A DNA stretch of 64,000 bases, taken from assembly GCF_964204645.1 (NCBI RefSeq), contig NC_134030.1, positions 22,635,210 through 22,699,209 of the forward strand, read 5' to 3'. The stretch comes from Tubulanus polymorphus. Lineage: Eukaryota > Nemertea > Palaeonemertea > Tubulaniformes > Tubulanidae. The notes beneath the pieces are model-generated. The model was not told where the DNA came from and made no database searches. It worked only from the letters and a program-made list of their open reading frames with translations. Shown one piece after another: positions 1 to 64,000 of this stretch; within the stretch, counting starts at the first letter, position 1; the number at the start of each line of letters is the position of its first letter. Made by a program: the position numbers and the translations under genes.

Positions 1-3000
1 TTCAAAACAGGTATGTACATCAGTGAGGAGAGACTGATCTACAGTAGACTGTGGGCTTGTCTCTGATCTACAGTAGACTCTACGCTTGTCTCTGATCTAC
101 AGAAGACTGGGTGTTTGCCTCTGATCTTCAGTAGGCTTTAGTAGGAAAATTTAAGATATTTTGTCAGCCAGGCATGGACAATAAGAGGCATTCTGCTCTG
201 TCCTCTCAAATAGTGGGTCTATCTATATTGCTTCTGAGATCTGGCAGTTCTGGATCGTCAACTATTGCCTTTAAGAGTAAAATTAACCATTCTGGTTTGC
301 TTACCATTGATTCATGATGTGCTACCATTGATTCAATGAGATAAATGATAGAATCAATGTTTACCGAACGAGAATCAATGGATTCTCTTGTATTCCGAGT
401 TCGGTGTATGGGTCTGAATTATATTAATGAGTGTTTTTATTTCCGGTATAATTGTAGGTTCATTACGATTTCGGTTTGAGGAATATTCTATCAGTATTAA
501 GAACGCTAGGAGCTCAGAAGCGAGCGCGACCTCAAGAGACCGAATCGACGATTGTCATGAGAGTTCTACGAGATATGAATCTGTCAAAACTCGTAAGTAT
601 TCCCAGAATTATTTCATTTACAAATTTTGTCATGTTTTTCAAAACGAAAGAGGCAGTTGTTGCGTGTGCATTTTGAAATCAGCCGGTTCAGGCCAGCTCA
701 ACCTCGACTCTTAGATTGGTTTTACGGTTTTTCACCAAAAATTGATTAGCTCTAAATTGATTTATGCCAAACTGGATTAATGAAGAGATCAAGTTGATTT
801 AAGAGTTCAAAGTCTATTGGGTTAGATTATAACTGAATTTTCTGAATACGGTAGGTTTTGTGTTTTAAAAGATCGGTTTGATTGTAGGTCGATGAAGATG
901 AACCGTTGTTCCTCAGTTTAATCAGCGATTTATTCCCGGGTATCGTGTTGGACAACGCCACCTACGAAGATCTACAGGTCGCGATCGAAACGCAAGTACA
1001 AGCGGCGAACCTCGTTAATCATCCACCGTGGAATCTGAAACTAGTTCAGGTACGTTAGTTCCTCATCTAATATCTTGGTGTGAATTCGTTCTCCAACCTC
1101 CACTAAAATTCTTGCTGAGCTATAACGATTAATTAAAGGGGCTTAAAGCGTATCAAAAATTATACAACTTCGTCTTAAAAAGTTGCTTAAGACTTGAAAA
1201 TTCTAGAAATGTTCCTCTCAGCCGCTCAACTTTGCTTTGACGAAATCTCGCCAAACGTTCAGATCTTGCTGGATTCTCCCTTTAAAACCTTCTCAAATCA
1301 AACAATCAATCAATCAACTTCACCACAACTGTAGAACTAGGTGCAAATACTTATATTTGCACCTAGTTCTACAGTTGTGGTGAAGTTGATTGCTTGATTG
1401 ATTGATTGGCTGACTGTTTGATTGATTGATTGGCTGACTGTTTGATTGATTGTTTGATTGATTGATTGATTGATTTGATTGTTGTAGTTATTTGAGACAC
1501 AGCGTGTACGTCACGGAATGATGACTCTAGGTCCGAGCGGCGCCGGTAAAACCTGTTGTATAAACGTGTTGATGAAATCGATGACCGATTGCGGAGCGCC
1601 GCATAAAGAGATGAGAATGAACCCGAAAGCGATCACAGCTCCGCAGATGTTCGGTCGTTTAGACGTCGCGACCAACGACTGGACCGACGGTATATTCTCA
1701 ACGCTCTGGAGGAGAACTCTGAAATCGAAGAAAGGTTCGTATTTCTCATGACTGCGGACTCATGCAGGGGGAGGGGAGGGCCACTTCAAGTTTCTTAATA
1801 CCACCTGTCTTAAATGTAATTTAATGGTCTTGAAAATCTCTTTCATGAATCATCAATCACTGGTAAAATATTGACATTGCTGTTATAACATGGTTTGATC
1901 ACTTTTTACGAAAATTGCTGTTTCCAGAAAAATCAGCCATGAAATACTTTCAGAAAACCAGTCATATATAACTGTAGGAACAATGTTTTTTAACTGTACT
2001 ACATTTGAAATAGTTTGAATTGGAATGGGTGTGTTTGCCGGAGGAAGAACTGGATGAGATCGATGATTTATTATTTCTAATTTAAAGGTGAACACATCTG
2101 GATAGTTTTAGACGGACCGGTCGACGCCATCTGGATCGAGAATCTAAACTCTGTTCTCGACGACAATAAAACGTTGACGTTAGCGAACGGCGATCGAATA
2201 CCGATGGCTCCGTTATCTAAAGTCGTATTCGAGGTACACAATATTGATAACGCGTCGCCGGCGACTGTGTCTCGTAACGGTATGGTTTATATGAGCAGTT
2301 CGGCGTTAGACTGGAGACCAATTCTACAGGTAATAATACACCATTCACTTCATCTTAAGCTGGCCGTAGGTTGCAAGGCCGTCGCACATGTTCCACTTTC
2401 TGCGACGCGACCGTCTCAACCGACCTACGCGCTCTTGCGACTGGGAGCAACTAGTCGCGCACAGTCACTGACAATCGCGTCGCAACCGACTTATGCCCCC
2501 CTTGTTGCGCAACGCGACGATCGCAAGGACGACCTACGCCCGACTTACGGTACACCTAAAATTTCAGTTAACTTTTTTGTGAAACTGGGCCCTGCCTGTG
2601 ACTGCTATTTGAGAGTAGTTTCTTCTCTTTTTGAGAGCTGCCAAAAATATCAGCATTTTCAATTCAAGTAAGTACTGGCTATGATGTCAAATTACTCTCA
2701 CTTTTGGGAAAAACTACTATAAACAGTGATGTCAGGTAAATACTCTGTGGTTGCAATAGAGGATTCCACTTGTATCAAGTCGATCCTCCACCAGGTGTCG
2801 CTAGTGGGCTGTTGGACATCAACTATAACAAACGCAGAGAGTAGAAAAGTGTGAATCATTTTCTAGGCTCTCGTTTGATAATGATGATTTAGTAATAATG
2901 AGTTCCAGACTTCCAAGTAGTGAAATTGTTAATGTATTGATTGTAGGGTTGGTTGAATTATAGAAGCGCAGCAGAAAGCGATATTCTACTGAATCTATTC

Positions 3001-6000
3001 GATCAAGTGTTCAATGATTTGTACACGTTCTGTTTGGTGAATCTGAATCCGAAGATGGATGTGTTACAGTGTAATCAAATCAAACAGGTAACCTACAGAA
3101 CCCTGTGAGAGCCACAATATTGAACATCTGTTTAAACTGATATTTCACTGCTGCTATCTATATCAAGTCTTCAGGGGCCGGTTGCATAGTCATGACTTAG
3201 ACTTAAGACCAGTCTAAGACCAACTTAGTTCTATAGCCAATCTAACAACTTAAGACCAGTCTTAAGATTTAAGACCACTTTTGGACTTAAGTCAAGACAC
3301 TTAAACTGGCCCCAGGGGCTGGTTCCTCAGTTGAGACTTAAGTCAAAAAATGGTCTTAAATTCTAAGACTGGTCTTAAGTTGTTAGATTGGTTATAGAAC
3401 TAAAATGAACTAAGACTGGTCTTAAGTTGTTAGATTGGCTATAGAACTAAAATGAACTAAGACTGGTCTTAAGTTGTTAGATTGGTTATAGAACTAAAAT
3501 GGTCTTCAATTGCTCTTAAGTCTAATCCGGGCCCCTGATATCTATTTGAAATTACAGTCAAATTTTGACCGAGTAGATCTGAACTGGTGACTGAAATATA
3601 ATTCTCATGTGGTTGTGTTTTGTATTTTAAGGCGTGCGATCTGTTGGAGGGTTTAATACCGAGTAAAGACGATAAAGGCTCGCTGTCTAAAGACTGGTTG
3701 GAGAAACTGTTTATATTCGCGTTGATGTGGAGTCTGGGAGCGTTGATGGAACTGGACGATCGCGCTCGTATGGAACGGTTCCTCGTCGAACACGACAGTC
3801 GTTTGAATCTGCCGCGCGTACAGGACGGCGAAACGATATTCGAATACGTCGTATCCGAGACGGGAACGTGGCAACACTGGCGAGAACGCGTCGACGAGTA
3901 TCTGTATCCGAGCGATAGCGTTCCCGAGTTCTCCGGTATTCTCGTGCCGAACGTCGACAATGTAAGAACGAATTTCCTCATGGATACGATCGCTAAACAG
4001 AACAAGGTAAACATTCGCACCCATTTATTACCCGATTGTAATAATCTATGATTCGAAAACGAATCTACAGGCGCGTTGCAAGTAATTTTTGATTACCGCT
4101 GCCAAATGCCGATTTTGGACAGGTTCTTAATATTGCCGCGGCGAATTTACTTAATTTCTTAAAAAACGTCAATCAGTAAATTATTGCCACGGCTTTCGCA
4201 GCTGCAGTCGCTGCACTTCCAACACCACTGATCTATTTCAATCGAAAACAAATTGACCCATTTTGTGTAATCTCATGGCAGAAAGTTGCGCCACGCTGAT
4301 AAGTATCGGAGGTTTTCAGATTTGATTTGTTAAGATCGTATAGTATTAGTATATACATGCAGAATGTTAGAAATCAAAGATTACATAATATTCAAAAGAG
4401 GCTGATTAGAAATCTTAAAACATTTGTTGACTATAATCCCCCCCCCCCTGAACTGAGCAGTTCAGAATCAATAGAGGATACTATACTATAGATAGAAAAG
4501 GATCCATTGGAAAACTGCCCTTTTCTGTTGGCATTAAAAATCAGCTTGTTGATTGATTGACCTCTGTGCCTGCTGATTGGTTGTATATTTGAATATTTGA
4601 ACAGGCGGTGTTACTGATTGGTTGTATATTTGAACGGGCGGTGTTACTGATTGGTTGTATATTTGAATATTTGAACATGCGGTGTTACTGATTGGTTGTA
4701 TATTTGAATATTTGAACAGGCGGTGTTACTGATTGGTTGTATATTTGAATATTTGAACGGGTGGTGTTACTGATTGGTTGTATATTTGAATATTTGAACA
4801 TGCGGTGTTACTGATTGGTTGTATATTTGAATATTTGAACGGGCAGTGTTACTGATTGGTTGTATATTTGAATATTTGAACATGCGGTGTTACTGATTGG
4901 TTGTATATTTGAATATTTGAACGGGCGGTGTTACTGATTGGTTGTATATTTGAATATTTGAACAGGCGGTGTTACTGATTGGTGAACAAGGAACAGCTAA
5001 AACGGTGATGATTAAAGGTTACATGTCGAACTACGATCCCGATTTACATCTGAGTAAAAGTTTTAATTTCTCATCGGCGACACTTCCGATAATGTTCCAG
5101 GTACGTTTTAATCTCAGTACCAGTGGCTCGGTTGATGAAACTGGTCGACTTGTACCAACCTTTGAGCAACTGATCCCAGAATAACAGGATACCACAGCAA
5201 CATTATAACCATTGGTTAAACACCGTGTTGTAAAGATAATATAAAATCCCCGCGCACCAAGAATAAAAAGAGTCTGAAATGTTTCCTTGGGCTAGTGTAG
5301 TTTATTCAACGTTTCGACTATATCCCAATAGTCATCTTCAGGAATACTGTATTCCTTGAGCTAGTGTAGTTTATTCAGCGTTTCGACTTTATCCTAATAG
5401 TCATCTTCAGGAATAATGTATTCCTTGAGCTAGTGTAGTTTATTCAACGTTTCGACTATATCCCAATAGTCATCTTCAGGAATACTGATGTTGTTCTCAT
5501 TATAACCATTGATGAAACACTCTGAGTCCGTGTTGTAAAGATAATATAAAATCCCTGCACACTAAGAATAAAAAGAGTCTGAAATGTTTCCTTGAGCTAG
5601 TGTAGTTTATTCAACGTTTCGACTTTATCCTAATAGTCATCTTTAGGAATACTGATGTTGTCGTCATTATAACCATTGATGAAACACTCTGAGTCCGTGT
5701 TGTAAAGATAATATAAAATCCCTGCACACTAAGAATAAAAAGAGTCTGAAATGTTTCCTTGAGCTAGTGTAGTTTATTCAACGTTTCGACTTTATCCTAA
5801 TAGTCATCATCAGGAATACTGATGTTGTCCTCATTATAACCATTGATGAAACACTCTGAGTCCGTGTTGTAAAGATAATATAAAATCCCTGCACACTAAG
5901 AATAAAAAGAGTCTGAAATGTTTCCTTGAGCTAGTGTAGTTTATTCAACGTTTCGACTTTATCCTAATAGTCATCATCAGGAATACTGATGTTGTCCTCA

Positions 6001-9000
6001 TTATAACCATTGATGAAACACTCTGAGTCCGTGTTGTAAAGATAATATAAAATCCCTGCATACTTTGATAACCAACTTTCGAGCAACTGAAGCCTGTATC
6101 CTTGAAATAAAACGCGTACGGTATTTTCTATGAATCGATAGTGAATTATTTTGTGTTTTATCAGCGAACGATAGAGAGTTACGTAGATAAACGAATGGGA
6201 AGCACGTACGGCCCCCCCGGTGGACGACGTATGACTGTATTCGTAGATGATATCAACATGCCGATTATTAACGAATGGGGTGATCAGGTACGTGTCACAA
6301 CACGCTGGTGCTGGACTCAGTTCCACAGTTACTGGACTCAGTTCCACAGTTACTGGACTCAGTTCCACAGTTACTGGATCAAGTTACACAGTTACTGGAC
6401 TCAGTTCCACAGTTACTGGATCAAGTTACACAGTTCTGGTCACAGTTCCATAGTTCTGGATCCAGATCAACAGTTCTGCATCTATTTCCGCTGTTCAGGA
6501 CCGAGTTCCACAGTAATTTCTGGATCTAGATCAACAGTCTTGCATCCAGTTCCACAGTTTTGGTCACAGTTCTGGATCCAGTTCCACATTTGCTGGACCC
6601 AGCGCCACAGTTCTGGATACAGATCAACTGTTTTGGACCCAGTTTCACATTTCTGAACACAGTTGCACAGTTTTGGATCCACAAAATCATGTCCTGCATC
6701 TGTTAAGAATTGATTTGAATGTATTGCTGGTTGTATTGAAGGTAACGAATGAAATCACGCGTCAGATGATGGAGATGAGCGGAATGTATAACCTGGAGAA
6801 ACCGGGTGATTTTACACATATAGCTGATATACAGTTTATAGCAGCGATGATACAACCGGGCGGTGGACGGAACGATATACCGCAACGACTTAAACGTCAA
6901 TTCTCTATATTCAACTGTACGCTACCTTCAAACAACTCCATCGATAAAATATTCGGTACGTATCACACCCCAGTTTATAGAACAGGGGCTGGTTCCTCAG
7001 TTGAGACTTAAGTCCAAAAATAGTCTTAATTAAGACTGGTCTTGAGTTGTTAGATTGGCTATAGAACTAAGATGGTCTTAAATTGGTGTTAAGTCTAAGC
7101 CATGACTATGGAACCGGTCCGAGAGGAGTTGGAACTGCAGGGATGACTGCCACGGCAATAATTTACTGAATAGCGTTTCTCTTTTCTTTGAATATCACAT
7201 TTTTGACAAAATTGAAGTAAATTCGCCACGGCAACATATTCGAACCTGTCAAAAATCGGCAGCTGGCCGCGACAATCAAAAAATGCTTCCAACGCCCCTG
7301 ATATATCAATCATTGTTTTATTGTGCCTATCTTTGTAGGTGTTTATTGTGTCTTTATTTGTAGGTGTTATCGGTGGCGGATATTTCTGCGACACTCGCTT
7401 CAATTCGGTAGTTTGTGAACTCGCTCAACTGCTAGTACCGGCTACTAGAATACTGTGGCAACAAACTAAGGTCAGTGTCCGGTCGCCGTACAACGTTTCA
7501 GAATTACAGTTTGAATATCTGCAGCGAGTTCACCAAATCACAGAGTTGAATCCGAACTCTGAAGTAACGATTAGTTTATTCCTAATCCTAACAACAATCA
7601 CATTTTAACTGTTAACTCGAGAATCGGCTCCAGAAATGTCGACCTATATCTCGGCAACAAAAATCTAGTTCGATAGTTCTTGCTAAGGATTTAACTTCAA
7701 AATTTGATAAACATCGTAAGTTTAACTACTAGTTTAGTTATTTCTAGAGTCAAAGTTAATTGCTACAAATTGTGGAACTGAGTGCAGAACTGTGGAGCTC
7801 TCATACTTACGAGTCAAGTTTCAGACGGTGTTTATTGTTTATTTTGAATCAGGTGAAGATGTTACCGACTCCTGCGAAGTTCCACTATATTTTCAATCTG
7901 AGAGATTTGTCTCGTATTTGGGAAGGAATGTTACACATAGCCGGACCGGAATGCGATGAATCTAGTGTGTTACTCGGTTTGTGGCGTCACGAGGCGACCA
8001 GGGTCATAGCTGACAGGTAATTCTTAGTCTTTCGAGGGCATTTTGAAGAGATTTTTTTGCACGAATTAATTCACATTGACCCTCAGTTGAATCTATACCG
8101 CTTAAAGATTTTCTAAAAATGATTTGTAGGTTTACGAATCCGGAAGATAAGAAATGGTTTCAGGAAGCGGTCGTACGTGTTTGTAAAGAGATCGGCGACG
8201 ACGTCTCCGCGATCATTCCCGACGAGCCGTACTTCGTCGATTTCCTCCGAGACGCTCCGGAACCGACCGGTGACGAACCGGAGGACGCCGACCTCGACGC
8301 GCCGAAAATATACGAGCAGGTTCGTCTCAACATCATCACAGCAAACTGTGGTTGAGTTCATTGTTAATTTGACTATAGATTGGTGAATTTATTTAATTAT
8401 AGATTGGTGAATTTATTTAATTATAGATTGGTGAATTTATTTAATTATAGATTGGTGAATTTATTTAATTATAGATACCTGATTTCGAGTCGTTGAAAGA
8501 ACGATTAAAGATGTTTATGATGATGTACAATGAAACGGTGCGCGGAGCTCACATGGATCTCGTATTCTTCAAGGACGCCATGGTTCACCTCGTTAAAGTA
8601 AGAAACATTTAAAACAAAATGGCCGCCTCCGTCTAGTTCGACTTATGACATCATTCATTTCATCCGTATAACCTTCCAGAACCTTGTTGATCTATGAAAT
8701 AAGCGCTAGCAGAAATGATGTCTGCCTCCATAAATCTCCCTATGACATCATCAAATTGTCTACTAGTGATAGACGCCTCTATAAAAGATGTCCGCCTCCA
8801 TAAATCCCCCTATGATGTCATAAGATAACTTGATTGCTTAACTAAGCAGACTGTTCAATTAAGGATGGCTGCTGCTTCTATCCTCTTTTTGTGACATCAT
8901 CAAATTACCTACTAAAGATTTGATCGTTTAGACACTAACTTTGGCTGCCTCCAAAAATCTGGTGCACAAAACTGATAAGATAAATGATTAAAATGAACTG

Positions 9001-12000
9001 ATTAGATTAAGCAAACTGTTTGATTGCAATACAATTTCATTAGTCACGATGATGGCATTCGTTTTTGCAAGTTCGCTTGAATGAACTTTTGATCAACCAC
9101 GCCCTGCTGCTACTTGTCTGCTGGCTGCCCCAATGATAAGATGTATATATTAGTAGATATCTCGTATAATACGAACACCGCGAGGTAACGCTCTGTCGTC
9201 TGCTGGCTGCCTCAATGATAAGATGTATATATTTGTAGATATCTCGTATAATACGAACGCCGCGAGGTAACGCTCTGTTAGTCGGCGTCGGTGGATCCGG
9301 TAAACAATCGCTAACCAGACTAGCATCGTTCATCGCTGGATATAAAATATTCCAGATCACGTTAACAAGGTACACTCAGGAATAACTGTTCATTCTCTTT
9401 AAAACTGTTCATCGTGAAACTTATTACTAATCTTATGTTTTTCATATTTTTTTATTTGCACATTTTTCAAACAAATTCATTTTCAAATTCTTTACAACGT
9501 TCTCTTAACTTTCCTCCGCTCAAATAACTTGCCTGCCCTGCCCTATCTCTCCCCTTCTCCATCTTCCATCCACTCTTGTCCCTCCTTGCTGCTGCTCCCT
9601 TCTCCCTCTTCCATTCCCACCCACTCCCTCGTTGCTGCTGCTCCCTTCTCCCTCTTCCGTTTTGAACATCTATTTCTCTGTAAACACTTAGCACGTCGCT
9701 GTAGTTCAAGTCTATAGCCAGCTGTGTACGGAATGCCCCCTAGTGGTAAGTACTTCAACCAAATAGCTATCTCCACAAATTGGAGCGACTAGATCTATGT
9801 CAAAATTGTCATGGAAGTCAATTGATGATAAATGCAATGATATTGACTCCGGAGTCATGAGTCGCTTGTCTGTTTTCAGGTCGTATAATGTTTCTAATCT
9901 GATGGATGATTTGAAGTATTTGTATCGTACGGCCGGGGGTGAAGGTCGCGGTATCACGTTCATATTCACCGACAACGAAATCAAGGACGAAGCCTTCCTC
10001 GAATACCTGAATAATATCCTCAGTTCCGGTGAGGTAAGAGTTCCTCGAATACCTGAATAATATCCTCAGTTCCGGTGAGGTAAGAGTTCCTCGAATACCT
10101 GAATAATATCCTCAGTTCCGGTGAGGTAAGAGTTCCTCGAATACCTGAATAATATCCTCAGTTCCGGTGAGGTAAGAGTTCCTCGAATACCTGAATAATA
10201 TCCTCAGTTCCGGTGAGGTAAGAGTTCCTCGAATACCTGAATAATATCCTCAGTTCCGGTGAGGTAAGAGTTCCTCGAATACCTGAATAATATCCTCAGT
10301 TCCGGTGAGGTAAGAGTTCCTCGAATACCTGAATAATATCCTCAGTTCCGGTGAGGTAAGAGTTCCTCGAATACCTGAATAATATCCTCAGTTCCGGTGA
10401 GGTAAGAGTTCCTCGAATACCTGAATAATATCCTCAGTTCCGGTGAGGTAAGAGTTCCTCGAATACCTGAATAATATCCTCAGTTCCGGTGAGGTAAGAG
10501 TTCCTCGAATACCTGAATAATATCCTCAGTTCCGGTGAGGTAAGAGTTCCTCGAATACCTGAATAATATCCTCAGTTCCGGTGAGGTAAGAGTTCGTCGA
10601 ATACCTGAATAATATCCTCAGTTCCGGTGAGGTAAGAGTTACTCGAATACCTGAATAATATCCTCAGTTCCGGTGAGGTAAGAGTTCCTCGAATACCTGA
10701 ATAATATCTTCAGTTCCGGTGAGGTAAGAGTTCCTCGAATACCTGAATAATATCTTCAGTTCCGGTGAGGTAAGAGTTCCTCGAATACCTGAATAATATC
10801 CTCAGTTCCGGTGAGGTAAGAGTTCCTCGAATACCTGAATAATATCCTCAGTTCCGGTGAGGTAAGAGTTCCTCGAATACCTGAATAATATCCTCAGTTC
10901 CGGTGAGGTAAGAGTTCCTCGAATACCTGAATAATATCCTCAGTTCCGGTGAGGTAAGAGTTACTCGAATACCTGAATAATATCCTCAGTTCCGGTGAGG
11001 CAAGAGTTCCTCGAATACCTGAATAATATCCTCAGTTCCGGTGAGGTAAGAGTTCCTCGAATACCTGAATAATATCTTCAGTTCCGGTGAGGTAAGAGTT
11101 CCTCGAATACCTGAATAATATCCTCAGTTCCGGTGAGGTAAGAGTTCCTCGAATACCTGAATAATATCCTCAGTTCCGGTGAGGTAAGAGTTCCTCGAAT
11201 ACCTGAATAATATCCTCAGTTCCGGTGAGGTAAGAGTTCCTCGAATACCTGAATAATATCCTCAGTTCCGGTGAGGTAAGAGTTCCTCGAATACCTGAAT
11301 AATATCCTCAGTTCCGGTGAGGTTAGAGTTCCTCGAATACCTGAATAATATCCTCAGTTCCGGTGAGGTAAGAGTTCCTCGAATACTTGAATAATAGATG
11401 AGTCATTGTTTCATTGATATAAAGGTCAATGATTAAAACAGAAAATGATCTATTTATTTCCTAAAATCAAATATTGGCTGTCAGAAAACCTGTTATCGCT
11501 GCTTTGCAGCTATATTGTATTTGATTTATTTCTAGGTATCTAATTTATTCGCTCGCGATGAATTGGACGAGATTACGCAAGAATTGATCGGGGTCATGAA
11601 AAAAGAGTTTCCGCGTCGACCGCCGACGCAGGAAAACCTCTACGATTACTTCATATCTCGATCGAGAAATAATCTGCACGTCGTATTGTGTTTCTCACCG
11701 GTAAGAGCAGCTCTTTCTTACCTCTTCCTCACCTCGACACCTCTCCTCCCTAACCTCTCTAAATCTTCTGAAAAATCTTGAATGAAATCGGGAAAAACTC
11801 AAGAGAATTTGACGAATTTTACCAAAAACCTGGAAAATGCAAAAGCCTGGAAAACTTGGGAATTTTGCAAAAGAAATCTGTAAAATTGAGGGCCAGTTGC
11901 ACAGTCGTGACTTAAGTCAAAAAGTGGTCTCAAATCTTAAGATCGGTCTTAAGTTGTTAAATTGGTTATAGAACTGAGTTGGTCTTAGACTGGTCTCAAG

Positions 12001-15000
12001 TCTAAGCCATGACTGTGCAACTGGTCCCTGGGAATTTGGATAATGCTATTAACCACATGCTTCTTTATCAATATGTGATTCAATGAAAAATGAATCACTT
12101 GTAGACATTTAAAACCTAGAAATTTCTCCGATTCACTCAGCGGGAATTTGTAAATGAGCGGAAAGTGGCGCCACTCGATCTCCTGATTTCTATACCTGGT
12201 CTAATGTATCCATCTTTTCGTGACCTCTTCCTCACCTCACTCTTTCCCTACTTATCTCACCTCTTCGCCTCTCCCTGTCTCCCCCTCATTAACTCTGTAT
12301 ATGTATGAGTCAATGATTCTGTTTTCTTCAGGTCGGTGAAAAGTTTCGCAATCGAGCTCTGAAATTCCCCGGTTTGATATCGGGCTGCACGATGGACTGG
12401 TTCAGTCGATGGCCTAAAGACGCTCTGATAGCCGTGTCTAATCACTTCCTGGCTAGTTTCAATATCGCCTGTACGGAACACACTAAAAACCAGTTAGTTC
12501 AACTGATGGGCGAGGTACACGACGGAGTAGCGCTTACCTGTACTGAATACTTCCAGAGGTTCGTACTTTAGAGGGCCACTGACCTGGAAAACCAGGGGGC
12601 AGTTTCACAGTCGTGACTTCAGTCCAAAAGTGGTCTTAAATCTTAAGACTGTTCTTAAGTAGTTAGATAGGCTATAGAACTAAGTTGGTCTTAGACTGGT
12701 CTTAAGTCTAAGCCATGGCTATGCAACCGGCCCCAGGGCTCGGTTTTATAGACTGGTATTACCTTTAACCCGGGGGGGGGGGGGCTAACTTAATTCATTT
12801 TCAATTGAGTTAACCCCCGAGTTGAAGTTAGTACCAGTCAATAAAACTGAGCCCTGTAAACTCTGAAAAATCTAGAAAAAACCGGGGGAAACTCTCGGAA
12901 TTTTACCAATTTTGCAAAAAAAAAAGGTGGAAAACTCGGGTTATTGATGCTATTGATGATAGGTGATTCAATCAAATGAATCATTATCAATTTAAAAGAT
13001 GTTTAAACAAAGAAATTTCTCTATTCACCTGACTATTTTTGAGAGTAGTTTCTGCTCGACCAGTTCAAAAGTTTAAAATTCATTTCACTGTGGGATCCAT
13101 GCTCTTTCAAAGAGCGCGACGCCTTAAACAGAAATCAAAATACACGTATCATTTCCAGTTCTTTTTTGTTTAAGACACAAATTATCTTCACGATTGTGCA
13201 ACTGAGTCAAGGGTCCGAATTACTCAAATAATAGTAGTCTAATTGCGGTGAGTGTATTTACAGATATCGCCGTCAGACACATGTCACACCGAAATCCTAC
13301 CTGTCGTTTATAGACGGCTACAAGACGATTTACGGATTGAAATACTCAGAGATCGGCGAACTGGCCGAGCGTATGAATACCGGTTTAGCGAAACTATTAG
13401 AGGCGAGCGAATCGGTGGAACTACTTTCTAAAGAGCTCGTCGTCAAGGAGAAAGAATTAGCGGTGGCCAATAAAAAAGCCGACGCGGTAAGTACCCGTGT
13501 ATCGTTGAGAACCGGATCCCGTTCCGCAGTTCTGAGTTATATTTGAGTCCGATTTCATTTCAGGTATTAATCGAAGTGACGCAGAGCGCGCAGGCCGCCG
13601 AAAAGGTGAAGGCCGCCGTGCAGGTGGTGAAAGATCGAGCTCAGAAGATCGTCGACGAAATCGCAACGGAGAAAGCTTCGGCCGAGGGTAAACTGGAGGC
13701 GGCTAAACCGGCGTTAGCTGAGGCTGAGGCGGCTCTACAGGTCAGTGTTACATATCTTCATTTATACAATTCTACAGACTGAAGTGTTTGACATCGTGAC
13801 AACTGCTGAAGTAGCAAGGCTTTCCATCCCCAAAAAGATACTGTAACTTAAGCTTCATTTAGGTGAAATCTTCTATTTCTGGTAGGGGCGGAAGATATTT
13901 TAAGGGTTGGCTGATTTTCAGAGGGGTGGATGTAGAAATGAGAGGAGAGGCCGTCTGTGGAGAAGAACGCTGAGAGTATCTACTCTGGATCCTCAATAAT
14001 CAGTATCAAAGTTTCATGGTATCCGAGTTCACCGCGGATTAAGTTTATATAAAAACACTGGAATGAATTAAAACATCTTCTAAATGGTGAAATCAAAATT
14101 ACGCGGATTGTTTCATTTCGATTTTAAGTATCGCGACAAAAAATCTAGTATCCTCGGGATCAGCGCAGCAACATCTGATGGTCTGAACTCGTAATGAATA
14201 TTTGCTTATTTCAGACGATAAAAGCGGCCCACATATCGACGGTGAGGAAGCTCGCGAAGCCGCCGCATCTGATCATGAGAATCATGGATTGCGTTTTGTT
14301 GTTGATGCAGAAACGAACTCTACCGGTCGAGATGGATCCCGATCGTCCGTGTATTAAACCGTCCTGGTCGGAATCGCTGAAGGTTCGTTAAGATTCGTCT
14401 CTGGAAATGATTTCGATCGTTGCCGTACAAAAAATAAAACCTGAAATAAATTAATTCTCAAATGATTTTTGACTAGTAAAAAACATACGTTGAAAATAAA
14501 CAGATTTCAACCCTATGAACTCAAACTCAAACTTCAACAATAGGTGTAAAACTGTAGAATCAGGTCCAGTGATGAAAACTGTTCACCAGGGCCCGGTTAC
14601 ATAGACTAGGTATCAAAGTTACCCCTTACTCAACCACTGTAGTAACAATGAGAAACCATGGTTATAACTGACAAATTTCAAAATGTTTCCAGCCCGGATT
14701 ATTTTGCTTCCACATCTATGAAACCCACGCCTTCAGTTCTACAGTTTTTGGCTAAATTTGACTCATATAGAATTAGAATCGGTTAATTTAAAATGTTTTA
14801 ACTTAACGCTAAATTTCAACTGTGAACTGTAAAACTGGATCCGCTTTAGCAGTCATAAGTTTAAAGAGATTAAAATAGTTTATTTCCAATAACTCTCAGT
14901 CAAATCATAACTCACAACTGTGGAACTGGATCCAGGGGCCGGTTTCATAGTCATGGCTTAGACTTGAGACCAGTCTAAGACCAACTTAGTTGTAAAGCCA

Positions 15001-18000
15001 ATCTAACAACTTAAGACCAGTCTCGAGATTTAAGACCATTTTTGGACTTAAGTCACGACTGCAACTGGCCCCTGGGCCCGGTTCCTCAGTTGAGACTTAA
15101 GTCCAAAAATTGTCTTAAATTCTAAGACTGGTCTTAAGTTGTTAGATTGGCTTTACAACTAAGTTGGTCTTAAATCGGTCTTAAGTCTAAGCCATGACTA
15201 TGGAACCGGCCCCAGGATCCTAAATCTGAGAAAAGATTTTCAGTTTTCTGCCGCTTTCAGTTCAAACCTGTGACTGTGTAATGAATAAAACCCGCCCAGC
15301 CCTGCCGGCCCGCCATGGGCTGTGTTGTGTCCGGGGGCTGTTTTTTATCTTACAGTTGATGAGTAATTCGACGTTTTTGAGCAGTTTACAAACGTTTCCG
15401 AAAGACACGATTAACGAGGAAACGGTTGAGCTCCTCGCGCCGTACCTCGCAATGGAAGATTACTCGTTAGAGTCGGCGAAGAAAGTGTGCGGCGACGTCG
15501 CCGGTTTGTGCTCGTGGACGAAAGCCATGGCGATATTCTACGGCATCAACAAAGAGGTTTTACCCTTGAAGGTACGAAAATAGTTTCATATCCGAATTGC
15601 TTGGGATTATCGCATGCTTCGCGTAATGGCAAAATGTTTTAGATTTTACTTCTGAAATTCATACTGTATACAATAACGGCCAATCGTCGCTCCAACTGCT
15701 CTGGACAAATTTGGTCCAACTTGAGTGGAGGCTACTGGAGTGTCCAACTCAGATATCGCTCTCAAGTCAAAAGATCTGACTTGAGCGGAGTCTACTGTAT
15801 CATCAAAGTCAGATATCACTCTCAGGTCAAAAGATCCAACTTGAGCGGAGTCTACTGTACCATCCAACTCAGATATCACTCACGAGTCAAAAGATCAGAC
15901 TTGAACAGAGTCTACTGTATCATCCAACTCAGATATCACTCTCAAGTCCAAAGATCTGACTTGAGCGGAGTCTACTGTATCATCCAACTCGGATATCACT
16001 CTCAAGTCAAAAGATCAGACTTGAACAGAGTCTACTGTATCATCCAACTCAGATATCGCTCTCAAGTCAAAAGATCAGACTTGAACAGAGTCTACTGTAT
16101 CATCCAACTCATATATCACTCTCAAGTCAAAAGATCAGACTTGAACAGAGTCTACTGTACCATCAAATTCAGATATCACTCTCAAATCAAAAGATCAGAC
16201 CTGAGTGGAGTCTACTCTACCATCCAACTCGGATATCACTCTACCGAGTGTACGGTTTCAAAAAACCTTCAAATATAGATAGTTATGATTTTTGCTGAGG
16301 TTTAGAAGGATTGTTTTTATATCATAGGCGAATCTGGCTGTGGCTGAATCTCGATTGAAAGTCGCTCAGGCCGAATTGGATAAAGCCCAGGCTGAATTGG
16401 ACGCCAAGCAGAAAGAATTGGACAAAGTACAAGCGATGTACGACGCGGCCATGGCTGAAAAACAGGTTAGATCAAATACTCGGCTGTTAGCCAGCTCTCT
16501 GAAATAATACACTGAGTAATGAAATGTTTGAAACTGGAGTCGAGGAGGTTAAGCGTGAGGTTGTGGAGGTTAGCGGAGAGGTTGTGGAGGTTAACCGTGA
16601 GGTTGTGGAGGTTAACCGTGAGGTTGTTCGTGTTTTAGATGTTGATGGATGACGCCGAATCTTGTCGTAAGAAAATGGAAGCTGCGTCTGCTTTGATCGG
16701 CGGTCTCGGAGGAGAGAAAGTTCGCTGGACGCAACAGAGTAAAGAATTCAAAGCGCAGATCGCCAGGTTCGTTACTGGGTCCAGTTCCACAGTTCTGGGT
16801 TAAGATTTGACTCTTAAGATCGAAAATTAACTACCAGTAACTTAAACTCAGAGTTAACTCTAACTGTCAACTGTGGAACTGAACCATGAGGAAGCAGTGC
16901 TTAAGATTTAGATTAATTCACGGGACCCAGCCGTGTTGCTCGAACTGTTTTCTGATTATAGATTAGTCGGCGATGTACTGGTGTGTACCGGGTTCCTGTC
17001 GTACTCGGGACCGTTCAATCAGGAATTCCGTACTCAACTGCTGCAGAACTGGCAGCGTGAACTCAGTCGTAGGGATATACCATTCACAGAGAATCTCAAT
17101 CTTATTAATATGCTCATTGACGCGGCATCGGTAGGTGTACGCGCAGCGTCTCTTAAAACATCATCTATCTTATTTTTGATGCAAAACATCTTAAATTCAC
17201 TAATCAGCATCTTAAATTAAATGCAAAACATCTTAATAAGATAAAATCCCACTATTTACAGATTAAAAGAATTTAAAAACCAGAATTTATTTATTAAAAA
17301 TAAAATATTTAAAAGACACGATGTTTCGATCTCACCCTAGAGATGTGTGTCAGGTGCGTCACACCTGACGATGATCTCTAGGGTGAGATCGAAACGTCGT
17401 GTCTTTTAAATATTTTATTTTGAATAAATAAATTCTGGTTTTTAAATTCTTTTAATCTGTAAATAGTGGGATTTTATCTTATTATCCGTTCACCACGTTT
17501 GAGTGTGGTCATCGTCCTGCAAAACATCTTATTTTCAAAGCAAAAACATGACATCTTAGATTCAAATTTCAGAAGGGCTAAAAGGTCGTAGATTATCTAT
17601 TTTTTTTGTAGATCGGAGAATGGAATTTACAAGGTTTACCGAGCGACGACCTCTCAATACAGAACGGTATAATAGTTACGAAAGCGGCTCGGTATCCACT
17701 ACTGATCGATCCCCAGGGGCAGGGCAAAGCATGGATCAAAAACAGGGAGAAAAATAACGAGCTTCAGGTAAAGCAGGCTGCAGAGTCGTAGTGACTTCCC
17801 ACATCTATACTGAGTTCAAACTGTAGTCGTAGTGACTCTCCGCGTCTATACTGAATTCAAAATTGTTCTTGTAAATCCCCTTTTTCAACCAGTCACCACT
17901 GATGCATGGTTCCTGTTGTATAATAGTATCTATTCATCTCTTTTTGGGTAAGATCACCGATGAAATACTTGGGAATTTTGAATTCAGTATTTGGTGGTTA

Positions 18001-18864
18001 CCATGAAAAAAAAAGTCGAAGAAACTCCCAACATCTATCCTGACCCTAAATCAGACTTAAAGTTTTAAGCAAAGCCCATCGAGGGAGTTCTCAATCCGTC
18101 CACGAATAGACTTGTGTTAGTAGATTAGGTTTTAGAGTCAGTTATGGGTGAGATTGAACCGGACCTGTTTCAGATATTTCAGATCTATCAGGTTTTAGAG
18201 TCAGTTATGGGTGAGATCAAACCGGACCTGTTTCAGATATTTCAGGTCTATCAGGTTTTAGAGTCAGTTATGGGTGAGATTGAACCGGACCTGTTTCAGA
18301 TATTTCAGATCTATCAGGTTTTAGAGTCAGTTATGGGTGAGATTGAACCGGACCTGTTTCAGATATTTCAGATCTATCAGGTTTTAGAGTCAGTTATGGG
18401 TGAGATTGAACCGGAACCTGATTCAGATATTTCAGATCTATCAGGTTTTAGAGTCAGTTATGGGTGAGATTGAACCAGAACCTGATTCAGATATTTCAGA
18501 TATATTATTTATTTTTTCAGGTGACATCTTTGAATCATAAATATTTCCGAACTCACCTGGAAGATGCTCTGTCGCTGGGACGACCGTTACTCATAGAGGA
18601 TGTCGAGGAAGATCTCGATCCGGCCCTTGATAACGTGTTAGAGAAAAACTTCATCAAATCCGGTTCCACTTTTAAGGTAATTTTGTTGGCGATACTTTCT
18701 GATTTAATTTCATGAGGATCCTAAATTGCTTTCTTCGTATTTTCGTAAACCTGGGATCAGTTTTACAAAAACATTTGAACGGACTTATTTACTTCATTGA
18801 TTCAATTCATCTTAAATGGATTTATGAGTTGCGTATCATTTCTGTTTAACCCGGCTGATGCAGC

Positions 18865-18940
<76 letters not shown>

Positions 18941-21900
18941 ATTAAATGATTAAATGATTTATTTCTATGATGTGATTTTGTGATTTTCAGGTGAAAGTCG
19001 GTGATAAAGAATGTGACGTAATGAATAATTTCTATTTGTACGTGACGACTAAACTACCGAATCCTGCCTATACACCTGAGGTACATTTCTACTAGACAGG
19101 GAGACACAGAGAAAGTCTGGTCTAGAGGGTAGGGAAAGAGGGAGTCAGGAGAGATAGTATGGTCTGGAGGGTAGGGAAAGAGGGAGACACAGAGATAGTC
19201 TTGTCTGGAGGGTAGGGAAAGAGGGAGACAAAGAGATAGTCTGGTCTGGAGGGTAGGGAAAGAGGGAGACGCAGAAATAGTCGGGTCTGGAGGGTAGGGA
19301 AAGAGGGAGTCAGGAGAGATAGTCTGGTCTGGAGGGTAGGGAAAGAGGGAGTCAGGAGAGATAGTCTGGTCTGGAGGGCAGGGAGAGGGGGAGTCAGGAG
19401 AGATAGTCTGGCCTGGAGGGCAGGGAGAGGGGGAGTCAGGAGAGATAGTCTGGCCTGGAGGGTAGGGAGAGGGGGAGTCAGGAGAGATAGTCTGGCCTGG
19501 AGGGTAGGGAAAGGGGGAGACACAGAAATAGTCGGGTCTGGAGGGCAGGGAGAGGGGGAGTCAGGAGAGATAGTCTGGTCTGGAGGGCAGGGAAAGGGGG
19601 AGTCAGGAGAGATAGTCTGGTCTGGAGGGCAGGGAGAGGGGGAGTCAGGAGAGATAGTCTGGCCTGGAGGGCAGGGAGAGGGGGAGTCAGGAGAGATAGT
19701 CTGGTCTGGAGGGCAGGGAAAGGGGGAGTCAGGAGAGATAGTCTGGTCTGGAGGGCAGGGAGAGAGGGAGACACAGAGATAGTCTGGTCTGGAGGGCAGG
19801 GAGAGGGGGAGTCAGGAGAGATAGTCTGGCCTGGAGGGTAGGGAAAGGGGGAGACACAGAAATAGTCGGGTCTGGAGGGCTGGGAAAGGGGGAGTCAGGA
19901 GCCACTCATAGCACTGACGTCTGGTGGTTTATAACAGGAAATCAGGGAAGAAATCTTTTCTTTAAAAAGGTCGTGAATTTTGTTCATAAAATGCAAAAAA
20001 TTGGGGGAAAAAACAACGTGCATGACAAGCGATAGTTAGGGAAATGCAAGTGAAATGAAAGTATCCGTTGTCAGTCACCCGGCAGTGTTTTAAGTGTGTG
20101 ATGTTTGTATTGTAGGTGAGCGCTCGAACTTCTATCATTGATTTCACCGTAACGATGAAAGGTCTCGAGGATCAACTGCTCGGACGCGTCATCCTGACCG
20201 AGAAACAGGAATTAGAAGCCGAACGCACGAAACTGATGGAAGACGTCACGGCGAATAAGAGAAAGATGCAGGAATTAGAGGATAATCTATTGTATAAACT
20301 AACCAGTACCAAGGTATGTTCACCCACCCCCTTAAAATACCTCTCAATGACTCCACGCCTGACTAAGAGATGTCACTACTCTTTTATAGACCTCAATTAC
20401 TACAGAAATTATCAGTCATCACAAGATCAGAATAATTTCTAGTTATTACAATATTTTTCACAACTCAATAGATGGCTAAAACTACTCCATAATGGAAATA
20501 CATTGTACCAGATCCTCCGGGTCTTTTCAGCTTCGAAGACCTTCATATTTTGAGTACCTCGAAAGGTCTAGGCCTAATTTACATCAAAGGGATGATTTTG
20601 TTCACAAAGAAATCTGAAAAAGAGTATTTTCAGAAAATAAGGATAGCTTTTTGTCAAAAATTCTTGGAACGTACTATTTTTCCCGATTACACTTATGTGG
20701 CCCTATAGAAATTGCTCGGACCTTCCACGTGTTACCCCTAGAGCCTCACTAACAGGTATTTAGAAGAATTATTGTACGGATGTTTTAGGGGTCGTTAGTT
20801 GAAGATGAATCGTTGATATCAGTGTTAGCGATCACTAAAGAGACAGCAGCCGAGGTCAGCGAGAAACTGGCGGTCGCCGCTGACACCGAGATTAAAATCA
20901 ACGAGGCCAGAGAGGAATTCAGACCAGGTACGTAAATTATCCTAAATATCTAGACTTCGTATCACGTACCTTCAAAATGTTCCCTACTAGGGAAAATCTC
21001 AGAAACTCCATCACAGAAACACTCCTGTGAATATCTGTAAGTCTCGTATTCGTGAAAGACCCCTCGACTCTGTGCTCCACCGCAGAAACTTCATCATAAA
21101 ACAATAATTCTTTCGAAAACTAGCGGCTTTTCATACCAGGCATTGATGAAAAACTCCCTGAAGTATAAAATCCCCACTCTACAAATTAAAAAAAAGGTCA
21201 CAAATGTTTCCTTGCAGGAGGAATGCTATAGTTTTATCGAATGTTTATGCTATAGTTTCATCTTTAATGTGGGATTTTGTATTACTTTCCTACATTTTTC
21301 TGTTTAACTGATGTAATTGTTGTTGTATATTTCAGTGGCGACGCGAGGCAGTATTCTATATTTAACTGATGTAATTGTTGTTGTATATTTCAGTGGCGAC
21401 GCGAGGCAGTATTCTATATTTAACTGATGTAATTGTTGTTGTATATTTCAGTGGCGACGCGAGGCAGCATTCTATATTTAACTGATGTAATTGTTGTTGT
21501 ATATTTCAGTGGCGACGCGAGGCAGTATTCTATATTTAACTGATGTAATTGTTGTTGTATATTTCAGTGGCGACGCGAGGCAGTATTCTATATTTAACTG
21601 ATGTAATTGTTGTTGTATATTTCAGTGGCGACGCGAGGCAGTATTCTATATTTAACTGATGTAATTGTTGTTGTATATTTCAGTGGCGACGCGAGGCAGT
21701 ATTCTATATTTAACTGATGTAATTGTTGTTGTATATTTCAGTGGCGACGCGAGGCAGTATTCTATATTTAACTGATGTAATTGTTGTTGTATATTTCAGT
21801 GGCGACGCGAGGCAGTATTCTATATTTAACTGATGTAATTGTTGTTGTATATTTCAGTGGCGACGCGAGGCAGTATTCTATATTTAACTGATGTAATTGT

Positions 21901-24900
21901 TGTTGTATATTTCAGTGGCGACGCGAGGCAGTATTCTATATTTAACTGATGTAATTGTTGTTGTATATTTCAGTGGCGACGCGAGGCAGTATTCTATATT
22001 TAACTGATGTAATTGTTGTTGTATATTTCAGTGGCGACGCGAGGCAGTATTCTATATTTAACTGATGTAATTGTTGTTGTATATTTCAGTGGCGACGCGA
22101 GGCAGCATTCTATATTTAACTGATGTAATTGTTGTTGTATATTTCAGTGGCGACGCGAGGCAGTATTCTATATTTAACTGATGTAATTGTTGTTGTATAT
22201 TTCAGCGGCGACGCGAGGCAGTATTCTATATTTAACTGATGTAATTGTTGTTGTATATTTCAGTGGCGACGCGAGGCAGTATTCTATATTTAACTGATGT
22301 AATTGTTGTTGTATATTTCAGTGGCGACGCGAGGCAGTATTCTATATTTAACTGATGTAATTGTTGTTGTATATTTCAGTGGCGACGCGAGGCAGTATTC
22401 TATATTTAACTGATGTAATTGTTGTTGTATATTTCAGTGGCGACGCGAGGCAGTATTCTATATTTAACTGATGTAATTGTTGTTGTATATTTCAGTGGCG
22501 ACGCGAGGCAGCATTCTATATTTAACTGATGTAATTGTTGTTGTATATTTCAGTGGCGACGCGAGGCAGTATTCTATATTTAACTGATGTAATTGTTGTT
22601 GTATATTTCAGCGGCGACGCGAGGCAGTATTCTATATTTAACTGATGTAATTGTTGTTGTATATTTCAGTGGCGACGCGAGGCAGTATTCTATATTTAAC
22701 TGATGTAATTGTTGTTGTATATTTCAGTGGCGACGCGAGGCAGTATTTTATGTTTAACTGATGTAATTGTTGTTGTATATTTCAGTGGCGACGCGAGGCA
22801 GTATTCTTTATTTAACTGATGTAATTGTTGTTGTATATTTCAGTGGCGACGCGAGGCAGTATTCTTTATTTAACTGATGTAATTGTTGTTGTATATTTCA
22901 GTGGCGACGCGAGGCAGTATTCTTTATTTAACTGATGTAATTGTTGTTGTATATTTCAGTGGCGACGCGAGGCAGTATTCTTTATTTAACTGATGTAATT
23001 GTTGTTGTATATTTCAGTGGCGACGCGAGGCAGTATTCTATATTTAACTGATGTAATTGTTGTTGTATATTTCAGTGGCGACGCGAGGCAGTATTTTATG
23101 TTTAACTGATGTAATTGTTGTTGTATATTTCAGTGGCGACGCGAGGCAGTATTCTATATTTAACTGATGTAATTGTTGTTGTATATTTCAGTGGCGACGC
23201 GAGGCAGTATTCTTTATTTAACTGATGTAATTGTTGTTGTATATTTCAGTGGCGACGCGAGGCAGTATTCTTTATTTAACTGATGTAATTGTTGTTGTAT
23301 ATTTCAGTGGCGACGCGAGGCAGTATTTTATATTTCCTGATCACTGAAATGAGTATGGTCAACACGATGTATCAAACATCATTGAAACAATTCCTCGGCG
23401 TTTTCGACATCTCGATGGCCCGGTACGACCCATTCAAATAATTCGCATCCGATACTTAATCGGGGTGGGTGGCCACTGACCTGCAAAACCTGGAATACTC
23501 GCGGACCGGTTTTATAGACTGGTATTACCTTAAACCCTGCGGTCGGTTGCATAGCCATGGCTTAGACTTAAGACCAGTCTAAGACCAACTTAGTTCTATA
23601 GCCAATCTAACTACTTAAGACCAGTCATAAGATTTAAGACTTCTGTCGGACTTAAGTCACGACTGTGCAACTGGCCCCTCGGGCTAACTCAATCGATAAT
23701 GAATTGAGTTAGCCCCTGTTACTACCAGTCTTTAAAACCGGGACCAGGACTTCAGAAAAATCTAGACAGAATGTGGAATGTTACACAAATTTTTTTTTGA
23801 AACCAAAAACTTGGAAACTCAGCAACTCGGATAAGTGGCTACCCTGCTCGATAAAACAATTCTTACGTTTTTGATCGCGGGATCATCGCGCAACTAAACG
23901 AACGTATTTTACTAATTCGTGCGAATGATTATGATTTTTGTCTCGTTCACAGGTCTGAGAAGTCACCGGTGACGTCGAAACGAATCGTGAATATAATCGA
24001 TTATCTAACGTACGAAGTGTTCTGTTATACGTGTCGTGGTTTATACGAGTCTCACAAGTTTCTCTTCACGTTGCTACTCTCGCTGAAAATAGACATACAA
24101 AAAGAGATCGTCAAACACAGCGAGTTCCAGGTTCTTATCAAAGGTAATTGTCTTATCTGTACTAGTCGTGAATATCGGCAAAGAGCAACAGGGGTATTTA
24201 GATTGATGTGAAAATTTCGTCGAAAAAGATTGCGAACAAATGTGAGAAAAATCATGAAAATGTGTGCGAAATGTCAGACGAAATATCGAGATCCTCTTTT
24301 TATGCTATATACAGACCAGCGAGCTCAGAATTGGTGCACGAGTTGTTTTAAGAAATTTAATTCTTATATGTCATTCTGTTAAGAAAAAAAATGTGAAAAA
24401 TCATGGCATTTTTTTGTGTAAAAAGAAAATGTAAAAATTCCAGTGAGTTTATCGATCTGAACTCTGAATTGATTCAGCGATAACTCTTGAGCCCCCCTGA
24501 AATGCTCTTCAGATGAAATTGATATCAATGTATTCGTCTGATAATAGGTGGAGCCGCGCTGGATTTGAACGCGGTTACTCCGAAACCGTGTAAATGGATT
24601 TCCGATATGACCTGGTTGAATCTGGTCGAATTGAGCAAATTACCGCAGTTTCACGATATCCTTAATCAGGTCAGTCATTGCATTTATACTGATCAGGTCA
24701 ATGGGTACTGTCGTCTTCATTTTGAGTCTCAATTTGTATTTCTAATTCTATTTACTAAGTTTAAGTTATCATTTGGATAAGTCGTCACATTACTGAAGTC
24801 ATCTCTATTTTTGAGTCTCATTTTGTATTTATATTTCTATTTACTAAGTTTAACTCATCATTTGGATAAGTTGTTGACATAATGATTTTCACAACTACAG

Positions 24901-27900
24901 CGGCGTCTAGTTCATCTGTACGATCTGTATCTGGTGTTTGTAGATTCCGCGCAATGAGAAAGGATGGAAAGCTTGGTTCGACGCCGAAGCTCCCGAAGAG
25001 GAACAAATACCCGATGGTTATCAGACGTCATTGGATACGTTCAGAAAACTGTTACTCATCAGGTTCGTCTTATCGTCGCGCTCAATCACCGGTCATCGGC
25101 TATTTCTGATATAAAAACTTTCCTACTGGTCAGTTGAGTTGAAAACATTGAACGAATTTAAAACTATAGAACCTAAAGTCATGTGGAACTGGCTACAGAA
25201 TCCACTGATTTGGCTTTTAAGATTTGACTGTTAAAGTTGAAACATAGAAAATGAACTGAAGTAAAACACAACCGCTTGAAACAGTGGAATTGGATCCTGA
25301 AATCCTGGGTCCAGTTCCACAGTTTTGAGTTAAGACTTAACTCTGAGTTAACTAATTGGAAATGAACTAACTTTAACTCAGAGTTATCTCTAACTCACGA
25401 CTGTCGAACCGGGTCCTGAACGCTATGTGTGAATATTTCTAGAGCGTGGTGTCCAGATCGGACTATAGCTCAAGCGAGAAAGTACGTGGCCGATTCGCAG
25501 GGAAAACGATTCAGCGATCCGGTGATATTGAATCTCGAAGCCACGTGGGCCGAGGGCGACCCGCAAACGCCGCTTATCTGTTTCTTATCGATGGGTTCAG
25601 ATCCGACCAATCAAATTGAAGGATTGTCGAAAAAACTCCACGTCGGTATGTTTGAATAAAACAACAATACATGTGTATTCTGATGACATGTGCATGTGTA
25701 TTCTGGGTACATGTACATGTGTATTCCGATGACACATGTACATGTGTATTCTGGTGACATGTGCATGTGTATTCCGATGACACATGTACATGTGTATTCT
25801 GATGACATGTACATGTGTATTCTGGTGACATGTGCATGTGTATTCCGATGACACATGTACATGTGTATTCTGGTGACACATGTACATGTGTATTCTGGTG
25901 ACATGTACATGTGTATTCTGATGACATGTACATGTGTATTCTGGTGACGTGTATTTTATTTATAGAATGTAGGTCGATATCGATGGGTCAAGGCCAGGAG
26001 GTTCATGCGCGTAAACTTGTCAGTCAATTTATGGCTGGGGTGAGTGCGAGTGTCAGTTCAATCTCTTTTATTTCCTTTAAGTCTCTGTATGAACGATTAG
26101 TAAGAGATCGTTGTTACTGATTCTAGGGAGGCTGGTGTCTGCTGCAGAATTGTCATCTCGGTTTAGATTTTATGGATGAATTGCTGGAGACAGTGACGAC
26201 TACTGAAGGCATGCACGAAGGATTTAGAGTTTGGATCACTACTGAAGTTCATCCTCATTTCCCTATCAGTTTACTACAGGTAAACAAAGCACGACGGAGT
26301 TAAACATTGATCCTAACTGTTCCACAGTTCCACAGTTCACATTTGAATCCATGGTTGAAATAGTAATAATTATGATAGCATTAATAATGAGGCTTATATA
26401 ACGCTAAATCCAGTGGAAGCTGCTCTCTGCATTTTACTGTGTCCTTTAATAAGAAACATTTCTTCGTGGGGGGTCCCCATTCATTATTATGTACATATTG
26501 GTGGATGGGGAGGGGTCGGTGCAATTAATTGTGTACTGTAATGTTTAGTGCATATGAAAAACAGGCCGATTTTGCGTACAAGGGGGGAGGGGGGTGGGTT
26601 GAAAAATTAAAATTTCAAATGTAAGTAATAAATGAATGATCCTATATTGGAAGCATGTCGAACTGGATCGAGGATTGTCGAACTGGATCGAGGATTGTCG
26701 AACTGGATCGAGGATTGTCGAACCGGTTTCTGGCATTCTCGTGCGAAAATTTACTCTTCGTTTTTTTTTTTTTTTTTTTTCATTTCTAAACTTCACCGTT
26801 TAAGATACCGCTTATTGAATCTATCGGTTCTTGCCATGATTTTCTCTATAGAGTTCTATAAAGTTCACGAATGAACCGCCTCAGGGAATAAAGGCCGGTT
26901 TAAAACGAACCTACGCCGGTATAACGCAAGACTTCCTCGACATCAGCAACATGAACCAGTGGAGGCCGATACTGTACGGTGTCTCATTCTTACATACCGT
27001 CGTGCAGGTAGATATATTATACGGTGTCTCATTAGTGCGTGTTTAATCTCTAATAACAGTTCGATCGACGTAAATGCGTTTGCGATTTCAGGAACGTAGA
27101 AAGTTTGGTCCGTTAGGTTGGAATATACCGTACGAGTTTAACTCGGCTGATTGGACGGCCAGCGTTCAGTTCGTACAAAATCATCTCGACGATGTCGACC
27201 CGAAGAAGGTCAGTTCTAGCCGGTTTCAGGCTGATTTCATTAGAAAAACATGTAAAATTCATTTATTTATTTCTGAAGTAATTGTACCGCTAGAAAACTA
27301 CTGGCTTCGTCATTGTATCGTAATGTAAATGTAGTCCTCAATTCGCTGAAGTGACCGAAAATATTAATCGTAACAAATATTCAAATTTAATCAAATCTTG
27401 TTCTCCATAAGAAGTTTTCGTCGAACAAAAAATACTTAACAAATGACTTTAGAAAAAAAAATGGAGGGTGTCGTTATTTACTGGATTCATCGGGTGCGCA
27501 TTAAGAATTCTAGTTAAATTCATGTTTGTCGCAACTTCAATTTTCGACAAGGATAAATAAGAGTTAGGGTGAAATACAATGATGTTGATGATGCTGATGC
27601 TGAGGATGATGATGTTGATGATGATGATGATGATGCTGAGGATGATGTTGATGATGCTGATGCTGAGGATGATGATGTTGATGATGCTGATGCTGAGGAT
27701 GATGATGTTGATGATGATGATGATACAGATGATGATGATAATGATACAGATGATGATGATGATGCTGATGATGTTTTGGTTATGATTATTTGTAGGGCGT
27801 GTCGTGGAATACAGTGAGGTATATGTTAGGTGAAGTTCAGTACGGAGGACGTGTAACCGATGACTACGACAAACGTCTGTTGAATACGTTCGCTAAGGTT

Positions 27901-30900
27901 CGTATCCCCCTATTGCGCGTGATTTTAACTGATTGTGAAAAATGGATGTCCACGTGAAAATTCCGCGTATCCAAGAAACATCTTAATCAAAATGTTTGTA
28001 TAATACAGGGTTCCCACAGAGCAGGGAAATTGGGAAAAACTAGGGAATTTGGAAATGATAATTCCCGGTTTGGAAATATTTGGGAATTTGAGAAATTTTC
28101 GTCAAATCAGGGAAATATTTGGGAAATTCATTACATTTCACATATTGCATTTGCCGAGGGCAACTTTCTTCAGCGATTTCCCTTGAAAATCACCTTAATC
28201 ATCAGCCAGTCACCACTAAAATGTCTGTTCATTTCCATTTGGGAAAATAGAAAAATCACCCATGAAATTGGAAATTTTGAATTCATATAACTGTGGGAAC
28301 CATGATAATAATGCCTTAGTTTTTCTTTGGTCAGCTCGGGTATATGGGATTTTGTCGTAATTACAGGCGTATGCCACTATTTCGTTCAGTAATTCCTATA
28401 TAGACATAAAAATCTGATTTGTATATTCTGAGATGAGAATTCAGTATTAACTGTGTTATCTATAGGTGTGGTTCGGAGAGCACATGTTCACCGATGCCTT
28501 CCAGTTTTATATCGGGTATAAAATACCGAAGTTCAGAGCGATCGATCAGTACATGGCGTTCATACAGGAATTACCGCTGGTTGATTCACCGGAAGCGTTC
28601 GGTTTACATCCCAACGCCGATATCACGTGAGCTACTTTCAATATCTGTGACATTTTAAAGAATGTTGCGTTATGGAATCTACCCCGGGTCCATAGCCGTG
28701 ACATAAGTCCAAAACTGGTCTTGATGATTCTAGGACAATTGCCCCCCCCCCCCGAATAAAATCCGTTTTGATTTTTTGATTTGGATTAACACCACCTAAA
28801 TACTTTTACTAAGAAATTCATTTGTATATTGTTGAGTATAGATTTATAAGATATAGAATTACTGATGTTGCGTGCAGATCAAAAACTTAAAATCAGTCCT
28901 TGAGTAATCATAATTCACTTACCAAATTAAAGGAACCTTAATTAGTCCATTTATTAATGTATTAATTAACTTTGGCTAATTTATTGGAATTAGTTTTAGT
29001 GTTACTTAAGCCAAATAAAAGTCTTTAAATCAGTGCTAGAGTAATTAAATGATTAATTAGAAGTTAATATCTCTGTTACTTTAAAAAGATTTGATTTGGG
29101 GGGCAATTGTCCGGGGGGCAATTGTCCCGATAGCGTCTTAAATCATAAGACAACCCATCCCCCATTATAGAACTTGAAAGATGGAACCCAAAAAGTTTCC
29201 TTCAAGCTACTGGTAATGTTTTAGTGATTTGTGCATCATTTCGTCCACTATTCATGGATAGGCGGTTTTCGGACTTCAACTTTCTGGTTAAACTGTGGGG
29301 ATTATGTATATATCGTCACAGCATGCGCTCTCGGGAGTGTTATTTCAATAGACCACCCTTAACTTGTGGGTAGGTCGATAGAAGTGAGATAGTTTTAGAC
29401 TGGGGTCAGTTTGGCTAGGTTTCTACAACTCTAAAATCAATTCTAATTTCGTCATGAATTCAGTTTATGTTAAAGATCGATTCAGTAATGACTAGAATTG
29501 TTGGATTTGTTTGAGGTTTGTAAATGTTTAGTGTTCGTAGCGTTGTTTGTTTGTTTCGTAATCAGGTATCAAAGTAACACGGCTAAAGAGATATTGGATA
29601 CAATAATCAGTATACAACCTAAAGACAGCGGTGGTGGCGGAGGTGAGACGAGAGAAACTGTCGTCTATCGATTAGCTGATGATATGTTATCTAAATTACC
29701 TCCAGACTACATCCCGTACCAGGTAAATGAATATTACTGATATCAACCAGCACTGAGTTGCACGGATCCATAGTTCTGCATCCGATTGCAGTTCTGGATT
29801 CAGTTCAACAGTTCAGGACCTAGTTCCACAGTTCAGTATCAAATACCGGTACCAGTTTTGGACTTAGTTCCACAGCACTGCCGATCCAGTTCCCCAGGTC
29901 TGTACTCGGTTCCACAGTTTTTGCATCGAATTCCACGAATTAAAATTTGCATTTAGGCCGTTAAAACATCGGAATAGATTTAATTGTATCTCTATATACT
30001 GTGAAACTGCGTCCTTCACCGGTGCTAGTCGGGTGAGAAATACTGAATAAGAGAACTAAGCAACTTACAAACAAAGGTGTTGATTTATTATGACTATATC
30101 GACCTCTTCAAGACTTCTTTCACCGACTGAAACTATAAACTTTTATTTGTCGAAAATGATAAGGAAGTAAAACTTACTCGACTGGATGTATCGCTAAGAT
30201 CGGTGTTGTATGTGATTTCAGGTGAAGGAGCGTTTGATTAAAATGGGAATTCTTCAACCGTTGAATATTTTCCTGCGTCAAGAAGTCGACCGAATGCAGA
30301 AAGTGATTTCCGTCGTTCGTACGACTTTAACCGATCTGAAACTGGCGATCGAGGGAACGATCATTATGAGTGAGGTAGGGGAGTGAGTACTCGCTGTAGG
30401 GATACCACTCGAATAATGGTACTCCTTCGATGGTTCACTTTTTTGTCAGCGGAAAAATGAAATCTATTCAAGTTCTAATGTCCCCTAATTCAATGCAGAT
30501 ATCATGGCAAGACATGTCTCACATCATGGCTACCCGCCCTATCCAAATTTGGCTCCATTTCACAGGTAGCCTCTAATCAGTCGCCATAAAAACAGTCATG
30601 AAATGAACTACAGAATAATGTTTTAACATTCAATGAATTTTGTTTATTAATTCACACAAATTACACGATGTGGAATCAGTTTATCCGCTATGGAATCAAT
30701 AATTTAACCACAGTGGAATCAGATATTCCCGGCCTGTTCATTGGCTTTACGCCACCATTCGTCGTAAGCCGTCTTCTTTCGACGGCTAAGAGCGAGTTCT
30801 TCAGCTGAATCATCAGCTGCAGCAGCAGTTTCAGCGTTCACCATCGACCACAAACTGATCACTAACAACATGATCGGAAGTAAACTTCTCAACATTTTCA

Positions 30901-33900
30901 TCAGCATTGACGCTACAAATTAATACAATCTGTTTTATTATTGTTTAACCTCCGTGAAAGAAAGATCTTCATTCTATTTGTTGAATTAGTTTTTACAAGT
31001 TTACAGTGAAATTAGAATTATAACTTACCGATCATTTTAACAGTTGTTTCGGCGACAAATCACAGATTTATACGAGCAATTTACGAAGCTGAAATAGGAA
31101 CGAATACATCGGTGATATTTGAACTGAATTTCAGCAGTCATAAAAATATTTAATTCATCTATAATTAATCATAGAACCTACATCTGATGCTAGTTAAACT
31201 TAACAGAATTGAATACAGAAAATATCTACAATTTTTTTTAATGTTAGAATTATTTCTTGTAAATTTCATTAAACCAACATCTGTTTCAGATAAAGTTAAC
31301 AAATTCAAAAACATCAAATTTCTAAAATTAAAATCAAGTTTTAACAAATAGAAAATCGTCAAATTAGTTCTTGTACAATTCGTCCGTAGCAATAACTACA
31401 CAATATGAGATCAATGTTGATGACTCTACGATTGATGAACTTACCTTCGAATACAAACGATTCCAAGTTGATGAAATGTTGATGAAACTGATTGGTTTAT
31501 ATTGACTATGTCCGCACCACCTGCCTCTCATCTCACACTGGGTGAAATTATCAAAGCAGAAATTTACAATCGATCCTTTTTTTGTGGAATCAGGAATTGA
31601 AAAAAATCCACGCGGGAAACGGAGAATGCGTGCAAAAAATCAACCGAACCATGAATTCAATAATAGATACATCCAAACTGTTACCGGAGCAGTTTTACTG
31701 AGTCCTGTTGTGATAGAACAAAAGAGATGCGTGCAAAAAACTAAACCAACCGTACATCAAAAACATATGCCACGATTGTTCACTATTTTCATGGGCTTTG
31801 ATTTCATTCATAATTGATTGATCAGAAATTTATTCAGGAAAAATATATTTTCAAAAATATGATAATCTGTGGTTTTTATCATGAAATTCATGAAACGTAG
31901 GGCATTTTGGGAAAGAAAACCACCAAAATAAGTAGACTCTTAAGTCAGATCGTGTTTTGACTTGACAGTTGAATGGTACAGATACCAGTCTTTGTTCTTT
32001 TGTTATTTCATTTTGAACAACATTTTATAGACGTAAATAGAATCGTATCCCCTCATCAGGTGAATTAATCAGTCTGCAAAATCCAGGGATGTGATTTCCG
32101 GTCTTTGGGACCAAAATATTGACCCCTTGGGATTTGCACAGAAACGATGAGAGAAGTGGGGGGGGGGGGGGGTGAGGTACTCGGCTGACTGACGATTGGT
32201 ACCGGTGAGACATAAAAGCGTTCAAGACCGGACAATCAGAAGTCTTTTTTGCGCTGGATGGTTGCGCTGCTATCAGAATTCGACGACGATCGACTACCCT
32301 CGAGCTATTAATAGACAGTGTTCGCTCGCGTAATGCTGAAAAACGGCTTTTATGGCCCGTCACGTGGCGCCAACTACTGTATTTTGATATGCTAATGAGC
32401 AGGTGATGACGTCACTGTAACGTTTCCGAGCGTCCGCGGAGCGGTTTTTTCAGCATTACGCGAGCGTATGCCGAGTAAACTATCGCTCATAAATGAAAAC
32501 AAAAACAACTTTAGTGAAATTTGTTGTTTATTTCTGAATGCGAATTCCTCACTGAACAAATTGATGCGTAATAAAGGTTGATAAACCGATTATTAACGAA
32601 ATTACGGACCAAAACGTCGCACGGAGAGTAGGTGTGACAGACAGTAGTTGTCTATTTCCTGGTTAGAATTAGGAACATCGTTTTTATCCGAAATGCTCTA
32701 AAATGGCTCTCGGGGCAATGAAAATTCAAAATTTTTCTGGGGCTCGCTTGATTGCAGCTTCGCTGCAATAAGAGGTGAGTTCCGGTTTTTGATAAAAATG
32801 AAATCACATCCCTGAAGATCTGAAACAAGCATATTGTCTTAATTTATAAATTGGAATAAAATCTAATTTATCAAAAACTTTTCCTGTCTTCCGCTTTACC
32901 GAATGCTAATACAAACGCTAAGCAAATAGTTCTATAAAAAGTGGCTTGAAAATCGTTTAAGAAAAAGATACCCTTTGAATAAAGTTTTTGTGTTGATACA
33001 ATGATTGTTTCTGAACGAACAAGTGTTGGAATGATGTATGAAATTTGACAAAAAAAATGATCTGTATTCCTCGCATGCCACAGCAGCATAGCGAGTTGCG
33101 ATTGATTCCAACCGTTCAGTGCTGCCCCTATGAATAACAATAGCGGAATTTCTATGAACTAAAGTAATTGTACATTTTTCACCGGGTGGATTATGAATTG
33201 TTTCAAATGACATGTTGTACCTTCCGGAAACTGGGTGCCTCAAATTGATAAATAAATTATTGTTAAATCCAGGCATGTTTTCTAACTGAAACAGAAAATT
33301 TTAAAGTATAAACTTTGACAAACGATATGTTTTTATTTCTTATCATTGTAGAATTTACGTGACGCATTGGACAACATGTACGACGCGAAAGTGCCGGTGA
33401 TTTGGAGACGTATCTCGTGGGAGAGCAGCACGCTCGGATTCTGGTTCACCGAGATGTTAGAACGCAACGATCAATTCTCCGCGTGGATCTTTCAAGGTCG
33501 TCCGAACGTGTTCTGGATGACTGGTTTCTTTAATCCGCAAGGTATGATGATATTTCTCTCTAACTCACTGCTGCTGAAGGTGTCGTAGTCGGAATGGTCA
33601 TTAACCCATTATTAGTCGAAAAGTTACACAAAATACAGAAATTACTTACTCTGTTCTTTACTATAGTTTTCCAGTCTTTTTTAAATTACTTTAACCCTTT
33701 CATTGGTGACTAATTAGGCTAAACAAAAATGATACCTTGTTTCTCCGCAGCGGCCGGGTCATTTTTGTAAAATATGATAAAATTTATAAACAGTTCATTT
33801 CTATAGCGGCCGGGTCTGTTATGGTTAAATTGATCACGATTTTAAAAAAAAGTAATGTATAGGGTAGATAGGCGGCCGGCCGGGTCAACATTTAAGCTCA

Positions 33901-36128
33901 GCAGAGCGGAGAAACAAGGTATCAATTTTTTTTAGCCTTAATACCCTATAGTGCTGGAGATAATTTGAAAACTTTGAGAAATTCCGCCCTAGTGTGTTGA
34001 ATAACGGGAATACCACTATAGTGCGTCTACATCGCAGCGCGATGTATCGTTAGTAACTGATATTTCACTATGTTTGACATGTGCTGCCATCTTTCAATAG
34101 AGATAGAAATTAATTACTTATTACACCAATACACCGCAGTGCGGTGTACTAGTAAAATCCATCACGGCATTGCGGTGTAGACGCACTGAAAGGGTTAATC
34201 TGTATTCAACTTTTAATCATTCGCTCGGTTCCTTTGTTACATTCCTGCATAAATATCTTGTAAATATATTCTGTATCGGTACGCCTGATGATGGCTTATA
34301 TTTTTATTAGCCGAAAATTTGCTAGAATTATATACAATTTTACTGATTTACGAATTTGTCATTTTCGGCTGAATCTTTTGTGGGATTTCTCTCGTTATTC
34401 ATGTGTTGATGACTTAAATCCAAATGATGATTTACACTTAGTGAATTGAATAAGAAATACAAGTAGAGACGACTTCAGTAATTGGATGACTAACTTAATG
34501 ACAAAATGATGACTTATTAACGGACTTTGATTGAAAATGTGAATTGTGATTGTTTTTTAAATTTTTTTCCGATGCTAGGTTTTCTGACGGCTATGCGACA
34601 GGAGGTTACCCGCGCTCATAAAGGTTGGGCGTTAGACTCGGTGACTTTACACAACGATGTGATGAAACAGTTTAAAGAGGATATCACTAACGCCCCTCCT
34701 GTAAGTAATAACAACAACCCAACATGCATTCACCTACAAGTGTGAAGTGTAGACAATCAGTTTTTGAAAGTGTGTAATATCTGGTGTTTGTAGTTCATTT
34801 TCAATTAGAAATGTCTCAGGTGAAGCACTGAACACATGTGACGTGTGGACGATCAGTTTTTGAAAGTGTGCTGATAAAATGTCTAATATCTGGTGTTTGT
34901 AGTTCATTTTTCAATTAGAAATGTCTCAGGTGAAGCACTGAACACATGTGAAGTGTGGACGATCAGTTTTTGAAAGTGTGCTGATAAAATGTCTAATATC
35001 TGGTGTTTGTAGTTCATTTTCAATTAGAAATGTCTGAGGTGAAGCACTGAACACATGTGAAGTGTGGACGATCAGTTTTTGAAAGTGTGCTGATAAAATG
35101 TCTAATATCTGGTGTTTGTAGTTCATTTTCAATTAAAAATGTCTCAGGTGAAGCACTGAACACATGTGAAGTGTGGACGATCAGTTTTTGAAAGTGTGCT
35201 GATAAAATGTCTAATATCTGGTGTTTGTAGTTCATTTTCAATTAGAAATGTCTCAGGTGAAGCACTGAACACATGTGAAGTGTGGACGATCAGTTTTTGA
35301 AAGTGTTCTGATAAAATGTCTAATATCTGGTGTTTGTAGTTCATTTTCAATTGAAAATGTCTCAGGTGAAGCACTGAACACATGTGAAGTGTGGACGATC
35401 AGTTTTTGAAAGTGTGCTGATAAAATGTCTAATATCTGGTGTTTGTAGTTCATTTTCAATTAAAAATGTCTCAGGTGAAGCACTGAACACATGTGAAGTG
35501 TGGACGATCAGTTTTTGAAAGTGTGCTGATAAAATGTCTAATATCTGGTGTTTGTAGTTCATTTTCAATTAGAAATGTCTCAGGTGAAGCACTGAACACA
35601 TGTGAAGTGTGGACGATCAGTTTTTGAAAGTGTTCTGATAAAATGTCTAATATCTGGTGTTTGTAGTTCATTTTCAATTAAAAATGTCTCAGGTGAAGCA
35701 CTGAACACATTGTGAAGTGTGGATGATCAGTTTTTGAAAGTGTGCTGATAAAATGTCTGGTGTTTATAGTTCAGATGAACCTCGCTGAAACTGAAACTAG
35801 AATTATAAATTAATGTGTTTGTTTTCTCTTATATAAACAGGAAGGTGTTTACGTGTACGGTTTAGCCCTAGATGGCGCCGGTTGGGATAGGAAGAATTGC
35901 CGATTGACGGAGCCACCCGCTAAAGTATTATTCACGCCGCTGCCAGTAGTTCACATGTTCGCCATCAACTCGACGGCTCCTAAAGATCCTCGATTGTATC
36001 AATGTCCGGTGTATAAAAAACCGCAGCGAACGGATTTGACTTACATCACGTTCATAGTGCTGAAAACAAACGTCAGTCCTGATCATTGGATTCTACGTGG
36101 GGTGGCAGCACTGTGCGATATCAAATAA
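1..36128 (+). CDS. DNAH5: Axonemal outer-arm dynein heavy chain, DNAH5/DNAH8 type, C-terminal half (5' end outside window)
   Basis: This gene encodes the ATP-driven motor chain of the ciliary and flagellar outer dynein arm, which slides doublet microtubules. I see 45 complete exons plus a 10-base stub at positions 1-10 (last codons S-K-Q). All are joined by GT/AG introns in consistent phase, giving about 2,474 residues of a family that is usually about 4,600. Domain order is end of AAA1, AAA2 (GPSGAGKT), AAA3 (GEQGTAKT), AAA4 (GVGGSGKQ), stalk with microtubule-binding tip, AAA5, AAA6 and C-terminal domain, ending ALCDIK then TAA at 36126-36128. The exon sequences follow vertebrate DNAH5/DNAH8 closely almost throughout. 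Vertebrates have two such paralogues, and I cannot tell whether this species has one pre-duplication gene, so the symbol means the class. Exon coordinates are given in the domain entries below. I saw no frameshift or lost catalytic motif. Confidence 0.97.
32..145 (+). repeat. Short tandem repeat, ~31-bp unit, about four copies
   Basis: The phrase 'ctgatctacagtagact' recurs three to four times with drift in the first complete intron. The rest of 11-457 shows nothing else I can name. Confidence 0.7.
1311..1392. repeat. Perfect 39-bp inverted repeat with 4-bp loop
   Basis: Arms 1311-1349 and 1354-1392 are exact reverse complements around the loop ctta. They sit in the intron before dynein exon 1488. 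A run of attg/gattg units follows up to 1486. Confidence 0.9.
1393..1480 (+). repeat. GATT microsatellite
   Basis: Tetranucleotide gatt/attg repeats with some 'ggctgactg' interruptions run almost to the acceptor of exon 1488. Confidence 0.85.
2335..2580. repeat. GC-rich dispersed element in a dynein intron
   Basis: The base composition is unlike the flanks, with recurring words such as 'gcaaccgacttatg', 'gcgacgcga' and 'cgatcgcaag' in both orientations. This suggests a degenerate foldback element. An ORF reading through it from exon 2088 is intron read-through, not gene. Confidence 0.45.
3174..3316. mobile_element. Foldback MITE family A, copy 1
   Basis: This is a ~140-bp element with self-complementary ends (ggggccggttgcatag ... 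aactggcccc) and the internal palindrome cttaagaccagtcttaag. No coding capacity. Confidence 0.75.
3316..3537. mobile_element. Foldback MITE family A, copy 2, expanded
   Basis: This is the same family abutting copy 1. Its middle segment (aagactggtcttaagttgtt...) is triplicated in tandem, which lengthens the element. Confidence 0.75.
4572..4965 (+). repeat. Exon-edge minisatellite at the acceptor of dynein exon 4966-5100
   Basis: The 41-bp units (first one 33 bp) each contain intron end plus the first exon bases gcggtgttactgattgg. Exon-start copies lie at 4605, 4638, 4679, 4720, 4761, 4802, 4843, 4884 and 4925, and the true exon is at 4966. The AG needed for splicing is kept only at 4605, 4720 and 4966. 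Elsewhere it reads aacgg or aacat. Confidence 0.92.
5219..6062 (+). repeat. Tandem array, long unit (~165 bp), about four to five copies
   Basis: Units share gttgtaaagataatataaaa, ctagtgtagtttattcaacg and tcctaatagtcatc. The first part (5219-5480) contains extra partial units. No coding. The whole intron 5101-6164 is mostly this array. Confidence 0.85.
6293..6670 (+). repeat. Degenerate tandem repeat 'cagttccacagttactgga'
   Basis: About 20-bp units become more diverged toward 6670. It follows the donor of exon 6165-6287. The same phrase recurs at 29750-29910 and 55815-56225. Confidence 0.8.
6984..7122. mobile_element. Foldback MITE family A, copy 3
   Basis: It starts aggggctggttcctcag and ends ggaaccggtcc, with the shared central cttgagttgttagattgg segment. 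It lies in the intron after dynein exon 6742-6955. Confidence 0.75.
8378..8474 (+). repeat. Short tandem repeat ending in the acceptor of dynein exon 8475
   Basis: About four units of attggtgaatttatttaatt + atag stand directly before the exon. Each copy carries an 'attatag' acceptor-like end. Confidence 0.85.
8600..8960. repeat. Dispersed repeat family D ('tatgacatcat...gcctcc')
   Basis: Several copies of a segment around 'gatgtctgcctccataaatc' and 'cctatgacatcatcaaatt'. The complementary phrase recurs at 41465-41905 and 47480-47720. Confidence 0.7.
9098..9275 (+). repeat. Partial duplication of intron end plus dynein exon 9239 start
   Basis: Two ~86-bp copies of 'ctgctggctgcc...tag|atatctcgtataatacgaac' occur. 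The second, with the acceptor at 9238, leads into the real exon. The first (about 9110-9197) carries an orphan exon start. Confidence 0.85.
10034..11395 (+). repeat. Exon-edge minisatellite at the donor of dynein exon 9880-10033 (46-bp unit, 29 extra donors)
   Basis: Each unit is gtaagag plus the last 39 bases of the exon (ttcctcgaatacctgaataa ...). Donor junctions recur every 46 bp from 10034 to 11368, giving 30 in total. Variants are rare: one gcaaga near 10999 and one gttaga near 11322. Reading past the first donor meets TAA in the next unit, so only the first donor gives dynein. Confidence 0.96.
11890..12030. mobile_element. Foldback MITE family A, copy 4
   Basis: Ends are agggccagttgcacag and gtgcaactggtccc. 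The core is as in the other copies. Confidence 0.75.
12594..12736. mobile_element. Foldback MITE family A, copy 5
   Basis: Same family. It is directly followed by a family B element at 12738. Confidence 0.75.
12738..12858. mobile_element. Foldback MITE family B, copy 1
   Basis: Ends are gctcggttttatagactggt and accagtcaataaaactgagc, with a G-run and an inverted 'gggggctaact/agttaaccccc' pair inside. Confidence 0.7.
14588..14735. mobile_element. Dispersed element family C, copy 1
   Basis: It begins gggcccggttacatagacta and ends tccacatctatgaaaccc. The middle contains aaccatggttataactgac, which recurs twice at 47.8-48.1 kb. Confidence 0.65.
14935..15076. mobile_element. Foldback MITE family A, copy 6
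   Basis: Family A element running from ccaggggccggtttcatag to actggcccctg. It abuts copy 7. Confidence 0.75.
15077..15216. mobile_element. Foldback MITE family A, copy 7
   Basis: Family A element in inverse order to copy 6, forming a head-to-head pair like copies 1-2. Confidence 0.75.
15715..16250 (+). repeat. Tandem repeat, ~60-bp unit, nine copies
   Basis: Units contain gacttgaacagagtctactg and atcactctcaagtcaaaaga. A 185-codon open frame through it is repeat-driven and lies inside the intron before exon 16328. Confidence 0.9.
16549..16630 (+). repeat. Short tandem repeat 'gaggttgtggaggttaaccg'
   Basis: Three to four ~24-bp units stand just before the acceptor of dynein exon 16639. Confidence 0.8.
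17235..17483. mobile_element. Near-perfect 249-bp hairpin MITE
   Basis: The arms run from aataagataaaatccc to gggattttatcttatt, with the centre gtcaggtg/cacctgac near 17351-17369. Only a few mismatches separate arms of over 110 bp. Related words occur at 5219-6062 and 21165-21290. Confidence 0.85.
18130..18500 (+). repeat. Tandem repeat, ~63-bp unit, six copies
   Basis: Units share gttttagagtcagttatggg and gatatttcagatctatcag. The array lies in the intron before exon 18521 and is not derived from it. Confidence 0.9.
18863..18940 (+). repeat. (CTG)n microsatellite, about 25 units
   Basis: A pure ctg/gct run follows gcagcggctgctg. It is intronic. Confidence 0.95.
19090..19905 (+). repeat. Purine-rich tandem array 'ggtctggagggcagggagag'
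   Basis: About 58-60-bp units with strong G/A bias continue for 800 bp. Open frames on the minus strand through it are repeat-driven. Confidence 0.9.
21300..23307 (+). repeat. Exon-edge minisatellite at the acceptor of dynein exon 23308-23422 (58-bp unit, 34 extra acceptors)
   Basis: Each unit contains a branch/pyrimidine-like segment, tatatttcag and the exon start tggcgacgcgaggcagtatt. Exon-start copies recur every 58 bp from 21336 to 23308, exactly 34 periods. Use of any earlier acceptor runs into TGA in the next unit, so only the last gives dynein. Confidence 0.96.
23505..23750. mobile_element. Family B element interrupted by family A copy 8
   Basis: Family B ends (ggaccggttttatagactgg ... 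ccagtctttaaaaccggga) flank a complete family A element at about 23539-23688, a nested insertion. Confidence 0.7.
25665..25950 (+). repeat. Tandem repeat 'gacatgtacatgtgtattct'
   Basis: About 20-24-bp units with acatgt palindromes. All open frames on the minus strand here come from the repeat. It lies between the donor at 25646 and the acceptor at 25965. Confidence 0.9.
26640..26725 (+). repeat. Short tandem repeat 'gtcgaactggatcgaggatt'
   Basis: Three to four 22-bp units, followed by a T-run at 26761-26780. Confidence 0.85.
27576..27778 (+). repeat. (GAT)n-rich microsatellite
   Basis: A degenerate gatgat/gctgat tract ends about 17 bases before the acceptor of dynein exon 27796. Confidence 0.95.
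28030..29480. other. Dynein intron sequence with scattered repeats, nothing coding
   Basis: 28010-28310 holds a 'gggaaatttgggaa' dispersed repeat. 28684-28730 resembles one end of family A. 28740-29130 has a C-run and its G-run mirror at 29100-29120. I see no gene between the exons at 27897, 28466-28626 and 29566. Confidence 0.5.
30643..30648 (-). promoter_or_regulatory. Candidate poly(A) signal of the nested peptide gene
   Basis: AATAAA on the minus strand lies 71 bases beyond the stop codon of the small ORF. Cleavage would fall near 30620-30630. Confidence 0.55.
30719..30907 (-). CDS. Small secreted peptide precursor nested antisense in a dynein intron
   Basis: This is a 62-residue ORF on the strand opposite the host gene. 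It starts with a clear signal peptide: basic start MLMKMLRS, hydrophobic core [12 protein letters not shown], and a likely cut after VNA near residue 25. An acidic Ala/Asp/Glu propiece follows ([16 protein letters not shown]). Then comes a tetrabasic site RRKK and a 17-residue C-terminal peptide with a WW pair ([10 protein letters not shown]). This is the layout of a processed neuropeptide or host-defence peptide. I do not recognise the family and assign no function. Three Met codons at residues 1, 3 and 5 make the exact start uncertain. A splice acceptor lies 5 bases before the ATG (exon edge 30912), and two upstream UTR exons, a TATA box and a downstream AATAAA complete a gene model. Confidence 0.65.
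   Translation of the reverse strand: MLMKMLRSLLPIMLLVISLWSMVNAETAAAADDSAEELALSRRKKTAYDEWWRKANEQAGNI
31029..31088 (-). other. Candidate 5' UTR exon 2 of the nested peptide gene
   Basis: On the minus strand a strong acceptor (cctatttcag) precedes 31088 and a good donor (gtaagtt) follows 31029, defining a 60-base non-coding exon. It contains a TATAAA (31067-31072), which could instead be a second promoter. Confidence 0.5.
31445..31470 (-). other. Candidate 5' UTR exon 1 of the nested peptide gene
   Basis: A donor (gtaagttc on the minus strand) follows 31445. The start is placed about 26-30 bases after the TATA box and is therefore approximate. Confidence 0.45.
31496..31501 (-). promoter_or_regulatory. 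Candidate TATA box of the nested peptide gene
   Basis: On the minus strand TATAAA is immediately followed by CCAATCAG. It lies 51 bases before the exon 1 donor, at a distance that suits a short first exon. Confidence 0.5.
31986..33276 (-). pseudogene. Relic of a dispersed sequence with decayed minus-strand ORFs, copy 1 (interrupted)
   Basis: This shares a ~500-bp homologous segment with 36930-37435 (for example agtctttgttcttttgttat and gaacgaacaagtgttggaat). On the minus strand, overlapping open frames of 89 and 114 codons suggest a once-coding element with frameshifts. I cannot name the protein. Copy 1 is split by an insertion at 32084-32814. Confidence 0.5.
32084..32814. mobile_element. 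Non-autonomous DNA transposon, hAT-like ends, 731 bp
   Basis: Terminal inverted repeats are cagggatgtgatttc and gaaatcacatccctg. Flanks aaaatc/aagatc look like a diverged target duplication, and the homologous site at 37020-37030 is uninterrupted. CAGGGATG ends suggest hAT, but superfamily assignment is tentative. An inner perfect 21-bp inverted repeat (32323-32343 and 32446-32466) marks another foldback unit. Confidence 0.75.
33691..34198. mobile_element. piggyBac-like MITE with TTAA ends and a nested foldback
   Basis: Termini are ttaaccctttca and tgaaagggttaa, meaning a TTAA target flanked by CCCTTTCA repeats. About 33717-33945 inside it is a foldback with 'gataccttgtttctccgc' ends and cggccgggtc words. 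The same foldback sits at about 53120-53350, and TTAA-element sequence lies at 49100-49570. Confidence 0.65.
34745..35770 (+). repeat. Tandem array, ~109-bp unit, about nine copies
   Basis: Units share gaagtgtggacgatcagttt and gtctaatatctggtgtttgt. Uniform minus-strand ORFs of 68 codons are repeat artefacts. The array fills the last dynein intron. A related unit occurs once at 59160-59225 in INO80D. Confidence 0.9.
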
Positions 36129-36760
36129 ACCCTTCTCATTCTGGCGGCACCTCCCGCAATCTTCTAGAATTCGATTCATAATTTATTCGTCTGTTGTCCA
36201 TATCGAATTGAATCATTATTTTCCGTTAATAATTGTTTCTTTTTTTGCTCGAGTCTTAATGATTTTAACTTATCGTAGAATTTGCGTTTGATTGCGCTCA
36301 TTTTAAGATTGTATCGTCATTTATTTTTTTTCATTTTATGACAGAAATAGAGATTTTTGTCGAAATCCGTTGGTTTTTGCTGCAGGTGATTTTCGTAAGC
36401 GATCTGGAGGCCCTCTGATTTAACAATTGTTTATACAAAAAATTGCACTAAATTCAAGATTCGGCGCGTCTTCATTTCATGACAATAAACATTTTCGAAG
36501 CTTTGATTTTATTCTGCCCCTTTTTTCTGCATGTGATTCTTTAAGATCTATGATAATTTCTACAAGTTATGCACCTAGCATTGAATGTGTATTTTTTAAG
36601 GAGATTAATGCATTTATTTATACGTGTTTAAAGATATTTTGAAATGGTTTTTTTTTTCTGTTTACGCCGCATGTGAATAGGCATTCACTATGTTACCATT
36701 TTTAAGTTTAATCCGTCCACAGAATATTTTTCGTATAAATAGAGAATAAACTCTACCGCA
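36129..36760 (+). other. Dynein 3' UTR, AT-rich
   Basis: This is AT-rich sequence after the TAA with no further conserved coding. An AATAAA at 36745-36750 is a reasonable poly(A) signal, but the true end is not visible from sequence. Short ORFs in the stretch look random. Confidence 0.5.
36745..36750 (+). promoter_or_regulatory. Candidate poly(A) signal for the dynein gene
   Basis: AATAAA lies about 620 bases after the dynein stop codon, in AT-rich DNA and before the next dispersed repeat at about 36930. Confidence 0.45.
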
Positions 36761-36929
36761 TGTTACTCTTTTGTTATAACTTTAATGCACAAATATAAAA
36801 ACAGCTTGACTGCATGTTATATTCAAAACAGAAAAAACTGTTTCTTCTTTTATTCTTGATGATGCGGAGGAAATCTCCAAGAAATCGTTCTTTTCTGATG
36901 ACTCAGTTTGAGAGGCGGACCGGGGAGAC

Positions 36930-37435
36930 CAGTCTTTGTTCTTTTGTTATTTCATTTTGAATAACATTTTATAGACGCAAATAGAATCGTATCCCCTCAC
37001 CAGGTGAACTTATCAGTCTGCAAAATCTGAAACAAGCATATTGTCTAATTTACAAATTGGAATAAAGTTTAATTTATCAAAAAGTTTTCCTGTGGCACGT
37101 GAGTCTTCCGCTTTACCGAATGCTAATACAAACGCTAAGCAAATAGTTCTATAAAAAGTGGCTTGAAAATCGTTTAAGAAAAAGATACCCTTTGAATAAA
37201 GTTTTTGTGTTGATACAACGATTGTTTCTGAACGAACAAGTGTTGGAATAATGTATGAAATTTGACTAAAAAAATGATCTGTATTCCTCAGGTGCCACAG
37301 TAGCATAGCGAGTCTGCGATAGATTCCAACCGTTCAGTGCTGCCCCTATGAATAACAATAGCGGAATTTCTATGAACTAAAGTAATTGTACATTTTTTCA
37401 CTGGGTGGATTATGAAATGTTTCAAATGACACAAT
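36930..37435 (-). pseudogene. Relic of the same dispersed sequence, copy 2 (no insertion, truncated)
   Basis: This second copy lies downstream of the dynein gene. It is nearly identical to copy 1 but lacks the 32084-32814 insertion and ends earlier at its minus-strand 5' side. A 97-codon minus-strand frame remains open. Confidence 0.5.
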
Positions 37436-38013
37436 ATTCCTACTACGGCGCGGCGCGCGAGTTCAAGTTGAGTTCAAATTTATTTAAAGTAATGAAAGTT
37501 TGATCTACTAGGTCAAATATTCTGAATTTGATTTGATTTCGTATTTTACCGGATGGGAACGAGTCTGTAGATGCCGTCAAGTTTTGAATTGAATTTATTT
37601 CGATAAGAAAAATACAATAACATCTCAAAAACCTGCTCACAATCTACCGCAAAAATTCAATATAATCGAGTTCCAAAAAGCCTCTGCCAAGTACCGACAA
37701 ATCAAAAATAGTGAAAGCCGGTATCGAGTTGAGGCAAAGAAAAAAGCCAAAGTAAAGTACCAAACTGAACAAAAGACTAGCGCCTGGGCCTGGCCCTGGG
37801 CATATGCCTTATTTAAAGCCTGTTTCTTGTTTTCGAGGTTAATGAAGAGACCTTAATGGGTTTTTTAATGAGAAGAGCAGGCTCCTGGAAAAGCTCAACC
37901 TCTCATTCTATCTTGGGACTCCTCGATCTGATGAGTCGTTAGTGCAATCCCACATTCCCGGGAAGTCAACATTTACTGGAGTCGGAGTCAATAGTAGATC
38001 AATTGCAGACTCC
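37436..38013. other. CCDC97 upstream region
   Basis: This is unique sequence between the relic element and the CCDC97 ATG. The promoter must lie here. I see no TATA box or confident upstream exon. The stretch 37844-38013 is open in the CCDC97 frame but has no ATG. Confidence 0.4.
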
Positions 38014-39858
38014 ATGGAGTCATCAGGTGTCGATATGTCAATCTCAGACTCCCGTGAAATGCCAGGACTCAGTAGAGCAGCAGTAGTCAAGGACTCTGAG
38101 GAGTCATCTAGACTCAGTAAATCAGATTCGTCTATGACTGCGAGGGAGTCGATGTTGAGTCGCGTCGCGAGTTCGGATGCGCATTTTAAACACCAGCAGC
38201 GAGGTGAACCGGACCTCACGTACGCAGAGAAATACTCGATCGCCGAACGAATCCTCGTCGAGAATCCGGCTCGATTCCTCTCTCGATTCGAACGATTCCT
38301 CGTATCCGAGGACGCGTCGTGTTTCGGCGCGGTCGCCGACGACTACGCGGTCGCGTTTTATTTACGAAATATCGCGCGTAATTCGGACCGGGGCCGCGCG
38401 GCGGTTATCGCTAAAAACCGGCGGTATAAAGCGATGCAAGAAATGGACTCGGACTCGGATGACGGTTATTTCGGCGACGAGCAGATGAAGTTTCGGGATC
38501 CGTATTTATTTCATCAGATGGTCGGACGGTTCGAGACGAGCGAAGAGGCCGCGATGAAAGTCGATAAAACGGATCTAAGATTCTCGACTATTTTAATGTC
38601 TCATCTCAGACATGTTCAGATGAATGACACATTTACCGCACTGAAAGATCAAGAGGTTCGTGTTTTAGAATATCAACTCTATCCTTAAAATATCATCTTC
38701 AAGAAAATATTTAGTAAGAACATCAGCGCCGGTCACTCAGGGTCCCTACGACTCCTTCTAATCAGAAAATGCGTTTTAAAGTTGCTTCAAACTCCTTTAA
38801 TTTGAGCAAAACGACTGAAACTTCTTTAAAACTGCTTCAATTTTGAGAAATTGGCAATTAGAAAGATTAGTAGAGACTCTTTATATCCAGGAATGACTGA
38901 TTTATGCGGAGCCCGCGGCACCGGTATTTAATTTATAGAAATGTTTATTTTCTCACCGTCAGGAATCACAAACAGAAGAAACTGAAAGCGATGAAGACGA
39001 AGAGACTGAATTAGAGGAAAACGATGGTAAGAGGAAAGTAAATTGAACAGATGGAAATATTTCGGTAATTGATTCATTTGTTGTTTATTTTCCGTTGCGC
39101 AGATGAAGAACCAGCTCAGGTCAGTTCGGTAGAACGCGCCCGGTTGAGAGCTGAATTCAAGAATATAATGCGTCAAAGATTCCTAGATGGAAAAGACTCA
39201 AACTTTGATTACAGGTAAGATATAACTCAAACTTAACCCCGCATACCTTAGATCTGATCTGATTTTTGCTTGGATATGAATACGGTAGACTTCTGCTCGA
39301 GTGCTGGGTCCGCTGTTGGTTAGAGTTTACCAGTGCGAGTTCACGGTATCTTTAACCAACTTTTGAGCTACTGCAGATCCTGAGTGCAGGTCTTTAAGGG
39401 TAAGATACTGCATAGTGTCCTCATCAAATGTGGTGCATGAATATTTTGGACAGTGTACAACAGTAATACACTAAATTAGATTAGTTTTCAATATTTTGAA
39501 TCTGGAGTCCAATTAGAATTGGAATTAGCTTTACAAATCACTGTTGAACATGCTGAATCCGGATTTTGGTCTAATCTAGATATGGTGGAACTCAGTTCTG
39601 AACTGTGGAATTGAGGCTGTGAAGTGGACCACCTGTTGCATTCGAGAACTTTGTCAAAAATGATCACCTTTACGAGACAATGTTTCGCTCATTTTGACGG
39701 TATTAAATTGATGAAACGTATTTTGATGATTGTCTATTTTCAGTCGCGTTGATCAGAATCCTGATTACGATTCATTAGAATTATTAAACATCGACGCTGA
39801 AGAGAAATATTTCAACGGAGATGAAGAGGACATGAACAGTGGAGCTGATCAAACGTGA
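38014..39858 (+). CDS. CCDC97: CCDC97, coiled-coil domain-containing protein 97
   Basis: There are four coding exons: 38014-38655, 38963-39026, 39103-39214 and 39744-39858. Together they give 310 residues (human CCDC97 is about 343). The conserved core is in exon 1: LVENPARFLSRFERFL, then IAKNRRYKAMQEM and GYFGDEQMKFRDPYLFHQMV. Exon 2 is an acidic Glu/Asp run. Exons 3-4 carry the hallmark RQRFLDGKDSNFDY followed by SRVDQNPDYDSLELLNID and EEKYF. Family members associate with the SF3B splicing complex (established knowledge, not seen here). The reading frame is open upstream back to a TGA at 37843, but the first in-frame ATG is 38014. An unseen upstream exon is possible. The stop codon lies in a short tandem repeat. 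Confidence 0.92.
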
Positions 39859-39945
39859 TCACACAGTGACCGACTGTGATCACACACAGTGACCGACCGT
39901 GATCACACACTGTGACTGACCGTGATCACACACACTATGACAGTG
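39850..39945 (+). repeat. Tandem repeat spanning the CCDC97 stop codon
   Basis: Units of 'cgtgatcacacacagtgacc' begin with the last codon and TGA of CCDC97 and continue three to four times into the 3' UTR. Confidence 0.85.
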
Positions 39946-40004
39946 ATCAGTTTTCCTCAAATCATCAAGTAAAGCTTTTTACGAAAAATTATGTACATTT
40001 TATT

Positions 40005-40010
40005 AATAAA
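40005..40010 (+). promoter_or_regulatory. CCDC97: Candidate poly(A) signal of CCDC97
   Basis: AATAAA lies about 150 bases after the CCDC97 stop, followed by an A-run. RBBP5 terminates from the other side, with minus-strand AATAAA at 40172-40177 and 40190-40195, so the two 3' ends lie within about 200 bases. Confidence 0.5.
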
Positions 40011-40171
40011 AAAAAAAGAAAAATACAATTTACTTTAATGATTTTGTACAATTTTCTCTGCTGCTTGTACTGGGTATATTTAAACAATGGCTGCCGCGCC
40101 TGTAAAATTTCCGACCATCCTCGAGGAAATTATTTCGCGAGAGAATTTGTTTTGAGAGCTGATTCTATTTG

Positions 40172-40177
40172 TTTATT
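40172..40177 (-). promoter_or_regulatory. RBBP5: Candidate poly(A) signal of RBBP5
   Basis: AATAAA on the minus strand lies about 445 bases past the stop, beyond the stop-region minisatellite. A second AATAAA lies at 40190-40195. Confidence 0.4.
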
Positions 40178-40244
40178 GCACAACACGTGTTTATTTACTG
40201 ATGTTTATCTGATAATGGTCAGTAATACCTGATAAGTTCAGAAA

Positions 40245-40623
40245 TATCTGGTTCAGTAATAGTTCTCTTTGTAAGCCCGGTTTCCAGTTCAATCTGGTTC
40301 AGTAATAGTTCTCTTTGTAAGCCCGGTTTCCAGTTCAACCCGGTTCAGTAATAGTTCTCTTTGTAAGTCCGGTTTCCAGCTAAATCTGGTTCAGTAATAG
40401 TTCTCTTTGTAAGCCCGGTTTCCAGTTCAACCCGGTTCAGTAATAGTTCTCTTTGTAAGCCCGGTTTCCAGTTCAACCCGGTTCAGTAATAGTTCTCTTT
40501 GTAAGTCCGGTTTCCAGTTCAATCCGGTTCAGTAATAGTTCTCTTTGTAAGTCCGGTTTCCAGTTCAATCTGGTTCAGTAATAGTTCTCTTTGTAAGCCC
40601 GGTTTCCAGCTAAATCTGGTTCA
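40245..40623 (-). repeat. Exon-edge minisatellite of the RBBP5 stop region (~46-bp unit, nine copies)
   Basis: Each unit repeats the final codons of RBBP5 with the stop (minus strand: ttacaaagagaactattact + ga) plus 20-odd 3' UTR bases. The copy nearest the exon is the real C-terminus. The others lie in the 3' UTR. Confidence 0.92.
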
Positions 40624-43600
40624 GTAATAGTTCTCTTTGTAAGCCCGTTTTTTCGAATCCTTCGATGCTTTGTGCGTCGTGTGTGATTTCGTTTTCGGTC
40701 CCGGTTTTTTGGGAACTTTTTCGCCCGGTTTTTTCACATTCAACAACGGGTGAATTTCTATAAAGAAAGAAAAAATACAAACTAAGAGCGATATTTTTGA
40801 GGAAGAGAAGAAAGAGGAAAGACTTAAAAGTTTATCTAGAATACTAGAAATATTTCGGAGTGTGTTTGTCTTAACTGATAAGAAATTACAACTCGAACTC
40901 AAGCCGTGAGACTCTTACCATCGATAGGAGCGTCCGGTAATTCTATATCGATCGGTTTCAGTTTTTTTTTCCGCGGACTCTGATCGACCGAAGCTCGTTT
41001 TTTGTCCGGTCTCGAGGCCGAATTATTCGCATCTTCTGCTGCCTGAAAATATAAACCGTTCAATGAGAATGAGTGTGATATCTGAGCTGGGAAGACGCGT
41101 GAAACCTGGCGGAGTTCCCCTCGCGGAGTTCCCCTCACTACCCTCACCTGAGATTGTTGTTCTGGAAGCGCCCAACCTTCCTCCGGCTCATCTATATCGG
41201 GAGCGACCGGTAAAAATAGTAACGCATGATCATCTTCATTTTCCTCATCACTACAAAAAGACAAACAACATTGAATGATCATAGGTCACATTCGGGGGAG
41301 GGGTTCTGTTAGGGGGTGGGGGTACTGTTAGGGGTGGGGGTACTGTTAGGGGGTGGGGGTACTGTTTGGGGGGGGGGTATATTTTACCTGCTCACAAATG
41401 CATTTATTGGCTCTACGTCCACTACATCGACTTCTTCATCTTCCTCTAGAGTTTCTACAAATAATTATCTCATGATGTCATAGGGTGATTTTATTGAGGT
41501 AGACATCTTTTCTGGAAGTGAAGCTAGCTAATTTGATGATGTCCACAAGTCAGACATCTTGTGTCTATAGATCAAATCACTAGAATACAATTTGATGATG
41601 TCATAGGGGGATTTATGGAGGCAGATATCTTTTCTAGAAGTGTCTATAGATCTAATCACTAGTAGACAATTTGATGATGTCATAGGGGGATTTATGGAGG
41701 CAGACATCTTTTCTAGAAGTTTCTATAGATCAAATCACTAGTAGACAAATTGAAGATGTCATAGGGGGATGTATGGAGGCAGACATATTTTCTTGAGTCA
41801 CACAAGAAGAGATGTCTGCCTCCATAAATCCCCAGAGTCTATAACATCGAATCCCTAGCAGTTTGATGATGTCATAGGGTGATTAAACGGAGGCAGCCAT
41901 GTTTTACCTTTATGATCCTCCACTATTTTGTCCTCATCTTCGATGTCGAATTCGGATTCTCGTTCCTGATATTCGACGTTTTCCTCCAATTCTTTAAAAT
42001 CCGGAGCAAACGCGCTCCAATTCTCCTGCGAATAGAACACACCATAGACAACAACAGGTGACTACAACGTTAATCTAGAGGCCAGTTGCACAGTCGTGAC
42101 TTAAGTCCAAAAGTGGTCTTAAATCTTTAGACTGGTCTTAAGTTGTTAGATTGGCTATAGAACTAAGTTGGTCTTAAGTCTAAGCCATGAATATGCAACC
42201 GGCCCCAGGGTTTAACAGTCAATTGAGACTAATCATTTAAACCTGACTGAGCTCATTTAGTTCAGCTCCACAGCAGTTTGACTTAAGTTAATTTCGGTCA
42301 AATTTCACAATTAAACCCGGACTAAGCTAATATTGGTCCTGTTTCATACTTGAGATACAATATTAGATCGAGCTATGCTCATTTTGGTTCGATCTTAGGC
42401 AAAATGAAAACCAGAATTAACAGTAATTAGTTTTTCGATGCTTACAACTTGATTTTGAGCCCAAACGGACACAACTCCGCTCGATATGGAAGCAATGATT
42501 GGTCGAACTGGATGCCACTGAAAATATAATATAATAATGCTCACAATAATTAAACAGCTCCGCAGAAGTGTTTCACGTTTCACGGGTTTCATGTTTAACG
42601 TACCACTACATCGAGTAAAAGTTCGCCCTTCGTACCGTGTAGGATTTTCACTAGATTACCGATACTTTTCTCCCAGATATAGAGGGCGTGTTGTCTCGCC
42701 GAGCCGGCGCAGATAAACTCTCCATCTCCGGAGAAACAACACTTCTTCCATAGAGTCCTAAAATACAAACAACTCACATTGACTTCCTCCGCGCACGCCA
42801 TGAAGCTCATTACCTCTGATCGAAACATGCCTCTGATTACCACATGCCTCTGATCGAAACATGCCTCTGATTACCACATGCCTCTGATTACCATGTGTCC
42901 CACATGAAAGAATGTTTAAAATTTTCCTGCTGCTCCCCAGAATTCACTTGAGAAAATTTATCATTGGTCCTACACTCTGGGTCTAGTATCTGAAACAACC
43001 AACCTTATGGAACGGCCTCAGTTACTAGACCCTGATGAATGCCCAGAGAGGCTAAGGATGAGATGGAAGGGCTGGCGAGATGAAAGGGCCGATGAGATGG
43101 AAGGGCTGATGAGACGGAAGGGCCGATGAGATGGAAGGGCTGGCGAGATGGAAGGGCTGATGAGACGGAAGGGCCGATGAGATGGAAGGGCTGATGAGAT
43201 GGAAGGGCCGATGAGATTGAAGGGCTGATGAGATGGAAGGGCTGATGAGCCTGTTACTCACTTGTTAACGAGATCCTGTAGTTTCTGTATCGGTTCCGGT
43301 TCGCCATTTTTACCGCAAGCTAAAACTTCACCACTTTCATAAACGCGAATAATTCTATCGGCTGAATTCACCAGGAAACAACTACAATATAATTCTATCG
43401 GCTGAATTCACCAGGAAACAACTACAATATAATTCTATCGGCTGAATTCACCAGGAAACAACTACAATATAATTCTATCGGCTGAATTCACCAGGAAACA
43501 ACTACAATATAATTCTATCGGCTGAATTCAACTACAATATAATTCTATCGGCTGAATTCACCAGGAAACAACTACAATATAATCATCACTGATACACAAG

Positions 43601-46388
43601 TGCCCGGTAGCGTGGAATTCCACATATAGTTCCACACTTGTGGATCTCAGTGTTAAAAGAACCCAATTACCCACAGATCTGGCTCTGTTGTTCTAAGTCA
43701 AATTTCCACCAAGTAATGGAGTATTTAATCGGTGTGATTTTCTAATAGAAGTGTACAGTATATTCAGTTAATTACTCACTTGCCACGACGAGCAAACTCA
43801 ATTGATTTAATAGCTGTTGTACTCGATGACCCCGTCGTCACGCGGAACGATGCCATTAATTTCATCGACTTTGTTTCGAACACGAGCATCCGGCCTTTAG
43901 CATTACCCGTGTAGATGTACTGTCCGCGTCGGTCGAACGCAGCTACGATATTCAAATCAGACTGAAAATACAACAGAGACACCTGGTGGATCCTCACTTG
44001 CCAAGACGGAATCCTCTATTGCCGCAGTAGTTGATCCTACTGCACACTAGTGACACATGGTGGATCCTCACTTGCCGCAAGTGGAATCCTCTTTTGCCAC
44101 AGTAGTTGATATCCTACTGCACACTAGCGACACCTGGTGGATCCTCACTTGCCACAGCTTGAATCCTCTATTGCCGCAGTAGTTGATGTCCTACTGCACA
44201 CTAGCGACACCTGTTGGATCTTTGCTTGCCAAAAGTGGAATCCGCTATTGTTCCAGTAGTTGAAGTCCTACTGCACACTAGTGACACCTGGTGGATACTC
44301 ACTTACTTGTAGCCAGTGCTGAACAACGTCAATATTTAAGAGAAAAGGGGTCTAGATATCAGAGAGTTAACTTACATCATCGTCTAAAGGAACTACTGTG
44401 CTGCCATCTATAACATCCATTAGAACAGCCGCATGTTTCACTGGACAAACGAGAAACTTATTGCTGCAACAAAAATTAACCATGATTAAATAACTCTCTC
44501 TTTCTGTAGAGATTCTCATTCTGACGGGTTTATGATTGAGTCAGTACCTGTTACGCGGGTGAAACTGTATTTTCAGTATCGGTGACGGAAATCGATAAGT
44601 CTTATCACATTCACCTGATAATACATCCCACACTGATACGGTATTATCAGTGGAAGCGCTCAGTAGTTTCTGACCATTTCGATTCCAGCTGTAATATACA
44701 CAAATATTCATTAGAATCAGACTATAATTTATGATGTAGGATCCATTTGTTTTGTGTCAATCTCAGGAACTCTGGAATTTTGACATCTTTATCGCAACAA
44801 AATACCAGGGGTCGGGTTTTTTAGACTGGTATTAACTTTAACTCTGGGGCTAACTGAATCGAAAAGATGACTTGAGTTAACCCCGGCCGGGTTAAAGTTA
44901 ATACCAACCATATAAAACCGACCCAAGAATTGTTCACAATTTTTCTAATGCCAAGGTTCGAATACATTTAACATCGAAATGTTTTCAGACATTTCTTGAT
45001 TCACAGATTATTCAAAATTTCCAAAGTGTGAATCTGATCCTATCAATGCCATTGAGGAATTGCAAACTGAATTTAAAAGAAAGGCAATTTTTCGGGATGT
45101 GCACGCACACCTACCTGAGTGAGCAAACCGGATGGACGTGGGACTGGATGATTTTGGCGATCCCTCGAGTTAGGAAATCCCAGACGACTATACGTCCGTC
45201 GTTGCAGCCGACCGCGAGCATCGTGCCACGTTTATTGAAAGTACACGTGACGGCGATACTGACGCAATCCAACGTTCCATCAAAATCCTATCAAACAGAC
45301 AATTATAGAGACTTTCAGTTAAAATCAGTTCAATTTCACGCACTGGGCACAGATTTGTAAATTGTAATTTCTGATCTGTATAGAATAACATTGTAAATTG
45401 TAATTTCTTATTTGTAAATTCCGATCCTGGATCCGGTTCCACAGTTGTGAATTAAGATATTAGATCTTATCTATTCAAGACCTGTTTTAGATCATTTTTG
45501 TTCAATAGCCAAACGACTTAAAATCAGGCTTAAGATTCTAAGTCAACAGGGCCCAGAACCCGGTTCCACAGATTTGTGTTAAGATTTAACTCAAAAGTAA
45601 ACTAATCGATGAAAATGAACTGACTTTAACTCAGAGTTAACTCTAACTCACAACTGTGGAACTGGATCCTGAACTGGGTTCTGTTTCTGTTGTACAGTCG
45701 TGAGTGAAGTTCAATTAAACTATGCTTAAACTAAATTGACAATAGAATATAGTCTAAAGACTGGCCTCAAATCAATAAAACAATGCCTCGGCAATGCTGA
45801 GCCCATTGTGATTCAATCACTGATAGATCTTACCTCGGGATAATTTTGACCAAACGATTCTGAAAAAAAGATGTCAAAAGAAAATCTTCAGTTCAGTAGT
45901 AAGTAAAATAATTTGACATTTAGAACCGCCTTTCAATGAAGACTTTTTGAATATCCTTCAATCAGTGTAAAATGAAATGGATTAAAAATCAATGTTTTAT
46001 AGGTCAGCTGCCAGTGCTTTCTGGTCCTAACTTCTATCAGGTATGCACCACCAGAACTGACAGAGGTAGGCCACCTTATGTCCTCTCAAGCTGAAGGAGA
46101 CATTAGTCAGTAAAGCAAGGTAATTAAAAATCGCCACTTCACAATTCTATATCATTATTAGGGAGGTACGCAGAAAAAAACTTAAATTCTGAACACAAGT
46201 TCTCACTCCTCACTGTATTATAATTGCTAGAAACATCCGAAAATAGTAAAATAATCGCGGAAAGGCCCAGTACTAGTAGTAGAGTGAACGTCAGAGTGGC
46301 CCCTGGCAGGCGAATGATGGTTGTTCAGTAAGGATGTTTTCAGTAGCTTTACAGCGATTAAATTCATACCTAACAATTCTAAATTCAT
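40621..46388 (-). CDS. RBBP5: RBBP5, WD40 core subunit of MLL/SET1 (COMPASS) H3K4 methyltransferase complexes
   Basis: There are fourteen coding exons in minus-strand order: 46388-46370, 45859-45834, 45287-45115, 44688-44548, 44463-44376, 43961-43780, 43381-43262, 42757-42604, 42517-42446, 42025-41908, 41454-41388, 41250-41148, 41042-40919 and 40757-40621. They make 507 residues (human 538) with all phases consistent. The start [15 protein letters not shown] matches vertebrate RBBP5 almost exactly. A WD40 propeller follows ([55 protein letters not shown]). The ASH2L-binding region follows as [19 protein letters not shown], then an acidic hinge and a Lys-rich tail ending KENYY. The protein scaffolds WDR5, ASH2L and the SET enzyme in the nucleus. 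Exon 7 and the last exon border tandem arrays derived from their own ends. Confidence 0.97.
41284..41385 (+). repeat. G-rich tandem repeat 'gggggtggggg tactgtta'
   Basis: Three to four copies occur in an RBBP5 intron next to the donor at 41387. Many G-runs could form G-quadruplexes. Confidence 0.8.
41465..41905. repeat. Dispersed repeat family D, four to five units
   Basis: Units contain tttgatgatgtcataggggg and atggaggcagacatcttttc. They fill the RBBP5 intron 41455-41907. Confidence 0.8.
42079..42210. mobile_element. Foldback MITE family A, copy 9
   Basis: It runs from gaggccagttgcacagtcgt to atgcaaccggccccagg with the usual core. It is in an RBBP5 intron. Confidence 0.75.
43046..43250 (+). 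repeat. Tandem repeat 'gatgagatggaagggct'
   Basis: Ten or so ~18-bp units in the RBBP5 intron after exon 43381-43262 (minus-strand order). Confidence 0.9.
43351..43580 (-). repeat. Exon-edge minisatellite at the acceptor of RBBP5 exon 7 (40-bp unit, six copies)
   Basis: Units start at 43351, 43391, 43431, 43471, 43511 (30 bp, truncated) and 43541. Each holds the exon start (minus strand ttgtttcctggtgaattcag) and attgtag acceptor, except the truncated one, which lacks ten exon bases. Only the 43381 junction is followed by the whole exon. Confidence 0.93.
43975..44315 (+). repeat. Tandem repeat ~78-bp 'cctggtggatcctcacttgc'
   Basis: Four to five units in the RBBP5 intron 43962-44375. The word ctcacttgcc also occurs at the exon 6 donor (43774-43784), so this array may have been seeded from an exon edge too, but the match is short. 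Confidence 0.8.
44808..44930. mobile_element. Foldback MITE family B, copy 3
   Basis: It runs from gggtcgggttttttagactg to aaccatataaaaccgaccc with an internal ggggctaact/agttaacccc pair. Confidence 0.7.
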
Positions 46389-46747
46389 GATTGCCGTCGA
46401 CGAATATTCAATGTGAACAATATAAAACTGATTCGCAACAAATCCGTCGATGTTTTCTGTCAATTTTCGTCGAATTTGATCGAAATTCGGTCGATTTTTA
46501 CGAGCGCTTTTTGCCGGCTTCCATATTGGAATTAGCTATTCGTCGGATTTGTATTCAAACTTCTCAGCGTTGATCCACCCACAACAGCCAGCGACCGATC
46601 ATTAGGGTTAGGGTTATGGAGGTTGGGGTTGAGGCTTGGTCGGCTCCGGATTAGGGTTGTTAAACCGGCTGTCGCGGATGCAATCTAACCCTAGCTCGCG
46701 AAGAGGGCGACACACTATGACGTCATATCCGCTGTATATTGACCAAA
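46389..46747. promoter_or_regulatory. Divergent promoter region between RBBP5 and the Ig-domain gene
   Basis: Only 359 bases separate the two start codons, so the 5' UTRs and core promoters of both genes must lie here. That holds unless either gene has an upstream non-coding exon. No TATA box stands out. Features are two TTAGGG-like units near 46603-46616 and a perfect CRE/ATF palindrome at 46718-46725. Confidence 0.7.
46718..46725. promoter_or_regulatory. CRE/ATF-type palindrome TGACGTCA
   Basis: A perfect 8-bp TGACGTCA lies 23 bases before the ATG of the Ig gene, in the divergent promoter. Known CREB/ATF-family proteins bind this sequence. Use here is inferred. Confidence 0.5.
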
Positions 46748-49700
46748 ATGGAGTCTGTGGTGTATTCAATGATCGCGTTCTTCAGTTTGATTTTGTTCAT
46801 ACCCGAAGGTAAAGATTCATTCAATCAATCTGTTCTGATATGTATGAAGTGAGGCTGAAAGGTTTGGGGGATCCGATCCGCCGGACGGAGAGGGGGGAGG
46901 GCGCGAAGAGGTACCACCACTCAACTTGACTTCGTCTTCAGACTTTTGGGTTTGCCCTTTTTCGACTGTGGCATATGACTCATAATATCTACAAAATCGA
47001 ATCGAAACAATTCACACTAGTTTATTGGCACATTTCTTGAATCATACCATCTTACCTAATTTACAACTTAATGTTGTGTTGGTGGTCAAAATTATGGAAT
47101 AGAAAGTGAAAAAAATGAAACGCCCGATACCCGTGAGGGCGGAAGGGCAGGCACGGGTACCCCCGTTACCAGAGAGAGTTGAGGGAAATCGATGTTAATT
47201 GTGATAGTTGTGTATTGTAGGTTATTGCGGTATAACACCTACCGTATCAATCCTGTTATTCCGACCTGAAGATGGAAGAACCGATATCGGTGACATCTAT
47301 GTCAATTTGAAAGATGATTTAATCATTGAATGTCAAATCGATAATATGCCTCCGGAAACAAAGGTACGTTCCCGTAATTCAATCTCGGATTTACTTCCAA
47401 ACGTGTTCTCACACTCTTAAGACTGGTATTAAGTTATTAGATTGACTAAAATTTGAAAATTTAAAAAAAATAAAATCTTTTCTAGAAGTGTCTATAGATC
47501 AAATCACTAGTAGACAATTTGATGATGTCATAGGGGGATTTATGGAGGCAGACATCTTTTCTAGAAGTGTCTATTGATCAAATCACTAGTAGACGATTTG
47601 ATGATGTAATAGGGGGATTTATGGAGGCAGAAATCTTTTCTTAAAGATGTCTACAGGTCTACAGATCAGTTCATTAGTAGACAATTTGATGATGTCATAG
47701 GGGGATTTGCAACATTTTGCTTGCGATGACTCCTGGAATTTTTTACTTTTCTCCAGGGCCGGGTTTCATAGATGTGGAAACAAAATAGTCCCTGGGAATA
47801 TTTTGAAATTTGTCAGTTATAACCATGGTTTCTCATTGTTACTATGGTGGTTGTCACCTAGATTGAGGATTTACCCCTAGGGATAACTTTGATACTCAGT
47901 CTATGGAACCGGGGCCTGGAGTTCCCGGAAAACACCTGGGCCCGGTTTTATAGACTGAGTATCAAAGTTATCCCTAGGGATAAATCCTCAATCTCGGTGA
48001 CAAGACAACCACCATACTAACAATGTGAAACCATGGTTATAACTGACAAATTTCAAAATTTTCACAGGGATTATTTTTCTTCCACATCTATTGAAGTTAA
48101 TTGTGGTAACTTATAACCAGCGTTGTGGGTCGCAATAACTGTTGACCAGGGACGGCTAAAGGCTGAGACAAGACCGGGAGCCTGAGAGAGTAACAAGTCC
48201 GAACACGTTCGTTTCTTGATGCTAACTGATGATATTTATTCTGTACTACACTAACACAAACTAAAAATAGGTTACAGTCACAGTCCTCGGCCACCCAGGG
48301 GTCAGTTACTACGGCCAGCATCTGGCATGGATTAGCTATCTTACATGCCTGCCCACCGAAATACCCTTAGAATTAACGACATCTATGAAACCGGGCCCTG
48401 TAATTGCAGTTGCCCTGAAATGTAGGAACGTTGCTGCCTGCAGGTTCATATAAACATGTTTTACATGTATTTCAGGTTCAGTGGTATTTTGAGTCTGATT
48501 ACGCGACGACGCCGACGATGATTTCACTCGACATGTTATCCTACAATCCGAACAAGTATAAAATAGCTGTCGGTCAAGAGATGAATTCTTTTCGATTAAC
48601 GGTGAAATCAATGGAGGTTAAAGATACCGGAAAATATGAGTGTAAAGTTCACTACGCTCCTCAGACCGATCCGCTTACCGACTCCGTACGAGTTGTAGTC
48701 GGGGGTAAGTATAAATACCGGCCAGTCAATCCGGCTTAATCCGATCGGCATTTTGATTTAATCACGGTTTTTAACGGTTCGTTATGGGCGTATAAATTGC
48801 AGGAATATCCTCATGGCCTTGAAAAACTGAGGATATTAATTTGTTTGAAAAAGTCCGATAATTTTGGTGACTAGCAGTTGAGTCTTGTATTTCATGCTAT
48901 GCTGTACTCTATGCACACTGACAATTAGTGAAACCTAGAGAATTAACTTGTTTATTGAATCTATTTGTATTAATTCAGTCTTTGATTCCTTCAATAATCT
49001 ACTGTCTACCGGTATATTTCGTAATGAAATTGGCCTCGAAATCGTGTTCGAAATGTCAGTGAATTCAGATTAGCAATTCTTGTAATGAACGACTGTCGTT
49101 CTCTAGCTTCACAGTTCGGTCCAGTGCGTCGACACTGCTGTGCGATGTATGAATCTGATGGACTTTTCTAGTACACCGCATCGCGGTGTATTGGTGTAAT
49201 TAGTCATTAAGAAGTTATCTCTATTGGAGGATGGCAGCACCTGTCAAACACAGTAAAATATTAGTAACTAGAAATGAATACACTGCACCAAAGAGTTACG
49301 CCTGTTTGTCAACGTACTGGGGTGGAATTTTCAAATTATCTCTAGCCCTTTTTAGGGTATGAATTAGTCAGCAATGAAAGGGTTAAATTGAAAGATGGCA
49401 GCACCTGTCAAACAGTGAAATACTAGTAACTAACGATACATCGCGCTGCGGTGTAGAGGCACTATAGCGGTATCCCGTTATTCAACACACTAGGGCGGAA
49501 TTTCTCAAAGTTTTCAAATTATCTCTAGCACTATAGGGTATTAATTAGTCAGCACTGAAAGGGTTAAATTGATCTAACCCGGATGAAGCCTTGGTTTTTA
49601 TGCGCGTTCTATTTTTCAGAGAAGCCGATAATTCAGATGTCGATGTCGAGTACGGATAAAACTACGAAACAAGGCGACACAGTGGAGTTATCGTGCTATG

Positions 49701-52017
49701 CTCGCGGTTCTCCCGAGCCGAGGATTATCTGGAAACGTGGAGGTGGAGCTCAGTTACCGGGAGGCGGAGAGACTGTCGAGGTTAGTGACGATGTCGAATC
49801 AATGGGGGCGCTCTAGTCTCACACACACATCTACCGGAATTAGTTGTATGTTATTTTCATGTCGTAGGGTAACACTTTGCGATTGGAGAACGTTCAGCCC
49901 GATGCTCGTGGTTATTATATATGTGAAGCGATCAATGAAAGAGGACTGGCGACCATGAAAATACAACTTTACGTAGATTGTAAGTGGAGGATGAGAGACT
50001 GTCGTATAACAGTTCGAGAACCGTCGTTGCCTATGGCTTGTTTTCAATACCGCCCTCCCATTTATCGCCACCCCCGCCTACCGCCAGGGTTACTCAATGT
50101 ACATCTCTACTCAAATACATAATAAAACACCCCCGATATACCGCCCTCCCATTTACCGCCACCCCCGCCTACCACCTGGGTTACTACTCAATGTACATCT
50201 CTACTCAATTACATAATAAAACACCCCCAATATATCACCCTGCCATATATCGCCATCCTCGCCTACCGCCAGGTTTTCTCAATGTACATCTCTACTCAAA
50301 TACATAATAAAACACCCCCGATATACCGCCCTCCCATATACCGCCACCCCCGCCTACCGCCAGGTGCTCTCAATGTACATATCGATACAAATACATAGTA
50401 AAACACCCCCGATATACCACCCTTACATATACCACCACCCCCGCCTACCACCAGGGTTACTCAATATACATCTCTATACAAATACATAGTAAAACACCCC
50501 CGATATACCGCCATACTCTCTATACCACCAAAATCGTCCTGCACCGATGTGGGCCCGCGGTATATCGCGGGTTGACTATGATTATGATGATTATATTTTC
50601 AGTCCGTCCGATAATAAACGTTGATAATGCGGTTGAGTATCAGGCGCCTGGATACGTGAAGGGTTTAACTTGTATTGTTGAAGCGAACCCACAACCGAAA
50701 CATTCAGCTGTCGTCTGGTCTAAGGATGGAGTTCTTATAAAGCCGGATGAAAGGTATTATTCATGAACGCTATTATAGACTTGAATTTTCACCTTAGAAT
50801 AAACCGGGTTGGTGGACTGTAAAAAACACTAGTTCAGGGAACTTGAGTTTTGATGAACCCGGGTTGAACGGGTGAATAGCAGCGTCTGTACTGAACTCAG
50901 CTTCGATAGTAAGAAACCACATCTGTAGTTCAAGTTCAATGGGATACCGGCGAGGCTACTGCGGGAAGCGAGGATTAAGCGATAATCCGCCAGGATCGCT
51001 AATGGCACTGGGTTACCGCCCTTCAATTACATTTCAATAAACTTCGAGTCAAATTTTCTGATTAGTAAATCATTTTTCAGTGATATCAATACGATATACT
51101 GAGAGAGAAAGGAAATCTTATATCTATCAAATGACTCGTTTGATAATTATCGAATTTGGAAGCCTAAAAATGATGTTTGAATTTCATCAAAAATGAACTG
51201 ATTTTCACAACGAGTAACCCAATGTTTTGTTGCGCCATCTGGTGTTGCCGGTATCCCATTGTCGCGCCTGAACGCGCTGCGCATTGAACACGGGTTTAAT
51301 CTAGATAGAATGCAGAGTCTAATGCGAACTTGTTTCTAACGCAGAGTGAAGAAGAAGGATTTCTAAAACCTGTGTTTCCAGCGCAAGATTTACTAAAATG
51401 CGGACGTAGCTATTCACCTTACATTCCATTCTATCACAGAGTCGAGCTAAAAGCTCCCTTTCTGTCAATATGCACCTCGAACCTCCTCAGTCTGACACGC
51501 ATCACTTTTCACAGCCCTGACACATTTTTTTCAATATTGCAGCTCGTTTTAAGTGTTATTATTATTTTTACAGACATTCGATAGATTTCAATCTGGCGTC
51601 CGATTATCAAGTGATTTCGAGTATGGTTATAAAAGGTGTTCGACCGACTGATTACGGATTATACACGTGTCTCGCATCCAATCGGGAAGGTCAAGGCAGC
51701 GCGCAGATTAAATTAGAAGGTAACTTTGCTAAAACCCTACGTACTATCCGTTATCCTCCAGAGCTGACAACTGTTATTGATTTTCAGTGTTTGTCACTGT
51801 TTTATAATGAGAAATACTGATTAGATTTGTTTGATGCGTACAGAAATATACAGGAATTTGTTTGATTTGCGAATGTTGATTGTATTTTATAGAAAGTGAT
51901 CAAGGACGTCCGGATGGTAAAACAGGTCAGATAATCGCCGCAGCAACGCAAACATCCGTTTCATTCTTACTCGTCATCGTCAGTATCGTTTTAACGTTGA
52001 GGTTTAATTTACAATAG
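46748..52017 (+). CDS. Three-Ig-domain GPI-type cell adhesion protein, lachesin/IgLON-like
   Basis: There are eight coding exons: 46748-46808, 47221-47363, 48476-48704, 49620-49780, 49868-49979, 50603-50753, 51574-51719 and 51893-52017. They make 375 residues. The protein begins with a signal peptide (core MIAFFSLILFI). Ig1 is V-like (LIIEC, VQWYF, DTGKYECKV). Ig2 has VELSCYARGSPEP, IIWKR and ARGYYICEA. Ig3 has LTCIVEANPQP, VVWSKDG and DYGLYTCLASN. A small-residue stretch and hydrophobic tail (SVSFLLVIVSIVLTL) follow with only a few residues after, typical of GPI-anchor signals. Members of this family act in cell-surface adhesion, often in neurons or septate junctions. I cannot separate lachesin from IgLON by eye, so no symbol is given. 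The gene is divergent from RBBP5. Confidence 0.88.
47480..47720. repeat. Dispersed repeat family D in the Ig gene intron
   Basis: Three units of the tcaaatcactagtagacaat / tgatgtcatagggggattta phrase. Confidence 0.75.
47755..47919. mobile_element. Dispersed element family C, copy 2
   Basis: Inverted relative to copy 3. It contains tgtcagttataaccatggtt and ends tatggaaccggggcc. Confidence 0.65.
47938..48402. mobile_element. Dispersed element family C, copy 3, split by a 287-bp insertion
   Basis: Family C sequence resumes after an insertion at 48092-48378. The direct repeat acatctat (48084-48091 and 48379-48386) flanks the insert as an 8-bp target duplication. The insert has no ORF I trust. 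Confidence 0.7.
48780..49560. other. Ig gene intron with TTAA/CCCTTTCA MITE fragments
   Basis: Between exons ending 48704 and starting 49620. Words such as gaaagggttaaattg (49376, 49558) and gatgtatgaatctg/tacaccgcatcgcggtgta match the 33691-34198 element. No exon seen. Confidence 0.5.
50045..50535 (+). repeat. Tandem repeat ~90-bp 'ataccgccctcccatttacc'
   Basis: Five units rich in CCACC and cgcctaccgccagg in the Ig gene intron before exon 50603. Open frames here are repeat-driven. Confidence 0.88.
50760..51570 (+). other. Ig gene intron, unique, no feature recognised
   Basis: AT-rich unique intron between the exon ending 50753 and the one starting 51574. I see no extra exon or clear repeat. 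Confidence 0.4.
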
Positions 52018-54300
52018 TGTCTCGAGGGGGCGCCCTTAGAACTACTCGAAGAACGCAGGGTGAGAGAGCTTATAAAAATCCTGACACCACTAGGGGGCAC
52101 CACGATAGGGGATCCATTAGGGATATCCCATTAACCATCGCTTGTCATGTATGTAAGGCAATATCTAAATTCCAATTAACCCTCAGTTACGTGGCCATTT
52201 TATGAAATCCATTTCATTGTCAATTGAAGTAATGTTTACTTATAATTGAGAATTGACGTATCTATTAAAACGCCCCCTAGTGGCAATTTCCATCGATTTT
52301 GAAAAAGAAAAAAAGAAAGAATATCAACATTTCTTATGGATTTTGTTTTGAATTCAGATATGTTAAACTAATGCATATTGATATTGTTTCTACAGTATAT
52401 CTCATTAACCCATCTATCATTATTGTTTATATATTGAGATTTGAGAACCTTGAAAAACACTATTTCTTATTTTTTTTAAAATCGATACCATTTGTAAAAC
52501 CTTGTTTAATAACCCTCCTCATATCAGCGGTTCCAGTGAACCCCATACCCTCTTATCAGGAGGTATGACATCATCTAGCAGTATCAATACATTCTGTGAG
52601 TATTTTCTGGTTTTAATGAACATTTTTTTCAAGGGTCTAAAAACTTGTATCATCAATCAAATAATTGTTGTATATATAATGCGTTGATTCACTATTTATA
52701 GGTGTATTAGAAACATTCAATTATAATTAAATGAAATTAGATGTTGATTTATATAAGAAATATGTAAAAATAATTGATAGAAATAAGCTTTCATTATTAT
52801 TATTATTATTATTATTAATTATGCGATAATTTGGCTATTTTTAGTGAATTATCATATTACCGGGTATATGAAAATTACATGGTATAAAATGAACGTTTCT
52901 GTAATAATGTAACTATTTCATCTATAATTGATACATGTGCAACAATCCACTTAGATTTTTCATCACTTAGCTATCACCATGGTAGTGATTGTTGCTACCA
53001 TTGGTGATTTGTTTACAGGGTCAGTTCTCTTGACCTTCAGGTTGACCGGGATTCAGTTCCACAGAAGACAGTTCTCCGAGTATAGGGGGTCAATTGACTA
53101 TTGAAAATGAACTAATTTTACCCTTCATTAGGCTAAAAAAAATTGATACCTTGTTTCTCCGCTCTGCTGAGCCTAAATGTTGACCCGGCCGGCCGCCTAT
53201 CTACCCTATACATTACTTTTTTTTAAAATCGTGATCAATTTCACCATAACAGACCCGGCCGCTATAGAAATGAACTGTTTACAAATTTTATCAATTTTTA
53301 CAAAAATGACCCGGCCGCTGCGGAGAAACAAGGTATCATTTTTGTTTAGCCTTAAAAGTCAACCAAGAAGGCTAAAATATAAAATATGTCACCTTGTTTC
53401 TGTCATTGTGTAAACTGAAATTGAATTTTTAATCAGTTCATTTCTGTAGATGCCAGGTCTTTTATTGTAAGCTTGATCAGGTGCTGATCCAGGGCCATTT
53501 ATTGACTAGGGCACCAACTTTGAAAAAGCCCAGCAAGCAAAATCTGCCCTTTACGATTAAACTTAATTATAGAGTTACAATAATATATTTTGGAATAGTG
53601 CCCTTTTGAGCAAATGAGAGTGCCTTTTTTGATTTTGGGGAATTTATTTTTAATCACATTTTGCGTGAGGCCGTTATTTTTTATGGCGCACAAATTGTGT
53701 GGCCCTTTTATTTACTTTTTTCCCGAAACAAAAATTTTTCGAGGGCATTTGAAAACTGTGACTACCGCACGTGCTGCATGTGCGATAGTCTGGATCCGCG
53801 CCTGTTGATCATGATTTAAGAAAAAAAAGTAATGTACAGGGTAGATCCGGCTGGGTCAACTTTACTCAGCAGAAATGAGAAACAAGGTATCAAATTTTTT
53901 AGCTTCATTTCCGATGTTTCAACCTTAGAGTGGTGAAACCGAGTCTGCCACAACTGTGGAACTGGTTCCAGGTTGACCTATTTACGAACATGGTTGTGAA
54001 ATTGAAGAGACATATCATCGTCAGTTTATTTGAAACGTTTCAAAAAACGCAATAAATAAATCTATCATTTAAAACATTCCACGTATATTTATTATCATAT
54101 CGATTTTAATGCTGCTATAATAATAATTTATTCTGTCCATATTTTTCGCCTAAATTTTAGAATTTTCTTTCTTTATACTGAATAGATAAATGAATGGTGT
54201 TATTTTATAATTTTATATCTGTATAAACATTATATAAACACTTGTATTACATTGTGTATATGACAATAAATCTATATCATTATTTATATATCAAACTCTT
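52018..54300 (+). other. Probable long 3' UTR and downstream region of the Ig gene
   Basis: This is AT-rich non-coding DNA with no conserved ORF. It includes an ATT microsatellite (about 52795-52816) and MITE-like foldback sequence at about 53110-53350 and 53820-53905. Candidate AATAAA signals lie near 54050 and at 54264-54269. The last, in an AT-rich context, may mark the transcript end. Confidence 0.4.
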
Positions 54301-55814
54301 GACTGTAGGTTCAAGTTCTTGTTTCTTTCTGGTAGTTCGGGTGCTTGCATGGAGAGGAGGGAACCAAGCCTTGACTGTTGTTGTTAATCCTGCCTGACTA
54401 GCTTGGACTCTTGACTATAATTCACCGGCTCTTTGCTTCCCAATGAGTGCCTATCTCTTGTAGGCTAATTTTGTGTTTCTAAAACCCTTCTGAGCCCATT
54501 ATTTCAATGGGCTTCCTTTTAAAAATATGATTTTATCCCAAACCCTCATGGGCTGAGTTTTCTATGGCCACGCTTTTAAGAAAGGTAATTTTGTGAACAG
54601 AGCTGTTCCGATTTCATTTAAAATTTTATCGCAACCCAAATTTCTGCCCTTTTTTGGGCTTTACTCTGAACATTTTATCCGAGCCCAGTATGTGTCCGTT
54701 TTGGGGTATATACAATTTTACCCGAACCCCGAATTAAACTCTACTGTTTAAGCTCATTCGCCGTACGAATGCTTTCAAAAACGTTCTTTTTTTCATAAGA
54801 ATAAATGCGATTATCAATAAACGTGAGCTTTTTATGAGAAATAAGAAGATTTATTTTTAGGTAAAAGGGTATTTTTCATGGCGTCGGAATCTACTAATCG
54901 TTACGTTGTTCGCCCGTGACCTGTTCGAATCGATCGAGCGCCTTTAAACCTAAAATTCAACGATATAAACGCGCCTACCCGGTCCGTATCACCCTAAACA
55001 CCTAGATAATATCCTAAACCGATAAATGCGATAGTTAATCGAGTAGATTAACGAGTTCTAAGCGAGAAATTGGCGATTTAACGAGCAGCCTGTTGATAGA
55101 CCTCAAGCATTGTTCGGGCGGCGACCTTGCCCTTCGCGTATCACTACTCATTGAACGGCGGCCATTTTTATTTCAATTCTCAGAAAATAGTGAAAAATAC
55201 GCGAATAATCGACGATTTCGGGGCTTGGAATCGGTTTAAACGAGTCAGATTGGATTTTATTTACGGTAGGTGAATTTGAAAAATGAACGAGACTCGATAT
55301 ATCGTAAATATACCCCGTAAACCTCGACATTTACAACAATTTTAATTCGTTCTATTCGCAATTCGGAGATTTGTGGCTAATCCTCTTATCTGATTCCATT
55401 TTTACGTCGTCGAATTCAATTTTTCAATTTAGAATAAATTCCTGGCCTATAAGGATCCCATTCAGTTTTCAAATTGAGTAAGAATCTGTGAGTTTGAGTT
55501 GAGTCCGGTCAGAGGGGATAGAAACTGTGATGTCGCGATGGAGTTAGAGAGAAAGTAGGTTTCGTGCTGACTTTCTGTTTGATTTGGCAGACAATATTTT
55601 GCCAATGCGGCGTAAAGGCTTTTTTGCCAATGGCGCGTTCTGATTGGTTAAGTGACGCCGTGGATGCGTACAGAGGTGGGCGACTTAGAAAATTTGAAGG
55701 AGAACCGAGTTAGAGAAAATATTGAGATTGAGCTAGACTCGAACCCGCTGATTGCTAGTCTAACGACACCAATGGAATCCCACTGAATGTCTTAACTACA
55801 TTTAGTTCTGAACC

Positions 55815-56225
55815 CACTCTATCTAGTTCCAACGTTCTGCATTCAGTTCCACATTTCTGTATCCAGTTCCACAGTTCTATATCAAGTTCCACAGTTCAGG
55901 ACTCAGTTCCACAGTTCTGGATCCAGTCCCACAGTTCTGGACTCCAGTTCCACAGTTCTGTATCCAGTTCCACAGTTCTGTATCCAGTCCCACAGTTCTG
56001 AACTCCAGTTCCACAGTTCTGTATCCAGTCCCACAGTTCAGGACTCAGTTCCACAGTTCTGTATCCAGTCCCACAGTTCTGAACTCCAGTTCCACAGTTC
56101 TGTATCAAGTTCCACAGTTCTGTATCCAGTCCCACAGTTCTGAACTCCAGTTCCACAGTTCTGTATCAAGTTCCACAGTTCTGTATCAAGTTCCACAGTT
56201 CTGTATCAAGTTCCACAGTTGTGAA
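55815..56225 (+). repeat. Tandem repeat 'cagttccacagttctgtatc'
   Basis: About twenty ~20-bp units stand directly upstream of the INO80D start exon. It is the same family as 6293-6670. Confidence 0.9.
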
Positions 56226-56283
56226 CTGTTTGTCCGCCTCCCCGTCGGTAGATGATTAATGATATAATGATTATTAATTGTAG

Positions 56284-56325
56284 ATGCGTAACTGCGTTTC
56301 TGCGACGACTGCTGAAATGAAATGA
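56284..56325 (+). CDS. Upstream ORF in INO80D leader (13 codons)
   Basis: This ATG is the first triplet after a good acceptor (tgtag). It reads 13 codons to TGA, 13 bases before the main ATG. It would act only if the exon is spliced in as predicted. Confidence 0.35.
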   Translation: MRNCVSATTAEMK

Positions 56326-56331
56326 CCGATT

Positions 56332-56346
56332 ATGGAAGATGTTTGA
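56332..56346 (+). CDS. Upstream ORF overlapping the INO80D start (4 codons)
   Basis: This reads Met-Glu-Asp-Val-stop. Its stop at 56344-56346 overlaps the beginning of the INO80D frame (ATG at 56339-56341). It is a potential translational brake. Confidence 0.35.
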   Translation: MEDV

Positions 56347-59300
56347 GGGTAAAAACATTCACTATTCGTCGTATGACAATAAACCGTTGTGTTCATACAG
56401 TATAAAACTGTGTAAACAGCGTCGATTAAACGGATACGCGTTCTGTGTGAGACATATCTTAGAGGATCCGACCGCTCCGTTTAAACAGTGTACGCATACT
56501 ACTAGACATAATAAACAACAGTGTAATAATCCAATACCACACAATGAACCTAGACAGTAAGTATCTTATACATGGGGTAGTGCGGGGAGGGTTCCGGGGG
56601 TCGGGGAGGGGGATGTGGAGGGGGTCGGGGAGTGCGGGGAGGGTTTCAGGGGTCGGGGAGGGGTGGTCCGGGGGAGGGGTCGGGGAGTGCGGGAAGGGTT
56701 CCGGGGGTCTGGGAGGGGGGTCCAGGGAGGGGTCGGGGAGTGCGGAGAGGGTTCTGGGGTCGGGGAGGGGGGTTTCGGGGGTCGGGGAGGGGAGTGCAGG
56801 GGAGTGCAGGGAGGGTTTCGGGGTCGGAGAGCAGGGCTCTTGCCTCGGCATGCACTGATAGCCCAACCTCACAGGGTCCTATCTAAGGAATGAAAGCCAC
56901 TTGCCCGGGGGTGAAGCATATCTGAAATTTCGTTTGTCCCCTTAAAAAGCTACTTGCCCTACACAGACAGTTCGATTGGTGGCACTATCATCCGTTGTAT
57001 CGACTGGGAAAAAAGCTTTGTGACATGAAATTGCACGAGCCCGGGGGACAAGTGTGAATGATTACCTACTTGCCCTGATGAGAATATACTTGTCCCGGGC
57101 AATCGGACAGGTGCTTAGATCGCACCCTGCTTCACAATAACAATCGCGCCAGGAGGTTTGTTTAATCAGAAATAAATTCAATCCCCGCTGCTGAAAATAT
57201 TATCAAGGACCAGTTTCACAAAAAAGGTTCGACTCTTAAATCACGAAATAAATGTCGGTGAAATGATTTATATGAAAGCAGATGAGAGAAAAATTACTCT
57301 TTAAATTGCACAAAATTTAAGAATTGATTGAATATTTTTTGTCGATTCGTTGTTTTGTAGATATTGTAACAATCACATGCAGATGCTGGGCATGCTGCCG
57401 AAAAAAGAACGCAAGAAAAAAGTGGATGCGATTCCGAAAGAATCGACGCTCTCGATTCATTCTAAACTCGTTAAAATGGGATTACCATCGGCACCGACTA
57501 CGACGTACACCAACGCCAATCACGCCAACGAGCGCCAAACGTTGTGCCATAATAAAATCAAAGATCGGTTGGTATTGAATCACGCGGGTTTCGCGTTTGA
57601 AGATCCGTACGCGTTCGAGGATGAGGTTGGCGTAGGTGGCGTGGCGAGCGCGCCGACGCCGCCGATACCCGCTCAAAACAATCATCATCACCACCACGAC
57701 TCGAACCACCATCTCAGTCCGGTACACACTAAAAGTCCGGTGATCTCGTTTGAGCACGCCGGACTCGGCGCGGTGGCCGCGTCTAAACTCTACCCGGAGC
57801 TCGCCGAGCGGGTCAGTAAGATGGCGCGCGCCGACGTGTCTAAATCGCGCGGAGGCGGCGGCGGTGCGGGCGGCGCCAATAAAAGCGGCGGTAACTCGCG
57901 TACGATGAACCAACTCGAGAACCGCATCGCGCAAAATAAAATCAAGGATAAATTAAAACGCAATCAGGAAGTCGTTAGTAACTGTTCGTCCGAGTCGCAA
58001 CAATCGTCGCCGGCGTTCGATTCGTCGGTGTATCATCGTCAGACGTCCGGCGGTCCGACGTTGAGTCCGCCGCCGACGATTAGTCTTACCGATAGTCCGA
58101 CGACGGCTGATCCGATAGTGTTACCCGCTGATTTATTAAACGTGACTCCATCGATTCAAACGATGTTGAATTTCGCTCAGACTCCGAATGTACCGTCGGG
58201 ATTCCCTGTCGTTCCGCTCTCTCCCGTTATCTGCGGCGGCGGCCACCAGGTGGCACTGCCGTCAGTTCACGAGGCGCCGTCTATCTCGGATTCTTCCACG
58301 AACTACAAAACCGAAGACGCAAAAACGGAAGATCTCGGCGCGAAACGGACTAAAATACGTGATTTAGCGTTTCCGATGTTCTCGGAGATTCCGCCGTTGG
58401 CGACGAAGTTGCATTTACGCAAGCCGAAACTTGTTTTATCTTTACCCGAGCAGCGGGAGAAGCTAAAACGCCGGTCGGCGATCAATATTTATAAACACTA
58501 TTCCGAGAGGAGACTTTATAATTCGGATATCGTTCCTGTCGGTAAGTGGCGTCTGTCTGTCTGTCACCTAAAACAAGGCAACCTGTACCCTGAAACAAGG
58601 CAGCCTGCGTCCCTAAAACAAGGCAACCTGTACCCTAAAACAAGGCAGCCTGCGTCCCTAAAACAAGGCAACCTGTACCCTAAAACAAGGCAACCTGTAC
58701 CCTAAAACAAGGCAGCCTGCGTCCCTAAAACAAGGAACCCGCAGCCCTAACACAAGGCAGCCTGCGCCCCTAAAACAAGGCAGCCTGTGCCCCTAAAACA
58801 AGGCAGCCTGCGCCCCTAAAACAAGGCAGCCTGCACCCCTTAAACAAGGCAGCCTGCGCCCCCTTATAGACGGTGCATCAAAGTTTAGCAGATTTCTGTT
58901 CCTCACAAGAAATACAGGAAAGAAATGAATTAAAACTAATAGTTCAATCTCGTTACCTGGTACTTGTTTCCGGTCGCGATAGTTTCATTTCAGTTAAATA
59001 TCCATCAATTAGTACCCTCAAATCTAACCCTGATTCAGTGTTTTCAATAAGAGCCAGGTCCCAGGTCCCAGACCCGTCTGTTGTTTGTAAAGGACCTGTT
59101 TTTCAAAGGGACCTGGCTTGTTAATTTCTTATTGAAAACACTGGGATTGTAACTAGTGTGAAGTGTGAATAATCAGTTTATTTGAGAATGCGCTGTTTAA
59201 ACGTCTAATGTCTGGTTTTGGATGTCAATGCTGTCCGATTGAATTTGTAGGTTTAGACAGCAGTAGTTCAGACAGCAGCGCTGATGACAGCGATCAGGAC

Positions 59301-62300
59301 GATGTACCCTGGCAGTATACATGGTTCACTGCTTCTTCTGATGATGATCCGGATTCTGATGAGTAAGTGAAACATTCCTCTCTCTCATCTCCTCTCCCCT
59401 CACCTCCCTGCTCTCTCTGCCTATCACCTCTTCCCTCTCCCCATCTTCTGCTTCCCCCTCTCTCCCTCTCCCTCTGCCTCTCCCCTCACCCCCCTCTGCC
59501 TCTCTCTCCATCCCTCTCTGTCCCTATCTGCCTCTCTTAGTTCCCTCTCTGTCTCCTCTCCCTGCTTTCCCTCTACCTCTGTCTCTCCCCCTCATCTCCC
59601 TCTGCCTCTCTATCTCTCTACTCTCTCTCCCCTCTTTCCTCCCTCTCGCTTTCTGTCTCCCTCTGCCTCTCTCCCTCCCTCTCTCTCTGTCCTCTACCTC
59701 ATCTCTCTCTGCCCTTGTCTCTTTCCATCTCCCTCTCTTAGTTCCATAGTTCCCTCTCATCGCTATCATATATACAATATGATATACTGATATTAATGTG
59801 TGTTTGTTCTGTGTGTCACAGACAGGAGGAAAGTCTTCAGATTCAACGTACGACTCGTCTGGCGATGAAACGAGCTCGAATACGACGCCGTTATTTACAA
59901 CTGAGAAAAATACACCTCGCAAATACGGGAACTCATAAATACCACGGCGACGTGACGGAGACGCTCGTAGCGGGAACTCGCGATCAGGCACTCACTACGG
60001 TACTCGCGTTGAGAGCCATGGACGAAAACCATCTAACGACAACTGTTAAAAATACCACATCACAGTAAGTATAACACACAGTATGCTCCCTACATCGCTT
60101 TAAAAACTACTTCTAAAAAAATGGTAAACGTTGAACTGAAGCTGCTTCAAATTCCTTTTATTCGAACAAAATGCCCAAAACTCATTCAATTTTCCGAAAT
60201 AGGCGATTAGAAATTTTTGTCTAGCTTGGAAGTTTTACAGTAAACTACTTCTAAATCAGTACAGTAGGAACCGGGGACCAGTTGCTCAAAAGTTTGTTAC
60301 GAGTTAACCAGTGGATAGTTGACAAAGTGACAATTGAAGGTTCATTGTTGCTATGGTATTTATCCGCCGGTTATTTTCAGCATCTTTTTCAGCAACTGGC
60401 CCCTGGATTTGTGTTGACCCAATAACCGGTAGGCGGTTAGCGAATTAGAAACCGACTTAAGGTGTAGAGGATGAAAATTTGTTTCCAAATCACTGAATTA
60501 ATAGTTTATTGAGATTAAAATACCAATTTAGGAGGAGGGAACTGTAATCGGGATATAGCCCTAAAAGTGATACAAACAATTCCTTGAAAAATGAGATTTT
60601 CTCCTTGAAATCTCAATATATCCCCAGGAATGACTGAACCGTAGGCGGGATCCTGTTATATAAACAAGTTTTCATTCATTGTTTTACTTTATTTTATTTT
60701 CAGCAGAAATCGTTATAAAACGAAGGAGGCGGAGGCGATTAAAACGTGTTTATACGTTAAAGATGACGTACAATGTACCGGTCAGGTTTTACCGTACGCT
60801 AATCACTGTCGTAAACGTATCCTTTCAAACTATTTACATTTACATCGTTTCTTGTAAGGTGTTTTCCTGCAATACTCTAGTCATGTTTACTGCATTGTTT
60901 TAACACTTGTTCCTGCAATATTTAACTAGTTTTTCCTGCCATATTTAGGTAGTTTTTTCTGCCATATTTAACTAGTTTTTTCTGCCATATTTAGGTAGTT
61001 TTTTCTGCCATATTTAGGTAGTTTTTCCAGCCATATTTAGGTAGTTTTTCTGCCATATTTAGGTAGTTTTTCCTGCCATATTTAGGTAGTTTTTCCTGCA
61101 ATATTTAGGTAGTTTTCCTGCCATATTTAGGTAGTTTTCCTGCCATATTTAGGTAGTTTTTCCTGCAATATTTAGGTAGTTTTTTCTGCCATATTTAACT
61201 AGTTTTTTCTGCCATATTTAGGTAGTTTTTCCAGCCATATTTAGGTAGTTTTTCCGCCATATTTAGGTAGTTTTTTCTGCCATATTTAGGTAGTTTTTCC
61301 TGCCATATTTAGGTAGTTTTTTCTGCCATATTTAGGTAGTTTTTCTGCCATATTTAGGTAGTTTTTTCTTCCATATTTAGGTAGTTTTTTCTGCCATATT
61401 TAACTAGTTTTTCCTGCCATATTTAGGTACTATTTCCTGCCATATTTAGGTAGTTTTTCCTCCAGTATTTAAGTAGTATTCCTGCAGTATTTAAAGGGTT
61501 CTTCCTGCAATAATTAACTCATCGCTCCTGCCACATTCATACAGTTTTCGCTGCAATTTTCACCAGTTTTAACCAGTTTTCACCTTAACCGTGCGTTTAA
61601 TTCAGATATCATGTATAATGTAGAACAGCAGTTGTTTGATTATTGCACGGCTAAGTCGACTGATAACACTCAATGCTGTGATCCCGTCTTTGATATACGT
61701 CATGATTTCCCTCTCTGTCCAAAACACGCTAAAGCAATCGACAGCGTTCCGCAGGAAGCCGTCAAACGTAAACGTAAGAAGACGAAACCGTCGGCGCTCA
61801 CGAGACCTCCGAAACGCGGCAAAAAGAAGAAAAATCAACGCAAGTTCATCCGTCCAGAAAAACCTGTTTTACCCATTGAGATATTCAGTGATACAGGTAC
61901 GTTATATAGACACACACTCGGGTGTCTGGGCAGGCGGGGTCACGGGTCACTCATCCGTCCAGAAAAACCTGTTTTACCCATTGAGATATTCAGTGATACA
62001 GGTACGTTATATAGACACACACTCGGGTGTCTGGGCGGGCGGGGTCACGGGCAGGCGGGGTCACGGGTCACTCATCCGTCCAGAAAAACCTGTTTTACCC
62101 ATTGAGATATTCAGTGATACAGGTACGTTATATAGACACACACTCGGGTGTCTGGGCAGGCGGGGTCACGGGTCACTCATCCGTCCAGAAAAACCTGTTT
62201 TACCCATTGAGATATTCAGTGATACAGGTACGTTATATAGACTAACACACGGGTGGCTGGGCGGGCGGGGTCACGGGTACACGGGCAGGCGAGGTCACGG

Positions 62301-64000
62301 GTACACGGGCGGGGTCACGGGTACACAGGCGGGCGGGGTCACGGGTCACTCATCCGTCCAGAAAAACCTGTTTTACCCATTGAGATATTCAGTGATACAG
62401 GTACATTATATAGACTCACACACGGGCGACTGGGCGGGCGGGGTCACGGGCAGGCGGGCAGGCGGGGTCATGGGTACATGGGCAGGCGGGGTCACGGGTC
62501 ACTCATCCGTCCAGAAAAACCTGTTTTACCCATTGAGATATTCAGTGATACAGGTACGTTATATAGACACACACATGGGCGTCCGGGCGGGGTCACGGGT
62601 ACACGGGCAGGCGGGGTCACAGGTACGTAGGCAGGTGGGCGGGCAGGGTCACGGGTACACGGGCAGGCGGGGTCAAGGGTACACGGGCAGGCGGGGTCAC
62701 AGGTCACTCATCTGTCCAGAAAAACCCATTTTACCGATTGAGGTATTCAGTGATACAGGTGGACTGGATTTGATGTTTTAAAAACTGGCTCCTTGCGTAC
62801 TATGGAGTGGAACTGTGGACAGTGTGGATAATTAATGTGGATAATGAGGATGATTTGTGTTTTTCAGGTGGAGGTTCATCATCAGCCGAAACGAACGAAC
62901 CGTTAGATCAGATTATCACCCTGACGAACACCGCTCACGACCATCGACAACAACAACCGCAACAATCGCACGACAGATTAACGACGATATCGTCGTCAGG
63001 CGTGAATGATGAAGATGAAGATGAATTAAGAGGAGTTTTCTCACCGGAGACGGATCTAACTCTCGATCAGCACGAGTCTAAAATACTGGAGGACAACGAT
63101 ATCAACGACGTTCTAAATAAACTACCGGACGATGCATTTCATGAGTTGTTTAATACGGGTATGTGGGGCAGGGGTAGGTGTACAGCAGGGGTAGGTGTAC
63201 AGCAGGGGTACGTGAGGCAGGGGTAGGTGTACAGCAGGGGTACGCGGGGCAGGTGTACAGTGTACAGCAGGAGATTGTGTACAGCAGGGGTAGGTGTATA
63301 TTGTACAGCAGGGGAAGGTGTACAGCAGGGGTTGGTGTACATCGTACAGCAGGGGAAGGTGTACAGCAGGGGAAGGTGGGGGCAGTATTTGAACCAAATT
63401 TCGTGAAGATCTTGGCAGATTCTGTGTCAAATGTTAGGCAGGATCTGAATCGAGACTCTGATAGACAATAGTCGGGAGTGTTCTGGGGAATTTCTGGGAA
63501 ATATCTGGACAGAAAAACTTGCGTAATTCCTAATAAATCGATTTGATGAGAATTAAAGCTGTGAATTTACGAATTGTAGGTAAAAATGGTGATTGTGGTC
63601 CGTCTAAAGAAGAGACTGATGAATTTGAGAAAGCGTTGGCAGCAGTTTCGATGTCAAAATGTGCGAATCTGATTTGTGACGACGACGAACTCACTAAACA
63701 TATCACTGAGACGATCCTGCAACAGGAGGCAGTATCCGACCATCTCGTGGCAGGATTACATCATCATCATCATCATCATACCGGCGGTGTGGCAGGATTA
63801 CAACACGCGGGAGGATTACAACACGCTGAATTACATGCGTCAGGATTACACGCAGCTGGATTACATGCAGGAGCTGGATTACATCACGCAGGAGCAGGAT
63901 TACATCACCCAGGAGCAGGATTACACGTGGCAGGATTACACGCAGGATTACATGACGATAACCTGCAGGCTCTTGCTAACAGTATTACCGAAACAGATCT
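56339..64000 (+). CDS. INO80D: INO80D, INO80 chromatin-remodelling complex subunit D (3' end outside window)
   Basis: Coding exons are 56339-56556, 57361-58541, 59251-59362, 59822-60064, 60704-60810, 61606-61896, 62868-63158 and 63580 to the window end. They make at least 954 residues. The N-terminus (KPLCSYSIKLCKQRRLNGYA, then FCVRHILEDPTAPFKQC and YCNNH) is the first Cys/His zinc-binding module. PKKERKKK follows. The second module lies across exons 5-6 (CLYVKDDVQC, LPYANHC, DYCTAKSTDNTQCCDPVFDI, LCPKHAK), followed by a Lys/Arg-rich nuclear-type segment. Exon 7 encodes an acidic stretch with LNKLPDDAFHELF, and exon 8 starts GKNGD as in vertebrate INO80D. INO80D belongs to the metazoan-specific part of the nuclear INO80 remodeller. 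Exon 8 contains an unusual His/Gly/Leu repeat. Two short upstream ORFs precede the start. Confidence 0.93.
56572..56835 (+). repeat. G-rich array 'ggggtcggggagtgcgggga'
   Basis: Strong G bias on the plus strand runs right after the donor of INO80D exon 1. Open frames on both strands are compositional. Confidence 0.88.
58560..58865 (+). repeat. Tandem repeat 'cctaaaacaaggcagcctgc'
   Basis: About fourteen ~21-bp units follow the donor of INO80D exon 57361-58541. A frame continuing from the exon into it is intron read-through. Confidence 0.9.
59375..59755 (+). repeat. Polypyrimidine CT-rich tract
   Basis: Nearly uninterrupted ctctccctctgcctctc-type sequence in the INO80D intron before exon 59822. 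Minus-strand frames through it (Arg/Glu-rich) are compositional. Confidence 0.9.
60895..61500 (+). repeat. Tandem repeat 'ctgccatatttaggtagttt', 22-24 bp, more than 25 copies
   Basis: It fills most of the INO80D intron 60811-61605. Confidence 0.93.
61845..62763 (+). repeat. Exon-edge minisatellite at the donor of INO80D exon 61606-61896 (seven copies)
   Basis: The exon end (cgtccagaaaaacctgtttt ... gatacag) plus gtacgttatatagac recurs at irregular spacing with GC-rich 'gggcaggcggggtcacggg' spacers. Donor-type junctions lie after 61896, 62001, 62122 and further copies, the last near 62758. The first intronic copy is exactly 105 bases on, in frame and open. Confidence 0.93.
63160..63385 (+). 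repeat. Tandem repeat 'gtaggtgtacagcagggg'
   Basis: About 18-bp units follow the donor of INO80D exon 62868-63158 and contain many GTAGGT words that resemble donors. Confidence 0.88.
63750..63960 (+). repeat. INO80D: In-frame His/Gly/Leu repeat in INO80D exon 8
   Basis: After a run of seven His codons, the frame repeats short units of the form A-G-L-H with Ala/Gly/His/Gln variants, about ten times (codons GCAGGATTACAT and similar). It is not part of any INO80D domain I recall. It looks like a coding minisatellite. Confidence 0.8.

Follow-up and report, generated by a model that had tools for sequence, protein, structure and literature searches.

Tandem arrays across exon edges in a minisatellite-rich 64-kb window resemble amphioxus mirage minisatellites

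Genes and edge arrays in the window

The window, by which we mean the whole 64-kb stretch of DNA analysed, is situated on contig C6, 345-409 kb from its end. On the plus strand, an ab initio model and protein alignment to PDB dynein chains delineated a DNAH5/8-like dynein heavy chain gene (888..36096). The model has 41 exons within the window, and two gaps in the alignment to the PDB chains indicate that at least two exons are missing from it; the gene starts upstream of the window, and its upstream exons were located in the neighbouring pieces L021/L028. RBBP5 lies on the minus strand (40621..46388) with 14 coding exons read by eye, of which three (exons 6-8) were aligned to an RBBP5 homologue. 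The CCDC97 protein carries PF09747. A further protein, with two PF13891 domains, is encoded by an INO80D-like gene, referred to here as INO80D. Exon numbers are those of the initial annotation. About 8 of the 143 modelled edges in the window are approximate; the ends at 2305, 7475 and 26022, for example, are not splice sites.

The initial annotation had described repeat arrays straddling coding boundaries in these genes. Tandem Repeats Finder (TRF) together with direct reading of the sequence confirmed the arrays, their positions and the genes to which they had been assigned. Taking an edge array as definite when its unit includes at least 10 coding bases, we found seven in the window: at dynein exons 7, 14, 15 and 30, at RBBP5 exon 7 and the RBBP5 stop, and at INO80D exon 6. 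Three of the dynein arrays, all of which lie on the plus strand, repeat an acceptor. At exon 7 (4573..4983, 41 bp x 10.2) the unit joins 24 nt of intron end with its acceptor to 17-18 nt of exon head, and the exon-joined acceptor is the last copy (exon start 4966). The exon 30 array (21303..23335, 58 bp x 35.1) has 33 nt of intron end with the acceptor followed by 25-28 nt of exon head, again with the exon-joined acceptor last (exon start 23308). Exon 14 shows a simple duplication (9116..9278, 82 bp x 2.0; 40 nt exonic, exon start 9239). The exon 15 array repeats a donor (9995..11396, 46 bp x 30.5); its unit is GTAAGAG after 39 nt of exon tail, and here the exon-joined donor is the first copy (exon end 10033).

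Both RBBP5 arrays are on the minus strand. The exon 7 acceptor array (43349..43583, 40 bp x 6) has a unit of an ATTGTAG acceptor and 33 nt of exon head, with the exon-joined copy adjoining the exon (exon start 43381). The stop-codon array (40246..40651, 46 bp x 8.8, with 31 coding nt) repeats the final codons, TGA and 22 nt of 3' UTR, and the stop in use appears to be the gene-joined copy at 40621-40623. The INO80D exon 6 donor array (61846..~62760, plus strand) combines 51 nt of exon tail with the donor and intron sequence; it is irregular, advancing in steps of 105/121/105/173/153/205, and the donor in use is taken to be the first (exon end 61896).

A small eighth edge array, the acceptor duplication of dynein exon 10 (7317..7368, plus strand, 25 bp x 2.1; 5 nt exonic, exon start 7364), is absent from the initial annotation. 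Two further arrays, both on the plus strand, are marginal. The dynein exon 13 array (8367..8476, 24 bp x 4.6) ends at the acceptor, with 2 nt exonic and the exon starting at 8475. The CCDC97 stop array (39854..39949, 23 bp; TGA at 39856-39858) had been put forward as a probable edge array, and its similarity reaches only ~5 nt into coding sequence. Two other candidates were rejected. INO80D 63157-63378 has a 6-nt TRF overlap with a predicted edge and by eye is not exon-derived; beyond L021 3680-4338, a candidate acceptor array, there is a gap of 84 nt before the next dynein exon, which has an acceptor of its own.

Homology at the edges and spare splice sites

Homology directly backs five of the seven definite edges. 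Spliced homology crosses the dynein junctions 6/7, 13/14, 15/16 and 29/30 (PDB dynein chains) and RBBP5 6/7; the exon 14 junction HLVK/ISRIIRT and the exon 15 junction SSGE/VSNLF were each aligned to a dynein homologue. The INO80D exon 6 edge is based solely on the gene model and reading frame, as is the RBBP5 stop.

Across the seven splice-edge arrays of the window, exon 10 included, 77/85 spare splice sites retain AG or GT. Intact spare sites number 2/9 at dynein exon 7, 1/1 at exon 10, 1/1 at exon 14, 28/29 at exon 15 and 34/34 at exon 30, with 5/5 at RBBP5 exon 7 and 6/6 at INO80D exon 6. Copies in the two largest arrays are nearly identical: 21/35 match the consensus exactly in the exon 30 array and 23/30 in the exon 15 array, and both units find genome matches at their own locus only. 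In the exon 30 array, variation is confined to the exonic half of the unit, and the intronic half is invariant over 35 copies. This counts against simple turnover, which does not predict it. Comparing motifs among the dynein introns yielded nothing informative.

Edge arrays counted against random seeding

The initial annotation had held that boundaries are preferred beyond what a random repeat process would give, and had proposed comparing the rate of overlap with chance. We made this comparison on a 364-kb sample of the genome, made up of the 64-kb window and 300 kb elsewhere, against a null of random seeding in which each array was collapsed to one unit and edge margins of 1, 3, 6 and 10 nt were used. 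Arrays without relatives in the sample were called private; edge array D3 was so classed by hand, since its two outside matches looked like paralogous exon sequence. Arrays with a period <10 were excluded, as were arrays within exons (38970-39024 and 63812-63952 in the window, and one in L030/L023/L029). A predicted "exon" inside an array in L029 was removed ahead of counting. Two outside rows were dropped after the main count (81 to 79) because both lie within exons: L022 3115-3224, which falls in a better-scoring exon of the minus strand (3055-3680), and array D8 (5136-5185), which falls in a dynein exon missed by the gene finder.

In the window, 7/42 non-exonic arrays were definite edge arrays compared to 3.5 expected (P = 0.04). 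Since exons are dense, random seeding alone matches an edge in about 1/12 window arrays (3.48/42 at the 10-nt threshold). The excess was clearer among private arrays (7/31 against 2.3 expected, P = 0.003), and among long clean arrays 5/11 lay on edges compared to 1.9 expected (P = 0.03). The outside 300 kb gave 1/79 definite arrays against 5.4 expected (2.7 among private arrays), rejecting a threefold preference like that of the window (P = 0.0025), with the qualification that outside exon edges are gene-finder predictions, and errors or omissions among them lower the number observed by more than the number expected. In the array-rich C6 neighbourhood outside the window, 0/48 arrays were definite after the L022 row had been reclassified. 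Over all 364 kb, definite edge arrays numbered 8/121 compared to 8.9 expected, and 8/80 compared to 5.0 among private arrays (P = 0.13). Window and outside private arrays differed by Fisher's test (P = 0.004, with the outside entered as 1/50). Boundary preference as a general rule is thus not supported: in this sample, overlap outside the window was not above chance. The excess in the window is a nominal one that was spotted post hoc, and it did not recur outside, even on the same contig arm.

Arrays are dense in this region: there are 6.9 per 10 kb in the window and 5-10 across the first four C6 pieces sampled beyond it, compared to 0-3.5 at 13 loci elsewhere. Other loci near contig ends are poorer in arrays (C12 at 0.37 Mb, C4 at 2.0 Mb). 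Subtelomeric minisatellite hotspots of human and other genomes become dense toward the chromosome end, have private units and homogenise rapidly. The present region is like them in density, private units and homogenisation, as judged from one contig end sampled closely.

Origin of the arrays and their counterparts elsewhere

We believe that these are probably ordinary fast-turnover minisatellites in a minisatellite-rich region, and that some of them happened to take in an exon edge. A short tandem duplication would arise at a more or less random site and then grow, homogenised by unequal exchange or slippage. A wholly coding unit would survive mainly when in frame, and an intronic unit would be free to survive. 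A unit across an exon edge or a stop may survive because the copy that remains attached to the exon still allows the original mRNA to be produced. The retained functional copy, presumably the one used, with selection acting against the others, would be the last in an acceptor array and the first in a donor or stop array; the remaining copies would pass into the intron or 3' UTR bearing spare signals for splicing, like those of amphioxus mirages. The clean edge arrays have periods of 41, 25, 82, 46, 58, 40 and 46, mostly not multiples of 3, as expected if they are untranslated; INO80D, at 105, is the exception. Four arrays within exons have periods of 24, 21, 30 and 12. The weak within-exon array D8 (period 23, 2.1 copies) runs against the explanation of in-frame survival. 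The initial annotation had also pointed out that every array extends to the non-coding side and leaves one intact boundary. The anatomy is indeed so, but it has no discriminating power, because any tandem duplication that crosses an edge necessarily keeps one of its copies attached to the body of the exon.

A mechanism tied to edges, such as co-transcriptional R-loops, nucleosome positions or splicing-coupled breaks, might instead seed or retain arrays preferentially at boundaries. The nominal excess in the window is what such a mechanism would give; the deficit outside, the lack of definite cases in the C6 neighbourhood and the after-the-fact choice of the window make it unlikely. Nor does the RBBP5 stop array, with the same anatomy, need a splice site: the process need not involve splicing, and this speaks against the earlier suggestion of a cause tied to splicing alone. 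A regional version, in which a recombination-rich process prefers exon edges and creates dozens of perfect spare sites while the spliceosome reliably picks the copy at the greatest distance from the opposite end of the intron, strikes us as similarly doubtful. Its possible traces are the window excess of private edge arrays and, in the exon 30 unit, an intronic half that does not vary.

We consider it quite improbable that the repeated exon edges created or moved introns. Intron gain or sliding of this kind is modelled in the legend to Figure 7 of PMC3087553, and putative gains via variable repeats in human paralogues are described in the accessible part of PMC2812944. In a close C1 paralogue the 6/7 and 13/14 introns have no counterpart at the same position; introns there lie 24 nt away. 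Having 2/4 array introns unshared with that paralogue is, however, unremarkable, since by eye about 2/3 of the introns compared are unshared. The C1 paralogue does share the 15/16 and 29/30 introns, and no array occurs in its 20 kb. The pattern expected of intron gain, an intron framed by duplicated copies and missing from relatives, was not found among these arrays, and the unshared 6/7 and 13/14 introns might fit either reading. As far as described in PMC4974935 and PMC3443670, intron gain by tandem genomic duplication is alike in tandemly duplicating exon-containing DNA beside splice signals. It differs in that here 2/4 dynein introns are array-free in the paralogue and none of the six definite splice-edge arrays takes in the splice site at the opposite end of its intron.

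There is a very small chance that the spare sites are used or sensed, tuning splicing or making isoforms, with copy number under selection. The dinucleotides kept at 77/85 sites would fit, as would the first INO80D spare donor (+105 nt), which keeps the frame open through the next modelled exon. Premature stops nevertheless followed from the spare copies tried at dynein exons 7, 15 and 30 (the first three of each and one AG-bearing exon 7 copy) and from the later INO80D donors, and amphioxus mirages are reported without disturbance of normal splicing in the available text of PMC3087553 and PMC3902484. An assembly artefact that inflated copy numbers or invented arrays has the least to recommend it: this is a single assembly, and very homogeneous arrays of 1.4-2.0 kb are hard to build from short reads, but variants are scattered through the two largest arrays and keep a consistent register, units differ between loci, the window contains no N and contigs reach 32 Mb, although none of this replaces reads.

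The closest counterparts in print are the amphioxus "mirages", to which the initial annotation had likened the arrays; the anatomy is the same in the published accounts, so far as available (PMC3087553, PMC3902484), the only open-licence papers in whose accessible text "mirage" appeared as a repeat term. Mirages are known there from Adh3, the globin genes BflGb6 and BflGb9, PGBD5 and troponin C, as tandem units of 10 to ~160 bp across a 5' or 3' exon-intron edge, in which AG/GT is retained by many copies, though not by all, and inner copies undergo concerted evolution. The arrays described here appear to be built likewise: in the six definite splice-edge arrays and exon 10 the unit crosses an exon-intron boundary, either boundary may be duplicated (donors at dynein exon 15 and INO80D exon 6; acceptors at dynein exons 7, 10, 14 and 30 and RBBP5 exon 7), and AG/GT is kept in many, not all, spare copies. 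Copy number reaches 30-35, compared to 3 and 6 in two amphioxus BflGb6 haplotypes. Unlike the amphioxus mirages, one array spans a stop codon rather than a splice site, and several genes are affected within 64 kb of a host genome of 267.8 Mb, compared to 468 Mb in 19 chromosomes for B. lanceolatum (PMC11907188). Searches of this genome, run without a positive control, gave no match to the GFP family, the annelid linker domain or the molluscan haemocyanin domain, and COX1 likewise had no match.

Variable internal tandem repeats in human segmental-duplication genes, as far as described in PMC2812944, are about half coding, and some lie at an exon-intron boundary; such anatomy therefore occurs outside amphioxus as well. 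They are alike in having minisatellite-sized units whose expansion alters exons or introns. The human cases are of paralogues and polymorphisms with transcripts, whereas here the edges belong to conserved dynein and RBBP5 genes and are known from DNA alone.

The arrays may serve as natural experiments on splice-site choice: at dynein exon 30 the exon-joined acceptor comes after 34 perfect ones, and at exon 15 the exon-joined donor is followed by 28 GT donors. If the host is not a lancelet, mirage-type arrays would reach beyond the organisms of the amphioxus papers, as the available part of PMC2812944 already suggests.

Tandem arrays on coding edges

Tandem Repeats Finder returned 109 rows in the window. 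Merging these, with periods below 10 left out, gave 44 arrays that together occupy 14.4 kb, or 22% of the sequence. Genes were modelled with a self-trained gene finder followed by correction by eye, and exons keep the numbering of the initial annotation. The models comprise a DNAH5/8-like dynein (888-36096, plus strand; checked against solved structures), CCDC97 (about 37900-39858; Pfam match), RBBP5 (46388-40621, minus strand; part checked against solved structures), an immunoglobulin-domain gene, and a last gene, which we take to be INO80D-like and which has zf-C3Hc3H domains by Pfam. Repeats also occur within coding sequence, with a 21-bp period inside the INO80D-like gene (63812-63952) and a 30-bp period in L022, a piece sampled outside the window, inside a minus-strand exon resembling a solute carrier (L022:3115-3224).

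The initial annotation had claimed arrays whose units straddle an exon edge or a stop codon, and the repeat calls together with reading of the sequence upheld this observation. In the dynein, the exon 7 acceptor array (4573-4983) is built of units in which 24 nt of intron end, acceptor included, precede 17 nt from the exon; an 82-bp segment with the exon 14 acceptor is present as two tandem copies; the exon 15 donor array has 30 units of the final 39 nt of the exon followed by GTAAGAG; and the exon 30 acceptor array (21303-23335) has 35 units, each joining 33 intronic to 25 exonic nt. Exon 10 has a small duplicated acceptor that had been overlooked. RBBP5 carries an acceptor unit six times at exon 7 and a coding-stop-UTR unit nine times at its stop codon, and a donor unit is present seven times at INO80D exon 6 (61846-62760); the stop-codon and INO80D edges were placed by reading frame only. 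The unit still attached to the exon body is taken as the functional copy, because in homology alignments the predicted spliced protein is unbroken across dynein 6|7, 13|14, 15|16 and 29|30 and RBBP5 6|7.

The anatomy was also as described in that the arrays extend to the non-coding side, but this is no evidence of mechanism, because it follows from the geometry of duplication, which leaves one copy on the exon body. A tandem duplication over an acceptor repeats the intron end and exon head ahead of the body, which only the last copy touches; at a donor or a stop, the first copy is the one that touches it. Selection would add that the alternative outcome, an expansion read as coding, persists mainly when in frame. 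Four arrays within exons have periods of 24, 21, 30 and 12, together with a weak fifth array (2.1 copies) whose period is 23; the periods of clean edge arrays are mostly not multiples of three, the exception being the first step of 105 in INO80D.

As far as the sequence can tell, this anatomy is that of the amphioxus mirages. PMC3087553 describes these as tandem repeats across exon-intron edges in Adh3 and two globin genes, at either boundary, with AG/GT in many but not all copies, regular splicing by RT-PCR, and length and somatic instability. Further amphioxus cases, PGBD5 and troponin C, appear in PMC3902484. For human duplicated genes, PMC2812944 reports variable repeats of minisatellite type, some of them lying at exon-intron boundaries and accompanied by putative intron gain.

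Edge arrays compared with random placement

We computed the straddling rate expected when each array was collapsed to one unit and placed at random, not wholly within an exon. Definite cases, with 10 nt or more on each side of the edge, made up 7 of 42 window arrays against 3.5 expected (P = 0.04; about eight of the 143 window edges are approximate). Among private arrays, those without relatives in the 364 kb sample, the count was 7 of 31, with 2.3 expected (P = 0.003). Lowering the threshold to 3 nt gave 9 of all 42 window arrays, with 5.4 expected (P = 0.07); by eye, one of these nine (63157-63378) is not exon-derived. The window has eleven long clean arrays, and five of them lay on edges against 1.9 expected (P = 0.03), a comparison made once the pattern had been noticed.

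The outside sample covered 300 kb: ten other dynein loci (20 kb each), three myosin loci (10 kb each) and, from the window's contig C6, 70 kb around and near the window. Its exons are our own calls, and the dynein loci D6, D8 and D9, with three arrays among them in total, are poorly modelled. At 10 nt, 2 of 81 arrays straddled edges (private, 2 of 50 against 2.7 expected); removal of two rows inside coding exons, one of the two straddling arrays (in L022) and one that did not straddle an edge (D8 5136-5185), left 1 of 79 (private, 1 of 49). The sole definite case lies in a dynein on C9, where a 63-bp unit with exon tail and donor is repeated four times. At 3 nt, 8.8 straddling arrays were expected; 3 of 81 were counted before correction (probability of so low a count, 0.016) and two after the rows inside exons were removed, the second being an array in piece L030 that overlaps by 4 nt at a donor.

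The general preference of arrays for boundaries that had been proposed is thus unsupported, with 1 of 79 outside against the 5.4 expected before correction and, pooled over window and outside, 8 definite arrays against 8.9 (private expectation 5.0, P = 0.13). Since the pooled counts are near random expectation and the outside private sample excludes a threefold edge preference (P = 0.0025 for a count of at most one), the window's cluster of edge arrays does not generalise in this sample. Private arrays of window and outside differ (Fisher P = 0.004), a comparison likewise made with the pattern already known.

Spare copies and their predicted products

AG or GT is kept in 77 of the 85 spare copies of the seven window splice-edge arrays. 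The exon 7 array is exceptional in that AG is lost in 7 of 9 spare copies, via two kinds of change, possibly a silencing of decoy acceptors. Other positions of the 24 nt around its junction are nearly constant despite these losses. The two largest arrays are very homogeneous, with 21 of 35 (exon 30) and 23 of 30 (exon 15) copies identical to consensus, and their units match the whole assembly at their own locus only. Variation among the 35 exon 30 copies is confined to the exon-derived 25 nt, and the 33-nt intronic half with the acceptor is invariant.

At exons 7, 15 and 30 the predicted product was translated for each of the first three spare copies, and every one met a premature stop; at exon 7 these three lack AG anyway, and the one AG-bearing copy tried also led to a stop. 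At INO80D exon 6 the frame was open with the first spare donor and not with the five later ones. Given the 105-bp first step, splicing from this second donor would lengthen the protein by 35 residues and keep the frame open across the next modelled exon.

Introns, regional setting and origin of the arrays

Introns 15|16 and 29|30 are at identical places in D6, the close paralogue on C1 (C1:26649200-26669199), and no array was found in D6's 20 kb, which suggests that the arrays are younger than the introns. Introns 6|7 and 13|14 have no counterpart at the corresponding positions in D6, whose introns there are displaced by 24 nt. Absence of two of the four array-bearing introns from D6 is unremarkable, because window 888-24143 and D6, two close DNAH5/8-type paralogues, agree overall in only some 9 of 28 intron positions (by eye; a few unclear).

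The density of arrays is a regional feature: per 10 kb it is 6.9 in the window, 5-10 in the first four pieces of C6 beyond the window, and between 0 and 3.5 at 13 loci spread over C1-C4, C9 and C12. The C6 data come from 22.49-22.71 Mb and from 21.6 Mb, and the window ends 345 kb short of the end of the 23.04-Mb C6. Denser arrays go with higher GC3 across the eleven dynein loci (Spearman 0.69, P = 0.02, a correlation based on exons chosen by a window-trained codon model), and over the same 1171 codons GC3 is 0.547 in the window dynein vs 0.363 in D6. Both results are compatible with a recombination-rich region.

Three dispersed, mostly intronic families, with units of 20 bp (CAGTTCCACAGTTCTG-type), 79 bp and 77 bp, include several window arrays (6311-6681, 55820-56227, 41561-41793, 47473-47708, 43978-44304). 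Their members elsewhere, other contigs included, lie in pieces L022, L023, L024 and L028 and in the dynein loci D3 (L005/L006) and D4 (L007/L008). The families are possibly pieces of a mobile element. A second, divergent dynein-like gene, with acidic insertions between motor segments, lies some 115 kb from the window edge (L029/L023/L030; C6:22490000-22519999, minus strand).

The arrays likely reflect minisatellite turnover in a hot region combined with survivorship at edges, whereby minisatellites would turn over throughout such a region and those straddling edges would survive. Of continuing interest are the window-level excess of edge arrays and, at exon 30, a spliceosome facing 34 perfect acceptors ahead of the exon-joined one.
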